A stretch of DNA of 64,000 bases from Rhizobium jaguaris (GTDB taxonomy: Bacteria > Pseudomonadota > Alphaproteobacteria > Rhizobiales > Rhizobiaceae). Below, in pieces: positions 1-64,000 of the stretch. The position numbers and the translations under genes were made by a program. The notes beneath the pieces were generated by a model. That model saw only the letters and a list, made by a program, of their open reading frames with translations. It ran no database searches and had not been told where the DNA came from. Position 1 is the stretch's first letter; each line of letters opens with the position of its first letter. The stretch is from the NCBI RefSeq assembly GCF_003627755.1, contig NZ_CP032695.1:2046001-2110000 (forward strand), given 5' to 3'.

Positions 1-1986
1 GTCTATTGGCGAACCACCAACACGCTGCCGCCGGTCAACCAGCCGGAAAACTTCATCCCTGGCCTGCTGCTCTATCTTGCAGAAATGTACAACGTCGCCA
101 TGCTGATGCTCAGCCTTTTCATCGTTGCGACGCCCCTGCCCTCACGCCCCGCCCGCGCATCCAAGGTACAGCAATTTCCCTCCGTCGACGTTTTCGTCCC
201 GTCCTACAATGAAGACACAAAGCTTCTCGCCAACACGCTCGCCTCCGCCAAGGCAATGGATTATCCAGCAGACAAGCTCCAAGTTTGGCTGCTCGACGAT
301 GGCGGCACATTGCAGAAGCGCAACTCCACCAAACTTCTGGAATCACAGGCAGCGATTGCGCGCCACGACGAACTCAAACAGCTCTGCGAAGATCTCGACG
401 TCCAATATCTGACGCGCGATCGCAACGAGCATGCCAAGGCCGGCAACCTCAATAACGGCTTGAAACATTCGAGCGGAGACCTGATCGCCGTCTTCGATGC
501 CGACCATGCACCGGCCCGCGATTTCCTGCTCGAGACCGTCGGCTATTTCGAGGACGATCCGAAACTCTTTCTTGTCCAGACACCGCATTTCTTCATCAAT
601 CCCGATCCGCTGGAGCGCAATCTTCGGACTTTCGACAACATGCCGAGCGAGAACGAGATGTTCTATGGCATCATTCAACGCGGTCTGGACAAGTGGAATG
701 CCGCCTTCTTTTGTGGTTCGGCCGCCGTATTGAGCCGCACCGCGCTGGAATCCCAAAAAGGGTTCAGCGGGATCAGCATCACCGAGGACTGCGAAACGGC
801 ATTGGCTCTTCACGGCAGCGGCTGGAACAGTATCTATGTTGACAGGCCGCTAATCGCTGGTTTGCAGCCCGCGACCTTTGCGAGCTTCATCGGCCAGCGC
901 AGTCGCTGGGCCCAGGGCATGATGCAAATCCTCCGCTTTCGCTTCCCGCTGCTAAAACGCGGCCTCACGCTGCCGCAGCGCCTTTGCTACATGTCGTCCA
1001 CACTCTTCTGGCTCTTCCCCTTTCCTCGCACCATTTTCCTGTTCGCGCCGCTCTTCTACCTTTTCTTCGATCTCGAAATCTTCACGGCGTCCGGCGGCGA
1101 ATTTCTCGCCTACACGCTTGCCTACATGCTCGTGAACCTGATGATGCAGAACTATCTCTACGGTTCCTTCCGCTGGCCGTGGATTTCGGAACTCTACGAA
1201 TATGTCCAGACCGTGCATTTGCTGCCTGCCGTCATCTCGGTCATGCTCAATCCGCGAAAGCCGACTTTCAAGGTCACGGCCAAGGACGAATCGATCTCGG
1301 TCAGTCGTCTCTCGGAGATCAGTCGCCCCTTCTTTGTTATTTTCGCCGTCCAGATCATCGCAGTTGCGGTAACAATATACCGCATCTATGCCGAGCCGTA
1401 CAAAGCGGATGTCACGCTTGTCGTCGGTGGCTGGAACATGATCAACCTGATCCTGTCCGGTTGTGCGCTTGGCGTCGTTTCGGAGCGTGGCGAGCGAGCA
1501 TCCTCACGCCGCGTCAGGGTCAATCGCCGCAGCGAATTCGGCGTCAACGGCAAGTGGAATTCCGCCTCGATCGAGGACGTTTCCGTTCACGGCGCGCGGC
1601 TGAATGTCTTCAACAAGGAGCTTGATCCGATTGCCGTGGGTGCGGAAGGAGTGCTCCGCTTTCAACCATATAGCGGCGCGGAAATGGAGACGCTGCCGGT
1701 GATCGTCCGCAACATCCAGCGAGCTGGCGAGATAACGACAATAGGATGCCAATATGTTCCCAAAGGAGCTCTGGATCACCGCTTGATTGCGGATCTGGTG
1801 TTTGCAAACTCCGATCAATGGACACAGTTCCAGCAGGCTCGTCGCCGCAATCCCGGCATCATTCGCGGAACGATCTGGTTCCTGGGGCTGTCGCTTTACC
1901 AGACAAGCCGCGGATTGCTTTATCTTTTTCGCAGCGTGCGATCCGAACGTGAGACGGAGCAGCGAGGGGTAGAGGCGAGCAATTGA
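1..1986 (+). CDS. bcsA: Cellulose synthase catalytic subunit BcsA (5' end outside window)
   Basis: Inner-membrane family 2 glycosyltransferase that polymerises UDP-glucose into beta-1,4-glucan. The reading frame is open from base 1 with no start, so the N-terminus is missing; the ATG at 85 is internal because the frame already reads YWRTTNTLPPVNQPENF. Visible GT2 motifs are LLDDGGT, FDADHAP, the ITED acceptor motif and QRSRW (QxxRW), followed by several membrane segments. The C-terminal third carries a PilZ c-di-GMP site: an arginine-rich RRVRVNRR segment followed by DVSVHG. Activity is therefore expected to need c-di-GMP, as known for the family. Its TGA overlaps the bcsB ATG by one base (TGATG). 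Identification is firm. Confidence 0.95.
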   Translation, partial: VYWRTTNTLPPVNQPENFIPGLLLYLAEMYNVAMLMLSLFIVATPLPSRPARASKVQQFPSVDVFVPSYNEDTKLLANTLASAKAMDYPADKLQVWLLDDGGTLQKRNSTKLLESQAAIARHDELKQLCEDLDVQYLTRDRNEHAKAGNLNNGLKHSSGDLIAVFDADHAPARDFLLETVGYFEDDPKLFLVQTPHFFINPDPLERNLRTFDNMPSENEMFYGIIQRGLDKWNAAFFCGSAAVLSRTALESQKGFSGISITEDCETALALHGSGWNSIYVDRPLIAGLQPATFASFIGQRSRWAQGMMQILRFRFPLLKRGLTLPQRLCYMSSTLFWLFPFPRTIFLFAPLFYLFFDLEIFTASGGEFLAYTLAYMLVNLMMQNYLYGSFRWPWISELYEYVQTVHLLPAVISVMLNPRKPTFKVTAKDESISVSRLSEISRPFFVIFAVQIIAVAVTIYRIYAEPYKADVTLVVGGWNMINLILSGCALGVVSERGERASSRRVRVNRRSEFGVNGKWNSASIEDVSVHGARLNVFNKELDPIAVGAEGVLRFQPYSGAEMETLPVIVRNIQRAGEITTIGCQYVPKGALDHRLIADLVFANSDQWTQFQQARRRNPGIIRGTIWFLGLSLYQTSRGLLYLFRSVRSERETEQRGVEASN

Positions 1987-4472
1987 TGAAAAGCGTCCTT
2001 TCCGCGCTTATTTTCCTGCTTGGCGCCGCCACGATCGTTCATGCGCAGACGGCACCCTTCGACATGTCCGGCGAACGGTCGAAAGGTTCGAAGCCGATTG
2101 TGCCGGAAACATTGATGCCACGGGTAACTGCACCGCAAACGACCACCCCGCAGGTGACGACGCCAGCCGCGACCGCTCCACAAATGACCACTCCGCAAGT
2201 GGCAGTTCCGCAAGTGGTGACCCCGCCAGCGACCACACCCAAAACAAGCGTGCCGCAAGCTGTCACGCCCATCGTCCCGGCGCAAAACGTTCCGGTGGTA
2301 AAACAGGCCACTGCAACGCCCGCGGCCGGCGAATTCCGGCGATATGTGATGCCGTTTGCAGATTTTCGACTGGAGGGCGAATATGATCGGAGATCCTGGT
2401 CGATCTATCTCACTCCGGAACAGGCTGCCGCTCCAGCCAAGTTCCATTTCGCCTATCAGAATGCCGTCGTCGTAGCGCCCGAAGCGTCGCAACTGACCAT
2501 TCTTCTCAACAATCGCGCAATTGGCCAGCAGCAGATCGGTTCGCCCGATAACGCGTCGGCGATAAGCTTCGACATCCCCCGTGGTCTGCTGCAGCCGGGC
2601 GCCAATCTGGTGACCTTCGAAGCAACACAACGCCACCGCACCGATTGCAACATGCAATCAACCTATGAACTCTGGTCCGATATCGATCCCTCACAGACCT
2701 ATCTGAGCTTCGCCGAACAGGATGCGCAGAAACCGTCAAACACGGATGCGATCCGCGCAATCGGCGTCGATGGCGCCGGCAAGACTGAATTCAACCTCGT
2801 CGTGCCGGCTTTGGCGCAGCCGGGTACCACAAAACCGCTGCTGCGACTTGCTCAGGGCCTCTCGCTACTGAGCGGAATGCCGAATGAAACCTTCTCTTTC
2901 AGTACGGACTCGTTACCTCCGCCCGGTCCCGGAAAGATGACAGTGCTCGTCGGGACGCCCGCTGAACTGCAGCCCTTGTTTTCGGCACCCGAGGCAGCAC
3001 AGACCGCCGCATTGGCAACGTTTGTCAAGGATCCACGCACCGGCTCAACAATCCTGCTCGTCAGCGGGCCGTCCTGGCAGGCGGTTTCTGGCGCAATCGA
3101 TACCATCGTTTCGCCGACAGACAGAGACCCGAACGTCCTTCGCGATATGTTGGTAACCCAGCGGTGGACCGCGCCGGACGCGCCATTCTTCTTTGGGGAT
3201 ACAAGCCTCTCATTCTCGCAATTGGGAATCAACACCACGGAATTTTCTGGTCGCCGCTTCCACACCAGCTTCAACGTGGCGGTCCCTTCGGACTTCTATG
3301 CCAATGCTTATGGCGAGGCGACGATCTTCCTCGATGCCGCCTATGCGAAAAATGTCCAGCCGGGCAGCCATATCGATGTCTATGTAAACGGAAGCATTGC
3401 CACGACGAAGCCTATTACCGCGACCAGCGGCGGCATTTTCCGGCACTTGCCTATCCGCGTGACGATGCGCCACTTCAAGCCAGGTCTCAACACCGTGACG
3501 TTGGAAGCCATGTTGCTGACCAATGAAGACCAAGTTTGCCTGCCTGGCACCACCTCCAACACAACGCCGCGCTTTGCACTTTTCGATACAAGCGAATTTC
3601 ATATGCCGGATTTCGCCCGGGTCGCCCAGCGTCCGAATCTCGCGGCACTGGCGGGCACCGGGTATCCCTACAACCGCGGTATCGTGCCGGCAGCCCTGTT
3701 CATCGATCGGGCAGATCCCGACACCTTATCTGCAACCGCAACATTGCTAGGCCAGATGGCTGTCGTCGCGGGACATCCGATCGCGGTGGATCTTATCGCT
3801 TCGCCGAGCGGCGTCGGAAACCGCGATGCGATCTTTGTGGGCTCGATTTCCCAGATGCCCACGACGACGTTGTCGCAAATGAATATCGCTACCACCAGTC
3901 AGGCATCCTGGCGTCCCGTCACAGCCGGCCAAAGCGCCGAGCCGGAAACGGCAGTCACATTCGCCGAGTGGCGCTCGAGAATTGGCGGCGGCGCATTGCA
4001 GCGACAGATTTCGTCGTTTCAGGATTGGATGCGCCGAAACTTCGACATATCGCTGAGTTCCCTGCAGTTCATTCCCGGTGCGGAGCAGGTCTTCACGCCC
4101 TCGAATGTCAACAGCTTCATGATTGCCCAGGGAACAAGCGTCACAGGCGAATCCACGTGGACGATCGTCTCCGCGCCCTCGGCAAAGGACTTGCGAGCAG
4201 GGGCCGAAGCCATAACGTCCCAGCTCGATTGGCCGAAGATCGCCGGTCATATCACCGTCTATTCCAGCAAGACCGGAAAGGTCGACACGGTACCTGTCAG
4301 CCGTTTTGACTTTGTCATGTCTCAGCCTTGGTCGTTCACCAACTACCGTCTGATTGCCGCCAACTGGCTTTCGACCAACATTCTGTCCTACGCATTCCTC
4401 CTCGTCATCCTCTTCGTGCTGATCGGCGTCACGACGTCCGGAATTCTTGCAAAGATCGGCAGGCACGAATGA
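1986..4472 (+). CDS. bcsB: Cellulose synthase periplasmic subunit BcsB
   Basis: Periplasmic, membrane-anchored partner of BcsA that guides the nascent glucan chain. The 828-residue product has a signal peptide (about residues 1-21, ending VHAQ), a Pro/Thr-rich low-complexity stretch with repeated TPQV-like units (about 40-110), the carbohydrate-binding and ferredoxin-like body of the BcsB family, and one C-terminal membrane helix (LSYAFLLVILFVLIGV) close to the end, as expected. The ATG at 1986 is preferred to the TTG at 1983 because it forms the TGATG overlap with bcsA. It overlaps bcsZ by four bases (ATGA). The Pro/Thr-rich linker is unusually long but in frame. Confidence 0.93.
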   Translation: MKSVLSALIFLLGAATIVHAQTAPFDMSGERSKGSKPIVPETLMPRVTAPQTTTPQVTTPAATAPQMTTPQVAVPQVVTPPATTPKTSVPQAVTPIVPAQNVPVVKQATATPAAGEFRRYVMPFADFRLEGEYDRRSWSIYLTPEQAAAPAKFHFAYQNAVVVAPEASQLTILLNNRAIGQQQIGSPDNASAISFDIPRGLLQPGANLVTFEATQRHRTDCNMQSTYELWSDIDPSQTYLSFAEQDAQKPSNTDAIRAIGVDGAGKTEFNLVVPALAQPGTTKPLLRLAQGLSLLSGMPNETFSFSTDSLPPPGPGKMTVLVGTPAELQPLFSAPEAAQTAALATFVKDPRTGSTILLVSGPSWQAVSGAIDTIVSPTDRDPNVLRDMLVTQRWTAPDAPFFFGDTSLSFSQLGINTTEFSGRRFHTSFNVAVPSDFYANAYGEATIFLDAAYAKNVQPGSHIDVYVNGSIATTKPITATSGGIFRHLPIRVTMRHFKPGLNTVTLEAMLLTNEDQVCLPGTTSNTTPRFALFDTSEFHMPDFARVAQRPNLAALAGTGYPYNRGIVPAALFIDRADPDTLSATATLLGQMAVVAGHPIAVDLIASPSGVGNRDAIFVGSISQMPTTTLSQMNIATTSQASWRPVTAGQSAEPETAVTFAEWRSRIGGGALQRQISSFQDWMRRNFDISLSSLQFIPGAEQVFTPSNVNSFMIAQGTSVTGESTWTIVSAPSAKDLRAGAEAITSQLDWPKIAGHITVYSSKTGKVDTVPVSRFDFVMSQPWSFTNYRLIAANWLSTNILSYAFLLVILFVLIGVTTSGILAKIGRHE

Positions 4473-5518
4473 GGCGCTGGCGCACCATGGTCGTTACCGG
4501 CTGTATCGCTCTCATGACGATGTGCCAGCAAATTGCGGCGCAACACGCCGCAATTGATCCGCAAGCATGGGCTGCCTACAAGGCGAAATTCCTCGATGCG
4601 ACCGGCCGCATCGTCGATAACGGAAACGGCAATATCAGCCACAGCGAGGGGCAAGGCTATGGCTTGTTGCTTGCCTATCTTTCAAACAGTCCTGCCGATT
4701 TCGAGCAAATTTGGTATTTCACGCGAACCGAATTGCTGCTGCGCGACGATGGTCTTGCGGCCTGGAAATGGGACCCGGCCGTTACTCCCCACGTGACGGA
4801 CACGAACAATGCCTCCGATGGTGACATGCTGATCGCCTACGCCTTGGCGCTGGCGGGATCCGCATGGAATAAGAAAGACTATTTGGAAGCGGCGGCGACG
4901 ATAGCACAGTCGCTTCTTTCACATGCCGTCGTCCACGCCGGGGGTCGCACGCTGCTCCTCCCAGGTATCAAGGGCTATACGGCCTCCGAACGTGATGACG
5001 GACCGGTCGTCAATCCCTCCTACTGGGTTTATGAAGCCATCCCCGTTATGGCGCTGCTGGCGCCTTCGGATGAATGGCAAAGGCTGACGGATGACGGCCT
5101 TTCCCTGCTTCGCTCGATGCAGGTCGGGCCGCGGAAGTTGCCGGCGGACTGGGTGAGCCTGCGTACCATGCCCAGACCCGCTTACGGCTTCGAGGCCGAA
5201 TTCGGCTATAATGCGATTCGCATCCCACTTTACCTTGCGCGAGCGGGGATATCCGATACGGCACTGCTGACGCGGCTGCAGGCGGGTATAACGTTCGAAG
5301 GCGATGAGCCGGCTACCATCGACCTGGCAACGGGCAAGCCAAAGCAGCCCCTTGCGGACCCAGGTTACCGAATTGTTGATGATGTTCTGGCGTGTGTAAC
5401 AAGCGGGGCGAAATTGCCCGCTTCGGTTCGGCAGTTTGTGCCGTCACTCTACTATCCGTCGACCCTTCAATTGTTGGGCTTGGCTTTTGTCGAGGAAAAA
5501 CATCCGGAGTGTTTATGA
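4469..5518 (+). CDS. bcsZ: Periplasmic endoglucanase BcsZ (GH8)
   Basis: Glycoside hydrolase family 8 endo-1,4-glucanase of cellulose operons, thought to trim or untangle nascent cellulose in the periplasm. The ATG at 4469 overlaps the bcsB stop (ATGA), giving 349 residues with an N-terminal signal segment ending near QIAAQ. The general acid is visible as E60 in SHSEGQGYGLLL, and the GH8 signature as ASDGDMLIAYALALAGSAW. At the place where E. coli BcsZ has its catalytic base (Asp243, in a YDAIR motif) this protein reads FGYNAIR, with Asn248. It may belong to a GH8 subfamily that uses another base, or have low activity. It is coupled to the next gene by an ATGA overlap. Confidence 0.93.
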   Translation: MRRWRTMVVTGCIALMTMCQQIAAQHAAIDPQAWAAYKAKFLDATGRIVDNGNGNISHSEGQGYGLLLAYLSNSPADFEQIWYFTRTELLLRDDGLAAWKWDPAVTPHVTDTNNASDGDMLIAYALALAGSAWNKKDYLEAAATIAQSLLSHAVVHAGGRTLLLPGIKGYTASERDDGPVVNPSYWVYEAIPVMALLAPSDEWQRLTDDGLSLLRSMQVGPRKLPADWVSLRTMPRPAYGFEAEFGYNAIRIPLYLARAGISDTALLTRLQAGITFEGDEPATIDLATGKPKQPLADPGYRIVDDVLACVTSGAKLPASVRQFVPSLYYPSTLQLLGLAFVEEKHPECL

Positions 5519-7854
5519 AATCCTTGCTGCTTACGGTTTCTGCGGCAGTCGTGGTGGCAGGATCTGTCATCGCGATGAAAGACGGTGGGAGCCTCGAAGA
5601 GGGGTTGAGACTGGTCGCGCAAAATCGTCCGGATAACCAAGTTACGCAGACCGGAAGCATCAAGCCAACCGATACCGCCTTCAACTCGCCACCAATCGAT
5701 ATGAAAGCAGTTGCCGATCGCATCCAGGCGACGGCACCTTCCGCAGTTTTGTCCGACACACCAGCGTCTGCTCAAGCGGCACCCGACACGTCAGCGGAAT
5801 CGCAAGTGGCACCAGGCTCATCGGATACCGTTGCCCAAGCGGCGCCTCAATCGGCTACACCGCAGCCCGCGCAGCCGCCAAAAGTCGACGAGAGCGCACT
5901 TCGCTATTTCGCAAGCCGCGGCGATAAGGCCCGCCTTCAGGCGGAGATTTCCCGCCTACAAGCACTTTATCCGAATTGGGTGCCGCCCGCCGATCCGCTG
6001 GCCATCCCGCAAAACAGCGACAAGCAGCTCGAAGCCATGTGGCAGCTCTATTCCGAAGGGCGCTACGCCGAATTGCGCAAGGCAATTGCGGATCGCCAGG
6101 CGGCGGAAACCGGATGGCAACCACCTGCCGATTTGCTGGAACGTCTCGATGTCGCCGAAGCGCGTGCTCGTTTGGTCAACGCGTCCGATCTCAAGCAATA
6201 TGCAACTGTGGTCGATATCGGCGCCAACACGCCGAGCCTGCTCACCTGCAGCGAGATCGATATTTTGTGGCGGGTCGCGGAGGCTTTTATCAAGACCAAC
6301 CGCGCCGCCCGCGGCCAGGACGCTTACGTCTACATCCTGAAGAATTGCGTCAATCCCCAGGAGAGGCTGGCGACCATACAAAAGGCATCGGCGCTGCTGC
6401 CCTATCAGCTCATGCAGGATCTTCTTTCACTGGAGAGACCTGACGGCAATGGCGGGCGGGAATTTGACAGCATCCGCACAGACCTTGCGCGCCGCTTCGT
6501 CGCTGAAGGCAATGATGATCCGAAACTGTCTGTAGCACCGGATTACTTGTCGCAGGTTGAACGCGCGGCTCAGACCCAGGGTCTCGCGTCCGATGCCTTG
6601 CTCCTCGGTTGGTATCATCTGCGCCGGGAAAACCATGGCGAAGCGGAAAAATGGTTCCGCGCAGCACGCAGTAAGGATGATTCCGCCTCGGCATCGCAGG
6701 GTTTGGCCCTGATCCTGATCGCCGATCACAAGCCTCTGGAAGCTGAAGACGTCATGTATAGATGGCGCAACGATTCCAAGGACGCGACAGCAACCTACCT
6801 CGCGGCCACCGCCAATGTGATGGCGCTGCAACCGCCCGCCAATCTCAGTGAAGACGTGCTCGGCCGCATGGCCGCCGAAGTCATTGAGCAGAAATACGTC
6901 CCGACCGCACAGGAATTCGGCTGGTACGCGCGTTCGCTAAATCAGCCGCAAACTGCTGCACGCTGGTTCGAAACCGCGTTGCGCTGGAAACCGGACGATG
7001 AACCTTCGGCCTATGGCCTGGCCATCACCCGCAACCAGTTAAATGACCGGCAGGGCGTGGCCGAAATTCAACGGCTGTGGGCGGGCCGTTCGGAGCGTAT
7101 TGCCAGGCTCGGCGAGACCACACCTCGAACACCCCTCGGCTCTGTGCCGCTGCCTGCGCCAAATCAGACGATACCGCAAACGACCGTTCCGCCCATCAGC
7201 CCGCAGCCGCTCGCAACCCCGCCTGCGACACGCGAGACCAGCGTCAACACGCGCCAGCGCACAGTCGCGCCTACGGGATATGGCCAGCCAGCGACGCAAG
7301 TCACGACCACTCGACGCGGCATACGCGGGCCGCGCGCTTGTTCTATGACGATCAATGCCCAGCGCCTCAATCCGGCGGATGCGCTGTCCCGTGGTTGGTG
7401 CCTCATGGACCTCAACCGCCCGATGGAAGCCATCGAAGCCTTCGAGGTCGCCCTGAACGGCCCGCCCGGCAGGGCGCGCGAAGACGCTGCCTACGGACAG
7501 AGCCTCGCCTATCTGCGCGCCGGGCTCGCCAACAATGCGGCCGTAGCCGCGGCCAAGGCTCCTCTCAGCCGCCAACGTGCCGCTGAGCTGCAGGTTGCCA
7601 TCCTGGCCGATCGTGCGCTTACGGCATTTGCCGCCAAGCGCTATCAGGAAACCCTGATCTATCTCGATCAACGTGCGCAATTGCAGCAGGAACGCGTCGA
7701 TCTGATGGTTCTGCGCGGCTACTGCTATCTCAATCTCAAAATGTACGACGATGCGGGGCGAGTATTCAACGCCGTGGCCGCGACTGGCAACAGGGACGGA
7801 AATCGCGGCCTTATCGATCTGAGACTCGCCACCCACCCGGACCGTAGCGACTGA
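5515..7854 (+). CDS. TPR-rich periplasmic protein of the cellulose operon (BcsC/BcsK position)
   Basis: The 779-residue product has a signal-like N-terminus (MKSLLLTVSAAVVVAGSVIA), a Pro/Ala/Gln-rich linker, and many helical TPR-like pairs (for example around ALRYFASRGDKARLQAEI and YSEGRYAELRKAI). A second Pro/Thr-rich linker lies at about residues 538-595, followed by another TPR block to the C-terminus. It lacks the long C-terminal outer-membrane beta-barrel that defines BcsC. Operons of this layout (bcsA-bcsB-bcsZ without bcsC and bcsD) are known in rhizobia and Agrobacterium, where a TPR protein called BcsK takes this place. I infer a scaffold role for glucan export and am not sure of the symbol. 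The start at 5515 overlaps the bcsZ stop (ATGA), so it is co-translated. Confidence 0.85.
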   Translation: MKSLLLTVSAAVVVAGSVIAMKDGGSLEEGLRLVAQNRPDNQVTQTGSIKPTDTAFNSPPIDMKAVADRIQATAPSAVLSDTPASAQAAPDTSAESQVAPGSSDTVAQAAPQSATPQPAQPPKVDESALRYFASRGDKARLQAEISRLQALYPNWVPPADPLAIPQNSDKQLEAMWQLYSEGRYAELRKAIADRQAAETGWQPPADLLERLDVAEARARLVNASDLKQYATVVDIGANTPSLLTCSEIDILWRVAEAFIKTNRAARGQDAYVYILKNCVNPQERLATIQKASALLPYQLMQDLLSLERPDGNGGREFDSIRTDLARRFVAEGNDDPKLSVAPDYLSQVERAAQTQGLASDALLLGWYHLRRENHGEAEKWFRAARSKDDSASASQGLALILIADHKPLEAEDVMYRWRNDSKDATATYLAATANVMALQPPANLSEDVLGRMAAEVIEQKYVPTAQEFGWYARSLNQPQTAARWFETALRWKPDDEPSAYGLAITRNQLNDRQGVAEIQRLWAGRSERIARLGETTPRTPLGSVPLPAPNQTIPQTTVPPISPQPLATPPATRETSVNTRQRTVAPTGYGQPATQVTTTRRGIRGPRACSMTINAQRLNPADALSRGWCLMDLNRPMEAIEAFEVALNGPPGRAREDAAYGQSLAYLRAGLANNAAVAAAKAPLSRQRAAELQVAILADRALTAFAAKRYQETLIYLDQRAQLQQERVDLMVLRGYCYLNLKMYDDAGRVFNAVAATGNRDGNRGLIDLRLATHPDRSD

Positions 7855-7956
7855 TTTCATTGATTGACGTTCGGCAGCAGGCCGACGCCTACCAGCTCGG
7901 TTAGCATTGAGCCTTGTGAAGTGAGGGGCCAGACGCTCTTTCCAGTCACCGGAACG

Positions 7957-7990
7957 GATGCGGCAGCGAGATCCGTTCTGCCACCGCATC
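7957..7990. terminator. Imperfect hairpin between convergent operons
   Basis: GATGCGGCAG and CTGCCACCGCATC can pair with a small bulge. It lies between the end of the cellulose operon (7854) and the end of the leftward importer operon (8011). There is no strong U-tract on either strand, so this is a tentative terminator. Confidence 0.35.
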
Positions 7991-8010
7991 TTAAGTATGC
8001 GTTGATTGGC

Positions 8011-8988
8011 TTATGCCGAGGCGAACAGCTTTGCTTCGTAATATTGCTCCGGCGGAAGCGGGTTTTTGACCGTGCCGAATTCCTGGAACATCCTATTGAA
8101 GTCGGCGAGCCACTTGTTGACCGTCCCGTCTTCCGTAAATTTGTCGAGTTCGGCGCTTGTCAGCATCTTGCGGCTTCGCGCGACCTTGGCGGTCGTGTCC
8201 GCCGGCGCCTTGAGAAAGGCCGTCGTCAATTCGATGGAACGGTCGAGATTGGCGACCCTATAGTCCATGGCCTTTTTCATAACGCGAAGGAAGCTGGTGA
8301 CCAGTTTCGGATTCTCCTGGACGACTTCATTGCGAGCGACGAAGGCGTTGATGAAGGAAGTGGCAGGATAGAAATCCTTATTTGCCGCGAGCTCCTTCAA
8401 ATCCGGAACGCGCGGCCTGATGGCGTCGATCAGCGGATACCAGATGCCCGCGGCATCTATCTGTTTGGAGGAAAACGCCGCAACAATGGTGCTCGGATCC
8501 ATTGGCACGACCTGGATATCTGCAATGGACATGCCGGCCTTGGCGAGCGCCATACGAAGGATCATGTCGCCGGATGTGCCCTGCGGCACACCGACCTTTT
8601 TGCCCTTCAAATCCTGGATCGAATTTATACTCGACTGAGCAATCACACGGTCGCTGAAGCCGATATCGTTGACGCCAATCATCTTTGAACGGCCGCTTGC
8701 CGGCAGCCAGAGAGCGCCTGGCCCGATGGTACCGAAATTCAGGCTGCCGGCCCCCATGGCCTGGATCTGGATCGGGCCATTCGTGAAAACCTTGAGGTCG
8801 GGCTTGACCCCTTCCGCATCCCACAGCTTCTGATCTTCAGCGATGGCAAAGACGCTGGTGTTGGGAAAGTCCGCGATGTAACCGATGCTCATCGTGTCCG
8901 ATGCGGCACGCGCCGACCAGGCGATCGGCAGACTGCCGGCGGCAGCGATTGCTGCCGTCGTCATCATGAAATTACGTCTCGTCAGCAT
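8011..8988 (-). CDS. ABC transporter substrate-binding protein, SsuA/TauA (NMT1) type
   Basis: Periplasmic solute receptor of the nitrate/sulfonate/taurine/sulfate-ester class. The 325-residue product begins MLTRRNFMMTTAAIAAAG, a Tat-like twin-arginine signal sequence, followed by a mature domain with the family's IGYIADFPN start and AMGAGSLNFGTIG pattern. Of two in-frame ATGs (8994 and 8988), the second sits 8 bases after AAGGAGG and is preferred. It is the last gene of the operon, 30 bases after the ATPase gene. The co-transcribed sulfatase and formylglycine-generating enzyme point to an organic sulfate ester rather than nitrate as ligand; that is inference from context. Confidence 0.9.
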   Translation of the reverse strand: MLTRRNFMMTTAAIAAAGSLPIAWSARAASDTMSIGYIADFPNTSVFAIAEDQKLWDAEGVKPDLKVFTNGPIQIQAMGAGSLNFGTIGPGALWLPASGRSKMIGVNDIGFSDRVIAQSSINSIQDLKGKKVGVPQGTSGDMILRMALAKAGMSIADIQVVPMDPSTIVAAFSSKQIDAAGIWYPLIDAIRPRVPDLKELAANKDFYPATSFINAFVARNEVVQENPKLVTSFLRVMKKAMDYRVANLDRSIELTTAFLKAPADTTAKVARSRKMLTSAELDKFTEDGTVNKWLADFNRMFQEFGTVKNPLPPEQYYEAKLFASA

Positions 8989-9018
8989 GACCATTTCCTC
9001 CTTGTGATCGTCTGCGCA

Positions 9019-9789
9019 TTAATGCGATGCAGGATGGTAGACCGCACGCCACACCTGATTGCGCAGCTCGGCGAATTCAGGCGAAAGCCTCACCTCTTCG
9101 GTGCGCGGGAACGGCAGGTCGACCGGAATGATTTTGTAAAGCCGCCCAGGCCGGGCAGCCATCACGACCACGCGGCTTGCCAGATAGACCGCCTCATCGA
9201 CATCATGGGTGATGAACATCACCGTACGGCGTTCCTTGCTCCACATCGTCAAAAGCTGGTCCTGCAGCTGAACGCGGGTCAGTGCGTCGAGCGCACCGAA
9301 AGGTTCATCCATCAGCAAAATCTTCGGATTGACCGCATATGCTCGCGCAATCGCGCAACGTTGCTTCATGCCGCCGGACAAGGTTTTCGGAAGTGAATCG
9401 CTGAAATCGGTAAGACCGACGAGCGCAATGAAGTGATCGGCAATCCTGCGGCGCTCTTCCTTGGGAAGTCCCGCAATCTTCAATCCGAACTCCACATTTT
9501 CGCGCACGGTCAGCCAAGGGAAAAGCGCGTATTGCTGGAAGATGACGCCGCGCTCTGGGCCTGGACCTCTAACCGTTACGTCATCGACCAGCACCTGACC
9601 GGAAGAAGGCGCGGTGAGGCCGGCAGCGATATTCATCGCCGTCGACTTGCCGCACCCGGACGGCCCGACCACGGTAATGAACTCCCCGTCTTCAATATCG
9701 AGATTCAGGTTTTGCAGCGCCACGAACGCATTCTGGCTGGTAAGCTCAAAACTCTTCGATACGTTTTGAAACGAGATTTTCGTCGTCAT
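9019..9789 (-). CDS. ABC transporter ATPase, SsuB/TauB type
   Basis: Cytoplasmic ATPase powering the importer, 256 residues, normal for the family. Walker A (GPSGCGKST), the signature motif (LSGGMKQR) and Walker B with D-loop ([12 protein letters not shown]) are all intact, and [11 protein letters not shown] supplies the switch histidine. The ATG at 9789 overlaps the permease stop (ATGA); an extension upstream of it would only be the permease gene read in another frame. It works with the permease (9786-10594) and the binding protein (8011-8988). Confidence 0.93.
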
Positions 9790-10594
9790 AATTTTTCCTG
9801 CCAGGCCGTCAGAACCTTGTCCGCGGCCATAACGATACGGTCCATGATGAGACCGAGCACACCGATGGCGATCAGGCTCACGAAGATGGTCGGAAGATCG
9901 TAGTAGAGTTGAGCCTGCTGCATCCGGAATCCGAGTCCCGATTGGGCGGCGATCAGCTCTGCGGCAACAACGGTTGCCCATGAAGAACCAAGCCCGATGC
10001 GGACGCCAACCATGATGTAAGGCGTGGATGCGGGAATGATGACGCGCCGGAAGATGGTGAAGTCTCCTGCTCCCAGGACGCGCGCCGCGTTGACGAGCGT
10101 TTTGTCGACGCTGATCACCCCTGATAGGTCGCGACCACGCTCGACAGGAACGCCGCCAGGAAAATCACGAAAATCTTCGGCGTTTCCTCGATGCCCATCG
10201 TGACGATGGCAAGCGGAATAATAGCGAGCGGCGGAATGGTCCGGAAGAACTGCACGTAGGGCTCGATGATGGCGCGCGCAACACGATACCAGCCCATCAA
10301 AAAGCCAACAGGAACGGCGACGACCACGCCAAGTGCAAAGCCCGCCAGAACGCGACCGACGCTCGCCAGCGCATCCGAAAGCAACTGTCCGTTCTCAGCC
10401 TGAGCAACAGCCTGGGAGGCCACCGTAATCGGTCCGGGCAGCCCGACGACGCCCTGCGATGTCACGGAGCCCCACAGCAGGATGCCGGCAACGACCGCAA
10501 GCACATTGACGGCGAACATGCCGACGGGACGGGACAGAAACGGTCTGATCGGGCGGTCCTTGCCGGTTGAAGTATCGGTCGTCGTTACGCTCAT
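9786..10594 (-). pseudogene. ABC transporter permease, SsuC/TauC type, split by a frameshift at a GGGG run
   Basis: Two frames together make one binding-protein-dependent permease. The first (10594 to 10115) covers the N-terminal half with its membrane helices and ends ..[13 protein letters not shown]. The second (10118 to 9786, GTG) starts [16 protein letters not shown] and carries the family's cytoplasmic loop ([18 protein letters not shown]) and the remaining helices. The junction on the coding strand is CAGGGGTGATC; one more G would read CAG GGG GTG ATC and restore one protein of about 270 residues. The stop and the GTG overlap (GTGA), so coupled translation of two halves is conceivable, but a homopolymer sequencing error or a real single-base deletion is likelier. 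The start overlaps the stop of the preceding gene (ATGA). Confidence 0.85.
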
Positions 10595-11604
10595 CCATCA
10601 ATCCTCTCGACTGCGCCGGCAAAACTGCCGTCGCCTCGCTTGTTCCGGACGACACAGCGAAATCCGACATGAGTCGTCGCGCTGTCGATCATTTCCGGAT
10701 GGCGCGCTGCCGGTCTGTAGCGCCGGCAATAGGTCGGTGCGCAGAGGTGGGATCCACCTTTCAGCACCTTTCGCGGAATGCGTATTGCCGCCTGTTGCGG
10801 GTCGAAACTCTGCGCAGCCTCCCTGACCTGTGGATTGACCGAAACGCAGCAAGCTTTCTCCGCGTCGCCGGGGTGCCGGTCCGTCCAATAGTCGTCCGTC
10901 CATTCCCAAACATTTCCGACCATATCAAAGAGGCCGAAGGTATTCGCGGGATAGGAACAGACAGCCGATGTGCCGAAATCTCCTTTGCCGGCCGAAGGCT
11001 GCATGGGGAACGCGCCGTTCCAGACATTCGCCATCTTTCGTCCGTCGGGCTCGAATTCGTTGCCCCAGCCATAATCGGCGCCATCGAGCCCGCCGCGCGC
11101 GGCAAATTCCCACTCGGCCTCCGTCGGCAGCGACTTGCCCGCCCATTGCGCATAGGCGTCGGCATCGACATGGGCGACATGAACGACGGGATGGTCCATC
11201 AGGTCTTCGGAGAGATCGGATATGCCGTCGGGCCGACGCCAGTATGCGCCCGGAACATAGTGCCACCAGTCGCCCCAGAACCGCATATCCTCGGGGCGCT
11301 TCGGTGCCCGGAAAACGAGAGAGCCCGGCTGGAGCATTGCCGGGTCCGCACCGGGATAAAGCGCCGGGTCCGGCGGAAGTTCGGCGACCGTGACATAGCC
11401 GGTCTCCGCCACGAAGCGCGCAAACTGACGGTTGGTCACCGGCGCAGGATCGATCCAGAAGCCATCGACACGAACGCGGTGAACAGGGCCTTCTTCCGGA
11501 TAGAAGTTCTCGGAGCCCATCCGAAAACTGCCGCCTTCTATCCAAACCATGGTGTCGGGCGAACCCGGTATGGTCGGCTGATGTGAAACGCTCGCCGATA
11601 TCAC
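10591..11604 (-). CDS. Formylglycine-generating enzyme (sulfatase-activating)
   Basis: Oxygen-dependent enzyme that converts the active-site Cys of a sulfatase to C-alpha-formylglycine. The 337-residue protein shows the FGE-sulfatase fold pattern: [43 protein letters not shown] and a C-terminal GFRC. The two catalytic cysteines of true FGEs are present in [11 protein letters not shown] (C288 and C293, five apart), which separates it from catalytically dead family members. The GTG at 11604 overlaps the sulfatase TGA (GTGA), with a GGTAGG stretch just upstream. Lying directly after the sulfatase gene, whose CVPSR motif is its expected substrate, it probably matures both sulfatases of this locus. 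Confidence 0.92.
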
Positions 11605-13034
11605 CGCGCACCTACCATCACATCCCGCGTCCGGAAATTCGATTCGATCAGCCAATCGCGCAGCACATCCAGCAACTCCTGCCGCTTGCCGGCGTGCGCG
11701 GGATCGCCCCAAAGATTGTGAATCTCTTTCGGGTCGTTCTCGAGGTCGAATAGCTGACCTTCCTCCGATCCCTTGAAATGCACGAGCTTCCAGCGGTCGC
11801 TGCGAACGCCGGTGATAAAATCAGTGCCGGTAAGCGTGACGTCGCCGGCCTGCTCACAGAAGACATGCGTCCGCGGCGTCCAGTCTCCTCCTTCAAGCGC
11901 CGGCCTGAGGCTGCGTGCCTCGAAGGATTGCGGCGGCTGGATGCCTGCATATTCAAGGATCGTCGGACCGAGATCGAAAAGTTGACAAAGGCCGTTGACT
12001 TCGCGGCCACCCTGGAACCGGCCGGCTGTCGACCAGATGATGGTCGGGACGCGCGTTACGACTTCGTACATCGACCATTTCTGGATAAGGCCATGCTCGC
12101 CGAGGCATTCGCCGTGATCGGATGTGAAGATGACGATCGCATCGTCGAGATAGCCACGTTCCCGCAAGGCTTCCAGCAATTCGCCGATCTTGTCATCGAT
12201 GAGCGTCACATTGCCGAGATAATGCGACCAAAGACGCTGCATCTGTTCCGCAGTCGGATCGAGGCTCCAGACGACGGAATCGTGATCCACTTCGACGTCG
12301 TGGATGCGCTTTTCCTTGAGGGCCGTTGGCAGCGACTCCAGCTCCTCTTTTGACGGTTTCGGCAAGGGAAGGTCGTCGCGTTTCAGATAGGCTTCGGAGT
12401 AGCGCGCAGGCGGATCATAAGGCGGATGCGGGCCGGGCAAACCGACCTGCAGGAAAAGCGGCTCCGTCGGCGGATAGGTATTGACCCACCACTTCGCCAT
12501 ATTGGCAACGAAGGCGTCCGAATGCAGCTCCTCCGGCAACTCCCAATCGAAGGCGCCAAGCCGTTCCCTGTAGTCGTCGCGCTTGCGGTAGAGTTCGCGC
12601 TGCTGCTTGACCAGTCCGTGTGCCGCGAGCGCCTTGTCCCACTCGTCAAAATACCAACGCCCTTCCATGAAGCGGTCCTTGTTTTCGACGACGTAACGCT
12701 CATGGAAGCCGGAATCGGAATTGTAGGGGATGGTGTGCATCTTGCCGACATTCACACAGCGATAGCCGGCGTCGCGCAGTTGCTCGACCCAAGTGCGTTG
12801 CCATGCCTGCCCGTTGCTGAGAACGCCGGTCGTGTGCGGATAATATCCGGTAAAGAGGCTAGCGCGTGATGGAACGCAGCTTGGAGCCGTGATGTGGCAG
12901 TCCGTGAACGTGACGCCATTTTTGGCGAGCGCGTCCAGATTGGGCGTCGATGCATAGGGAAAACCGAGCGCAGCGATGGAATCATAACGCTGCTGATCGG
13001 TCATGATCAGGATGATGTTCGGCTTGTCAGCCAT
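11601..13034 (-). CDS. Sulfatase (formylglycine-dependent, type I)
   Basis: Hydrolyses a sulfate ester. The 477-residue protein starts MADKPNIILIMTDQQRYDS, supplying the metal-binding Asp of the family, and has the modification motif SCVPSRASLFTG with Cys53 as the residue to be converted to formylglycine. Later metal/sulfate-site segments include IVIFTSDHGECLGEHG. No signal peptide is seen, so the enzyme is probably cytoplasmic and acts after import by the co-transcribed ABC transporter. ATG 13034 is chosen on family alignment; a GTG two codons upstream lies nearer to an AGGAG. First gene of the five-gene operon. The substrate is unknown, with choline sulfate, aryl sulfates or sulfated sugars as candidates. 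Confidence 0.92.
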   Translation of the reverse strand: MADKPNIILIMTDQQRYDSIAALGFPYASTPNLDALAKNGVTFTDCHITAPSCVPSRASLFTGYYPHTTGVLSNGQAWQRTWVEQLRDAGYRCVNVGKMHTIPYNSDSGFHERYVVENKDRFMEGRWYFDEWDKALAAHGLVKQQRELYRKRDDYRERLGAFDWELPEELHSDAFVANMAKWWVNTYPPTEPLFLQVGLPGPHPPYDPPARYSEAYLKRDDLPLPKPSKEELESLPTALKEKRIHDVEVDHDSVVWSLDPTAEQMQRLWSHYLGNVTLIDDKIGELLEALRERGYLDDAIVIFTSDHGECLGEHGLIQKWSMYEVVTRVPTIIWSTAGRFQGGREVNGLCQLFDLGPTILEYAGIQPPQSFEARSLRPALEGGDWTPRTHVFCEQAGDVTLTGTDFITGVRSDRWKLVHFKGSEEGQLFDLENDPKEIHNLWGDPAHAGKRQELLDVLRDWLIESNFRTRDVMVGAR

Positions 13035-13163
13035 CAGCACACACGCTCCTAGATTGCTGTATCCGGGACGCCCGCGCCGTGATGTCTTGACCAACTCCCC
13101 AGCAGTCACACCTGGCTTGATTAAGCATCCGCTCTTGTCTCCTCATAGAAACGATGGCATAAA

Positions 13164-13175
13164 GTTATCGCTAAC
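13164..13175. promoter_or_regulatory. Candidate LacI-family operator in the divergent sulfatase promoter region
   Basis: GTTATCGCTAAC is an interrupted palindrome (GTTA..TAAC) with the central CG typical of LacI-family operators. It lies 44 bases before the lacI-type gene and 130 bases before the leftward sulfatase operon, so one site could control both directions. Recognition by eye only. Confidence 0.5.
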
Positions 13176-13219
13176 GCAACGTTCACTTTCCGACTTTTTG
13201 CGAGAGGTTCTCCGCCCCG

Positions 13220-14251
13220 ATGAATGCCGATACGGATGAAAACGAGAGCAGAGCCGCACCCACGCTTGCATCGATTGCAGGCAGAGTCGGCGTTTCGGTC
13301 AATACGGTATCGCGGGCATTGAGAGCGCCGCATACCGTGCGGACGGAGCTGCGGCGGCAGATCAACAAGGCGATGGAAGAGCTCAACTATGTTCCCAATC
13401 GCTTGGCGGGAGGGCTGGCCGGAACCCGCTCCGATATCGTCGGCGTGGTGGTGACGTCGCTTTATTATTCCGAATTTGCGTCGATCATCGACACGCTTCA
13501 GTCCGCCCTCCTCGAAAGCGGCTTGCAGGTGATGCTCGCCAATACACGCTACGATCCCGAGCAGGAAACCCGGCTTGTCCGCTCGATTTTGAGCTGGCGG
13601 CCCGCCGCCGTCGCGATCATCGGCGTCGACCATCCGCCCAAGGTCGGTGAGCTTCTTCGCGCCTCCGGCATGCCGGTCATCGAGATGTGGGATATCGGTG
13701 GCGACATTATCGATTCCGCCGTCGGTATCGATCACGAGGCGGTTGGTGCGGCGCAGGCATCACATCTGATGGAACGCGGCTACCGCAAGCTCGCCTTTGT
13801 CGGAAGTGTCCGCGAAAACGATACGCGAGCGCAAAAGCGTGCCCGCGGTGTGGCGCGGCGTATCGCCGAAGCTGGGCTCCGCTCCGTCGTTAAGTCCACC
13901 AGCCAGGAGGGCGGAAATCCGGACCTGGGCGAAAGGCTTGCAAACGACTTGCTGGATGCCGATCCCGAAATCGATGGCATCATCTGCAACAGCGATGTCG
14001 TTGCTTTCGGCGTCCTGCGCGCCCTGAGGAAGCGCGGGAAGAAGGTTCCCGACGATATCGGCGTCATCGCTTTCGGCGATAGCGAAGCGTCCAATTGCAT
14101 GTTTCCGACCCTTTCGACCGTACGGCCGAACCGCCAGCGGATCGGTCAGCTCACTGCCGACGCCATCCTCTCGCGGATCAACGGCGGCGATCCCCGAACT
14201 ATTGCGGTCGAATGGGAACTCGTGGGGCGGGAAAGCACCGGCAAAATTTAA
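13220..14251 (+). CDS. LacI-family transcriptional regulator
   Basis: The 343-residue protein has the LacI helix-turn-helix near its N-terminus (TLASIAGRVGVSVNTVSRAL, about residues 15-34), the hinge segment NRLAGGLAGTRSDIVGVVV, and a periplasmic-binding-protein-like effector domain ending with GDPRTIAVEWELVGRES. The second sulfatase starts 37 bases after its stop codon, and it is divergent from the five-gene sulfatase/importer operon. It is probably the local repressor responding to the imported compound. Control by a LacI-type rather than a CysB-type protein suggests the compound is used as a carbon source, not only as sulfur; this is inference. Confidence 0.93.
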   Translation: MNADTDENESRAAPTLASIAGRVGVSVNTVSRALRAPHTVRTELRRQINKAMEELNYVPNRLAGGLAGTRSDIVGVVVTSLYYSEFASIIDTLQSALLESGLQVMLANTRYDPEQETRLVRSILSWRPAAVAIIGVDHPPKVGELLRASGMPVIEMWDIGGDIIDSAVGIDHEAVGAAQASHLMERGYRKLAFVGSVRENDTRAQKRARGVARRIAEAGLRSVVKSTSQEGGNPDLGERLANDLLDADPEIDGIICNSDVVAFGVLRALRKRGKKVPDDIGVIAFGDSEASNCMFPTLSTVRPNRQRIGQLTADAILSRINGGDPRTIAVEWELVGRESTGKI

Positions 14252-14288
14252 AAGAAGGGCTCGCAAGGTCCGATACACGGAGAACGAA

Positions 14289-15776
14289 GTGCCAGACGGA
14301 AAAAAAGCCCCCAATATCGTTTTTATCATAACCGACCAGCAGCGTTTCGACACGATCGCGGCGGCGGGATTTGATTATATGGACACGCCCAATCTCGACC
14401 GGTTGGTGCGCGAGGGCGTCTGCTTCAGCCATATGTTCGTGACCTCGCCCTCCTGTGCCCCGTCGCGGGCCAGCCTCTTCACCGGCCTCTATCCTCATAC
14501 CAACGGTGTTTTCCGCAACGATGAGCGGTGGACGCATACCTGGGTGCAGCAGCTTGCGGAGGCCGGTTATCGCTGTGTGAACGTCGGCAAGATGCATACC
14601 TCACCCTTCGAGGATTCCTTCGGTTTTCACGAACGCCATGTTGTCGAGAACAAGGATCGCGCCACCGAGCGCCTGCCTTTCTATCTCGACAATTGGGACA
14701 AGGCCTTCTGGGCAAGGGGCTACGAGAAACCAAGTCGCGTCACCTACCGGCGGCGGGAGGATTACCATGAAAGGCTCGGCGCTTTCGTCTGGGAGCTGCC
14801 GGAGGACCTGCACTCCGACAATTTCGTTCCGGAATTTGCGGCCATGTGGCTTGACCGATATCGCGGCGAGGAGCCCTTCCTGCTGCAGATCGGCATTCCC
14901 GGTCCGCATCCGCCTTATGACCCAACCCAGGCCTATATCGACAAATACAGGGATCGCGAGTTGCCGGAAGCCATTCGCGACCAGGTAGCAATGGACCGCC
15001 AGCCATCCGCGTTGAAAAAGCTCCGAGAACAGCACATCGCCGTCGACCATGACGCCGTCGTGCACCTGGCCGATCCGACGCCGGAGCAACTGCGCCGGCA
15101 GCGCGAGCACTATTTCGCGAATGTTTCCATGATCGATACGCAAATCGGCAAGTTGATCGAGGCGCTGGACCGGCGCGGCGTGCTGGAAGATACCGTCATC
15201 ATCTTCACCTCCGATCATGGCGATTGCCTCAACGATCACGGACACAGCCAGAAGTGGACGATGTACGAGCCAAGCGTCCGCGTTCCCGCCATCGTCTGGT
15301 CGCCGGGCCGTGTGCAGTCCGGGCGCGTCGTCGACGATCTCGCATCGCTGTTCGATTTCGGGCCGACAATCCTGGAACTAGCGGGAATGCAAAAACCCAA
15401 ATGGATGGAAGCCCGCTCGCTGCTTCCCTACTTGACGGGCGAGCAGACGGAAGGTCGGGAGTTCGTCTTCGCCGAACATGCGGGTGACCGCATCCTGAGC
15501 GGCACCGAGTTCATGACGATGATCCGCGACAAACGCTGGAAACTCATCCACTTTGTCGAGAGCGACGAAGGCCAGCTTTTCGATCTTGTCGCCGATCCGC
15601 AAGAGATCGACGACCTATGGGACAAGCCCGAACATCAGGATACGAAACGTTTGCTGATCAACGAAATTCTCAAATGGCGCATTCGCAGCGATCTCAAGAC
15701 ACAGGGCTGGACGGAAGCAATCGTCCAAGCAGGTGCCGGCCACAGCCCGATCAAGAAGACACCCGAAGCCCGCTGA
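14289..15776 (+). CDS. Second sulfatase (formylglycine-dependent, type I)
   Basis: The 495-residue protein is a clear relative of the sulfatase at 11601-13034 (shared TDQQR, YRCVNVGKMHT, HERHVVENKDR and IIFTSDHGDCLNDHG-type segments) but is not a recent copy. Cys56 in SCAPSRASLFTG is the formylglycine site. The GTG at 14289 follows GGAG by six to seven bases and matches the family start (PNIVFIITDQQR); earlier in-frame starts would lie inside the lacI-type gene. No signal peptide is visible. It probably works with the divergent operon on a related ester or on a second sulfate of the same compound, matured by the neighbouring FGE. Confidence 0.92.
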   Translation: MPDGKKAPNIVFIITDQQRFDTIAAAGFDYMDTPNLDRLVREGVCFSHMFVTSPSCAPSRASLFTGLYPHTNGVFRNDERWTHTWVQQLAEAGYRCVNVGKMHTSPFEDSFGFHERHVVENKDRATERLPFYLDNWDKAFWARGYEKPSRVTYRRREDYHERLGAFVWELPEDLHSDNFVPEFAAMWLDRYRGEEPFLLQIGIPGPHPPYDPTQAYIDKYRDRELPEAIRDQVAMDRQPSALKKLREQHIAVDHDAVVHLADPTPEQLRRQREHYFANVSMIDTQIGKLIEALDRRGVLEDTVIIFTSDHGDCLNDHGHSQKWTMYEPSVRVPAIVWSPGRVQSGRVVDDLASLFDFGPTILELAGMQKPKWMEARSLLPYLTGEQTEGREFVFAEHAGDRILSGTEFMTMIRDKRWKLIHFVESDEGQLFDLVADPQEIDDLWDKPEHQDTKRLLINEILKWRIRSDLKTQGWTEAIVQAGAGHSPIKKTPEAR

Positions 15777-15803
15777 AGCCCAAGGCAATCGGCCGGTGAG
15801 GAA

Positions 15804-15834
15804 GGAACGCGGCTCAGATCTGAGCCGGCGTTCC
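15804..15834. terminator. Strong hairpin between convergent sulfatase and peroxiredoxin genes
   Basis: GGAACGC pairs with GCGTTCC around an inner perfect palindrome, GGCTCAGATCTGAGCC. It lies between two genes that end towards each other, so it can serve both. No clear U-tract follows. Confidence 0.6.
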
Positions 15835-15848
15835 CGGACGTGGCCTGC

Positions 15849-16508
15849 TTAGGCCGACGGCTGCTTTGTCTTGCGGAGATAGGGCAGGATAGTGTCGAAC
15901 GAGCCGAAACGCGTGATGGCGTCCTCGTTGGATACCGCGGCCGTGATGATGACATCCTCGCCCTGCTGCCAGTTCGCCGGCGTGGCAACCTGATGCTTCG
16001 CCGTCAATTGAATGGAGTCGATGGCGCGCAGGATTTCATTGAAGTTGCGGCCCGTCGTCATTGGATAGGTGAGGATCAGCTTGATCTTCTTGTCGGGGCC
16101 GATGACGAAAACCGAGCGCACGGTCGCGTTGTCGGCAGGCGTGCGGCCTTCCGAGCTTTCACCGGCGCCGGCCGGCAGCATGTCATAGAGCTTGGCGACG
16201 TTGAGGTCCTTGTCGCCGATCAGCGGATATTCGACCTCGAAGCCGGTCGCCGTCTTGATGTCGCTCTTCCACTTGCTGTGGCTTTCGACCGGATCGACGG
16301 AAATACCGATGATCTTGACGCCACGCTTGGCGAATTCCTGTTCAAGACCCGCCATTGCCCCGAGCTCGGTGGTGCAGACCGGCGTGAAATTCTTGGGATG
16401 CGAAAACAGCACGGCCCAGCCGTTGCCGATCCAGTCGTGAAATTGAATCTGTCCGCGGGTCGTGTCGGCGGTAAAATCGGGTGCTACATCGTTGATACGC
16501 AGGCTCAT
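15849..16508 (-). CDS. 1-Cys peroxiredoxin (Prx6/AhpC-TSA family)
   Basis: Thiol peroxidase that reduces hydrogen and organic peroxides. The 219-residue protein shows the peroxidatic site FTPVCTTE with Cys45; I see no other cysteine, so it is of the 1-Cys type. The C-terminal extension (ATPANWQQGEDVIITAAVSNE) is typical of the Prx6 subfamily. The start follows GGAGG by seven bases. It is monocistronic and convergent with the second sulfatase. A TTTTCC-TAG-GGAAAA palindrome lies about 60 bases upstream. Confidence 0.93.
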   Translation of the reverse strand: MSLRINDVAPDFTADTTRGQIQFHDWIGNGWAVLFSHPKNFTPVCTTELGAMAGLEQEFAKRGVKIIGISVDPVESHSKWKSDIKTATGFEVEYPLIGDKDLNVAKLYDMLPAGAGESSEGRTPADNATVRSVFVIGPDKKIKLILTYPMTTGRNFNEILRAIDSIQLTAKHQVATPANWQQGEDVIITAAVSNEDAITRFGSFDTILPYLRKTKQPSA

Positions 16509-16886
16509 GGTGTGTCCTCCATCATCGGATCGTCGTCCTGGTCAAAATTATCTTGTCGCGTCCAGTTAGAGTTTTCCTAGGGAAAAATTGATTGGACGAT
16601 TTCAGCGAAAGAAGCCCTCTCTTAGATCCGAGTCAAGCGCAAAATTCGAGACTCAATGCCGCCTTGGAGGAGAAATATTGCTATAAAATCAATAAGCTGA
16701 ATATACGGCCTTGCCAGCACCTACTGCGTCAACGGTGCCATTTCGGGCGCCTTATTGTTGAAAAAGTCTACGTTCTTGCTCGTAAGTGTGCCCGCCACCA
16801 GATAGGATCGCCGCGGTGACAGAGCGGTTTACCGAAATTCAGCGCGAGCGGCGGAACAAGTTCCTTGCCTGCCGCTTCTTTTATTT
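16509..16886. other. Intergenic region between peroxiredoxin and L,D-transpeptidase genes
   Basis: 378 bases between divergent genes, expected to hold both promoters. A 75-codon frame at 16592-16819 has no good ribosome site or recognisable product and is not called. The only clear structure is the 15-base palindrome at 16572-16586. Confidence 0.6.
16572..16586. promoter_or_regulatory. Palindrome upstream of the peroxiredoxin gene
   Basis: TTTTCC-TAG-GGAAAA, perfect six-base arms around three bases, 64 bases upstream of the peroxiredoxin ATG. It could be an operator for a redox-responsive regulator; no specific regulator can be named. Confidence 0.4.
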
Positions 16887-17864
16887 ATGAATAATGCGTT
16901 CTGCCTCGTACCCATCTTTTCACTGACCTTGGCTGGCATGGCTGCCGCAGCGACGCTCACAGCGGAAGAGGTCAACAACGCTGCTATCACGTCGATATCG
17001 ACCGACCGACCGGCCAACTCCCGATCCAGATTTGATCCCGCGATCGCCCATCTTCAGGTACTTCTCGACCGCACCGGCTCGTCTCCCGGAGTAATCGACG
17101 GTCATAACGGCGAAAACCTCGGCAAGGCGATTGCCGGCTTCGAGATCATGCAACATCTTCCGGTCGACGGAAAGCTGGATCCGGACGTCATCGGCCGGCT
17201 CCCTGACGATGCCCCCGCCATTCAGCCGTATGTCATATCGGAAGACGACGGAAAGGATCTCGTCGACAGGATTCCGAAGGATTATGCCGAACAGGCAAAG
17301 ATGCACCACCTCGGCTATACGAGCATCGCCGAAAAGCTTGCCGAGCGTTTCCATATGGATATCAATCTCTTCAAGGCTCTCAATCCTGGTGCCTCCTTTG
17401 CTGCAGGAGAATCGGTTTCGGTGGCCATGCCCGGTGCCGCACGCTCCGGCCAGGTCAAAAGGATCGAGGCGCACAAGAAATCGGGACAGGTCATGGCCTT
17501 TGCGAAAGATGGTTCGTTACTGGCCGCATACCCGGCCACGATCGGCAGCGAGGAAACGCCCTCGCCGACCGGCACGCATAAGGTCAAAGGCGTCGCGCGG
17601 ATGCCGCCCTACACGTATAATCCGAAAATCAACTTCCAGCTGGGCAGCAATTGGAAGATACTGAAGCTGCCCAGCGGACCGAATAACCCCGTCGGCACTG
17701 TCTGGATCGATCTGACTGACCCCACCTATGGGATCCACGGAACACCCAACCCAGAACTGATCGGCAAGGCCGGTTCTCATGGATGTGTCCGGCTGACGAA
17801 CTGGGATGTCGAAGAGTTGGCCGGAATGGTCAAGCCCGGCGTGGTCGTCGAGTTTGTCGACTGA
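16887..17864 (+). CDS. L,D-transpeptidase (YkuD) with peptidoglycan-binding and LysM-like regions
   Basis: Periplasmic enzyme that makes 3-3 peptidoglycan crosslinks or attaches proteins to the wall. The 325-residue product has a signal peptide (ending MAAAATL), a putative PG_binding_1 segment (about residues 50-110), a LysM-like stretch (LGYTSIAEKLAERFHM, about 140-185), and a C-terminal YkuD domain with the catalytic HGTPNPELIGKAGSHGCVRL. The His, Ser-His-Gly-Cys and Arg are all intact. No convincing ribosome site precedes the ATG at 16887, which is the first possible start in the frame. Monocistronic. Confidence 0.92.
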   Translation: MNNAFCLVPIFSLTLAGMAAAATLTAEEVNNAAITSISTDRPANSRSRFDPAIAHLQVLLDRTGSSPGVIDGHNGENLGKAIAGFEIMQHLPVDGKLDPDVIGRLPDDAPAIQPYVISEDDGKDLVDRIPKDYAEQAKMHHLGYTSIAEKLAERFHMDINLFKALNPGASFAAGESVSVAMPGAARSGQVKRIEAHKKSGQVMAFAKDGSLLAAYPATIGSEETPSPTGTHKVKGVARMPPYTYNPKINFQLGSNWKILKLPSGPNNPVGTVWIDLTDPTYGIHGTPNPELIGKAGSHGCVRLTNWDVEELAGMVKPGVVVEFVD

Positions 17865-17947
17865 TCGTCGCTCGCGGCACAGATTACGGATTACGGATGA
17901 TAGTTTGGACCTGTTTCGGCGGCGGTAGCCACTTCCATGTGCTTTCG

Positions 17948-18940
17948 TCAAACGGGCGTCTGTGCTCCAGTTGGAGCAGCTCGAGCCACGCGTCTCGTTC
18001 GAGTTTCGCGGCCCGCCAGCGCAAGGACGAGGATTACAACGACCCCCTGCACCATATCCTGAGCGCCTGGAGGCAACCCAAGAATTTGCATGGTGGTCAC
18101 GATGAGAATGAGAAGCACTGACGCCAAGGCGGTACCAAGCGCCGTCGCCGAGCCACCAAAAATGAGCGTTCCGCCAAGCACGACGGCGGCAATCGACTGA
18201 AGCAAATAAGGCTGCCCCATCTCCAGAAAGGCCCCGCCAACATATGCGCCAAGCAGAAGGCCGGTAAACGATGCAAGAACCGACGAGATCAGAAACGTCG
18301 ACGTGACGATCCGGCCAACGCGTATGCCGGCAAGATGGGCGGCCGCGCGGCTTTGCCCGACAGCCGACAGCTTGCGGCCATAGGCGGTGTAGCGCAGGAC
18401 ATAAGCCGCCACGCCCGCGCAGATGACCGCGATCATCGTCATCACCGGAATTCCGGCGAGGCGGGCACTGGCAATGTATTTCAGTGTCGGACTGACGACG
18501 AAGCCCGGAATTGCCTTGTTGGCCAGCAATGTGGCTGTCGCCAAAACGTAGCCAGTTGCAAGGGTCGCAATGATTGCCGGAATCCGGAGCCTCACAACCA
18601 GGATCGCATTCGCCAATCCGATGGCCAGCCCAAGGACAGCAGCGACTGCCAGTCCCATGGCAAGGTTGTGATCGTCGCCACGGATCACGATAAGCGCAAG
18701 ATAGGCATTGAGCGTGATGACCGATGAGATCGACAGGTCGATGTTGCCCCTGCCAGTCGTCACGATGAACATCTGACCAAGACCGATCAATGTCAGAAAT
18801 GACGCAGACAACACGATTCCGGACAGATTGGAGATGCTGAACCGACCGGTGGCAGAGGAAAGAACGATCCACAGGATGACGACTGCCAAAACCGACCAAA
18901 CCCATCGGTTTTTCTGTGCAAAGGTGTTGAGCCGGTTCAT
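17948..18940 (-). CDS. Sugar ABC transporter permease, RbsC type
   Basis: The 330-residue inner-membrane protein has about eight to ten hydrophobic helices and the family segment GQMFIVTTGRGNIDLSISS (the usual motif is GGIDLSVG). It overlaps the end of the ATPase-permease gene by four bases (ATGA at 18940-18937), so it is translationally coupled. Together with the permease half fused to the ATPase it would make a heterodimeric membrane channel. Ligand unknown; the binding-protein type and the divergent SMP-30 gene suggest a pentose, aldonate or related sugar. Confidence 0.9.
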   Translation of the reverse strand: MNRLNTFAQKNRWVWSVLAVVILWIVLSSATGRFSISNLSGIVLSASFLTLIGLGQMFIVTTGRGNIDLSISSVITLNAYLALIVIRGDDHNLAMGLAVAAVLGLAIGLANAILVVRLRIPAIIATLATGYVLATATLLANKAIPGFVVSPTLKYIASARLAGIPVMTMIAVICAGVAAYVLRYTAYGRKLSAVGQSRAAAHLAGIRVGRIVTSTFLISSVLASFTGLLLGAYVGGAFLEMGQPYLLQSIAAVVLGGTLIFGGSATALGTALASVLLILIVTTMQILGLPPGAQDMVQGVVVILVLALAGRETRTRRVARAAPTGAQTPV

Positions 18941-21409
18941 CTTTCGCTCCTGCGATCAGCGACCATGCTTCGAAATGCAAGAAGCAGTATGAGGACGATG
19001 CCTTGGGCTGCCGCATTATAATCGCTTGACACGTTCAGCACACCGAGCAGCGCGCCGATCAAGGACAAGGTGACTGCTCCGGCTACCACTCCGGCCGGCG
19101 ATATGATGCCGCCAATGAGGCTGGATCCGCCCATCACGACCGCGGCGATGCTAAGAAGTGTGTAGGAATTTCCGGAATTGATGTCGCTCGCGGTATTGAT
19201 CGCCGTTAGCGAGAGCCCGGCAGCCGCGGCAAACAGTCCGGAGATAAGATAGCGAAACAGCGCATAGTTGGTGGATCTCCAGCCGGACTTCGTCATCGCG
19301 TTGGCATTGGCACCGAAGCCGCGCAGCACCACACCCAATGGCGTTCGGTCGATAAGGACAGCAACCACGCCGACGGCGATGATCAGTATCACGGACGTTG
19401 GCAGGCTAGCGAGCGACCATCCGAAGGCGGCGCTCAGCCAATCAGGGCTGGATCCACCGGGAGTGGGCTGAATGGAATAACCAATCCCGAGCCAAATGAA
19501 CGAGGCGCCGAGGGTGACGACGATTGCCGGAATTTTTCGCGCTGTGATCAGCGCGCCTAGCGCCGCATAGGCAGCCAAGGCCGCGGTGATTGCGAACACC
19601 CCATAGCCCGGTTGGTCGTACAGAAGCGTTGCGCTCAAGACACTGATCAATCCGGCAAAGGCTCCAACCCCAAGATCAATTTCGCTGCCGCCGACGACAA
19701 ACATCTGGGCGATCGCAACTAGGACCAACGAAAGCGCCGGCATGAGGAGAAGATCCAGACCAAAGACAGAAGCAGTTGCGGGATTCACCGCACCCATCAC
19801 GGCGAGAACCACCGCCAAGCTCACGAATGATGCGGGATGAACTGCCCACCTTGCGTAACGACCACTCTTTGCCTTTTCCTCGCCTGCCCAGGTGGCCGAT
19901 GTCGACTGATGAACGAATGACGCGGCGACGATCGCTTCCTCCGTGATTTCTTCACCGACGAGCTCTTCGACAATGCGGCCTCCGGAAAACACCAGCACCC
20001 TATCTGCGGTGAGCAGCTCGGCCTCCTCGGTCGAAAGCCAGACAAGAGTTCTGCCTGCAGCGGCGATCTCGTTGCAAATGCGATAGAAGTCCTGCTTCGT
20101 GGCGATGTCGACGCCACGTGTCGGATCATCTAAAAGAATGACGGGCGCATCGTCGACAAGCGCGCGCGCCACAAGCGCTTTCTGTTGATTGCCACCGCTC
20201 AGCTCCAATATGTTGGAATCGAACCGGTTGCGTGCTAGCCGCAAATCATCGGCGGGCCTTCCGGCGGCCGAGCGTTCCGCGCTATCCGAGATGAAAGCGA
20301 GAGGGCTAAGTCCGGCAATCTTGCTTATGCTGATATTGGACAGCACGCTCCATTGCTGGAAGACGCCTTCCCTCGGCCGGTCGCCGGCGATGTAACCGAT
20401 TTTCTGCTGATGTTCGACACCGGATTTCGCGAAGCGCCGCCCTGCAAAAATAGCTTCCAGCAGTTCCTTTTGGCCGCTGCCCTCCAGGCCGGCCAGCCCG
20501 ACGATCTCTCCCCGACGGATTGCGACATCGCTGTCTAGCCCCGCGGTAAATTTCCCGCCGATCCTGATGATTTCCTCGGCAGCGGAGGCGGTCGCAGCCG
20601 TGCCATGCGCCTTGATCGCATTCACGTCGCCGCCCATGAGCTGAACCAGCTTTTCTATCGACGCTTCCGATGCAGCGCCATTCCAGACCATCTGGCCATT
20701 CCGCAGGACGGCGACCTTCGTCGCTATGTCGATGACCTCCTGCAGTTTATGACTGATGAAGATGAATGCGACACCTTCGGCCGACCGTCGACGAATATAG
20801 GCACGCAATTGACGCGAACGATCCTGATCGAGCGACGAGGTCGGTTCGTCGAGAACGATCAAACGCACCCCTGGCACGGCTGCGCTTCGAGCAATTTCCA
20901 CAATCTGTCTTTCGCCGATCGTCAGATTGGCAACGCCTGAATCGACATCAATGGCTGATCCCGGAAAAAACGGCATCGAGCGCGGTGCGCGCCTGATCGC
21001 GATAACGGGAACGCCAGCCCGGGAGAAATTTCGCGCCCTGAGGAAGCTCGAGGAAGAAGTTCTCTGCCACCGACAGGTTGCCGCAAAGCGAAAGCTCCTG
21101 ATGCACCATGCGGATGCCCAGCGCCTGAGCTTCGGCAGGACCGTAATCGTCGGGGCGAATCTCCGTGCCGGAAAACGCGATCCTCCCAGAATCGGGAGAT
21201 GCCCCTCCGCAGAGAATCTTCATCAGCGTTGATTTGCCGGCACCATTGCCGCCGACGAGCCCGATGACGTCGCCGGGATTTATGGACAGGCTGATGCCGG
21301 AATTCGCAATAGTCGAACCGTAGGACTTAACGATGTCTTTCAGTGCCACAAGGCATGCGGCGCCGTCTTCCGTTGTAGCCGCATCAAATTCATGGGGACT
21401 AAGCTTCAT
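18937..21409 (-). pseudogene. Fused sugar ABC ATPase-permease (RbsA-RbsC type), interrupted at a T6 run
   Basis: Two frames combine into one protein of about 820 residues. The first (ATG near 21409 to 20948) has the first Walker A, GGNGAGKST, and ends ..TALDAVFSGISH-stop. The second (open from 20976) begins MPFFPGSAIDVDSG and continues with the signature/Walker B of domain 1 (IVLDEPTSSLD), a degenerate second ATPase domain (GLEGSGQKE, LSGGNQQK, ILLDDPTRGVD), then without a break an RbsC-like permease (SFVSLAVVLAVMG onward). At the junction the coding strand reads GCCGTTTTTTCCGGG; five Ts instead of six would restore DAVFPGSAID. Real mutation, sequencing error and slippage are all possible. 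The ATPase-permease fusion itself is continuous and in frame. Confidence 0.85.
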
Positions 21410-21516
21410 GGGAATGTTTTGCACCCTTCGATTACGAAGTCGGATCATCGATCCCGCGCCGTGGCAGTCAACGGCCGGGATGGCGCGACCCAAGGCCTGC
21501 CATCCCGGCCAATGCG

Positions 21517-22536
21517 TCACTTGCTTAGGAGGTTCTCTTTCACCCAATCCGGCGAGTATGTCGGGCTGATGATCTGTCCGCCCGGCAGCTTTGCGTATTC
21601 AGCGAGATTGCTGGAATCCACGGTCGCGACCGGCATGATCATCATCTTGGGCGCCTTCGCGCCTTCTGCGAGCGCCAGACCCAGCCAGAATGCGGCGCCG
21701 CCAATGCCAGGCGTCGTATTCATCGATACTGTCTTATAGCCGTTCTTCTGGCTTTCGTCGGCCCACCATTTCACGAAATCAGTACCGCCGCCGCCTTCGA
21801 TGATCGGCATGTGGTTGGTATAGTCGCCGCCGAATTGCTGGAAAGCCTGGGCAATACCGACATCGTCCGACCCCCCTTGTCCAAGCACGGCATCAACGTG
21901 CGGCAAGCTGGGAAGAACGTTCGCGATAGCAGCCTGCGCAACTGAAGCGGTCGCCTGCCCATAGACGGTCGCAACAACCTTTATATCGGGATACTTCTTA
22001 ATCACCGACATCTGCGAGTTGTACATGTCGTTATCGGGAGCGGAGCCCTTTACGCCCCGAACCTGAATAATATTGCCCTTTCCGCCGAGCATCTTGAAGA
22101 CGGCTTCAGCCTGCTGGGCCTTGTAGCCCTTGAAGTCAAAATTCAGCTGGTAATTGCACGGAGCCGAAGCGACCGAATCGAACGAAATGACGATGATCCC
22201 GGCCTTGCAGGCCTTCTCGATCACGCCGTTGACGGCCGTCTCGGAGGCAGCGTCGACGGCAAGAACCTTCACGCCCTTGAGAATGAGCTCGCCGATCTGG
22301 CTGTTCTGTTGTGCGACTGTGCCGTCACCGTTGACGACGATATAATCGGCGATCTTACCGTCTGATTTCGCCTGCTTGGCGGCAGCCTCAAACGCGTCGA
22401 CCATTTGATGGCGCCATGTATTGCCATAATAGGCATTGGCCAGGGCGATGACCGGCTTATCGGAGGCGAGGGCTGGCCCAGAAAGCCAAGCCACCAAAAC
22501 GCCCCCAGCGGCCGTCATTGCAATCGATTTCTTCAT
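21517..22536 (-). CDS. Sugar ABC transporter substrate-binding protein, RbsB type
   Basis: The 339-residue periplasmic protein starts MKKSIAMTAAGGVLVAWLSG (signal peptide, cleavage near ALAS) and contains a type I periplasmic-binding-protein fold with DGTVAQQNSQIGELILKGV and GIIVISFDSVA segments. The ATG at 22536 follows GGAGGAG by a good distance; an upstream GTG at 22572 has no such site. It is the first gene of a leftward operon with the fused ATPase-permease and the second permease, and is divergent from the SMP-30 gene. Confidence 0.92.
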   Translation of the reverse strand: MKKSIAMTAAGGVLVAWLSGPALASDKPVIALANAYYGNTWRHQMVDAFEAAAKQAKSDGKIADYIVVNGDGTVAQQNSQIGELILKGVKVLAVDAASETAVNGVIEKACKAGIIVISFDSVASAPCNYQLNFDFKGYKAQQAEAVFKMLGGKGNIIQVRGVKGSAPDNDMYNSQMSVIKKYPDIKVVATVYGQATASVAQAAIANVLPSLPHVDAVLGQGGSDDVGIAQAFQQFGGDYTNHMPIIEGGGGTDFVKWWADESQKNGYKTVSMNTTPGIGGAAFWLGLALAEGAKAPKMMIMPVATVDSSNLAEYAKLPGGQIISPTYSPDWVKENLLSK

Positions 22537-22673
22537 GAATCTCTCCTCCAGATGCACGGCTACCTTCTCCATCAGCTAGACACCGTGTGGTCAACACATT
22601 ATACCAGTATACCAATAACACAAGTGACCAGGCCTGTTTTGTCGAGCCTCGGGAACAAGCGGAGGAAAACGGC

Positions 22674-23600
22674 ATGAACGATCAGGCAGGAGACGTTCGG
22701 TTCGAGGTTCTCGACGAGCGGTTTGAGGCTCTCTTCGCCCCGCATATTCAAGTGGAAAGGCTGTGGACCGGCGCGCGCTGGTGCGAGGGGCCGGCGTGGT
22801 TCGCCGCGGGACGCTATTTGATTTGGTCAGATATTCCCAACGATCGAATGATGCGCTGGGATGAGACCGACGGCTCCGTTTCCGTTTTCCGCGCACCGGC
22901 CAATAACGCCAACGGCAACACAGTGGATTGGCAGGGCCGACTTGTCACCTGCGAGCATCTAACACGACGGGTTACGCGCACCGAACATGACGGCTCTATT
23001 ACAGTGTTGGCGGAAACTTTCGATGGCAAGAGATTGAATTCGCCCAATGATGTCATCGTTCGATCGGATGGATCGATTTGGTTCACCGACCCTTTCTACG
23101 GCATCATCACCGACTATGAAGGCCTCGTTCAGCAACGCGAACTGGAGGGATGTCACGTTTATCGGATTGATCCGTTGACGGGCCGCATCCGGCAGATGAC
23201 CGACGACTTTGTCCAGCCGAATGGACTTGCCTTCTCTGCTGACGAGAAGACCCTGTTCATTGCCGACACTGGGGCCACGCATCTGCGCGATGGCCCGAAA
23301 CATATCCGCCGGTTCAATCTCGGTGACGATGGGCGTCTTTACGGTGGAGATGTCTTTGCGACATCGACGTGCGGTATCCATGATGGAATCCGGCTGGACC
23401 GCGATGGCAGGGTATGGGCAAGCGCGTTTGACGGCGTGCATTGCTACGATCCCGATGGCACGCTGATCGGCAAAATACGAATTCCCGAAATCGTCGGGAA
23501 TTTGACCTTTGGCGGCCGTCGCAGGAACAGGTTGTTCATCTGCGGGACCAGCTCGATTTATTCCGTCTTCGTCTTCACCTCCGGCCTGGCGATGGGCTAG
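22674..23600 (+). CDS. SMP-30/gluconolactonase-family lactonase
   Basis: The 308-residue six-bladed beta-propeller protein hydrolyses sugar lactones to aldonic acids in characterised relatives. Metal ligands can be picked out: Glu in WCEGPAWF, Asn in LNSPNDVIV, Asn in VQPNGLAFS and Asp in GIHDGIRLD. GGAGG lies eight bases upstream of the ATG at 22674; the frame is open further upstream but without support. It is divergent from the sugar importer operon, which implies that the imported sugar is oxidised to a lactone and opened here. Substrate not determinable from sequence. Confidence 0.9.
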   Translation: MNDQAGDVRFEVLDERFEALFAPHIQVERLWTGARWCEGPAWFAAGRYLIWSDIPNDRMMRWDETDGSVSVFRAPANNANGNTVDWQGRLVTCEHLTRRVTRTEHDGSITVLAETFDGKRLNSPNDVIVRSDGSIWFTDPFYGIITDYEGLVQQRELEGCHVYRIDPLTGRIRQMTDDFVQPNGLAFSADEKTLFIADTGATHLRDGPKHIRRFNLGDDGRLYGGDVFATSTCGIHDGIRLDRDGRVWASAFDGVHCYDPDGTLIGKIRIPEIVGNLTFGGRRRNRLFICGTSSIYSVFVFTSGLAMG

Positions 23601-23762
23601 TAAGATGCTCGTGTTTGACGTCCTCCGATCGCAACGTTAACGGCCGCGCTCCCTGCCAGCTTCCGAGGGGCATACTCCACGCAGATCGCTGCTGTGATAC
23701 ACAAGCTTGACGGCGATATGCTGGATGAGCTGAACACTTGATCCCGAAGCCGAACATAACGG

Positions 23763-23778
23763 TGTTGTAAGCACAACA
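23763..23778. promoter_or_regulatory. Palindrome upstream of the broken TetR gene
   Basis: TGTTGTAAGCACAACA (arms TGTTGT/ACAACA) lies 63 bases upstream of the TetR ATG, flanked by a wider repeat, CATAACG (23755) and CGTTATG (23784). It looks like an autoregulatory operator of an AcrR-type repressor. Confidence 0.45.
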
Positions 23779-23840
23779 ATAGACGTTATGACTATGTGCG
23801 AGGGCTGAAGGGGCGCAGCTCGGAAATCGGAGGGGAATAA

Positions 23841-24451
23841 ATGAGACGCACAAAGGAGGAAGCGGCTGAAACCAGACGTGAGGTATTGCGAGCGGCGGAA
23901 GCGCTATTTCTCGACAAGGGCTATGAAAATGTCACCCTGGACGAAATAGCAGCGGCGGCGGGCGTTACGCGCGGAGCAGTCCATTGGCACTTCAAGAACA
24001 AGCAGGGTCTTTTGTTTGCGATCCGCGACAAGGCGCAGCAGCCGTTCAAGGAACTTGCGGAGCGAATTGCGGAAGGGCACGCACCCAATCCGCTTGAGCT
24101 GGTGGCGGAGACGATTTCGGCGACATTCGCGGATCTTCAACAGGAGCCGCGCAAACGTGGGCTACTGAAAGTCATAATGTATCTCGACATGGCATTTTGT
24201 GAGGAGGTCGCAGATAACGCGAATTCTTTCCGGCATGACATGCGAGAGCACTTCGCAAGAATCTTTCATTCCATGGATGCCATCAGGCCGTTGCCTCCCC
24301 TTGGACGGCAGATACTGCCGCTTCCGCTTTGACGGCCGTCATTGGAGGGTTGGTCGGAGAATGGGCTCTCGATAAAGGCGACTTTCAATTGGTTCCCTGC
24401 GGCCAAGCTCTTGTCAAAATGATCCTGGCCACCTGGTTTCCGACGCATTAG
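23841..24451 (+). pseudogene. TetR/AcrR-family repressor, frameshifted in the C-terminal third
   Basis: The N-terminal part is intact: MRRTKEEAAETRREVLRAAE, then a TetR helix-turn-helix (VTLDEIAAAAGVTRGAVHWHF), as in efflux-pump repressors. The frame stops at 24332 after ..IRPLPPLGRQILPLPL, unlike the family. From about 24308 a second frame reads ADTAASALTAVIGGLVGEWALD..CGQALVKMILATWF and stops at 24451; this is what an AcrR-type C-terminus should look like. The combined length, about 200 residues, is normal, so the lesion is a small indel or a few indels around 24270-24305. No efflux genes lie next to it, so its original target is not visible. Confidence 0.75.
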
Positions 24452-24511
24452 GGACGCACAATCCCAGCCGATACGGCCATCGAAATCCAAGACAGCTGCT
24501 GACGCACGTGA

Positions 24512-24542
24512 AAAGGGTTCGGTAGGGAAAACCGAACCCTTT
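24512..24542 (-). terminator. Rho-independent terminator downstream of the porin gene
   Basis: A perfect 12-bp stem, AAAGGGTTCGGT/ACCGAACCCTTT, around a seven-base loop. On the minus strand the stem is followed by TTTTC, fitting termination of the leftward porin transcript. Confidence 0.65.
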
Positions 24543-24575
24543 CCGTATTTGATCGGAGGTCAACCGATCAGTGTA

Positions 24576-24608
24576 AGAAGCCTGCAGGATTGGAAACCGC
24601 AGGCTTCT
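24576..24608 (-). terminator. Second hairpin just after the porin gene
   Basis: AGAAGCCTGC pairs with GCAGGCTTCT, starting about 30 bases beyond the porin stop. A smaller hairpin, GATCGG/CCGATC (24551-24569), lies between it and the terminator at 24512. The set may protect the 3' end of an abundant mRNA. Confidence 0.45.
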
Positions 24609-24639
24609 CATACCCGGCAGAAGGCCGGATAACTTCAGA

Positions 24640-25731
24640 TTAGAAATTACGCTCGAAGCGCAGGATACCGGCCCACTGGTCCTGATTGACCGAATCCCAA
24701 TCGGTATAGGAGACTTCGGGCTCGATCAGGAGGTTCTTAACCGGGTTCCACTTGACGTTCGTCGTAGCGGCGAAGATCTTGGAGTCGGTATAAGCGAGCT
24801 GCAGGTTCCACTTCAGCTTGTCGTTGATCGGAACGCCAACGCCACCCCAAACTGCCCAGTCGCCCCAGCCGCAAAGGTCCGGACGGCCTGCCGGGCAAGC
24901 AGAGCGGTCCAGGTTCGTACCGGCATACTTGTTCAGCTTGTCGCCATCCGTGTTCCAGCCGCCCATCAAGAAGGCAGAGAAGGCACCGAAGTCGGCATCG
25001 ACGCGAGCCTTGACGGCACCTTCCTCGACGATCGAGTCATAGCCGCCGACGACCTTGACACCCCAGATGCCGGACTTGAAGCCAGCACCGGCAACGACGT
25101 CCGGAGCGTAGTGATTCGCTTTGTCATCGCTCCACCAGCTGGAGCCATAGGAAGCGCCCGAGCCGCTGGAGTTGCTGTCTTCGACCGAGACCACAGCCGT
25201 GAAGCCGTTGCCGGCGTCATAGTTGTAGGTAATCTGGTTGAGTTCGTACGGGCCGTCGTAGATCACGTCGTCGTTGATGACGTCGCCAGCGTAACCAATG
25301 TAAGAGTTATATTGCGAGTCTGCTTTACCGACCGTGAAACCACCGAGGCTGATATTGGCAAACAGCAGTTTGGTGGTCGTCGAATTACCTTCGCTCCAGT
25401 CCCAACGCAGAACCATGTTGGTCTTCAGCGGGCCGTATTCGGTATCCGTTGCGGTATCGAGATTGAGCTCGGCGCGGGTGTGCCACAATGTGCCGACCTT
25501 GCTGTTCGGGTTGTAGGCATCATACCACTCGCCTTCAGTACGAACCTTGCCGCCGATCTTCAAGCAGGTTTCAGTACCCGGAATAAAGAAATATCCCGCG
25601 CCATAGGCGTCGCAAATGCGAACGTACTGAAGAGGCTCCGGTTCGGCAGCGACGATGGCATCCGCGGCATGCGCGCCAGAAACTGCGGCAAGCGAGGCAG
25701 CAGAACTGATCAGAAGGCTTTTCAAATTCAT
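24640..25731 (-). CDS. Outer-membrane porin, RopA/alphaproteobacterial porin family
   Basis: The 363-residue trimeric porin allows passive diffusion of small solutes. It has a signal peptide (ending GAHAADA), the rhizobial porin start AEPEPLQYVRICDAYGAGYFFIPGTETC with two cysteines, a long run of alternating amphipathic beta-strands, and a C-terminal aromatic (GILRFERNF) recognised by the Bam machinery. AGGAG lies six bases before the ATG. Monocistronic, with strong hairpins after the stop. It resembles RopA; rhizobia carry several close paralogues, so no specific symbol is given. Confidence 0.93.
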   Translation of the reverse strand: MNLKSLLISSAASLAAVSGAHAADAIVAAEPEPLQYVRICDAYGAGYFFIPGTETCLKIGGKVRTEGEWYDAYNPNSKVGTLWHTRAELNLDTATDTEYGPLKTNMVLRWDWSEGNSTTTKLLFANISLGGFTVGKADSQYNSYIGYAGDVINDDVIYDGPYELNQITYNYDAGNGFTAVVSVEDSNSSGSGASYGSSWWSDDKANHYAPDVVAGAGFKSGIWGVKVVGGYDSIVEEGAVKARVDADFGAFSAFLMGGWNTDGDKLNKYAGTNLDRSACPAGRPDLCGWGDWAVWGGVGVPINDKLKWNLQLAYTDSKIFAATTNVKWNPVKNLLIEPEVSYTDWDSVNQDQWAGILRFERNF

Positions 25732-26556
25732 ATTAAACTCCTGGTTGTAATTTACATTTCAAAGATCCAGTGCGCATGCAGGTTCATTTGCCCATCCCAT
25801 ATGGAATTGGCCTCGCATCAACACGATCGAACAGTCCTGCGATTGCTCTGCTTGAAGTTGGCTTGAGTCCCTCTTGTCCCACCCGCGACACGGCTTTGAA
25901 ACGCCCTACCGATGCGGCCGACACGCCGACCGCAAGACATATTCATGTCCTGAGCTTTATTTACAAACCAACGGTATGTTTGTCAATTATATGAAGGTGC
26001 CCTTATCACGAGCTTCGGGCGCTGTGACCAATATGCAACTATCAGCTTTGGCGCCGGGATTTATGCCGCTGGATGCATTGGGTCCGCAACTTTGAAGAGA
26101 GAAATTTGGTGACCTTCTCGCCGCTTACGGATTCCGGATCGTGGTGGGGCCCGTATCGCACGTGTGGTTGACCCCTGTCGCCATTGCGTCTTCACAATTC
26201 TGAGAGACGGGCTGATCGTGCGCGCCTCGACCGGAGCGGCGCCGACCGACTAAGATGGTTTAGTTGGCCGGCGAATGATCATATGCTCCAAAGCGGAACG
26301 GCGACAGAGACGATCCTGCCGCCGGCCTCGACGTGGTTTATCTCAAGGTCGACCACATCCATCGCATGATCTTGGTAACCTCAGATCAGAGTCCTGATAT
26401 CTTCCATATATTTGTCTAGGATTATCGATGATCGGAATGCTGCCGAACAAAACAACCCAACTTCGATAGGAGAGGCTGTCTGCCGGCGAAGGCCGTGAAC
26501 TGGGATGGCTATCGAGCCTTCACGGCCTCCGAGTACAGCTTCTGTCTATTCTCCGT
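25732..26556. other. Non-coding region between porin and oxidoreductase genes
   Basis: 825 bases. The right part of the porin leader is expected at 25732-25900. Short open frames (for example 25770-25994) have no ribosome site or family resemblance. A hairpin at 26490-26528 probably ends the oxidoreductase operon. Nothing else recognised. Confidence 0.5.
26490..26528 (-). terminator. Hairpin after the oxidoreductase gene
   Basis: AGGCCGTGAA and TTCACGGCCT form a perfect 10-bp stem with a 19-base loop, about 30 bases after the stop of the leftward gene at 26557. No U-tract. Confidence 0.4.
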
Positions 26557-27459
26557 TCAATGCTTGAGAACAACCTTCCCTTGGGCGCCCGCCGCGACTG
26601 CATTTTGGGCAGCTCCGATCTCTTCCAGAGCAAAGGTTTGCGAGATCGGTATTACAAGCACCCCCCTTACGGCGGCATCCAGGACTGCATCGAGTGTTGC
26701 GGCATCGGTTCGATGATAGAGTTCATGGATGATCACGCGGCTGTCCCTCTTGGCGCCCTCGGGCACTGGAACGATGCTCGCGACTTGGCCGCCGTCTCGG
26801 ACATGAGCGATGAGATTTTCGGCCACTGGTGCCGCAGCACTGATCGCGTAGTCGAAGCCGGGGCTTTCCGGCGACGCCGTTATGTCCACCGCCTCACCCG
26901 CCAATTCGCGAGCCTCGCCCAATCGCTCCGGCCGGACGCCGGCCACCGGCTTGGCGCCGATCTGCTGGAGATATTGGATGGCCGCGCGGCCGACGGAGCC
27001 AAGGGCGCCGGAAACCAATACGCGGTCGCCAGCCTTGACTCCCAGAGCATCCACGGTTTGGCGCCCCGTAAGCCCGGCCTTTACCAACGCCGCTCCTTCC
27101 TCGAAGCTCAGCGCGGCCGGCAACTTGGCGACGGAGGTGCTGGGAACGACGCCGAATTCGGCATGAGCCCCTTTACCGTCAGCCGCGAAGTCGGCAACGA
27201 CCCTGTCACCGATCGCCACTTCGGTAACTCCCTGGCCGACTGCGGCGATGATGCCCGCGGCATCGCCGCCCAACACTGCCGGTAGCGGAAGCGGTATGTA
27301 CTGAGCCATAAAACCCTGGCGCAGGATGAGATCGAAAGGGTTGACGGCCGAGGCTTCGATCTTGATCAGGACTTCGCCTGGCCCCGGCTTCGGTGTCGGA
27401 ATCTCTCCGATCTCGAATTGGTCGATATCACCATAGGATTTCAGAAGAGCAGCCTTCAT
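26557..27459 (-). CDS. NADP-dependent zinc-type alcohol dehydrogenase-like / quinone oxidoreductase (MDR superfamily)
   Basis: The 300-residue protein of the medium-chain dehydrogenase superfamily has an N-terminal GroES-like domain (ASAVNPFDLILRQGF, VLGGDAAGIIAAVG) and a Rossmann domain (VLVSGALGSVGRAAIQYLQQIGA). The catalytic-zinc cysteines of true alcohol dehydrogenases are absent, which favours a quinone-oxidoreductase-type reductase. GGAGA precedes the ATG at 27459. It ends the leftward set DODA-like dioxygenase, DoxX, MDR, divergent from a LysR gene; the set may deal with quinones or other aromatic electrophiles, but no substrate can be named. Confidence 0.9.
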   Translation of the reverse strand: MKAALLKSYGDIDQFEIGEIPTPKPGPGEVLIKIEASAVNPFDLILRQGFMAQYIPLPLPAVLGGDAAGIIAAVGQGVTEVAIGDRVVADFAADGKGAHAEFGVVPSTSVAKLPAALSFEEGAALVKAGLTGRQTVDALGVKAGDRVLVSGALGSVGRAAIQYLQQIGAKPVAGVRPERLGEARELAGEAVDITASPESPGFDYAISAAAPVAENLIAHVRDGGQVASIVPVPEGAKRDSRVIIHELYHRTDAATLDAVLDAAVRGVLVIPISQTFALEEIGAAQNAVAAGAQGKVVLKH

Positions 27460-27568
27460 TGCTTGTCTCCAGAAGCTGGTTGTTGCTTTGATTGATTTGG
27501 TTTTCCCGCAGGGCAGCAGACCTGCCGGGTCGAATGCGCTCCCGTGGCGGGACGGGAGCGAATTGGCT

Positions 27569-27991
27569 CTATGCGCCTTCGGTAAGCGACACCTGCTTCG
27601 CGGACGGGCGCAGGACATTATCGAGAGCCCAACTGCCCGGGCCGGCGAAGGCGATATAGAGGAAGATGAAGCAGAACATGATGGCGGCCTCGCCCATGTT
27701 GAGTGCCGGCCAGAAGCCCTGCGGCGCGTGAGCCATCCAATAGGCGGCCGCCATTTCGCCGGAAGCGATGAAAGCTGCGACGCGCGTGTAAAAGCCGACC
27801 GTTATCAGCAATCCGGTCACGATCTCGATTGCGCCGGCAACGAGCATGATGGCGGGCAGCGGATAGGGCACGCCGGGAATGGCGGTGGGGAACTGGAAGA
27901 ACTTCATCGTCGCATGTTCAAGGAACAGCAATGCGGTTACGATCCGCAAGATGGCGAGGATATGAGGCGTCCACTTGGTTGTGTTCGGCAT
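27569..27991 (-). CDS. DoxX-family membrane protein
   Basis: The 140-residue inner-membrane protein has four hydrophobic helices (ILRIVTALLFLEHATMKFF, AIMLVAGAIEIVTGLLITVGF, and two more) and the DoxX pattern with an acidic residue in the first helix and GAIEIVTG in the second. AGGAG lies seven bases before the ATG. Members of the family are often encoded with redox or thiol-stress enzymes. It sits between the dioxygenase and MDR genes in the same direction. Confidence 0.88.
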   Translation of the reverse strand: MPNTTKWTPHILAILRIVTALLFLEHATMKFFQFPTAIPGVPYPLPAIMLVAGAIEIVTGLLITVGFYTRVAAFIASGEMAAAYWMAHAPQGFWPALNMGEAAIMFCFIFLYIAFAGPGSWALDNVLRPSAKQVSLTEGA

Positions 27992-28046
27992 GGCATTACT
28001 CCTGATTGGCTGTTGATACGTTCAAGCGGCTTTGACCGATCGTCGC

Positions 28047-28895
28047 TCATTGTGCGGATGAGAGGGCCTCGGGCACATTTCCGAAGCGGAAGCTGGAAGC
28101 GGTGATGCCGCCTGCGAAATCGGTCTGATGGTAGGTGACGACACCGGGTTCATCCCTGGCTGCACCGACCACCACCATCAGCGGAATGAGATGATCCTCG
28201 CGCGGATGTGCGGCGCGGGCGGAGGGGGCTTGTTCCCATTCGAGCAGCCGCTCGGCACGCTCATAGGGCGAGGAATGGACCAGCGTCTGCTGGAGCCAGG
28301 CGTCGAACTGCCGAGAGGGCTCATAGCCGCTGGTGCCCCGGATTTCCCGCAGGTTATGATAGCTGAGGCCACTGCCGATGATCAGCACACCCTCGTCGCG
28401 CAATGGCGCAAGAGCCCGTCCTACCTCGAGATGCAAGGCCGGATCGTAGCCCACGTCCAGGGAGAGCTGAACCAGCGGGATGTCTTCCTCGGGGTAAAGC
28501 GGCTTCATGATACTGAAAGTGCCATGATCGAAACCCCGCGTCGGATCGAGGTTGACGTCGATTCCGCGCACATGCAGAAGGTCCTGAACGCGCTTGGCAA
28601 GCGCCGGCGAACCGGGCGCGCCATATTTGATATGATAGAGATACTCGGGAAAACCGTGATAATCGTAGACCATTCCCGGTCTGGCACCCGATGAAATGGC
28701 AAAGCCCTGTTCTTCCCAGTGGCCGGAGATCACCAGGACCGCCTTGGGCGCATTGGCGAGCTCTGCCCGCATCTCGATCAGCGATTGCTCGAGCTTGTCG
28801 AAGTTACGGCGGAAACCATCGGTGATATACGGCCACGGACCGCCGCCGTGACTGACGAAATAAGTCGGAAGCCGAAACTTGCTCACCTGCTGCAT
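28047..28895 (-). CDS. LigB/DODA-family extradiol dioxygenase (4,5-DOPA dioxygenase-like)
   Basis: The 282-residue class III extradiol ring-cleavage family protein has likely metal and active-site histidines in YFVSHGGGPW, VISGHWEEQG, FDHGTFS and HPREDHLIPL. The ATG at 28895 is chosen because family members begin a few residues before the FVSHGGG motif; an earlier GTG (28982) adds an unrelated 29 residues and has no ribosome site. First of a leftward group with DoxX and an MDR reductase, divergent from the LysR gene at 29039. E. coli YgiD is a characterised relative with DOPA dioxygenase activity; the natural substrate here is unknown. Confidence 0.9.
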   Translation of the reverse strand: MQQVSKFRLPTYFVSHGGGPWPYITDGFRRNFDKLEQSLIEMRAELANAPKAVLVISGHWEEQGFAISSGARPGMVYDYHGFPEYLYHIKYGAPGSPALAKRVQDLLHVRGIDVNLDPTRGFDHGTFSIMKPLYPEEDIPLVQLSLDVGYDPALHLEVGRALAPLRDEGVLIIGSGLSYHNLREIRGTSGYEPSRQFDAWLQQTLVHSSPYERAERLLEWEQAPSARAAHPREDHLIPLMVVVGAARDEPGVVTYHQTDFAGGITASSFRFGNVPEALSSAQ

Positions 28896-29038
28896 CCTTG
28901 TTGAGCCGCACCAGTCCACGGGTGCGAAATCGCGGGAAAACGAGCCCTGCCCGTGTTCATGCAGCGAATTTGAGCCTTTCACAGATGTTGATCAATGCGT
29001 CTTACATTGAAGAAACATTTCCTATACGTTGATGATCG

Positions 29039-29962
29039 ATGGATAGTTTGACGAGCCTGCGAGTCTTTTGCACAGTGGCCGAGCTCAGGAGCTTCACGGC
29101 AGCCGCGGAGCGCCTTGGCCTTTCGCCGGCCATGGCCAGCAAGCATGTTATGCACTTGGAAAACCGGCTCGGAACCCGGTTGCTGAACCGAACCAGTCGC
29201 CACGTCAGCGTGACCGAAACCGGTATGCTCTATTTCAACCAGACCAAGCAAATGCTCGACGGGCTGGATGAGGTGGAGGCCGCCGTCAGTAACGTCACCG
29301 TCATGCCGCGCGGGGTTCTAAAGCTCAGCGCTCCGGTTTGGGCTGCCAATACGCTGATTGCCCAAGCCTTTGCCGAATATCACGAGCGCTATCCCGACGT
29401 GCGCTTCGACATGGATCTGAGCGGCCGGATCGTCAATCTCGTGGACGAGGGCTTTGATCTGGCCCTGCGTGCGACGGCTCCCGAACGGCTAGACCCCAGT
29501 CTTATTGCGCGCCCATTGATGAAGGTCACCTTTCACCTCGTCGGATCACCCGCCTATCTGTCGCGTACAGGCCGCCCGACCCGGCTGGCCGACCTCAATG
29601 GTCACTCGCTGCTGGCCTATAGCGGCATGAATGCAAGCGGCAGCATAACCATCGACGGAGCAGAAGGCCCCGTAACGGTCAACCTTCGGCCCGTCATGCA
29701 AAGCGAAAACGAAATCATGCTGCATCTCGCAGCGCTCGAAGGCATGGGCCTCGTCTTCCTGCCCGTATGGATGACGCAAACCGACGTTGCCGAGGGCAGA
29801 CTGGAGATGGTTCTGCCCGAACAGGTGAAATTCACCGCGACCCTGCACGCGGTCTATCCCAGCAGAAAATATCTCTCCGCCAAGGTTCGTACTTTCATCG
29901 ATTTCCTCGCTTCAAGGAAAAACCTTTGTTCGGGGGCAACCGAAGATCAGCCGGCCAACTAA
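29039..29962 (+). CDS. LysR-family transcriptional regulator
   Basis: The 307-residue protein has a winged helix-turn-helix at the N-terminus (LRVFCTVAELRSFTAAAERLGLSPAMASKHV) and a LysR substrate-binding domain (LKLSAPVWAANTLIAQAF through GMGLVFLPVWM). The divergent arrangement with the dioxygenase/DoxX/MDR genes, with only a short shared promoter region, predicts that it controls that operon, as LysR proteins commonly do. Confidence 0.93.
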   Translation: MDSLTSLRVFCTVAELRSFTAAAERLGLSPAMASKHVMHLENRLGTRLLNRTSRHVSVTETGMLYFNQTKQMLDGLDEVEAAVSNVTVMPRGVLKLSAPVWAANTLIAQAFAEYHERYPDVRFDMDLSGRIVNLVDEGFDLALRATAPERLDPSLIARPLMKVTFHLVGSPAYLSRTGRPTRLADLNGHSLLAYSGMNASGSITIDGAEGPVTVNLRPVMQSENEIMLHLAALEGMGLVFLPVWMTQTDVAEGRLEMVLPEQVKFTATLHAVYPSRKYLSAKVRTFIDFLASRKNLCSGATEDQPAN

Positions 29963-30613
29963 CTTCGTCCGATCAAATCAGGATCTCGCATGGCCTGACC
30001 TACGCACTGGGCATCGGCTAGATCACTGAGCACCTGGTGCTCGTATTCACCACAAACCTCTTCCTGTTGCATTCCAGCGCTGCGCGCGTGGCATCTATCC
30101 TAGGCGTTGACGGATGCCGTGCTCATCGCCGGCGTTCAACATATAGCGCCGCAGACGTGGACCATGTTGCGACTGCATTGCACGCCGCCTCTCAATGCGT
30201 ACACACTAATGTAGATCATGGTTGTATTTTATCCACCAACATGCAACTAAAGCAAATGAAAAATAGAAGTTGGATTCCAAAAAGCCGATTCCACCATCTA
30301 ACGGTATATCTGAAATAATACCTCAAATTATATTTTGAATACAACTTTCAAATTGCATAAATCTTCGTGAAAACAACTTATAATAGTTATTTCACCCGCC
30401 AACAAGTGACAGAAGTACTTTATTCAATTAGTACGATTTTTGATTATTAATTGTTTCATCAGATGTCTCTGCCATTTTTGACGTGCAGCGCCAATAGGCG
30501 GCGAGCAGGATGCTCACGCCTGCAATGTTCCCAGCCTTCAGAGCAGGCGATAGCCGACCTATACAGACCTTGTCGCGTAGGCGGTCACCGGCTCCCTAAA
30601 GTGGACGAGCCCC
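29963..30613. other. AT-rich non-coding region upstream of the chemotaxis receptor gene
   Basis: 651 bases with a clear drop in GC content at about 30190-30460 compared with the neighbours. Short frames here have no family resemblance. It holds the 29-base palindrome at 30367-30395 and probably the receptor's promoter. Confidence 0.5.
30367..30395. promoter_or_regulatory. Interrupted palindrome with a TATAAT core upstream of the receptor gene
   Basis: GTGAAA and TTTCAC arms enclose AACT..AGTT and a central TATAAT (30379-30384). It may be an operator overlapping a sigma-70-type -10 element, about 220 bases before the receptor start. Confidence 0.35.
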
Positions 30614-32542
30614 ATGAGCATTTTTCAGAACGCCAAGATCAGAACAAAGGTCCTCTGCGTTATCATCCCGATCTGCCTGATCGGAATTGCTGGTGCCCTA
30701 CTCGTATCGTCTCAATACCGCGATACCGTTGCAAACTACTCCAGATTCATCTCAACGGATGAGGCGGCATCGATCCAGATGTCGATGGCCAATCAGCGAT
30801 TGGCGGCACTGAGTTACAATGCCTATCAAATCCAACTCTACAATTCCAAAGATTCAGAAATGGCTGGGTTCCTCAAGAACTATGAGGAAAACAAGCAGGC
30901 CCTTCTGGAACGCTTCGCGAATGTCAGGAAATTGGTGCCGGAACAGGGGGCCGCAGTCGAAGAACTCTCGGTAAAGGCCAATAATATCGTTGCTGTCACC
31001 GACAGAGCTGTGATGGCGGGTAAGAATGACGACAACGACGCGGCGACCAAGCTTTTGAAGCAGGCCGACGGACTGATTAGCAACGAAGCTCTCGCCATTC
31101 GCCAGTGGGTTGTCGCCTTCAATGAGAACATCGGCACCAAAAGTGAGCTGCTCAACAAGCACGCGACGAGCACGATTACCAATACCTTGATCGCGCTCGG
31201 CATTCTTTTCGTCGCTGCGATCCTGATTGCAGCGCTGATTTCAGCACGCGGCATTGCCGCGCCCATCGAACGCCTGCGGGCGCGCATGGCTTCTCTCGCC
31301 GACGGCAACACCCAAGAACAGATTGCAGGCATCGGACGCAGGGACGAAGTCGGTCAGATGGCCGAGGCCGTCGCAGTGTTCCGTGATAATGCCGTCGAAC
31401 GTATCCGGTTGGAACAGGAAGCTGCCGACGGTCGCAGTCTCTCAGAAAGAGAGAGGTTGGAACGCGAGGCTCAAAAGGCGAAGGACACGGCTGACATCCA
31501 ATTTGCCGTCGATGGCCTTGCAAGCGGTCTAGCCGAGCTTTCAAACGGCAACCTGATCTACCGCATCGAGCAGCCATTTGTCGCTCATCTTGATCGCCTG
31601 AGAGCAGACTTCAACGCATCGATGGCAAAGCTTGAGGAAACGCTTCGCGCCATCGGCCAAGGTGGCCAAGCCATCGCGGCCGGCGCCAACCAGATCCGCT
31701 CTGCCGCGGACGATCTCTCCAAGCGTACGGAGCAACAGGCAAGCTCCGTCGAACAGACGGCAGCCGCACTTGAGGAAATCACCACGACCGTCAAGGATTC
31801 CACTCGGCGCGCAGAGGAAGCAAGCTCGCTGGTTGGCCGTGCTCGCATCGGCGCCGAGAAATCCGGCGAAGTCATGCAGGAGGCGGTTGCGGCAATGGAG
31901 GCAATCTCGAAATCGTCGGGCGAAATCAGCAACATCATCAGCGTGATCGACGATATAGCCTTCCAGACGAACCTGCTTGCCCTCAACGCCGGCGTCGAGG
32001 CAGCACGTGCGGGCGAAGCCGGCAAGGGTTTTGCCGTCGTCGCGCAGGAAGTGCGCGAGCTTGCGCAGCGATCCGCCACTGCCGCCAAGGAGATCAAGAC
32101 GCTCATTTCGACGTCCGGTCAGCAGGTAGGCAGCGGCGTCGATCTTGTCACCAAAACCGGGCAATCGCTCCAGCAGATCGTCAGGGAGGTGGAAGAGATC
32201 GACCGCAATGTACGAGCGATCGTCGAAGCCGCGCGCGAACAGGCAACCGGCTTGCAGGAGATCAATACGGCCGTCAATAGCATCGACCAGGGGACGCAAC
32301 AGAATGCAGCCATGGTCGAGGAGTCTACCGCCGCAAGCTATAGCCTGGCCAAGGAGGTGACAGCGCTGAATGACCTCCTCGGGCAATTCAATCTGCAAAG
32401 CGAACGCAGCCATGCACGCCCGGCTACCGCGACGGAACGGTCCAGTCCCACCGCATCGCCGGCGCGCTCGCTCCGGTCCAGAATTGCCGGCGCATTCGGT
32501 GGCTCCGGCGGAGCCGCAGTGGCATCCTGGGAAGAGTTTTGA
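30614..32542 (+). CDS. Methyl-accepting chemotaxis protein
   Basis: The 642-residue receptor has membrane helix 1 (about residues 11-33), a periplasmic helical sensor region (about 34-190), membrane helix 2 ([19 protein letters not shown]), a HAMP domain beginning [10 protein letters not shown], a second HAMP-like stretch, and the signalling domain with the conserved hairpin tip [28 protein letters not shown] split around 430-460. The last residues are WEEF, similar to the pentapeptide that tethers CheR and CheB on major receptors. The sensor domain gives no ligand prediction. No chemotaxis genes adjoin it. Confidence 0.94.
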
Positions 32543-32835
32543 TCTTGTAGGTCCCGGCCAATCCTTGAACGATTGCCTAGCTTCAAAATCAAGGATCGCG
32601 GGAAGGTGCAATTCGCTTCCCGCAGCTGCATTCGATCGATATCGTCACGTCGTCCGAGTTCCGGCCGCTGAAGCGTTGTTGCGTCAAACTGCTCCACTAA
32701 AGCAACCGACAACTTCCTAGACTGCAATCACGTGCCGGAAGCGTCTTTTCGCATAACGATGAATCGCACACTTAGCACCCAACGGCCCTCCACCAAGAGT
32801 CGGCATAATGTAAAGCCAGCTTCAGTGACCGGTCT

Positions 32836-33168
32836 TTAAGGAAAATCGTGAGACTTATAATAAGCTGAAAGTCTTCTCAGTTGTACTGCTATCGCCTTCG
32901 CGTCGCCGTAGTTGTCCGGAACTGTTAAATATTCACCTGACCTACTAACCGCAAACGCCCAGTGCGCGACTATTGTCCTGTTTGGAACGGGAATATTGGT
33001 TTGCCTATTCCGGAAGAAAATCCAACAATCCTCATTCTCGACATACTCATCCTCCAAAATCGAGCCGATGCCACTTTTCGGCAGGAATTCGCCAATGATG
33101 CCCTTTGCCTCACTAATTGCTATCTCGCGTGCTTCTCGTAATGTAATCAGCTTTTTTGTTGTATTCAC
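32836..33168 (-). CDS. Small YrhB/Imm35-like protein
   Basis: The 110-residue soluble protein begins MNTTKKLITLREAREIAISEA. The layout, a helix followed by a strand region with WIFFRNRQTNIPVPNRTIVAHWAFAV and a C-terminal helix, resembles the YrhB/immunity-protein-35 fold found next to polymorphic toxins and as orphans. No toxin gene lies beside it. Its AT content is higher than that of its neighbours, which may indicate acquisition. Family assignment is by general resemblance only. Confidence 0.6.
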   Translation of the reverse strand: MNTTKKLITLREAREIAISEAKGIIGEFLPKSGIGSILEDEYVENEDCWIFFRNRQTNIPVPNRTIVAHWAFAVSRSGEYLTVPDNYGDAKAIAVQLRRLSAYYKSHDFP

Positions 33169-33279
33169 CTTTATCCTGCAGCTCGAGGTTTAATTCCACG
33201 TTTGTTCGACCTTAGCGCGCCTGCGCCTCATAGCATCCAGCATAGGAGACCAATAGTGGTCAGGACGAATAGCCACTGA

Positions 33280-33561
33280 TCACCAACTGAAACGGGGGCC
33301 GAAAGACCCATAGTAACCTGGTTGCGACCCGCTCGGATCTAACTGGTTATCTCGCTGCACTCTCTCTGCCCATCGCCGACGGTCGGCCGCTTTGTCTTTG
33401 TCGTTGACGGAATCTGCCGACTTGCTTGCGGTTACGGGCGCAGATTGGCCTCCAGCTCTGCCGACTGTTGAGCAGGAGGCCAGGAAAACAGCCGAAAGAA
33501 TAATCGGAATGCCAAAGGCAACAGCCCTCATGAGCCCGTATTGGATCGGCTGCAAAGACAT
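33280..33561 (-). CDS. Small putative lipoprotein
   Basis: The product of about 93 residues has a hydrophobic segment and lipobox (FGIPIILSAVFLASCSTVG), so Cys would be acylated after export. The mature part is short, polar and low-complexity and ends YYGSFGPRFSW. The ATG at 33561 follows a GGGGG stretch; a later ATG (MRAVAFG) is equally possible. No family recognised, no operon partner. Confidence 0.6.
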   Translation of the reverse strand: MSLQPIQYGLMRAVAFGIPIILSAVFLASCSTVGRAGGQSAPVTASKSADSVNDKDKAADRRRWAERVQRDNQLDPSGSQPGYYGSFGPRFSW

Positions 33562-33843
33562 TCTCACTGCCCCCTTTGACAATCTCAGATAAAGAGATGT
33601 TATTCGATTTCACATCGAGCGGAAACTATAGCCTCGAAATCTGGTGACTAGATCCTGCACAATAGCGTTTATTTCGCGTCTCCTCACAGGTATCACGGCA
33701 AAGCAATGCCGTCTTGTTGTTGACTAAGGAAAATCCCCATATCCGGCTGAACGCTCCGTGGGAGGAAGCCCAGCGTTTCGCTCGCGCGGCACCGAACGAC
33801 ACTATCAAGGCCATCTCGCGCGAAGGGTATGGATCAAGCATCG

Positions 33844-34000
33844 TCACGACGTCGGACGAACCCGCGGAGGCCAGCTTTTTGTGAGGAGGATAACATCGCT
33901 GAGTTGGCGACGATCGCGACGCAACGTCACAATCATGGTCGATCCTAGCGACACTTCGTGTCCAACGATCTCGGTGGGAAAGCGGCAGCGCTTGTAATGG
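33844..34000 (-). mobile_element. Relic of an IS6-family transposase (N-terminal piece)
   Basis: The minus strand encodes HYKRCRFPTEIVGHEVSL followed by a decayed stretch with LSDVILL. This matches the start of rhizobial IS6-type transposases (YKRHRFPxEIIxHAV..LSxRDVEELL). No DDE domain or terminal inverted repeats could be seen, so it is a remnant. Confidence 0.45.
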
Positions 34001-34121
34001 TGCGCAGTGGGGCTGGTCCAATGATCAATGGTCATACCCGCGTATCAGCACCAGCCGTTAACGCGGCGCCTCCCGATCGACACAACGCTTTGCCATCGCG
34101 GCGGCATCCATTTCAAATGAA

Positions 34122-34148
34122 AAGCGGCGCGTCCGGGACGCGCCGCTT
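34122..34148 (-). terminator. Rho-independent terminator of the giant adhesin gene
   Basis: Perfect 12-bp GC-rich stem AAGCGGCGCGTC/GACGCGCCGCTT with a three-base loop. On the minus strand it is followed by TTTTC, about 27 bases after the adhesin stop. Confidence 0.8.
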
Positions 34149-34175
34149 CCAGATTTGAGTGCCCGTTTAAAGGCG

Positions 34176-37100
34176 TCAGGCGCCAGCGGTTTGCGTATGG
34201 GTTGCAAGCTGCTCGTCGTGATTGTTGAACAGCACGTGGACGGCATCGTGGCCTGTCGGCGTGTAGTTCTGCAGCGTGGCGACCACATGGGTTTCCGAGC
34301 CGGTGTTGATGCTGATCTTCGTCGAATTGGTTGCGGTATCCACCGCTGCCGTCATCGACGCGACGGCATTCGCCTCGGTCATGCCCGGGTGTTCGCCGAC
34401 CAGTGCGTTCAGCAGGTTCGAAACATCCAGCTTGTCGCCCTCTCCCTTCGGGCTGAAGTCGGTGATGACGTCGGCCATGTTGAGGTTGTGCAGGGCCTGG
34501 GCATCGAGCACGAAAGTATCCGCGCCGGCGCCGCCGGTGATGATGTAGCCACCGCCGCTCGTCAGCGTGTCGCTGCCGTCGGTGCCATAGAGGTGGCCGA
34601 GCCCGCTGAAGTCAATCTCGGCATAGTCACCGTCGTGGCCGAGCGAGAAGTCGCTGGCCGTGTAGTCGCCGGTGAGACCAATGGTGGCGGTGTGGTTACC
34701 GTCGGTGACCGTCAGCACGCCACCAGTTTTCTCAGCGTTTTCCGCATAGGAGAAGCTGGCGGTCGCGGCAGAGATATCGCCGAACCGCAGCGCGTCATTA
34801 CCGTCGAGGCCGGCGATCGTGCCGGTGAATGCGGCCGCGTGGTCGATGGTGATGGTAGCCTGGGCGTCCGTGCTCAGCGTGATCGCCTCGCTGAACGAAC
34901 CACCGATTTCGAGGCTGGCGTGGCCCGACAACAGCGCCGTGCCGCTGCCGCTGACATTGCCCTCGAGATTGATGTTACCGCCATTCGCCCACAGTAGGCC
35001 GTCATTGACGACGCCGCTGTGTATGTCGAGGCCGCCGGTTCCGGTCGCCTCCAGCGTGCCGGTGTTGCTCACCGCGTTGACACCGGTGTCGATGACAAGC
35101 GCGTGGCTGCCGTCGGCAATGATCGTGCCCTCGTTGACCAGCGTCAGGTGACCATCGCCGAGCTGGCCGGCACCGGAGATCGTGTTGTCAACATTGGTCA
35201 GTGTGACATCATCGCCGCTGCCGACGATGACGTTGTGCGCATCGTCGGAGAACGTCATCGTGCCGCCGCCGGTCAGCGTGAGGCCGTGCTGCACGATTTC
35301 GAAGGCCGTCTCGCTACCGGTCGAGGCGAGATGGATGCTGCCGGTGTTGTCGAGTGTGCCGCTGAACGGCAAGAGCGCGCCGTCGCTGAGGACTATGTCG
35401 CCGGTATTGTGCGTCACCACTGCCTCGTTGAAGAGGAAGTCATTCGCGGTGAGCGCTGCGGCGCTGACGCCTGTCAAGGTGATGGTCTCGCCATCGCCGA
35501 GCGTGATGACGGCATTGCCCGACGCGTCGGTCGACAGGTGGGCTTGAACATCCGCGAAGCTATTGAAGCCTGCGAAGCCGATCAGATCGATCTTGTCATG
35601 CGCCGTATCGAAGTTGTGCACGACGTCAGTGCCGATGGTGTTCGCAAAGACCAGCGTGTCGTTGCCGCTCGATGCGGTGAGCGTATCGTCGCCCGACCAG
35701 GCGAAAATCGGCGAACCCTTGGCATAGGCTTCGACGTTGTCGGCCACAGTGGCCATGCCCGTCGAGCCGTCCGCATTGGTCCAGGTCTCGGTGACCTGAA
35801 GAACCAGTGCGCCGGTGGCGCCATTGGGCGACGTGACCGTCAGCGACGACGGATCATTCGTCACCACAGACCAGGTGCCATCGGCATTATGCGTGCCTTC
35901 GCTCAGCGTCCAACCTGCCGGCACTCCGGCAATGCTCAACGTGACCGCGCCAACGTGATGCGACGGATCAGAGAGCGCGAGGTTCATGGCCTCGCCGGAG
36001 ATGCCGGCTGGCTTGAATGTCAACACGTTGCTGTTTGTCCCGGCGTTGCCGGCTAGATCGGTATAGCTACTCCCCGAAACTGAGGCAGACTTCCAGCCAT
36101 TGTTCCAGTTGAAAATATTCGCCGTGTAGATGTCCTGGCCGAAGGCATTCACGCCAACATGCTTGAAGTTGTAGAGCGAGTAATTGCTATCCTGCGTAAC
36201 GTCATTGATGTTGAACCCAGACACTGCCTCGCTGAAGGTGAAGGTCATCACGCCGCTGTTCTGCGTAATGACAAGTGTCGGCGCCGTCGTATCGATCTTG
36301 ATATCATAGGCGCCGCTCGGCGATAGCGGGCTGGTGGTGCCCGCATCCGTGAGTGAGGCCCGGAAGTTATAAGTCGATCCGTTCGTCAGCGTCGGGGTGG
36401 TAATATCGACATACCCATTGCTGATATTGGTCGACGTCAGCGTGACGGCTATGCCGAGTGCGGTCGTGCCGTTATAGAGCTGCACCGTATCACCGCTGAC
36501 AGCACCGGTTTCGGTCAGGCTTACGCGAATACCAAGATTGGTGTCATCCGTAACCGCACCGTCAGCCAGGTTGCCTTGGATCGACCCGACATTGTCGGTG
36601 ACACTGCTGATGCTCGGTGCCGACACGGCCTCGTTGGTGCCGTGGATGGTCACTACGATATCCTGCGAAGCTGTTCCGTCCGCGGACGCTACAGTCAGCT
36701 TATCCGTAACCGTTTGCCCTCCGTTCAAAGCCTGCACATTCGAGGCAGAGTTGTTGAGTGTGTAGCCCCAAACACCGGTCGTCGCATTGAAGGTGAACGT
36801 GCCGTAAGTGCCAGTCAGCGATGCGGGTGTCTGGAAATGGCTCTGACCATTGTCGACGTCGGCAACCGTCAGCACACCATTCGCCGTCAATTGGCCGTCC
36901 TCGGTGACCGAACCGGTCGCCGAGCCCGAGATCGAGGCGGCATCGTTCGTGCCGTTGACCGTCACCACGACCGTCTGCGTCGAGATGCCGCCCTGGCCGT
37001 CGCTCAACTGGACCTTGAAGCTTTCCTGCGGATGATCCGAAGCCGTCAGCGGATCGGCCTTCGACTGATCGAGGAGATAGGTCCAGGTGCCGTTCGCATT

Positions 37101-40100
37101 GACGCTCAGCGTGCCGTAAGCACCCGTAACCGACCCGCTCCCATTGGCAGTCTGGCCGCTGCCCGCAACCACCGACCACGTCAGGGACGTGTTGTCGACA
37201 TCAGCCCCGGTCAGATGGCCGGAAACCGTGTTGTGAGCACTGTCATTGGCAACGCCAACGCCGGCCTCAGTCACGGCACCGCTGGCGCTGTCGCCGCTGG
37301 CGATCGAGATCGTCGGCGCGTCGTTCGTGCCGTTGACCGTTACCACGACAGTCTGCGTCGTGACGCCACCTTGGTTGTCGCTCAATTGAACCGTGAAACT
37401 TTCCTGCGGATGATCCGAAGCCGTCAGCGGATTGGCCTTCGACTGATCGAGGAGATAGCTCCAGGTGCCGTTCGCATTGACACTCAACGTGCCGTAGGCG
37501 CCGGTAACCGATCCGTCTGGATTGCCCGTCTGGCTGCCGGTCGCAACCACCGACCACGTCAACGATGCACTGTCAACATCAGCGCCGGTCAGATGGCCGG
37601 AAACCGTATTGTGAGCGGTGTCGTTGGCAACGCCAATGCCGGCCTCAGTCACGGCACCGCTGGCGCTGTCGCCGCTGGCGATCGAGATCGTCGGTGCGTC
37701 GTTCGTGCCGTTGACCGTCACCACAATCGTCTGCGTCGTAACACCACCTTGGTTGTCGCTCAACTGAACTGTGAAGCTTTCCTGCGGGACATCCGAAGCA
37801 TTCAGCGAATTGGCCTTCGACTGATCCAAAGTATAGGTCCAGGTGCCGTTCGCATCGATGCTCAGCGTGCCATAAGTGCCGGTGACGGACCCGTTCCCAT
37901 TGGCAGTCTGGTTGCTGCCGGCAACCGCCGACCATGTTAACGACGTGCTGTCGACATCAGCCCCTGTCAAATGACCCGAAACTGTGTTGTGAGCGCTGTC
38001 GTCGGCGACGCCAACACCGGCCTCAGTCACGGCACCGCTGGCGCTGTCGCCGCCGGCGATCGAGATCGTCGGCGCGTCGTTCGTGCCGTTGACAGTCACC
38101 ACGACCGTCTGCGTCGTGATGCCACCTTGGTTGTCGCTCAACTGAACCGTGAAGCTTTCCTGCGGATGGTCCGAAGTATTCAGCGAGTCGGCCTTCGACT
38201 GATCGAGGACATAGGTCCAGGTGCCGTCCGCACCGACGCTCAGCGTACCATAAGCGCCCGTAACCGACCCATCTTGACCGGCCGTCTGGCCGCTGCCCGC
38301 AATCACCGACCACGTCAAGGTCGGGCTGTCGATATCAGCCCCGGTCAGATGACCGGAAACCGTGTTGTGAGCGCTGTCGTCGGCAACGCCAATGCCGGCC
38401 TCGGTCACTGCACCGCTGGCGCTGTCGCCGCTGGCGATCGAGATCGTCGGCGCGTCGTTCGTGCCGTTGATCGTCACCACGATGTCATGGGTCGTTCCGT
38501 CAACCGAGGAAACCGTGAACGTGTCGGTTCTGCTCTGGTTTGCACCCAGGCTCTGCACAGCCGACAGGCTGTCATCGACCTTATAGCTCCAGTTGCCGTC
38601 CGCATCGATCGTTAGCGCACCCAGATGCGTACCGTCAGGGTTTATGGTCGCCGCTTGGAATTTGCCTTCGCCCCGATCGGCATCATTGATGATCAACGTG
38701 CCGCTTGCCTGCAGATGACCGTCTGCGGAAACGTTCAGGTCCTCCGTGACGGCCCTGCTATCGGCACCGCCGATCTCCGCCGGGTGATTGACGTGGTCCA
38801 CAGCGATGGTGAAGGCGCCTGTGCCCAATGTCACAGAGTCACCGTCGGAATCCATGGCCTTCACATACTGCGAGAAGTCGAGTGTCTGGTCCTTGGCACC
38901 ATCGATTGTCTGGTCAAGCACGAACGTGGCATGGCCGCTGCTGTCGACCGTCAGTGTGAAGACCGTGGTACCGTTCGCCGAGCCGGTGATCGTATGCCCA
39001 TCCGTGCTGGCGAGGGTGATGGCCGCGCCGTTGTAAGTCAACTCGGTGCCGCCTGTCAGGGTACCGGAAGAGGTACCGGCTGCGACCGCGTTCGCCGACC
39101 AGGTCAATGGGCTGTCGGCACCAGAGTTAACGAGCGAGGTCAGTCCCGCCGTCATCGTTGCGGAGTGTTCGGCGGCTGTCACCACACCATCGTCGGAGAC
39201 GGTTGCGGAAATCTCGGTACCGGTCAGCGTCGGCGTGTCGTCGGCGATATTGAACGTCAGGGTCTCCTGAGCCGTTTTGCCGTTCATATCCGTCACCGTA
39301 TAGGTGAACTGATCCGTGTCTCCCGATGGGTTCGAGCCCGCATGTGTCAGCGTGTAGGTATATGCACCATTCGCGTCGATTACGAGATCACCGTAGGAAC
39401 CGTGGATCGTCGTCGTCTGGCTGTCCGGGGCCGTTTGATCGACGCCTACCGCCGTGCCGTCGGCACCCACAACGCTGGTGATGTGCGGATTGTCCAGGGT
39501 GCCCAGGGCAATGCTGCCCGTGGCTGTCAGTTCAGAAGGCTGCGGGTTGGAGCCATCCGAAAGATTGGCTTCCGACAGGGGCGTTGCATCGACTGTCGGA
39601 GCGAAAACCGTCGGGGCGATGACAGCAGACGTCGTCTGCGTCGCGACATCGCTGAAGCCCTGGCCATCCGTATAGTTCACCGTCAGGATCAACGAATGCC
39701 CGACATCGGCGTTCGTCACCGTGTAGGATGATCCGGTTCCGAGAACCGTATGGGACTGATCGTCCGCCCAGCTCCACGCATAGGTCAGACCGGACTGCCC
39801 GTGATCCGGGTCGTTTGTCGCGATCGCCGCGTTCAGCGTGTCGCCTGCGACGAGCGCTTTGCCCGTATGCGTCGTCTGATCGGCAATCGAGACCGTCGCC
39901 CTGCCGTCGTCAACGGCGGTCACGGTGACTGTCATCGTATGAGCGGCCGACGTGTCGACGCCGCCGTTGGCCGTGCCGCCATTATCCTGGACCGTGAAGC
40001 CGAAGTTCGCGGTTTCGGTCGCGCCGGCAAATCCCGCCGAAGGCGTGAAGTGGAGCGTTGAAAGCGCGCTCGCGGCGATGTGCTGACCGACCGTGACGAC

Positions 40101-43100
40101 TGTCCCGCCAAGATAAAGCGTCCCACCCGTCGGAAGGCTGGTGATGGTGACGGATTTCAGCGTATTGCCATCAATGCTATCGCTGAAGGCGAAATCCTTC
40201 GACGAGAAATAATAGGCCGCATGTTCGCCGGTGGAGACGCTTCCGTCCACCGTGGTCGGCGCGTGATTGACGCCGTCTACCCTGATCGTGAAGGTGCCGC
40301 TGGTTTTGCTGCCGTCGCCGTCGGTGACCGTGTAACCGATCGAGAGTGTCGAGGAGTGGCCGAGCGCCAGGGCATCGAGTGCGCTGCCCGGCGTGACGGT
40401 GACGTGACCGGCGTCGATCGTGACCATGGAGGTGCTCAGCGTCGACCCGACGAGATCTCCGTTGGCGCTGACGCTGTCGACATGGATCGCCCCGCTCTGG
40501 GCCGCTCCGTCGGCGCCGAAGGCGATGGTTCCGGAAGCCAGTGCGAAGGTCGCGCTGCTGTCGTTCTCATGCATCGATCCGACCAAAATGGTGCTTGCGA
40601 TCGGCTTATCATCGGTGATGCTGAAGGTCAGGGTTGCAGTCTGGCTTTCACCGTCAATCGGCGCGTCGCTGACCGTGACGGCGAAGGAGTCATGGTTGCT
40701 CGCCCCGCTCGTGGTGCTCGTCAGCGTATAGGTGTAATTGATGGCCGTCGTGGTGACGCTGAGGATGTGCAGCGTTCCGTAGGCACCCCGAACGGTGGCA
40801 TTGGTATCGCCATTGGCGATTGTGGCGCCGACGTTGAACGTATGGCCTGCGATTGTCACCGTCGAAGGCGCATCGCCTGCGGTGATTGCGATACTACCCG
40901 AATGAACATTGGCGACGCCGGCCGCTCCCGTACCACCCGGCAAGCCGCTTTCGCTGACGCCTGATACCAAGCCGGCCGAAGAGATTGTCGGAAGGCTGTC
41001 CGTGGCCGACTGCACGACGATGGTGACGGAGCCGCTGCCCAGGGTGACAGCATCGCCGTCGAAATCCGTCGCCGTAACGTATTTCGAGAAGTCGAGCGGC
41101 AGCGTTTTGCCGCCGTCGATCGCATGGTAAAGGTCGAATGTGGCGTGACCGCTCGCGGGATCGACAGTCAAAGTGAAGACCGTGACGCCTCCGGCCGAGC
41201 CGGTGATCGTGTGTCCATCCGTGCTGGCGAGCGTGATGGCCGTACCGTTGTAAGTCAATCCGGTACCGCCCGTCAGGTTACCGGAAGACGTTCCACCGGC
41301 AACCGTGTTCACCGACCAGGTCAATGGGCTGTCGGCGCCGGCGTGAACGAGCGAGGTCAGATCTACCGTCGTCTCAGCGGGATCATGGGTGGGCGTCGTC
41401 GTCGTGTCGGTAACATGGATGTTGTCGGCCGTGACTGTCAGTGAGCTGTCATGCGGATCGATCTCGAGCGACGTCAGTTGTTTGCCTTCGAGGGCAGTGC
41501 CGGCGGCCGAGAAGGTCGTACCGGCAGTCGTCACCGAATAGGTGTGGCCTTGCGCATCGGTGCCGATGATCGTGACGGTCTTGGACGACACGCCTTTGTG
41601 GTCAAACACACCTATATCCATCTGGGTGAGGACAAAGGTCGTTCCCGCGTTGGACACGAGCACGATTTCGCCACCCTTGGACGACGAGCCTACCTCACCG
41701 CCGCTGACGGTGCCTTCGGTAACTGTCAGTTTGGCAGCCGCAGGATTCACCGTGTGGAAATCGATCGTGTAAGATGCCGTCGTCACTACGGGAGCATTGA
41801 TCGCCGTTTCCGAGACGGTCGCGGAAACCGTGGCATGATCAACCAGCGTCGGTACATCGTCGATCACATCGACCGTGAAGCTCTGCGTGCCGTTCGTGGT
41901 GTCGCCGTCGCCATCATGGCCAGCAACCTGGAAGGTCAGCTTGATATCCGAGAGGTTGGTTTGACCGTTGACGTCGTCGAGCGACTTGTAAAGCGTGAAG
42001 TTGTAGGCGCCGCTGGCGTGGCCGCTGTCCTGGGACAGGACCACCTTGAAGACCCAGCTCGACTGGTCGGCGGCATTGCTGCCGGTGTAAGCGATGAGCG
42101 TCAAGCCGTCACCGCTGAGTGAGTAGGACAGCGCATGGCCGCCAGAGCTGAGCTTGGTCGCATCAAGCGTCTGATTATTGCCGTAGCTTGCGGTGAAATA
42201 GCTGCCGTTCGAACCCGCTGCGAAGGTGACAGCATGGGCGGCCGGGCCGTCGGCGCCGAAGGCGAGATTGAGCGCAACCGCGCCAGTGCTGATGCCAGAG
42301 GGCGACAGCGAACCCGAATTCGTCAGAAGGTCATGCTCGGCAAGTGTCTTCGTCGATACGGCACCGCCGATCGACGGGCCGTCATCATCGAAACGAATGC
42401 TGCTGCCGATGGAAACGGACTTGGCGACGGTGTCGCCGTCGCTATCGGTCGCGCTCAGCACCGCCGAGAGCTTGCCGGTGAGATCGACCGTATCGCCGTC
42501 CGACTTAGACGTGTTCGGGTTGGCAAGCGACATGTACTGGGCGATGCTGACCTTGCCGCTGTTGTCGAGGCGGATCGCAAAGGCGATCTCGCCGTCTGCA
42601 ATCTTGCCAACGACGGTACCGTCGCCGAGCTGCGAGAGCGTAATCGCCTGACCAGCAGTCGTCTTCAGACCGGAGTCGGCATTGTCGATATGAAGCGTCA
42701 GGCTGCTGGTCGCGCCCGACGCATCGTCGGCGCCCATCGAAACTGACGGAGAGACGACGTTGTGCTGAGCGTAGACCGTCGACATATAGGGATCGGTGCC
42801 GCCAGTTATGCCGGCAAACAGGCTCTTGACCGCATTGCTGGCGTTGACGTCGTTGTCGCCGCTGCCGCTCTCGTCGATCGTGATCGAGCCCGTGAGGGCC
42901 AGATCGACCTTCGGCGTGTCATCAACGATGGTGACCTTCAAAGCGCCGGTCAGCGTCACGTTGTCGCCGTCGCCGTCAGTCGCTTGAATGACGGAACCGA
43001 AGTCGATGGCCGAGATCGAGCTATTGCCCGAGCGCAGGTCGTTGCCGGGACCGGCGACGTTGTCGAGCTGATCGTACTGCTGGAAGGTGAAATTGCCGTT

Positions 43101-46100
43101 GCTAGACAGCGACAATGACAGGACAGGGCGGTCGAGGAGCGGATTGAAGCCGCTGTGGTGGTCATTATCGACATAGCCGATGATCACGTTGTTGACGACG
43201 GCATAGGAGAGCGCTTCGCCACCCGAAGTCAGATGCAGAGCGGTAAGCGTCGACGCCGCATTCGCGGTGAAGCTGAAGCCGCCACCAACCGCTGCGCCGT
43301 CAGCACCGAAGGAAACGGTGGAAGCAACGGAGCCGGATACCGTGGCCGCAAAGCCGAAACCGAACAGTGCGGGCTGCGAGGACGATCCGTCATGCGTGCC
43401 ATCGAGCGCGCTGTTGCCATGCGACAGGAGATTGTAAATGTCGCCCTCGTCGGCCCTGACCGCAACGGTCGTGCCGGAAGCAACCGGGACGTCGTCCGTG
43501 ATGGCAATCGCCAGCGAGCCCTTCGCTGTATCGCCGTCGCCATCCGTGACCGTGAAGCCGAAATTCAGCGTCAGGCCATCTTCGGTCGTCGACGACGTCG
43601 AATGAACAAGCGGCGCATCCGCGGTGAAGCTGTAGGAGCCGTCCGAACCAATCGTCAGAACCGCAACGGTAGCATGGCTGGAGGCGCCGGTTGCCGTCCA
43701 GGTCGTGACACCGTTCGCCGCAGACGACGTCCAGGACACGGCTTCCTGGTGGCCGATGCCGTGGCTGTCGAGGTAGATCGCCTTCAGCGTCGGCAGGCTG
43801 TCCATCGACAGGCTCTTAACGCCATCGGCGCCGGCGGAGAACAGAGCCCCGGCATCGCCGTTGATCGTCTTTGCGTCGGTGGCGCCATCCAGGTTGCCAT
43901 GTGCCTGCGCGTCGTCATTGAGCGGCGTGGAGGTGGTATCAACCTTATAGGCGATTGGTGCATCGTCCTTGACGGTGATCGTCAGCGAGCCACCGGCCGT
44001 ATCGCTGTCACCATCGGTGACGGTGAAGTTGAAGGTCAGATCCTGCGTATTTTCCGCGGTCGGGCTTGCCGCATGGGCGACCGGCGCACTGAGCGTGAAG
44101 CTGTAGGAACCATCCGTGCCGATCGTGAGGGTCGCAACAGTCTGGCCGCTGTCCTTGCCCGTCGCGATCCAGATCGTCTCGCCGCCCGCCGTCGTCGTCG
44201 GGCTGCCCCAAACGACCGACTCGACATGGGCAAAGCCGTCCTTGCCGGTATAGATGGCGCTGAAATCCGTCGTCGCTCCGAGCGTCACCTGATGGACGCC
44301 ATCAGCGCCGCCCGAAAAGAGCGTGCCGCTCGCGCCGCTGACCGTGTCGGTATCGGTCACGCCGACCGTGTCGGGATTTCCGCCCTTCAGCGCGTCGTCG
44401 TTCAGCGTCACGCTGGTCACGGTGACGGTGTTTGCCAGCGGCACGTCATCGGTAACGTGCAAGGTCAGCGAGCCGGCCGATGTATCATTGTCGCCATCGG
44501 TCACCGTGAAGGTGAAGGTCAGCGGCAAGCCTTCTTCCGTTGTGCCGGAGGTCGGATGGACGAGCGGCGCACTGGTGCTGAACGTGTAGGAGCCATCGGC
44601 ATTGATGGTCAGCGTGGCGACGGTCTCGTGATTGGCGCTGGAAGCAACCCAAGTCGTCGCACCGCCGGAAATCGTCGGCTTGCCCCAGGTAACGTCTTCC
44701 TGCTGCGCGAACCCGTTGGCGTCGACATAGATCGTCTTCAGAGCCGGAAGGCTCGACTGATCGATCGAGACGCTTGCAAAGCCGTCGGCGCCAACACTGA
44801 ACAGCGCGCCGGCGGCGCCCGAGACGCTATGCGCGTTGGCGTCGTTGGCATCCAGGTTTCCGCCGATCTGCGCATCGTCATTCAGCGGCGAAGCAGTGTT
44901 GTCAATCGTGTGAGCGACAGGCTTGTCGTCGGCGACGGTGACGGTGAAGGTGTTTGCGGCGGTATCGCCGTCGGAATCGGTGGCCGTATAGCCGAAGGTC
45001 AGTTGGATGGCGTCCGAGCCCTTGGCGTCGTCGAGCGACTGCACCAGGGTGAAGTTATAGTGGCCATTGTCGGTGTCCGATACCGTCGCATAGAAGACGA
45101 TGTTCGAGCCAACTGCGCCCTTGGCATCTGCGACCGCCGTCGGAGCGACGTCGCCGGTATAGCCGACCAGCGTGCCGTCGGCCAGCAGCGCCGTATGAAC
45201 CGCAAGGCCATGCGAGCTCAGTGCTTCGCCATCCTGGCCTTGTGTCGTAACCGACGCATCGGTGAAGGCGACCGAGCGGTCACCGGCGCCGCCCTTGTCG
45301 GTGTTGGCGTTATCGGCACCCCAGGAGATGTTGAGCGAGCCGGTAGTAATCGCATCGGTCTCGACATGCGGGTTCTCGTTGCCGCTCGCCAGAGCGCCTT
45401 CGGTGACCGAGCCTGCATCGCCAGTCGCAGCGACAGGCTTGTCGTCGGCGACGGTGATGGTGAAGGTGTTCGTGGCGGTATCGCCGTCGGAATCGGTGGC
45501 CGTATAGCCGAAGGTCAGTTGGATGGCGTCCGAACCCTTGGCGTCATCGAGCGACTGCACCAGCGTGAAGTTATAGTGGCCGTTGTCGGTGTCAGAGACC
45601 GTCGCGTAGAAGACCACGTTGGATGCGGAAGTTGCCGTCGGAGCGGCCTCGCCGGTGTAGCCGACCAGCGTGCCGTCGGCCAAAATCGCCGTGTGCACGG
45701 CCAGACCGTGCGAGCTCAGCGCGCCGTTATCCTCACCCGTCGCCGAAACTGTGGCATTGGTGAAGGCGACAGAGCGATCGCCGAGGCCGCCCTTGTCGGT
45801 GTTGGCGCTGTCAGCGCCCCAGGAGATGTTAAGTGAACCAGTGGCGGTCGCGTCGCCGGTCGCATGGGTCAGGGCTGCGTTACCGGCAGACAGAGCTGCT
45901 TCGGTAACCGAACCCGCCGTACCAACGGCCGCAACCGGCACGCTGTCCGTGATATCGACGGTCGCGACAGCCGAAACCGTATGGCCGCTCGTGTCGGAGA
46001 CCGTGTACCGAAATTGCAGTTCAAGCACATCGCTGGCCGAATTGGCGCCACGGGAATGGTCGAGGGCAGCGAGCTGGGTGAAAGTGTACTCGCCGGTCGA

Positions 46101-47018
46101 GGCGTTGAACACCAACGTGAAGACAGTGACGCCATTGGCGACGCCGGTGACGGTCTGACCGTTCTGGGTGACGACAACGGGAGCGCCGCCGGAGGTCAGT
46201 CCCGACAGCTGCTGCGTGCCGCTACCGGTGATTTCTGCCTCGCCGACCAGCGTGACGGTGGTGATCGCGGCATTATGGCCGCCGAAGCCGAAGCGGCCAC
46301 TACTGCTTTCAGTGACGAAGGCGCCAGTGCTGCTGCCGCGTTCGATCAGCGAGGCTGTTTCGGTCGCCTGCTGAAGGATAAAGGGAACGCGAGTCTGGGT
46401 GCCGGGCAGATTGCCGCCGTTACCGTTCCCGATTATGCCGCCAGGACCGAGGAGACCAATCAGATTAAGCGGCGTGCGGGCATTCCCAGCCTGGCTGTCC
46501 GTGAACTGGTGGCCGGAATCCGTGCTATTGCCCGCGTGAACCGAACCATCAGGACCTTCGGCGACGTTGACGCCCTGCTGCTGTAGGGCAGCGACGACGG
46601 CCTGCTGCGGCAGCGTGACGTCGCCGATCAGGAAGGTCGGGACGTGCAGCGCGCCGTTGATGATGACGATGCGCGTGCCGTCGGCCTGGACGAGAACAAG
46701 ATTACGCCCCTCGACGTGGATGTCGTCGATCGAGGTGTTCGGTGGCAGATGAACGACGTTGCCATTGTCCGGCACAATTTGGATCGGCTGACGGGTGTCG
46801 GCGTTTTGCGGCTCGTTGGCGGCAAGGCGCGCGGTCTTGCCGTTGGCCTGCTGCTCGGCGGCCTGTGCCAGCTCGAACGCCGCGACATCAGCATTCTGCG
46901 ACAACGGCAGCCGCTGATCCACACCGATATCGGCTGCAAGGCCCTCGTTCCGGTCGCCCGATACGAAATCGTTCGAAACCGCTTCGTGGTCTACCGTCGA
47001 AATGCGCGAATCTTCCAT
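34176..47018 (-). CDS. Giant LapA-like repeat adhesin secreted by type I secretion
   Basis: Cell-surface adhesin of about 4,280 residues. The ATG at 47018 follows GGGAG by eight bases; the TTG upstream does not. Order: an N-terminal module (1-180; SIDDIHVEGRNLVLVQADGT, then GALHVPTFLIGDV) of the kind that starts alphaproteobacterial retained adhesins; T1SS-143-like repeats including two 172-residue copies (about 358-702); three repeats of about 160 residues starting near LNDDAQ (about 700-1190); many cadherin/VCBS-like domains with Asp-rich DxDGDT calcium sites; four exact-period 126-residue VCBS repeats (2857-3360); an Ig-like segment; and a C-terminal RTX-like part (GTDGSDTLTSGGGY, GGAGADTFVLD) with a DVITDF..GEGDKLDVS type I secretion signal. 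I find no cysteine. The T1SS genes at 50392-55312 and the LapG-like protease at 48718 are its likely exporter and release protease. Confidence 0.93.
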   Translation of the reverse strand: MEDSRISTVDHEAVSNDFVSGDRNEGLAADIGVDQRLPLSQNADVAAFELAQAAEQQANGKTARLAANEPQNADTRQPIQIVPDNGNVVHLPPNTSIDDIHVEGRNLVLVQADGTRIVIINGALHVPTFLIGDVTLPQQAVVAALQQQGVNVAEGPDGSVHAGNSTDSGHQFTDSQAGNARTPLNLIGLLGPGGIIGNGNGGNLPGTQTRVPFILQQATETASLIERGSSTGAFVTESSSGRFGFGGHNAAITTVTLVGEAEITGSGTQQLSGLTSGGAPVVVTQNGQTVTGVANGVTVFTLVFNASTGEYTFTQLAALDHSRGANSASDVLELQFRYTVSDTSGHTVSAVATVDITDSVPVAAVGTAGSVTEAALSAGNAALTHATGDATATGSLNISWGADSANTDKGGLGDRSVAFTNATVSATGEDNGALSSHGLAVHTAILADGTLVGYTGEAAPTATSASNVVFYATVSDTDNGHYNFTLVQSLDDAKGSDAIQLTFGYTATDSDGDTATNTFTITVADDKPVAATGDAGSVTEGALASGNENPHVETDAITTGSLNISWGADNANTDKGGAGDRSVAFTDASVTTQGQDGEALSSHGLAVHTALLADGTLVGYTGDVAPTAVADAKGAVGSNIVFYATVSDTDNGHYNFTLVQSLDDAKGSDAIQLTFGYTATDSDGDTAANTFTVTVADDKPVAHTIDNTASPLNDDAQIGGNLDANDANAHSVSGAAGALFSVGADGFASVSIDQSSLPALKTIYVDANGFAQQEDVTWGKPTISGGATTWVASSANHETVATLTINADGSYTFSTSAPLVHPTSGTTEEGLPLTFTFTVTDGDNDTSAGSLTLHVTDDVPLANTVTVTSVTLNDDALKGGNPDTVGVTDTDTVSGASGTLFSGGADGVHQVTLGATTDFSAIYTGKDGFAHVESVVWGSPTTTAGGETIWIATGKDSGQTVATLTIGTDGSYSFTLSAPVAHAASPTAENTQDLTFNFTVTDGDSDTAGGSLTITVKDDAPIAYKVDTTSTPLNDDAQAHGNLDGATDAKTINGDAGALFSAGADGVKSLSMDSLPTLKAIYLDSHGIGHQEAVSWTSSAANGVTTWTATGASSHATVAVLTIGSDGSYSFTADAPLVHSTSSTTEDGLTLNFGFTVTDGDGDTAKGSLAIAITDDVPVASGTTVAVRADEGDIYNLLSHGNSALDGTHDGSSSQPALFGFGFAATVSGSVASTVSFGADGAAVGGGFSFTANAASTLTALHLTSGGEALSYAVVNNVIIGYVDNDHHSGFNPLLDRPVLSLSLSSNGNFTFQQYDQLDNVAGPGNDLRSGNSSISAIDFGSVIQATDGDGDNVTLTGALKVTIVDDTPKVDLALTGSITIDESGSGDNDVNASNAVKSLFAGITGGTDPYMSTVYAQHNVVSPSVSMGADDASGATSSLTLHIDNADSGLKTTAGQAITLSQLGDGTVVGKIADGEIAFAIRLDNSGKVSIAQYMSLANPNTSKSDGDTVDLTGKLSAVLSATDSDGDTVAKSVSIGSSIRFDDDGPSIGGAVSTKTLAEHDLLTNSGSLSPSGISTGAVALNLAFGADGPAAHAVTFAAGSNGSYFTASYGNNQTLDATKLSSGGHALSYSLSGDGLTLIAYTGSNAADQSSWVFKVVLSQDSGHASGAYNFTLYKSLDDVNGQTNLSDIKLTFQVAGHDGDGDTTNGTQSFTVDVIDDVPTLVDHATVSATVSETAINAPVVTTASYTIDFHTVNPAAAKLTVTEGTVSGGEVGSSSKGGEIVLVSNAGTTFVLTQMDIGVFDHKGVSSKTVTIIGTDAQGHTYSVTTAGTTFSAAGTALEGKQLTSLEIDPHDSSLTVTADNIHVTDTTTTPTHDPAETTVDLTSLVHAGADSPLTWSVNTVAGGTSSGNLTGGTGLTYNGTAITLASTDGHTITGSAGGVTVFTLTVDPASGHATFDLYHAIDGGKTLPLDFSKYVTATDFDGDAVTLGSGSVTIVVQSATDSLPTISSAGLVSGVSESGLPGGTGAAGVANVHSGSIAITAGDAPSTVTIAGHTFNVGATIANGDTNATVRGAYGTLHILSVTTTAINYTYTLTSTTSGASNHDSFAVTVSDAPIDGESQTATLTFSITDDKPIASTILVGSMHENDSSATFALASGTIAFGADGAAQSGAIHVDSVSANGDLVGSTLSTSMVTIDAGHVTVTPGSALDALALGHSSTLSIGYTVTDGDGSKTSGTFTIRVDGVNHAPTTVDGSVSTGEHAAYYFSSKDFAFSDSIDGNTLKSVTITSLPTGGTLYLGGTVVTVGQHIAASALSTLHFTPSAGFAGATETANFGFTVQDNGGTANGGVDTSAAHTMTVTVTAVDDGRATVSIADQTTHTGKALVAGDTLNAAIATNDPDHGQSGLTYAWSWADDQSHTVLGTGSSYTVTNADVGHSLILTVNYTDGQGFSDVATQTTSAVIAPTVFAPTVDATPLSEANLSDGSNPQPSELTATGSIALGTLDNPHITSVVGADGTAVGVDQTAPDSQTTTIHGSYGDLVIDANGAYTYTLTHAGSNPSGDTDQFTYTVTDMNGKTAQETLTFNIADDTPTLTGTEISATVSDDGVVTAAEHSATMTAGLTSLVNSGADSPLTWSANAVAAGTSSGTLTGGTELTYNGAAITLASTDGHTITGSANGTTVFTLTVDSSGHATFVLDQTIDGAKDQTLDFSQYVKAMDSDGDSVTLGTGAFTIAVDHVNHPAEIGGADSRAVTEDLNVSADGHLQASGTLIINDADRGEGKFQAATINPDGTHLGALTIDADGNWSYKVDDSLSAVQSLGANQSRTDTFTVSSVDGTTHDIVVTINGTNDAPTISIASGDSASGAVTEAGIGVADDSAHNTVSGHLTGADIDSPTLTWSVIAGSGQTAGQDGSVTGAYGTLSVGADGTWTYVLDQSKADSLNTSDHPQESFTVQLSDNQGGITTQTVVVTVNGTNDAPTISIAGGDSASGAVTEAGVGVADDSAHNTVSGHLTGADVDSTSLTWSAVAGSNQTANGNGSVTGTYGTLSIDANGTWTYTLDQSKANSLNASDVPQESFTVQLSDNQGGVTTQTIVVTVNGTNDAPTISIASGDSASGAVTEAGIGVANDTAHNTVSGHLTGADVDSASLTWSVVATGSQTGNPDGSVTGAYGTLSVNANGTWSYLLDQSKANPLTASDHPQESFTVQLSDNQGGVTTQTVVVTVNGTNDAPTISIASGDSASGAVTEAGVGVANDSAHNTVSGHLTGADVDNTSLTWSVVAGSGQTANGSGSVTGAYGTLSVNANGTWTYLLDQSKADPLTASDHPQESFKVQLSDGQGGISTQTVVVTVNGTNDAASISGSATGSVTEDGQLTANGVLTVADVDNGQSHFQTPASLTGTYGTFTFNATTGVWGYTLNNSASNVQALNGGQTVTDKLTVASADGTASQDIVVTIHGTNEAVSAPSISSVTDNVGSIQGNLADGAVTDDTNLGIRVSLTETGAVSGDTVQLYNGTTALGIAVTLTSTNISNGYVDITTPTLTNGSTYNFRASLTDAGTTSPLSPSGAYDIKIDTTAPTLVITQNSGVMTFTFSEAVSGFNINDVTQDSNYSLYNFKHVGVNAFGQDIYTANIFNWNNGWKSASVSGSSYTDLAGNAGTNSNVLTFKPAGISGEAMNLALSDPSHHVGAVTLSIAGVPAGWTLSEGTHNADGTWSVVTNDPSSLTVTSPNGATGALVLQVTETWTNADGSTGMATVADNVEAYAKGSPIFAWSGDDTLTASSGNDTLVFANTIGTDVVHNFDTAHDKIDLIGFAGFNSFADVQAHLSTDASGNAVITLGDGETITLTGVSAAALTANDFLFNEAVVTHNTGDIVLSDGALLPFSGTLDNTGSIHLASTGSETAFEIVQHGLTLTGGGTMTFSDDAHNVIVGSGDDVTLTNVDNTISGAGQLGDGHLTLVNEGTIIADGSHALVIDTGVNAVSNTGTLEATGTGGLDIHSGVVNDGLLWANGGNINLEGNVSGSGTALLSGHASLEIGGSFSEAITLSTDAQATITIDHAAAFTGTIAGLDGNDALRFGDISAATASFSYAENAEKTGGVLTVTDGNHTATIGLTGDYTASDFSLGHDGDYAEIDFSGLGHLYGTDGSDTLTSGGGYIITGGAGADTFVLDAQALHNLNMADVITDFSPKGEGDKLDVSNLLNALVGEHPGMTEANAVASMTAAVDTATNSTKISINTGSETHVVATLQNYTPTGHDAVHVLFNNHDEQLATHTQTAGA
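36940..38451 (-). repeat. Four tandem 378-bp VCBS repeats inside the adhesin gene
   Basis: The marker TCGTTCGTGCCGTTGA recurs at 36943, 37321, 37699, 38077 and 38455, an exact 378-base spacing, and CGGCCTC(A/G)GTCAC recurs at 37262, 37640, 38018 and 38396. Units encode 126-residue domains starting PTISIASGDSASGAVTEAG. Copies are very similar at DNA level, so copy number may vary by recombination. Confidence 0.9.
44914..45945 (-). repeat. Two tandem 516-bp T1SS-143-type repeats inside the adhesin gene
   Basis: GCGACAGGCTTGTCGTCGGC occurs at 44914 and 45430, 516 bases (172 codons) apart, with long near-identical stretches between. The encoded units share NISWGAD.ANTDKGG, SSHGLAVHTA and YNFTLVQSLDDAKGSDAIQL segments. 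A diverged third unit lies upstream in the protein. Confidence 0.85.
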
Positions 47019-47260
47019 AAGTCTAACTCCCGGTGTCTCGTAATGTGGCGCCAATCAATTACGAGAGCGGGATGATTGCAATACTTCGTTAACCTCACCG
47101 ATATAGCCGGTTATGCACGATCGCAGATATATTTACCCATGGTTAACTTAATAACCAAGCAACTCCTTAAGTATACCGCTTGACTTTCTGCCGTTCGCCG
47201 TGTGCAAATGCGCCGCCATAGGCTGTCGCAGCCTGCGTTCGAGAATTGGGGGAGTGAGTT
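47019..47260. promoter_or_regulatory. Divergent promoter region of the adhesin and lipoprotein genes
   Basis: 242 bases between the starts of the leftward adhesin and the rightward lipoprotein gene. An AT-rich part at about 47080-47180 (GATATATTTACC, GTTAACTTAATAACC) is the likely shared promoter and regulatory zone. No operator could be assigned. Confidence 0.5.
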
Positions 47261-48472
47261 GTGCCGTTTGCGAGCAGCCTTTCGTTGAGCCTTTTGACCG
47301 GTTGGCTGCCGCACAGACGGCATTGGCAGCCCGCATGCGGTGCCGTTCTTATCCTCTGCGCTGGCCTCGCCGGCTGCCAGATGGACGGTAGCGGCCTGAG
47401 CAGCAACAGCAAGAACGACGATATAAAAATGCCGTCCACCGCCATCGAAGAAAGCTACGGCGGCGACAGCGGCACGGAAATCACGCTGCTGCTGCGCAAG
47501 GGTGCCGCCGGTCTCTACGAAGGTCCGGCCCGCGACGTTCGCGACGGAGCGGTGCTTGGTGTCGGCGAGCTCGGCAACAATCAGATTCGGCTGCGTGTAA
47601 AGGATGTTGGCCCTGGTCTCGCTGGAATCGCGGCGCAGGTCGCCGCAGCCAAGGGCCGAAATGCCGCGCTTATCGTCAGCTATCTGCCGCCGGGCGAGAC
47701 CGCTGCTATCGCCGCCATTTCCCCCGCCCAGCGTCCACCATTGCTTAACCTTGCAAGTCCGACGGCCACGAGCGGAGGCGATGTCTTCAACCTCGCCTCG
47801 GACGAAATCGATAGCGCGACCGAAGGCGTCAAGGCGGCCGGCCCCGGAGGTCACAAGAAGGTTTCGGCGCTGGTGCCCGCGGATTTTTCTCAATCCGATA
47901 GCACCAGGTTGGGCAACGCCATCTGGAACAGCGGCAACACTTTCATGGGTCTCGGCCGTTACAACACAAGCGATCAGGCCGCTGATATCCTGACCAAGAA
48001 CCAACCGCTCATCCGCTCGGCCGAGATCGTGGTCATTCTCGGCGGTACTTCCGAAATCGGTATGGTGGCGAGTGCAGTGCGCAGCGCCGCCGTTCCCGGC
48101 CAGGCGTTGGTCGGCACCAACAACTGGCCGCAATCGATGTACACGATGCCGACTGTGACGGGCGCGTTTATCGCGACGGACGATACCCAGAGCAGCGGGC
48201 TGATTGCCGAGCGCTATCAGCGCCACTTCAACCATCCGCTGACAACCTCGGGCGCCTACGGCTACGACGCCATGGCTATCGCCTCCGGCCTCATCCGCTC
48301 CCAGGGACCGCAAGCCATGACCGCCGCCAACCTGATGAACAAGGTCGGCTTCCGGGGCACAACAGGGCTCTTCCGCTTCAACGCCACTGGCATGGTGGAG
48401 CGCAAAATGGTGATCAATACGATCGACGGCGGCAAGCTGAAGGTCGCCGCGCAGCCCTCACAATCGTTCTGA
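47261..48472 (+). CDS. Lipoprotein with a type I periplasmic-binding-protein fold (LpoA/amino-acid-receptor-like)
   Basis: The 403-residue product has a polar N-terminal stretch, then a hydrophobic segment and lipobox (AVLILCAGLAGCQMDG), so it is likely a membrane-anchored lipoprotein. The rest resembles ligand-binding receptors of branched-chain amino-acid importers or the LpoA-like penicillin-binding-protein activators (SYLPPGETAAIAAIS, PLLNLASPT, VSALVPADFSQSD, GAYGYDAMAIASGLI). The GTG at 47261 follows GGAG by six bases. No transporter genes accompany it. It is divergent from the adhesin gene and upstream of the LapG-like gene in the same direction. A role in adhesin display or wall passage is possible but unproven. 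Confidence 0.8.
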   Translation: MPFASSLSLSLLTGWLPHRRHWQPACGAVLILCAGLAGCQMDGSGLSSNSKNDDIKMPSTAIEESYGGDSGTEITLLLRKGAAGLYEGPARDVRDGAVLGVGELGNNQIRLRVKDVGPGLAGIAAQVAAAKGRNAALIVSYLPPGETAAIAAISPAQRPPLLNLASPTATSGGDVFNLASDEIDSATEGVKAAGPGGHKKVSALVPADFSQSDSTRLGNAIWNSGNTFMGLGRYNTSDQAADILTKNQPLIRSAEIVVILGGTSEIGMVASAVRSAAVPGQALVGTNNWPQSMYTMPTVTGAFIATDDTQSSGLIAERYQRHFNHPLTTSGAYGYDAMAIASGLIRSQGPQAMTAANLMNKVGFRGTTGLFRFNATGMVERKMVINTIDGGKLKVAAQPSQSF

Positions 48473-48717
48473 AGCAGCCCGACGGCATCGAGCGCAGCGC
48501 GCGTTAGAGCGCGCTGCTGCTGCGTCATCGATTCCCGCACCAGAGCGGATCATTTTTGATGCGCATGGCGACATCATCCTTAATGCTTCCCCACCAAACC
48601 CCGTGGAATTTTATACTTATTTGATCGCTCAATTTATACTTAGATTATCTACGCTTCCGAACCCCATATTCAGAGGTATAGCGCATTATTCTCTCAACCA
48701 GGGAGAAACAAGCGCCA

Positions 48718-49668
48718 ATGGAACGCAAGAAAAATAAAATTATACTTGCAGCATTTGCTGCAACTTCCCTTGCCTTTGGTCTGTCGTCGTCGACCATTTG
48801 CCTGGCGGCGCCCAGCGATACCGTCCGCCCGGTAGTCAACCTGCTTGCGGACCCGCTGTTTGACACAGTCATCGATCTCTTTGCGCCGACCGCCGCAAAC
48901 ACGGCGAAGGCGATCGGGAGCGTCGACCTTGCTGCGCTAAGCCAGAGCCTCGCCGTCGAACCGGCCGGCCTACCAGGTAACGATACGGCTGCACTCCAGC
49001 CGGTACATCCCGCACAGCCGACCAATACCCCGATGGGCGACTCGGTGTTCGGAACCGTGGCCATTCCCTTCAAGCATCTTGCTGCGCTCGACAAGTTCGC
49101 AGGCCCGCTCGCCGAGATCCGGTCCGGCAAAGCGCTCGATTGCGGTGCGGGCGGATGCGACGCAGCCGCAGCCGCCGTTGCAGCGGCCGAGACAAAGACT
49201 GCCGGCGCCTCGATCCGCGACAAGATCAACACTATCAATTTCACCGTCAACCATGCCATCCGCTACGCCAGCGACATGGATACCTATCATGTGACGGACT
49301 ACTGGGCGAAGCCGAGCGAGGCCCTGTCGCGCCAGCAGGGCGACTGCGAGGACTATGCCATATTAAAGATGGCCGCCCTCTACAATGCAGGCGTCGATCT
49401 TGAGCAAATGGCGCTGGTCATCCTCTTCGACCAGCAGCGGCACTTCTACCACGCCGTCCTGTCGGTTTCCGTCAACGGCAACAATCTTATCCTCGACAAC
49501 ATGCGCGATGAGGTTTTGCCCGACAAGCGCATTGCAGAATATCTGCCGCTCTATTCGATCGTCGCCGGCCGCGGCTACCTGCACGGCTCCCGCGATCCTC
49601 ATGCGCAAGCGGTTGTCGCCGCAATGCCGCTCGCCAAGGTGGCCCCCGGCGAAGGCGAGATCCACTGA
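48718..49668 (+). CDS. LapG-like transglutaminase-type cysteine protease (BTLCP)
   Basis: In characterised systems LapG is a calcium-dependent periplasmic protease that clips the N-terminus of LapA-type adhesins and frees them from the cell. The 316-residue protein has a signal peptide (to about residue 30, ..CLAAPS) and the family's catalytic set: Cys210 in QQGDCEDYAIL, His245 in HFYHAVL and Asp260 in LDNMRD. The residues flanking Cys (Asp209, Glu211) are the calcium ligands known from LapG. About 100 residues of low-complexity, Ala-rich sequence between signal and catalytic domain are extra compared with short LapG proteins. Its expected substrate is the giant adhesin 1.7 kb away. No LapD-like inhibitor receptor is found nearby. 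Confidence 0.88.
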   Translation: MERKKNKIILAAFAATSLAFGLSSSTICLAAPSDTVRPVVNLLADPLFDTVIDLFAPTAANTAKAIGSVDLAALSQSLAVEPAGLPGNDTAALQPVHPAQPTNTPMGDSVFGTVAIPFKHLAALDKFAGPLAEIRSGKALDCGAGGCDAAAAAVAAAETKTAGASIRDKINTINFTVNHAIRYASDMDTYHVTDYWAKPSEALSRQQGDCEDYAILKMAALYNAGVDLEQMALVILFDQQRHFYHAVLSVSVNGNNLILDNMRDEVLPDKRIAEYLPLYSIVAGRGYLHGSRDPHAQAVVAAMPLAKVAPGEGEIH

Positions 49669-49729
49669 TTGGACTCGCCTTCTCGACGTTTCGGGACGAA
49701 CTCCGCGCACAGCGACAGTGGCGATATTC

Positions 49730-50383
49730 TCAATAAACGGAAATATAACCAATCAGCATCGGCGCCTCGTGTGCCGGCGCCAACGCCAAGTTGATCTGGC
49801 CCGTCAGCGATTGCGAACCGAGGCCGATCTTGAAGCCGGTGTTCAGCGTCTTGCCACGATTGGCCGACAGGACGGAGAGCACTTCCTCGACCTGGGTGTC
49901 GATAGAAAAGCGCAGGGTGCGCGCCGTCTGCTGGACGTCATCAATCAACGGCAGGCGATGGCGCAGCATCTTCAGGAAGGCATCGTTGAAGAGCTTGATC
50001 CCCCGCTCTTGCGTCAACACCACCGCCGGCGTCGGCGATGCCTGAAGGACTGCGTTGAGATTGGTCAGCGATGCGACATCCTCGATGGCGTCCAAACGGC
50101 TCAGCACCCATTTGAAGCTCAGCACACGCAACAGCGAGGCGAGATTGCCGGTTTCCGGCATGTCGGCCGCCGTGTGGTAAACGAGGTCGCCGATGCTGAT
50201 GCCGCCAGCTTCGGACATCCGTCCGAGGCTGTCCCAGTAGATCCGCTCCAGGCGAACGCCACGGCGCTCGCCGCCGCCAGTCACGGCGCGGAAACGCGGC
50301 TCCAGTTCGTCACCATCGACAGACGGCAAGGCTTCGCTGCGGGCCATCGTCGTGACTTCGTCCTTTCCGGCTACTTTGCGCAT
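49730..50383 (-). CDS. Ribbon-helix-helix plus PAS-like protein in the type I secretion operon
   Basis: The 217-residue protein is soluble. Residues about 35-90 (GVRLERIYWDSLGRMSEAGGISIGDLV, split here by function, then NLASLLRVLSFKW) fit an RHH_4-type ribbon-helix-helix. Residues about 100-217 (ASPTPAVVLTQERGIKLFNDAF, ending PMLIGYISVY) look like a degenerate PAS domain. The ATG at 50383 follows GAGGG by five bases; a GTG at 50395 overlaps the HlyD stop (GTGA). Either way the gene is tightly coupled to the secretion adaptor gene. It may be a sensor-regulator of adhesin export; this is inference, and the PAS assignment is weaker than the RHH one. Confidence 0.7.
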   Translation of the reverse strand: MRKVAGKDEVTTMARSEALPSVDGDELEPRFRAVTGGGERRGVRLERIYWDSLGRMSEAGGISIGDLVYHTAADMPETGNLASLLRVLSFKWVLSRLDAIEDVASLTNLNAVLQASPTPAVVLTQERGIKLFNDAFLKMLRHRLPLIDDVQQTARTLRFSIDTQVEEVLSVLSANRGKTLNTGFKIGLGSQSLTGQINLALAPAHEAPMLIGYISVY

Positions 50384-50391
50384 GGCCGCCC

Positions 50392-51693
50392 TCACCGTTC
50401 CGTCAGCGCTTCAGAGCGCGCCTTGTTGATCGGCTTCATCAGATAGGTGAGGATCGCCTTGCGGCCGGTCATGATCTCGGCCGAAGCCACCATGCCGGGT
50501 ATGATCGGATAGCGCTTGCCGTCGCGCTCCAGCTCCGACTTGTCGGTCTTGATGCGCACGAGGTAGTAGGTCTCGTTCTTGTCCTTATCGACAAGGCTGT
50601 CGGCAGATACGTTGACGACCGTACCGTCCAGCGCACCAAAGATCGAGAAATCGTAGGCCGAGATCTTGATGACTGCCGGCTGGCCGACGCGCACGAAGGC
50701 GACGTCGCGCGGCGAAATCTTCGCCTCGATCAGCAGAGTGTCGGCTGTCGGCACGACGCCGGCGATGACCTTGCCGGCATCGACATAGGCGCCGATCGTA
50801 TTGACCTCCAGCGTGTTGACGATGCCATCGACCGGGGAACGAATATCTGTATGCTTGACCCGGTCGGATGCCCCACGGATCGTCTCGTCAACGACGGACA
50901 GCTCCGACAGTGCCTGCCCCTTGTCGGTCAACGCCTGCTGGCGCAGCTGCAGCCCGAGGTCGTTGACCTGCAGCGTCGCCTCTTTGACGGCCGCCTGCAG
51001 GCGATCCAGACTTTCGACATAGACTTTAAGCTGACCCTGCAGGTCGACCAAGTCTCGCTGGACCTTCAGCACTTCGGTTTCGGCGACGAGCTTCTTCTCG
51101 CCGAGCGGCTTCAGCAGATCATACTGCTTCTGGGCACCGGCGATATTCTGCGTCAGGCGGTCTATGTTGGCATGCGCCTCGTCCAGCTCGTTCTGATGCT
51201 GCTTCAAACGCTGATCGAGAACATCAAGCTTGTTCTGGTAGGCGGCACGATCCGCCTCGAAGAGCTTTTCCTCGTTGTCGCAGACGTCCTTGGCGGTGGC
51301 CAGAATATCGGCTGGGCAGACGAATTGTGCGTCGTAGGTGCCTGCTTCTTCCAAGGCGAGGCGCTCAACCTTGGCACCCAGAGCGCGGGCCTTGGCCACC
51401 GACTCACCAAGCGTCGATTGCGTCGTGGTATTGTCGAGCTGCACCAGAAGATCGCCCTTATGGACGACCTGACCAAGATTGACATTGATCTGCTGGACGA
51501 TGCCGGGCTCGGACGACTGTACGATCTGCGTCTTCGATACCGGTATCACCTTCCCCTCGCCTCGCGCGATCTCATCGATGTCGGCCAAGGCCGCCCAGGC
51601 GATGAAGGCGGCGATCATCAAGGCACAGATACCGAGGATCAGCCGGGCGAAAAATGGAGGATTGTCGTGGATGTTGCGACGATGGGTACGCAT
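50392..51693 (-). CDS. Type I secretion membrane fusion protein (HlyD/LapC type)
   Basis: The 433-residue periplasmic adaptor links the inner-membrane ATPase to the TolC-like channel. It has one N-terminal membrane helix (ARLILGICALMIAAFIAWAA), a biotinyl-lipoyl-like half (EGKVIPVSKTQIVQSSEPG), long coiled-coil hairpins (about residues 95-270) and the returning beta-barrel part (IRSPVDGIVNTLEVNTIGAY). The ATG at 51693 overlaps the ATPase gene stop by one base (TGATG). Part of the leftward operon TolC-ATPase-HlyD-RHH/PAS. Confidence 0.94.
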   Translation of the reverse strand: MRTHRRNIHDNPPFFARLILGICALMIAAFIAWAALADIDEIARGEGKVIPVSKTQIVQSSEPGIVQQINVNLGQVVHKGDLLVQLDNTTTQSTLGESVAKARALGAKVERLALEEAGTYDAQFVCPADILATAKDVCDNEEKLFEADRAAYQNKLDVLDQRLKQHQNELDEAHANIDRLTQNIAGAQKQYDLLKPLGEKKLVAETEVLKVQRDLVDLQGQLKVYVESLDRLQAAVKEATLQVNDLGLQLRQQALTDKGQALSELSVVDETIRGASDRVKHTDIRSPVDGIVNTLEVNTIGAYVDAGKVIAGVVPTADTLLIEAKISPRDVAFVRVGQPAVIKISAYDFSIFGALDGTVVNVSADSLVDKDKNETYYLVRIKTDKSELERDGKRYPIIPGMVASAEIMTGRKAILTYLMKPINKARSEALTER

Positions 51694-53846
51694 CAGGGCA
51701 CCGCCTTGCGCTGCATCGCCTCGATGACGGCGTTCTTCGGTCCATCGGCAATGATGCGGCCCTTGTCGATGACGATCAGCCGATCGACCAGCTCCAACAT
51801 GCTGTGGCGATGGGTCGCCACCATCAGCGTTGTTTCCGGACCGAATGCACTCGTCAGCTTGTTGATCAGGTGCCGTTCGCTCGCCAAATCCATCGCCCCC
51901 GAGGGCTCATCGAGGAAGACGATCTTCGGCCGGGTCAGGAGCAGGCGAGCGATGGTCAATGCCTGCTTTTGGCCATTCGAGAGGTTCGCGCCGCGCTCGC
52001 CGACCGGCATGTCGAAACCGCGCGGGTGAACGGCGACGAATTCCTCGACACCGGTCATACGCGAGACGGCCAGAAGCTCCTCGTCGCTGGCATCGGCCCG
52101 GCCGAGCAGCAGGTTTTCCTTCACCGTGCCGGAGAACAGATCCGACGACTGGCCGGCGACGGCCACCGCGGCGCGCACTTCAGCCATGTGATACTGGCGG
52201 ATATCGACGCCATCGATCAGCACGCGACCGCTGGCCGGCTGAAAAAGCCCGTCGAGCAGCCGGCCGAGCGTCGTCTTGCCCGAACCGATGCGGCCGATAA
52301 TCCCGATCCTCTCGCCGGGCATGACCGTAAAGGACAGCCGATTGATGACCGACTGGTCGGAACCCGGATATTGGAAAGAGACATTCTGGAAGCTGAACCC
52401 GCCACTGCGGATCTGCCGATTGACGAAGCCGACAGTCGACGGGCGGTCATCGGGCTGTTCCATGATCTTATCGAGAATGCGCAGCGACATGGTGGCCTGG
52501 CGGAAGCGCGCCAGTGTCATGGCGATCTGGCCGAAAGGCGCGCCGGCGCGGCTCGCCAGCATGACGGTCGCGACGATCGCGCCCATGGCAATTTTTCCAT
52601 CGGCGAATTCATAGGTGCCCGCCACGACGATGAACACACTAACCATCTGTTGCAACAACATCGTCAAGTTGATGGCGTTCGACGAGATGTGCTTGATGTC
52701 CTCGCTGGTGCGGCTCGAATATTTCGTCAGCTCCTGCCAGCGGCGCAACATGGTCGCCTCGGCGCGAAGGCTCTTCAATGTCTCGATCGTCGAAATCGTC
52801 TCGACGAGCATCGACTGGCGACGCGATGCTTCATTCGTCGCAGTCGCCATACGCTTGCCGATCTGCGCCTGGGCCACGAGGCCGATTACGACGGACAGAA
52901 CGAAAGCAACGGCCGGGATGACGACCAGCCAGTCGGCGATCATATAGATGACGATCAGGAAAATGACGACGAAGAGGCTGTCGATCAGCACGCCGATCGT
53001 GTTCGAGGTGAAGAATTCGCGTACGAATTCATATTGCGTCACGCGGTTGGCATATTCACCTGTCGACATCGGGCGGGAGGCTAGCGTCGAATTCAGGATC
53101 TTGTCGAAGATCAGCTGCGACAGACGCATGTCCGCCTTGCGGCCGGCATAGTCGATCAGCGACGCGCGGGCCGTCTTCAGCAGGAAATCGAAGAGATAGG
53201 CCAGGGAAATGCCGGCCGTCAGCACCCAGAGCGTTGGGAACGCCTTGTTCGGCAACACGCGGTCGTAGACGTTCATGGTGAAGAGCGGTGAGGCCAGCGC
53301 GATGATGTTAATAAACAGCGCCGCCAGCATGACGCGAGCATAGGTGCGCCAGTAAGGCACCAGCGTCGTCGCCAACCAATGACGCTTCTCGATCTCCATC
53401 GCATGACCGACGCGCGCTTCTTCCGAAGCATTCTGATAGAAGAGCGTGAAAGCAAAGGCGGCCTGCGGATTGAGCGCGGCCAGCTCTTCTCGCGTCAAGC
53501 GAAGCGGCGCCCCGGCTGTTGACGCGATATCGATGACGTAGGAGCCATTTTCGGTCATTTCGAGCAATGGGAGCACGCCGCCACCGGCAAAGGTGACGAT
53601 GGCGGGACAGTCGAAATTACCCAGCCGGCAATCGCGCTCTTTGTGCTTCAGCACCTGAAGGCCGACGCGCTCTGACAGCCGCTCGACATCGTCCTGCTCC
53701 ATTGCCTCCAGAACCTCGTCCGGAACGCCCGAAAACAGCACGGTATCGGAGCTCGGGCGACCGTAAAACGCGGCGACCGATTTAAATGCCGATTTAAACG
53801 TCTGCAGCGATACGCTCGCAGACACCTCAGGTGCCACGTTCAACAT
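51693..53846 (-). CDS. Type I secretion permease/ATPase (LapB type)
   Basis: The 717-residue inner-membrane exporter has an N-terminal C39-peptidase-like domain without a catalytic cysteine at the expected place (about residues 1-150, as in exporters of RTX adhesins), six membrane helices (about 170-440), and an ATPase domain with Walker A GRIGSGKTT, signature LSNGQKQ and Walker B IVFLDEPSGAMD. The Asn in the signature in place of the first Gly of LSGGQ occurs in this subfamily. It starts 29 bases after the TolC-like gene. Expected cargo: the adhesin at 34176-47018. Confidence 0.94.
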   Translation of the reverse strand: MLNVAPEVSASVSLQTFKSAFKSVAAFYGRPSSDTVLFSGVPDEVLEAMEQDDVERLSERVGLQVLKHKERDCRLGNFDCPAIVTFAGGGVLPLLEMTENGSYVIDIASTAGAPLRLTREELAALNPQAAFAFTLFYQNASEEARVGHAMEIEKRHWLATTLVPYWRTYARVMLAALFINIIALASPLFTMNVYDRVLPNKAFPTLWVLTAGISLAYLFDFLLKTARASLIDYAGRKADMRLSQLIFDKILNSTLASRPMSTGEYANRVTQYEFVREFFTSNTIGVLIDSLFVVIFLIVIYMIADWLVVIPAVAFVLSVVIGLVAQAQIGKRMATATNEASRRQSMLVETISTIETLKSLRAEATMLRRWQELTKYSSRTSEDIKHISSNAINLTMLLQQMVSVFIVVAGTYEFADGKIAMGAIVATVMLASRAGAPFGQIAMTLARFRQATMSLRILDKIMEQPDDRPSTVGFVNRQIRSGGFSFQNVSFQYPGSDQSVINRLSFTVMPGERIGIIGRIGSGKTTLGRLLDGLFQPASGRVLIDGVDIRQYHMAEVRAAVAVAGQSSDLFSGTVKENLLLGRADASDEELLAVSRMTGVEEFVAVHPRGFDMPVGERGANLSNGQKQALTIARLLLTRPKIVFLDEPSGAMDLASERHLINKLTSAFGPETTLMVATHRHSMLELVDRLIVIDKGRIIADGPKNAVIEAMQRKAVP

Positions 53847-53875
53847 GGAGTACTATCCAATCCGGATCGCGACGA

Positions 53876-55312
53876 TTAACGAATCGGCTCGAGCAGATCC
53901 ATCGGCAGGCCAGGCTTCTGATGCGAGTCGTATTTGACATAACCGGGATCAGCCGTGTTCGACGACACGCCAAACTGATCACGGGCATAAGGCGTTGCCT
54001 GCTCGACCGGCTTCAGCTTCATCGTCGACAATAAACTGCCCGATGCGGCGAGGATCTTGTATTCGGCAAAGAGCGAAGCGACGTCCGCCGTCTTGGCCAA
54101 AACCTCGGTATTGAAGCGGGTGTTCTGGGCATCCAACAGATCGAGTAGCGAGCGCTGACCGACCTTGAACTGCTCCCGATAGGACGTCACGAGCTGGGCG
54201 TTTGTCTTCTCCTGCCCGTCCAAGATATGCGCTAGCTGGGCCTGATTGGTGCGCTCGCTCCAGGCGGAACGAACAGACTGATCGACTTCACGATAGCTCT
54301 GGCTCAACGCGTAACGCTGTTCGGCGGCGCGACGGACCAGTTCCTGCTGATGGGCAGTATCGATGCCGCCGTGATAGAGGTTCCATTTGGCAACGACACC
54401 GACCTGGACGTCGTTGGTGTTACCCTTGTTGCCGTCAACATCGTCACCCATGCGGGCGCTGCCGACAAAATCCAACTTCGGCAGGAAGGCCGCCTTGGAA
54501 CCACGGACATCGGCGTCAGCGGCATTGACGTCAGCCTTACCTGACGAAATCTGCGGATTATTCTTTTGGGCGATGAAGACGGCGTCATCCAGCGTCTTCG
54601 GCAGGTAATGCGCCACGGAGACCGGACGCTGCGCATTGCTGATCGGCTCGCCGACCACCTGAAGGTAGCGGATCTTCGTCGCATCCAGTTCCTGCTTGGC
54701 TTCCTGGAGGCGGGCATTGGCTGCTTGCAGGCGCTCGCGGCCCTGAAAACGGTCGGCATCCGTAAGGGCGCCGCCCTTGATGCTATCCTCGATGTTGCCG
54801 ACCATCTGCTTATGGAAGGCGACGTTCTTTTCCGCCGCGGAGACGATTTCCGTCTGCAGTAGATATTCGAGATAGTCTTGCGTCACTTCAAGCGCCAAGG
54901 CTTCCGAGCGCTGCTGGACGCGAAAGGATGCGCTGTCGACCCGAGCTGCCTGCTTGTCCTTCTGTGCCTTGCGATCGCCGCCGTCAAACAACGTCTGCGT
55001 AATAGTCAAGCTTACATCAGCCGGATTCAGGTAATCCGTGGTAGACTTCAAAGCTCCGGACGTGGTGTCTGACAGTCTACGGCGACCATAACCTGACTCC
55101 AGATCGACAGATGGCAAGTAAAGTCCCCGCGCCTGGCGCAATTCGAACTCTGTCGCCTCGCGATTCTGGGCAGCCTCCATGATCTGCGGATTGGTCTTCA
55201 TTGTCTTATCAATTGCCTGCTGCAATGTCGTAGCATAAGCGGCACCGCTCGATAAAGAAGCAATGGCGACTGAAGTGCCGATCGCCCGAATCAATCGCTT
55301 TCCATAGGTCAA
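53876..55312 (-). CDS. TolC-family outer-membrane channel (LapE/AggA type)
   Basis: The 478-residue outer-membrane exit duct has a signal peptide (KRLIRAIGTSVAIASLSSGAAYA), the TolC repeats with LQQAIDKTMKTNPQIMEAAQNREATE split over the first helices, and the conserved VGQRSLLDLLDAQNT near the C-terminus. An in-frame stop lies seven codons upstream and there is no ATG or GTG before the signal peptide, so the start must be the TTG at 55312 (or an ATT one codon earlier); GAAGG is eight bases upstream. First gene of the secretion operon. A rare start codon may limit its translation. Confidence 0.92.
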   Translation of the reverse strand: MTYGKRLIRAIGTSVAIASLSSGAAYATTLQQAIDKTMKTNPQIMEAAQNREATEFELRQARGLYLPSVDLESGYGRRRLSDTTSGALKSTTDYLNPADVSLTITQTLFDGGDRKAQKDKQAARVDSASFRVQQRSEALALEVTQDYLEYLLQTEIVSAAEKNVAFHKQMVGNIEDSIKGGALTDADRFQGRERLQAANARLQEAKQELDATKIRYLQVVGEPISNAQRPVSVAHYLPKTLDDAVFIAQKNNPQISSGKADVNAADADVRGSKAAFLPKLDFVGSARMGDDVDGNKGNTNDVQVGVVAKWNLYHGGIDTAHQQELVRRAAEQRYALSQSYREVDQSVRSAWSERTNQAQLAHILDGQEKTNAQLVTSYREQFKVGQRSLLDLLDAQNTRFNTEVLAKTADVASLFAEYKILAASGSLLSTMKLKPVEQATPYARDQFGVSSNTADPGYVKYDSHQKPGLPMDLLEPIR

Positions 55313-56113
55313 AATGGTAACCTTCCCCTATAACAATGCTTTTCTAATATAGAATATACTTTAGAAAGCTTATCCATCTATTAGGCTTAAACGAAGTCAC
55401 GTCTGCTGCAAAGTAGATTCACACGTATTTCTCTGAAACAGTTAATATCGCGACGCGCAAGCCTTGGTGCTAACAATTTTCCGACTATTTTTGGTCTGTT
55501 CACAGCCGAAGCAAGAATGTTTGTTGTGTTTGCGATCACCCCAAATTTGATCGTTGCTCTTGCAAGTATATTTGTTCATCATTATGCGCCGGTTTGAGGC
55601 GGAATGTTACCAGGGCCGATCTATGTCCCAGCGGTTGCCCAAGAGGAATTATTGAAGCTGCCGTAAGATACGCGTTTGCAGCCGCGCAAATGATCAGCGC
55701 CGTATCTTATTTAGAACACGGGTGGCAATACCGAGATGTACCCGATCAAAGTCTCGAAGATAAATGGTAGAGACTTCAGGATCTGGCGCTCGACACCTTG
55801 TGTCCAAGCGCGCCGGTCAAATGATAACCTGACGCTGAACATGAATTCAGGCGGAAGGGAGATACCCCTCCACCGCGTGGAAGCAGGACCCGAGCCGACG
55901 ATGGAAACATTGGCGAGGGTCACAGTCGCTGATCTCACAAAATCGATCTAATTCCACCAGCAATTCGGTCCGCGACATACCGGAATCTCTGTCCGGAGCT
56001 TTTTTTAAACACGCATTCAGAGAAAGCGCGTCGATTTTGTTGCCAAAAAACCATAATTGCTCCACGAACATCACTCACTAAAGAGTCAACGGTGAGAGTT
56101 GGATCGAAGCTGA
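55313..56113. other. Non-coding region between the secretion operon and the processing protease
   Basis: 801 bases between divergent genes. The part next to the TolC-like gene is AT-rich (55330-55390), as expected for a promoter. Small frames at 55711-55938 (minus) and 55736-55951 (plus) have no ribosome site. The former faintly recalls a PilZ-type end but is not called. Confidence 0.5.
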
Positions 56114-58234
56114 ATGCGTTTACAATATAGTTTCCTTTGTCTGTTCCTGGCGATTGCCCCATCGGCGTATGCGCTGGAAACCGGTTCACCGTCAGTTCTG
56201 ACGCCGCTACAGCAACAAGAGCAAGCCGCTCATTTGAGCGCGCAATTTCTCACGCGTTTCCACTATAAGCCCGTTCCGCTCGATGATGCCCTGTCGGTCA
56301 GGATCATGAACCAGTTTATCAAGTCGCTGGATCCGGACCGTGTCCTCTTCCTGCAGACCGATATCGACAAGTTCACGGCCAACAGCACTAAGATTGACGA
56401 TGCCATAAACCGGGAAGACCTGCAGATCCCCTTTTCCATTTTCAACGTGTATGTGCAGCGCGTTGTCGACCGCATGAACTACGCGCGCGACTTGATCAAA
56501 CGGAACTTCGATTTCAGTGTGCAGGAAGACTATCCCCTCGTCCGCGACAAGGAGCCCTGGCCGCAATCCGAAGCGGAAAGCAATGACCTGTGGCGCAAGC
56601 GCGTCAAGAACGACTGGCTGCGTCTGAAGCTGGCAGGCCGAGACGATGCCGGCATTCGCGATACGCTCGACAAACGCTACAAAAATTCCCTCGATCGCGC
56701 CTACAAGTACAAGAGCGACGACGTCTTCCAGACGTTCATGGATGCCTATACAACATCGATCGACCCGCATACCGACTATTTCGGCGCAGCCGCTGCGGCG
56801 GAATTCGATATTTCAATGAAGCTTTCGCTCGTTGGTATCGGCGCGGTATTGCAGGAAAGAGATGACTACACGACGATCCGTGAGCTCGTCGTCGGCGGCC
56901 CGGCGCAATTATCCGGCAAGCTCGCGGCGGGCGACCGCATTGTCGGCGTCGGTCAAGGCGAGAATGGTCCTATAAAGGAAGTGGTCGGTACACGCCTCGA
57001 CGAAATCGTGCAGATGATACGCGGCTCGAAGGGGTCTGTCGTGCGCCTGGACATTCTGCCCGCGGATGCCGGACCGGATGGCAAGCATCACGTCATCAGC
57101 CTGGTTCGCGACAAGATCAGCCTTGACAAACAGGCGGCCAAGAAGACGATTCTGCCGATAAAAGATGGCGACGCCACCCGCAAGATCGGGGTAATTACCC
57201 TGCCCGCTTTCTACGAAGACTTCGAGGCGCGGCGAAAAGGCGACAAGGACTACCGGAGCGCCAGCCGCGACGTCGCCAAACTTCTTGCTGAACTGAAGCA
57301 GGACAATGCCGACGGCGTTGTGATCGACTTGCGCAATAACGGCGGCGGTTCGTTAGCCGAGGCAGTTGATTTGACAGGTCTGTTTGTCGGCAAAGGCCCG
57401 GTGGTTCAGGAACGCGATGCCGGCGGTAAGATCGAGGTTGAGAGCGACGATCTTCCCGTGCCTGCCTGGACAGGCCCGCTAGCTGTATTGATCAATCGTG
57501 GCTCGGCTTCGGCTTCCGAGATCTTTGCCGCGGCGATTCAGGACTATGGTCGAGGTGTGATTGTCGGCGAACCCAGCTTTGGCAAGGGCACAGTGCAAAC
57601 TGTGATCAATCTTGACCAGTTGACCCACGGCAGCAAGCCGAAATTCGGCGAGTTGAAATTGACGGTTGCCCAATTTTTCCGTGTCGATGGCGGTACGACA
57701 CAGTTGCGCGGCGTGACGCCCGACATCAGCTTGCCGGGCTCTTCTGATCCCAAGAGCTTTGGTGAAGCGAGTTATGACAATGCCCTGCCGTGGACCAAGA
57801 TCAAACCGGCACGCTACACTCCTGACGGCGATATAAAGGCGCTACTGCCGCAACTGCAGAGCCGCCACGACGCTCGGGTGGCGAACGACAAGGATTTCCA
57901 GCGCTTTACAGAAGACGTTGCCGAACTGAAGGCGCAGCGCGAAAAGCGGGTTGTCTCCCTGAATGAAACCGAGCGGCGCAATGAATTGATCGCTCAGGCC
58001 AATCGCCTCAAGTCTCGCCAGCAAATGGATGATGGTGAGGACACTGGTGAGGACGATGGCCTGGAGGCAAACGAGCGCAGCCTCAGCGCTGATATTGCGA
58101 TTGAAAATGCCCGCAGGAACGCAAAAGACGTCTTGCTGAACGAGACCGCCTCCATCGTTGCCGACGAGGCGGATCTCCAGGCTGGCATGCTGAAGGCTGT
58201 CCCGCAAAAACCGGGAAACAGTGACAAAAAGTGA
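56114..58234 (+). CDS. C-terminal (tail-specific) processing protease, Prc type (S41A)
   Basis: The 706-residue periplasmic serine protease degrades or trims proteins from their C-termini. It has a signal peptide (LFLAIAPSAYALE), an N-terminal helical domain (about residues 30-230), a PDZ domain (about 240-340), and the protease core with VIDLRNNGGGSLAEA. Ser468 in GSASASEIF and Lys491 in SFGKGTVQ form the dyad. A C-terminal extension follows, as in E. coli Prc (682 residues). Substrates in that species include lipoproteins and murein hydrolases. It adjoins the adhesin secretion operon but is transcribed away from it. Confidence 0.93.
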   Translation: MRLQYSFLCLFLAIAPSAYALETGSPSVLTPLQQQEQAAHLSAQFLTRFHYKPVPLDDALSVRIMNQFIKSLDPDRVLFLQTDIDKFTANSTKIDDAINREDLQIPFSIFNVYVQRVVDRMNYARDLIKRNFDFSVQEDYPLVRDKEPWPQSEAESNDLWRKRVKNDWLRLKLAGRDDAGIRDTLDKRYKNSLDRAYKYKSDDVFQTFMDAYTTSIDPHTDYFGAAAAAEFDISMKLSLVGIGAVLQERDDYTTIRELVVGGPAQLSGKLAAGDRIVGVGQGENGPIKEVVGTRLDEIVQMIRGSKGSVVRLDILPADAGPDGKHHVISLVRDKISLDKQAAKKTILPIKDGDATRKIGVITLPAFYEDFEARRKGDKDYRSASRDVAKLLAELKQDNADGVVIDLRNNGGGSLAEAVDLTGLFVGKGPVVQERDAGGKIEVESDDLPVPAWTGPLAVLINRGSASASEIFAAAIQDYGRGVIVGEPSFGKGTVQTVINLDQLTHGSKPKFGELKLTVAQFFRVDGGTTQLRGVTPDISLPGSSDPKSFGEASYDNALPWTKIKPARYTPDGDIKALLPQLQSRHDARVANDKDFQRFTEDVAELKAQREKRVVSLNETERRNELIAQANRLKSRQQMDDGEDTGEDDGLEANERSLSADIAIENARRNAKDVLLNETASIVADEADLQAGMLKAVPQKPGNSDKK

Positions 58235-58486
58235 CAATTTATCGGCAAGCGCAACCAACGCGCCTCCTGGTCGCTTGGGAAATCCGTTGGGGGTCGCGAA
58301 CTTGATGAAGTTCATCCCGCTCTGATTTGCTGAGCTGAGCGAGTTGATCGACTCGACTCCAAGCAAGGCAATATCTCGTTGCAGCTATGTGGTTAACCCG
58401 ATCCGGCGCTGACCAGCGCTTCACGCCGCCCTCAATTCCTGCGATATTTGCAGAGCCTCATGAACCTGCAAACACGGGAAAGCAAC

Positions 58487-58783
58487 ATGCGCGCACCTAC
58501 CGGATCCGTTACAGGGCTTTGCTCTGCGTCCGCCACCATGTTTGCAGTGGGAATGGCCTTTCTGGGTTACTGGGGAGTGTATGAACAGGGGCCGTGGCAT
58601 ACAGTCGATTATGTTGTGTTGGTCTTAGCTCTCATCGGATTTGCAGCACTTGGTTCTGTGCCTTGGATTGTGACCACGCCTGTCGCGGAGGAGGATGCAG
58701 AGAAAGTCGGCACCGCCAGGCGAGCGATGGCACTGGGGACGATGTTAATCTGGTTGGCCGTGGGTATTGCCGTATTTGCCTGA
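58487..58783 (+). CDS. Small membrane protein of unknown function
   Basis: About 98 residues with three hydrophobic segments (ATMFAVGMAFLGYWGVY, YVVLVLALIGFAALGSVPWIV, ALGTMLIWLAVGIAVFA) joined by a short acidic loop. No family recognised. The ATG at 58487 follows GGGA by about eight bases; ATGs at 58460 and 58448 are alternatives. The pattern looks like a genuine membrane protein rather than a chance frame. Confidence 0.6.
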   Translation: MRAPTGSVTGLCSASATMFAVGMAFLGYWGVYEQGPWHTVDYVVLVLALIGFAALGSVPWIVTTPVAEEDAEKVGTARRAMALGTMLIWLAVGIAVFA

Positions 58784-59160
58784 GCTACCCTGCGTGACCG
58801 CATACGGCCCGCAAAATAGGTCCACTTGAATCGATCGGCCCCGGCCGACTTCCAAAATGACAGAGGTTAAAGCATTTCACTCTAGCAAGCGGCTGACGCG
58901 CTTTCCTGTCGCGAAGTAGGCTGTTCGTCCATGGCCACGAAATGCGCGGCATGCTCTCGATCACAAGACACGCCTGCAAAGCAACCTTTTCGCACGTATC
59001 TCGCATCTGGACCGAGGCCCCAAAAACAGCCCGACAAATCGCGACTTTCAACCGCCGCTGCCACAATTACGCCTGCTGTTTTCGGGAATTGTCGCCGGCG
59101 CGTACGCCCTGTCACGTGGGGGCGCGATCCGGCGCGTTCTTTGGAAAAGTAGTTGTGACC
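58784..59160. other. Intergenic region before the second L,D-transpeptidase gene
   Basis: 377 bases. Open frames run into the next gene (from 58942) but have no family resemblance before the signal peptide at 59161. Nothing else recognised. Confidence 0.5.
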
Positions 59161-59940
59161 ATGAAGACTATAAAATTAGCCCTTTTGCCCGCTTTGGCCG
59201 TCCTGATGGCAAGCTCTGTGCATGCTCAGGAATGGAGGTACTCGCGGGATTATGGCGACGACCCGGATGGCGGCTATGCTGCTCAGCGCTATTGGCAGGA
59301 GGCGCCGCCGGACTATCGTGATTATCGGCGTTCCGGCGATGACTATTCCTACCGGGGTGATCCCTATGGCTATTATGACGACGAAGACGGCGATTTCCCG
59401 CCGCGCCGCCGTCCACAGCGACAGGCGTCGATCGATCAGGGCGCAATCTCTCCGCAATTCATTCCTGGCGCCAAGGACGATAGGCGGGCCGGGTTGGCGC
59501 GGTCGTCGATCCCGCGTGTGGTAGTCCCCTTTTCCGGCTACGAACCCGGTACAATCGTGATCTCCACCAAGGAAAAACGTCTCTATCTTGTGCTCAGCGA
59601 CGGAACTGCCCTCAAATACGGCATTGGTGTCGGCAAGCAGGGCTTCGCCTGGAAGGGCACGGAGACGATCAGCCGCAAGGCGGAGTGGCCGGACTGGACG
59701 CCACCCAAGGAAATGATCGCTCGCCGGCCAGAATTACCTGACCACATGGATGGCGGCCTCAATAATCCGCTCGGAGCGAGAGCGCTCTATCTCGGTTCCA
59801 CCCTCTACCGCATCCATGGCACCAATGAACCCAACTCGATCGGCAAGGCGGTATCTTCTGGCTGCATCCGCATGGCAAATCCGGATGTGATGGATCTCTA
59901 TAGCCGGGTCAGCGTCGGAACAAAGGTCGTTGTGCTCTGA
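59161..59940 (+). CDS. L,D-transpeptidase (YkuD), ErfK/YbiS-like
   Basis: The 259-residue periplasmic enzyme has a signal peptide (LLPALAVLMASSVHAQE), a Tyr/Asp/Arg-rich low-complexity linker (about residues 22-85), and a YkuD domain starting PGTIVISTKEKRLYLVLSDG. The catalytic motif is HGTNEPNSIGKAVSSGCIRM, with intact His, Cys and Arg and SSGC in place of SHGC, as in the ErfK group. The ATG at 59161 is chosen because it directly precedes the signal peptide; the frame is open further upstream. Relatives make 3-3 crosslinks or attach outer-membrane proteins to peptidoglycan. Confidence 0.92.
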   Translation: MKTIKLALLPALAVLMASSVHAQEWRYSRDYGDDPDGGYAAQRYWQEAPPDYRDYRRSGDDYSYRGDPYGYYDDEDGDFPPRRRPQRQASIDQGAISPQFIPGAKDDRRAGLARSSIPRVVVPFSGYEPGTIVISTKEKRLYLVLSDGTALKYGIGVGKQGFAWKGTETISRKAEWPDWTPPKEMIARRPELPDHMDGGLNNPLGARALYLGSTLYRIHGTNEPNSIGKAVSSGCIRMANPDVMDLYSRVSVGTKVVVL

Positions 59941-60145
59941 TTGCACCTTGGCGCTTGCTGGGCTGCCATGATCTGGAGATTGCGTATTTCAAAGCAGCGT
60001 GCACATCCTTGTGTCCGACGAGGGAACTGAGTTTGTTCTTGCGCTATCCGTTGGTTGGTCGCTAAGTCACGTTGCTGCATCCGTGAGCTTTTGTGGTCGA
60101 CAAGCAACCTCGGCCTGATCCAATACGAGAATCGAAGGCAATTCA

Positions 60146-61384
60146 ATGACCGGACAACTTTCTCTCCCCCGCGATCGGATTTCCGTGCTTTTGTTGGAAG
60201 GCATCAGTCAAAGCGCCGTGGACTACTTTGCGTCGTCTGGCTACGTCAATCTGACACATCTGCCGAAGGCTCTGGATGACAAGGATCTCAAAAGTCATAT
60301 AGCGGAAGCGCATATTGTCGGAATTCGCTCACGCACGCATCTGACAGAGGAAATTTTCAGTTCCGCGAAGAAGCTCATGGCTGTCGGCTGTTTTTCTGTG
60401 GGGACAAATCAGGTCGATCTGGATGCAGCCCGCCGACGCGGGATACCCGTGTTCAACGCCCCCTATTCGAATACGCGCTCGGTGGCAGAACTTGTCATCG
60501 GCGAAATCATAATGCTGACCCGGCGGATTTTCCCGCGTTCGGCTTCCGCTCATGAAGGCGGATGGGACAAATCTGCCGAAGGTAGTCGCGAGGTGCGCGG
60601 GAAAACGCTAGGCATTGTGGGCTATGGCAATATCGGCTCGCAGCTGAGCGTTCTTGCGGAAAGCATGGGTATGAACGTTCGCTATTTTGATCCGTCAGAT
60701 AAGCTTCGTCATGGCAATTCAGAATCGATGACAACGCTCGGCGAGCTTCTTGAAATCTCAGATTTCGTGACGATGCATGTTCCGGAAACGAGTTCGACGC
60801 GAAACATGATAACCGAGGCCGAACTGCGCAGGATGAAAAAGGGAGCGATTTTCATCAATAATTCCCGCGGGACCGTGGTGGATCTTGAAGCGCTCGCGAA
60901 GGTTTTGAAAGAAGGACATCTCGCAGGCGCGGCCGTGGACGTGTTCCCGAAGGAGCCGGCATCGAATAAGGAGCGTTTCGAAACGCCACTTCAGGGTTTG
61001 GAGAATGCCATTCTCACTCCGCATATTGGCGGGTCGACCGAAGAAGCCCAGGAGCGTATTGGCAGGGAAGTCTCCAGGAAGCTTGTCGAATATTCCGACG
61101 TCGGCTCGACGCTGGGGGCGGTCAATTTTCCCCAGGTTCAACTGCCGCCACGTCCAAACGGCACGCGTTTCATCCATGTTCACGAAAATCGCCCTGGCAT
61201 CCTAAATAGTCTGAATGTGATTTTTTCGTCCCGTGGACTGAATATCGTCGGCGAGTTCCTGCAGACGTATGGCGAAACGGGTTACGTGGTCATTGAAGCC
61301 GAGGGCGTTGGCCAGATAGCGGATGACATACTTGATGCGCTTCGCCAGATTCCGGGAACGATCCGAGCGCGATTGCTTTACTGA
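60146..61384 (+). CDS. serA: D-3-phosphoglycerate dehydrogenase, short ACT-containing form
   Basis: First step of serine synthesis: oxidises 3-phosphoglycerate to 3-phosphohydroxypyruvate with NAD. The 412-residue protein has the NAD-binding GIVGYGNIGSQLSVLAESMG, the catalytic Arg in INNSRGTVVD, Glu in the PKEPASN region and His in LTPHIGGSTEEAQ, and a C-terminal ACT domain (FIHVHENRPGILNSLNVIF) for feedback control by serine. Its length matches E. coli SerA, not the longer (about 530-residue) form also common in alphaproteobacteria, so a second enzyme elsewhere in the genome is likely. Monocistronic and convergent with the ATP-grasp gene. Confidence 0.92.
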   Translation: MTGQLSLPRDRISVLLLEGISQSAVDYFASSGYVNLTHLPKALDDKDLKSHIAEAHIVGIRSRTHLTEEIFSSAKKLMAVGCFSVGTNQVDLDAARRRGIPVFNAPYSNTRSVAELVIGEIIMLTRRIFPRSASAHEGGWDKSAEGSREVRGKTLGIVGYGNIGSQLSVLAESMGMNVRYFDPSDKLRHGNSESMTTLGELLEISDFVTMHVPETSSTRNMITEAELRRMKKGAIFINNSRGTVVDLEALAKVLKEGHLAGAAVDVFPKEPASNKERFETPLQGLENAILTPHIGGSTEEAQERIGREVSRKLVEYSDVGSTLGAVNFPQVQLPPRPNGTRFIHVHENRPGILNSLNVIFSSRGLNIVGEFLQTYGETGYVVIEAEGVGQIADDILDALRQIPGTIRARLLY

Positions 61385-61452
61385 CGCTGGTGGGAAAATA
61401 TATTCTGCAAGTGTTTCTGACGCAGTTTTATAGCCACAGGCAACTCGTGGTT

Positions 61453-62703
61453 CTAATATTGGTCGCGTTGCCGAACGCGCTGTTCCAGAGCGGCTTCAAA
61501 CGCTCGAAATAACTTCTTCATCACCTGCGCTTTGTAGGGAAACACCTCCGTTGAATCCATCCCGTGGACGTACATCCCCACATCGGCCTCGAACACCAGC
61601 AGGCGGCCATCGGGCAATTCGGCACAGTCGATGGCAAAATAGTCCAGTCCGAAACACCGACCGAGCTCGGCGAAGGCGTTTGCGTGGCGGATAGCGAAGT
61701 CCTCGTCGAAACTCGTCATCCAGGCGGCTTCCTCAGCACGCCTGTCCTCGAAATGCGACATGCGGGCGTTCTGGTAATGCACCATCCAGTGTTCGGAGAC
61801 AGCCATATGGCTGGCATAGGCTTTGCCGTCGATAAAGGCTATGCGTTGCTTGCGGAACTTGCCATCCTCGCTGCTGTAATCGATGAATGAGGCAACGTAA
61901 AATAGCGGGTCCGGATGCAGTTCCAAGAAGCCGCGCAACTGCGCGGGGTCGATGATCTTTTCCATGCCGTGGCCGGCATGGGTGTCGAGCGGGCGGACGA
62001 TGAACGGGTAGCTGACGATACCGGCGGCAGCCTCCAGGGCCAGCACACGGTTGGCGATGTCCTGAAGCACGTTTCTGGAAATTCGCGTGATGGCTGGCGT
62101 CACGACGGCAACTGCTTCCCGGAGCGATTCGGCGACGCCGTCGCGAGACAAACCCATGACCGCGCGCGGCGCATTATTCATTATTGGGCCGCGCCAGTCC
62201 CGCAGCAATCTTTCGAGATTAAGAAGCACAGGCAGATTTTCGGTCGATTCGGCAACGGCGACAAAGGCGATGTCATGATTCGGGATGTCGTCGAGGTTGG
62301 TCGTATCGGCATCGACATAGTGGAGCAGGACGTTGACGTTTGATTCTTCCAGCAGGAGCTCGATCGGCGTGTTCGCCATGAAGTCGCCTTTTGCGACGAG
62401 GACGAGGATGTTGAGGCCAGTGCCACTGCCGAACGTTACCCGGTAGGTCTTCGAGAGCCGAAGCGCGGCCCTTTGCGCGATCGCGGCCTCGCTTTTTTGG
62501 CCTACCGAATTCGTAATAATCGACAGGTCAAAAAAAGCTGCTGCATCGGAATGATCGGCCGTCACCCGGCCAAGGAGGTCGTGCCACAGGGGCATGATGT
62601 CACGCCCCTCGTAGATCGAGCGGATAATTTTTGCCTTGCCAATGATCTCCACCGGACCCGGCAGTCGTGAGTTAGGCGTCGGCTCCTTCGTCAAGATTTC
62701 CAT
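61453..62703 (-). CDS. ATP-grasp-domain protein of unknown substrate
   Basis: The 416-residue soluble protein has an N-terminal region (about 1-170) with IIRSIYEGRDIMPLWHDLL and TFGSGTGLNILVLVAKGDF, which resembles a pre-ATP-grasp domain. The C-terminal half carries ATP-grasp features (YPFIVRPLDTHAGHGMEKI, FYVASFIDYSSEDGKFRKQR, CFGLDYFAIDCAELPDGRLLVFEADV), including the acidic metal ligands. Such enzymes join a carboxylate to an amine or thiol via an acyl phosphate, as in glutathione synthase or RimK. No partner genes suggest the substrate. The nearest neighbour, serA, ends towards it. Confidence 0.8.
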   Translation of the reverse strand: MEILTKEPTPNSRLPGPVEIIGKAKIIRSIYEGRDIMPLWHDLLGRVTADHSDAAAFFDLSIITNSVGQKSEAAIAQRAALRLSKTYRVTFGSGTGLNILVLVAKGDFMANTPIELLLEESNVNVLLHYVDADTTNLDDIPNHDIAFVAVAESTENLPVLLNLERLLRDWRGPIMNNAPRAVMGLSRDGVAESLREAVAVVTPAITRISRNVLQDIANRVLALEAAAGIVSYPFIVRPLDTHAGHGMEKIIDPAQLRGFLELHPDPLFYVASFIDYSSEDGKFRKQRIAFIDGKAYASHMAVSEHWMVHYQNARMSHFEDRRAEEAAWMTSFDEDFAIRHANAFAELGRCFGLDYFAIDCAELPDGRLLVFEADVGMYVHGMDSTEVFPYKAQVMKKLFRAFEAALEQRVRQRDQY

Positions 62704-63335
62704 CGTTCGTTTTAGCTCGCGGGAAATATTCTCCCGTCTATTCTATTGACAAATCTCATAATCGCGTCGGCTCTTGCGCGCGTACCCAACTAAAAGTCAT
62801 GGCTATCAAAGTCATGGCTATCACCGTTGACTGACGGGACACTGAACTCGGATCAGCTCTCCACGTTTTGTAAACCCAGCGCGATGTTGCGAGGAAATGA
62901 ACGGCGGACATCAAAGCGCGACCTTGCTGACCGACGAGGACGTCGGCACCTTGAAACACCTCGCCAAGGAGGGCTTGGGCGCGCCCACCCGCTCCGGGCG
63001 CTGGCCTCCGATCTCGGCTACCTTGAGGCCTGGTGCGAGCTTGCCGTCGGCTCTCCCCTTTCCTGGTCGGCGCCGGAAGCACTGCAATTAAAGTTCATCG
63101 CGGATCATCTCTGGTAACCGCTCGAGCGTACCGAGGATCTCAATCCAGCACCGCGCATCGTCGTCTATCTCGGACAGGAGACCTTCCCGCTAAAAACGAC
63201 GTTGAAGCAATGCCGCTCGCCTCGCTAGGCAATGCCCTGCTTGATCTTGCTTAGGTGGCGGCGGGAACCAAGCGTTTCGACCTGCAACGGCTCGCGCGAG
63301 AGCGTGCCAAAAGGCGCCTTTCACCAACGCGAGGA
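62704..63335. other. Non-coding region with an integrase relic
   Basis: 632 bases between the ATP-grasp gene start and the penicillin-binding protein end. The middle holds the tyrosine recombinase remnant (62897-63117). The frame after it (RIVVYLGQETFPLKTT, about 63155-63225) could not be assigned. Confidence 0.5.
62897..63117 (+). pseudogene. Relic of a tyrosine recombinase/integrase (N-terminal domain)
   Basis: One frame reads LTDEDVGTLKHLAKEGLGAPTR; another, overlapping, continues HPLRALASDLGYLEAWC and SPLSWSAPEALQLKFIADHLW before a stop. Together they match the N-terminal SAM-like DNA-binding domain of rhizobial site-specific integrases (TLRALASDLAYLEAW..PLPWPAPEALLLKFVAHHLW). There is a frameshift, no start and no catalytic domain, so it is a dead fragment. 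Confidence 0.6.
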
Positions 63336-64000
63336 TCACTTTTCACAAAGCCGTCGCCCACCGCCATAGGGCTGGTAGGTGCAGTCCGCCGGGCGGAAAG
63401 AGCGGTAACTGCGGGAACAGGCGGTGATGTTGCAGGACTGCGTTGCCCCTGGGTTGTCGATCGCTGCTTCGGTCGATTGCGCTCCATTCGACGCAGGCTC
63501 GGACATCGCCTCGCGCATGAAGTCCCGCCAAATATGCGCCGGCAAGGCGCCGCCTGTGACCCCGTTCATTGGCGCGCCGTCGTCATTGCCCACCCATACG
63601 CCGGCGACGAGCGGTTCAGTGAAGCCGACGAACCAGGCATCGCGATTGTTCTGGCTGGTGCCTGTCTTGCCGGCCGCAAACATGCCAGGATCAGCTCCAC
63701 GTCCGGTGCCACGCTCGACCACCAACTGCAGCAGGCCGAGGAGATCGGACTGGTACGGGGAAAGGTCGATATTCGGCCTCACTTGTGAGCCAACGCGAAA
63801 CGCCTTTGGCTGTCCGGCAGCCTGAAAGTCCACAACGCCCCAGGGCTCGACGGGCGCCTTGCCGAGATGGACGGACGCATAGGCACTGGTAAGCTCAAGC
63901 AAGTTCACTTCAGATGTGCCGAGCGTCAGAGATGGTGTGTTGGCAAGCGGCGTCTTGATGCCGAGCTCGCGCGCGGCGGCAATCACATTGTCGAGCCCGA
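63336..64000 (-). CDS. Class A penicillin-binding protein, C-terminal part (5' end outside window)
   Basis: The frame is open through base 64000, so the N-terminal transglycosylase domain and the active-site Ser lie outside. The visible part is the end of a PBP1A/1B-type transpeptidase: GTSEVNLLELTSAYASVHLGK split across the conserved helix, FAAGKTGTSQNNRDAWFVGFT with the KTG motif, and WVGNDDGAPMNGVTGGALPAHIW. The tail carries a cysteine-rich BA14K-like motif (CNITACSRSYRSFRPADCTYQP), a rhizobial feature. The GTG at 63986 is internal, not the start. Function: peptidoglycan polymerisation and crosslinking. Confidence 0.9.
   Translation of the reverse strand, partial: GLDNVIAAARELGIKTPLANTPSLTLGTSEVNLLELTSAYASVHLGKAPVEPWGVVDFQAAGQPKAFRVGSQVRPNIDLSPYQSDLLGLLQLVVERGTGRGADPGMFAAGKTGTSQNNRDAWFVGFTEPLVAGVWVGNDDGAPMNGVTGGALPAHIWRDFMREAMSEPASNGAQSTEAAIDNPGATQSCNITACSRSYRSFRPADCTYQPYGGGRRLCEK

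Follow-up and report, generated by a model that had tools for sequence, protein, structure and literature searches.

Gene content of the locus

The window is a stretch of 64,000 nucleotides from Rhizobium jaguaris (contig NZ_CP032695.1), and the genes of the cluster lie in its second half (Table 1). The giant adhesin, the LapG-like protease and the exporter genes of LapB, LapC and LapE type proposed in the sequence-only reading were confirmed by Pfam and NCBIfam matches, all three exporter proteins scoring above the NCBIfam cut-offs of their models. A binding-protein-like lipoprotein and an RHH-PAS protein were likewise recovered, with a 4-nt overlap between the RHH-PAS and MFP genes, and no GGDEF or EAL gene was found in the window's cluster, as that reading had said. 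The tail-specific protease encoded at 56114-58234 was rejected as a partner of the system because relatives' stretches contained no match to it.

Table 1. Genes and sequence motifs of the adhesin locus, in window coordinates
Feature	Position	Strand	Remarks
Giant T1SS adhesin, 4292 aa	34176..47054	-	T1SS-143 and VCBS repeats; N-terminal module
TATACTT between adhesin and lipoprotein genes	47169..47175	-	Candidate operator/promoter element; in 18/19 clade-A upstream regions
Lipoprotein, lipobox LAGC-Q, type I periplasmic-binding/LpoA-like fold	47261..48472	+	
Two TATACTT, 23 bp apart, upstream of C93 gene	48612..48641	+	First copy 19/19, second 16/19
Peptidase_C93 (BTLCP) protease, LapG-like, own clade	48718..49668	+	
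RHH_4-PAS protein, final gene of exporter operon	49730..50395	-	
HlyD-type membrane fusion protein (MFP), LapC-like	50392..51693	-	TIGR01843 384 bits, cut-off 209
LssB-type T1SS ABC transporter, LapB-like	51693..53846	-	TIGR03375 778 bits, cut-off 693
TolC-type outer membrane channel, LapE-like	53876..55312	-	TIGR01844 263 bits, cut-off 225
Two TATACTT upstream of tolC	55355..55570	.	One copy in 11/17 relatives

The adhesin repeats form 13 T1SS-143 and 7 VCBS stretches, followed by a T1SS C-terminal domain (TIGR03661). When aligned with 24 relatives, its N-terminal module ends in a helix-like stretch and VAEGPDG; the motif at this site is AAG in 11/25 aligned adhesin N-termini, AFG in 7/25, AEG in 5/25 and different in 2/25. 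The window adhesin reads AEG where the consensus is [T/A/P]AAG, a point against the Lap-like reading; its layout (retention module, helix, site) fits Lap substrates, being the same as the retention domain, helix and cleavage motif described for LapG and DvhG substrates (PMC13090378).

The protease matches PF06035 (Peptidase_C93) at 76.3 bits (cut-off 27) and the NCBIfam LapG model NF045674 at 76.2 bits, far under the cut-off of 320, and was therefore classed as a C93 protease, not as a LapG equivalog. Its Cys-His-Asp set, previously described as intact, is invariant (C210, H245, D260) in 21 aligned cluster C93 proteins, as is the D-C-E-D stretch at 209-212, which we take to hold the calcium-site acids. 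In trees that carry long-branch warnings, the cluster C93 proteins formed one clade (100/99), apart from 10 LapD-linked LapG proteins and 6 other C93 proteins. Cleavage of the adhesin by this protease is probable.

The lipoprotein has no Pfam or NCBIfam match. Its predicted structure is a type I periplasmic-binding fold (Foldseek best E 6e-16), and the LpoA C-domain (3ckm) superimposes on the model with a TM score of 0.76 by target. The RHH-PAS protein matches RHH_4 at 37.3 bits (cut-off 25), while its PAS_8 score of 19.8 is under the cut-off of 21.8 (Pfam) and its PAS fold is weakly supported by AlphaFold2/Foldseek (best E 4e-4).

Conservation of the gene block

The lipoprotein gene lies beside the C93 gene, in either orientation, in 25/25 orthologous loci, and the RHH-PAS gene, together with all or part of the MFP gene, is also present in 24/25. 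Four weak C93 matches (L082-L085) were left out of the Rhizobium counts because they were accompanied by no cluster genes beyond partial ABC matches. A search of the order with the window's RHH-PAS protein alone as query, and thus free of profile circularity, identified full-length RHH-PAS in 20/297 genomes; all 20 genes adjoin T1SS genes, and in 18 of these genomes a cluster-type C93 is encoded in the same gene region. A cluster-type lipoprotein was found in 15/18 cluster genomes (the exceptions at that score being G189, G301 and G319) and in 0/279 other genomes of the order. Profiles A2, A4 and A5 include rows from several genomes later counted with them; the order genomes surely outside each profile are G171, G115 and G091 for A2, G050, G104, G140, G171, G263, G282 and G299 for A4, and G000, G104, G140, G171, G243 and G263 for A5. 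Outside the order, flanks were viewed for the 10 best RHH-PAS-like matches after the window's own: two lie near T1SS genes (G593, G657), three near a GGDEF-EAL gene (G741, G337, G834) and five near neither.

The neighbourhood comparison therefore bears out the earlier description of the lipoprotein and RHH-PAS genes as partners of the cluster, with which they are conserved, and this conservation rejects the idea that they are chance neighbours. Conservation of the block is not confined to the genus: it is seen in rhizobia and in members of several more families of the order, and the genes very probably constitute a functional unit.

LapD and GGDEF proteins

In Pseudomonas, LapG is controlled by LapD, and the sequence-only reading had suggested that release control differs here. 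The LapD_MoxY_N domain (PF16448) had 0 matches in the whole genome; the model also had no match in the control genomes of this own-genome search, yet it matched in 83/299 genomes of the phylum. A LapD profile gave 34 matches in the genome, all starting at position 159 or later, so that the output domain is not covered by any of them, and a standard LapD was thus not found genome-wide. Weak PF16448 matches (up to 41.7 bits) occur in 15 genomes of the class, and that in G230 fits the LapD profile at 109-231 only, with no GGDEF or EAL part. The genome encodes 14 GGDEF-EAL proteins, one of which might be a divergent LapD that controls the C93 protease through an unrecognised periplasmic domain. 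Desulfovibrio provides a precedent in DvhD, a LapD-unlike receptor (PMC13090378), and in one cluster locus, L063, a GGDEF-EAL gene lies ~0.6 kb from tolC. However, L063 holds the only full GGDEF-EAL match among the cluster loci covered, and together with the two negative profile searches this makes a divergent LapD improbable.

A different GGDEF protein is associated with the cluster in relatives. This small protein (dGGDEF) has two TM segments, a degenerate GGDEF motif, an intact RxxD I-site and no periplasmic domain. In the window's genome it matches PF00990 at 68.2 bits (cut-off 23.8) and reads RSGD-LVARL-ATNEL, with ATNEL in place of the active GG(D/E)EF and an RxxD I-site ahead of the lost active site; the RSGD call presumes the canonical spacing between I-site and active site. 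RxxD is kept and GG(D/E)EF lost in every copy above 200 bits with the motif region covered, whereas lower-scoring relatives have the motif intact; in this readout L236 (PAVAF) fell among the active proteins, probably through a misread pattern, and the L051 copy is truncated and its motif unreadable. Two hydrophobic segments were present in 5/5 cluster-type copies checked.

In some relatives the dGGDEF gene is near tolC or near the lipoprotein gene (within ~1 kb of the latter in G171, G243 and G104), while in the window's genome it is unlinked, on the same contig; it lies beside tolC in only 3/19 clade-A loci with at least 2.3 kb covered. Across 37 genomes of the genus, dGGDEF and the C93 protease were both present in 17 and both absent in 18 (Fisher 2e-8, kinship ignored), the exceptions being G021, with dGGDEF only, and G003 (82% complete), with C93 only. 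In the order, dGGDEF exceeds 200 bits in only 10/18 cluster genomes; in G091, G184, G189 and G236 even the top-scoring relative gives a weaker match, with an intact GGEEF, in 4/18 no match was found at E 1e-20, and most cluster genomes outside the family are without it. In 10 loci with a second type of T1SS-linked C93, whose protease gene adjoins the MFP gene, the stretches covered contained no RHH-PAS or dGGDEF match.

Because dGGDEF adjoins the cluster in relatives and co-occurs with C93, the view that the system has nothing to do with GGDEF proteins was rejected. Of the earlier proposal of separate release control, the part concerning LapD was supported, in that none was found, and the separation from GGDEF proteins was not supported as stated. 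dGGDEF is given an even chance of being the c-di-GMP receptor of the system. An odd motif can be compatible with activity, as for AGDEF in VCA0965 (PMC3974145), which counts against reading the degenerate motif as loss of activity. Without a periplasmic domain, dGGDEF is unable to bind and retain the protease in the manner of LapD and must act from the cytoplasmic side.

Possible control of adhesin release

Taken together, the sequence comparisons favour a Lap-like two-step adhesin locus under control other than by LapD (probability roughly 0.6). By homology and anatomy, the exporter would thread the adhesin through TolC, where the N-terminal retention module would plug it, and C93 would cut past the targeting helix at the variant LapG site V-A-E-G to release it. 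The RHH-PAS protein, cytoplasmic and DNA-binding by fold, probably acts on transcription, and may be a sensory regulator of the promoters within its own cluster.

Transcription might also be the whole of the control, with C93 constitutive or calcium-set, no post-translational switch, and release set by RHH-PAS through expression of adhesin, exporter and protease. No other partner is linked as consistently as RHH-PAS, TATACTT is common to the regions upstream of the adhesin and lipoprotein, C93 and tolC genes (Table 1) and lies between C93 and adhesin genes in 5/7 loci of another genus, HvyA, an alphaproteobacterial C93 protein, is regulated at the levels of transcription and translation and through its instability (PMC4241560), and the sparse distribution of dGGDEF outside the family also fits. 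The motif was nevertheless picked post hoc (7 copies in the window against a mean of 0.85 in 100 shuffles), may be no more than an ordinary promoter element, is absent from most clade-B upstream regions and was found upstream of dGGDEF in 0/18 cases. Transcription alone also gives no account of why dGGDEF and the lipoprotein are linked, and we consider it rather unlikely.

The lipoprotein could instead substitute for LapD, binding a periplasmic ligand and sequestering C93 in one state, so that release would follow an outside signal and not c-di-GMP. Its ligand-binding fold, its invariable position beside C93 in the orthologous loci, its restriction to cluster genomes and its proximity to dGGDEF in three of them agree with such a role. 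Outside Rhizobium, however, its gene often adjoins the adhesin or RHH-PAS gene rather than C93, three cluster genomes are without it at cluster-type score, and among the solved structures close to its fold is LpoA, which regulates a peptidoglycan synthase; this suggests an envelope role and not protease control. The substitution is accordingly judged unlikely, and that the lipoprotein is a partner of protease or exporter at all is doubtful.

Within the preferred reading of a Lap-like locus under non-LapD control, c-di-GMP would in this genus most likely enter via dGGDEF, whose target may be the exporter or RHH-PAS, or may be reached indirectly via the lipoprotein, with no sequestration of the protease. 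We tentatively suggest an independently evolved c-di-GMP control, in which a one-time diguanylate cyclase, anchored by two membrane helices, its active site lost and its I-site kept, would serve as cytoplasmic receptor of the locus, acting on exporter or RHH-PAS, while the lipoprotein would complete the circuit on the periplasmic side.

Like the Pseudomonas Lap system (LapA, LapB/C/E, LapG, LapD), the locus has a giant T1SS adhesin with an N-terminal retention module, a dedicated three-part exporter and a periplasmic C93 protease. It differs in that no LapD was found, RHH-PAS and the binding-protein lipoprotein are extra, the protease falls in a clade of its own and is longer in its N-terminal region, the site reads AEG, and the associated GGDEF protein is degenerate, with two TM segments and no periplasmic domain. 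The Desulfovibrio Dvh system (DvhA, DvhG, DvhD) similarly combines a LapG-family protease and an adhesin with a controller unrelated to LapD; DvhG is membrane-anchored and DvhD, a receptor of dCache-HD-GYP type, has a periplasmic domain (PMC13090378), whereas the linked protein here comprises no more than two TM helices plus a GGDEF domain. Large rhizobial DDxP adhesins have been linked with T1SS clusters and BTLCP genes, and Bradyrhizobium and some Mesorhizobium clusters also contain LapD-like genes (PMC7730722); in contrast, the cluster loci examined here yielded no LapD output domain, and the account of DDxP clusters in section 10 of that paper makes no mention of RHH-PAS or the lipoprotein.

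How LapG-type proteases are controlled has been worked out for Gammaproteobacteria (LapD) and, more recently, for Desulfovibrio (DvhD), and further systems of analogous function, by which the display of adhesins is controlled, may remain to be identified (PMC13090378). With a specific candidate for the receptor, and with the genes conserved among nitrogen-fixing rhizobia as well as several further families of the order, LapD-free control is opened to single-gene tests; attachment to roots and the subsequent release bear on nodulation and on how well inoculants compete.

HvyA-type alphaproteobacterial BTLCPs share the Peptidase_C93 fold and catalytic residues with the protease studied here, and HvyA restricts the capsule in Caulobacter (PMC4241560). 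Four further, short C93 proteins are encoded elsewhere in the genome, to which the label HvyA-type applies by size, HvyA itself being absent from the tree. The cluster protease was rejected as an ordinary short paralogue because it groups in a clade with T1SS-linked C93 proteins, while the four short proteins form a separate clade with two others.

Cluster layout and conservation

The window belongs to an 8.03-Mb genome whose nearest named relatives form the Rhizobium tropici/leucaenae group (R. mayense, R. calliandrae, R. leucaenae, R. freirei, R. tropici and others). All cluster genes named in the sequence-only reading were found where it had placed them. A tail-specific (Prc) protease gene (56114-58234) adjoins tolC, reading away from it, and had no match across the relatives' cluster stretches.

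Cluster genes and TATACTT copies (window positions)
Feature	Position	Strand	Remark
adhesin	34176-47054	-	
lipoprotein	47261-48472	+	
C93	48718-49668	+	
RHH-PAS	49730-50395	-	exporter operon; 4-nt overlap with mfp
mfp	50392-51693	-	exporter operon
abc	51693-53846	-	exporter operon
tolC	53876-55312	-	exporter operon
TATACTT	37829		within adhesin gene
TATACTT	47169		between adhesin and lipoprotein genes
TATACTT	48612, 48635		upstream of C93
TATACTT	48741		just within C93 gene
TATACTT	55355, 55564		upstream of tolC

C93 (the LapG-like Peptidase_C93) of the window type (>290 bits) was present in 18 of 37 genus genomes, the window's own counted in. Among named records, 25 of 29 C93 matches were orthologues, at 50-92% identity; 20 of these came from records assigned to Rhizobium and 5 from records named only to Rhizobiaceae or Rhizobiales. 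The lipoprotein gene adjoined C93 at all 25 loci, inverted in one clade with adjacency kept, and RHH-PAS with at least part of MFP was found at 24, the exception being a 6.2-kb contig. In the order sample, where profiles were partly circular (rows from counted genomes), C93 exceeded 200 bits in 18/297 genomes (next best 178), all 18 with RHH-PAS in the same gene region; in G091 and G115 it lay ~14 and 19 kb from C93, just past the adhesin gene. The cluster-type lipoprotein (>285 bits, next 236) occurred in 15/18 cluster genomes and 0/279 others; general relatives were widespread (some match in 252/297). A single-sequence search, free of circularity, found RHH-PAS with both domains covered in 20/297 genomes, adjoining T1SS genes in 20/20; G101 and G285 carried it without a cluster-type C93. 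The neighbourhood comparison showed the cluster to be real and conserved, with the lipoprotein and RHH-PAS genes kept in it.

The gene set was described in no title or abstract opening found, which is weak evidence, most subscription journals being outside coverage. For rhizobia, PMC7730722 reports T1SS-BTLCP links and LapD-like genes in Bradyrhizobium and some Mesorhizobium clusters; PMC5588039 and PMC4018554 provide context.

The C93 protease and the adhesin N-terminus

A PF06035 search found five C93 proteins in the window's genome, the window copy scoring lowest. Aligned with 10 LapGs whose genes neighbour LapD genes and with 6 short C93s (four from the window's genome), it retains the Cys-His-Asp residues. 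In that alignment, the window C93 and its orthologues are longer in the N-terminal region, have an FGS-like motif and a Cys pair, and end in a PGEG-like tail. Because it falls below the NCBIfam LapG cut-off, it is named LapG-like rather than LapG. In a 50-row tree, 24 cluster C93s formed a single clade (support 100/99), and the 10 LapG rows and the 6 rows of the short type each formed one as well; of ten other T1SS-linked alphaproteobacterial C93s, seven were nearest neighbours of the cluster clade (93/87) and three fell elsewhere. The short C93s are called HvyA-type by size, HvyA itself (the C93 subject of PMC4241560) not being among the tree's rows. Two short C93 genes ~4 kb apart (G000:C2:2129061-2129537 and 2133091-2133576), with an ABC gene close by, lie ~19-24 kb past the window.

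Alignment with 24 relatives showed that the adhesin N-terminus carries an LPxxTSIDxIxVxGxNLVLxQxDGTxIVI...PTFxIGDVxxP stretch, then a helix-like segment followed in most rows by xVA(A/E/F)GPDG and in many by SSGxNF. The motif read AAG in 11/25 rows, AFG in 7, AEG in 5 (the window's row plus those of four close relatives) and none of these in 2. Substrates of LapG and DvhG are described in PMC13090378 as having a beta-strand retention domain, a targeting helix, a DP motif and a [T/A/P]AAG scissile site. The xVA(A/E/F)GPDG motif would be where C93 cuts the adhesin.

LapD search and a candidate c-di-GMP receptor

PF16448, the LapD_MoxY_N output-domain model, gave zero matches in the window's genome. 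Because it was also silent in all 14 control genomes, positives were sought in 299 phylum genomes, of which it matched 83; strong matches (78-163 bits, ORFs mostly 640-700 aa) came solely from outside the class, and those within it were weak (≤41.7 bits, 15 genomes). A profile built from nine LapD proteins gave 34 matches in the window's genome (14 GGDEF-EAL, 5 EAL only, 13 GGDEF only, 2 HAMP region), none starting before profile position 159, so the output domain was covered by none. With both models, no LapD was found in the genome. The proposal, from the sequence-only reading, of a separate release control is supported in outline by this absence and by the conserved block, to which is added a c-di-GMP receptor candidate invisible from the window; its cytoplasmic signal might be passed on to the periplasmic protease or might instead affect export. 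LapD-LapG and DvhD-DvhG are covered in PMC4359373 and PMC13090378.

When cluster loci were scanned with the LapD profile, many relatives proved to have a GGDEF-like gene close to tolC. In clade B (C93 50-62% identical to the window's), the gene for this small degenerate GGDEF protein (dGGDEF) lay beside tolC in 14/14 loci (12 distinct records) with at least 700 bases past tolC, divergent from it and 140-218 bp from its frame. In clade A, it lay by tolC, at 640-870 bp, in 3/19 loci with at least 2.3 kb of sequence (L043 and L067, same strain, and L064); two others of the 19 had other GGDEF genes (L059, L063) and 14 had none. It was also near tolC in another genus of the family (L141, L142) and another family (L143), and within ~1 kb of the lipoprotein gene in G171, G243 and G104. 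The window's genome encodes an intact 252-aa, two-TM copy outside the window (G000:C2:111714-112523; L272:9998-10756). On this contig it is separated from the cluster by ~2 Mb, a distance that shrinks to 0.6 Mb should the replicon be circular.

Across 37 genus genomes, C93 and dGGDEF co-occurred (Fisher 1.9e-8, kinship ignored): both were present in 17 and both missing in 18, with C93 only in one (G003, 82% complete) and dGGDEF only in one (G021). Seven clade-A genomes keep the two genes apart, by at least 270 kb (G000, G018) or on separate contigs (G004, G006, G013, G020, G024). In the order sample, the 10 genomes with dGGDEF above 200 bits were all among the 18 cluster genomes; it was not found at that score in the other eight.

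dGGDEF has two hydrophobic segments with a short loop between (five cluster-type copies), and a single GGDEF domain (PF00990 above cut-off in 5/5 tested). Copies above 200 bits read ATNEL, ASNEL, GETEF, SDHSF, GTSMF or GASMF at the active site, with RxxD five residues ahead wherever the region was readable; the window's genome has ATNEL and an intact RSGD I-site. Lower-scoring relatives, mostly from cluster-less genomes, read GGEEF or GGDEF, as did the best matches of cluster genomes G091, G184, G189 and G236, so a degenerate receptor is not established for those four. The degenerate and intact sets split at a 100/97 branch (57 rows; long-branch warning), one row, its motif probably misread, breaking the split. 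The simplest reading of these sequences is that dGGDEF would be a cyclase turned receptor, its active site lost and its c-di-GMP site retained. Co-occurrence ties this candidate c-di-GMP receptor to the window's cluster.

In two genomes of another family, the position beside the cluster C93 is taken by genes for different c-di-GMP proteins, an EAL-domain gene in G091 (L286:5200-6693) and a GGDEF-like gene in G189 (L148:11589-12167). In G021, dGGDEF is close to another T1SS-like ABC-MFP pair (L287, G021:C10:38688-58687). In a second alphaproteobacterial arrangement (L276-L284, L291), C93 adjoins a T1SS MFP gene, and RHH-PAS, lipoprotein and dGGDEF matches are absent from those stretches.

Lipoprotein, RHH-PAS and the TATACTT motif

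AlphaFold2 predicted a type I binding-protein fold for the lipoprotein (pLDDT 80). Structures near to it include leucine-binding proteins, with a best E of 6e-16, and LpoA (3ckm, TM 0.76 by target). All 22 aligned rows keep the lipobox Cys, followed by Q, S or T; under the E. coli rule, this suggests an outer-membrane location. RHH-PAS was modelled less confidently (pLDDT 70), and the C-terminal half of the model matched PAS domains (best E 4e-4). In other orders, a related RHH-PAS family lay near T1SS genes in 2/10 examined and near GGDEF-EAL genes in 3/10. At L325, L327 and L328 (another order), relatives lie near a large GGDEF-EAL gene, a hint that RHH-PAS proteins are linked more widely with c-di-GMP signalling.

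The window has seven copies of TATACTT, whereas 100 shuffles gave a mean of 0.85 and never as many as seven. The motif is enriched in intergenic DNA of the cluster and is kept in clade-A regions upstream of adhesin/lipoprotein (18/19), C93 (19/19) and tolC (11/17). In the other genus, L141 and L142 have no copy between C93 and adhesin; the remaining five of seven loci (L135-L139) do, as the sole copy in the stretch. The motif may be an RHH-PAS operator or a promoter element.
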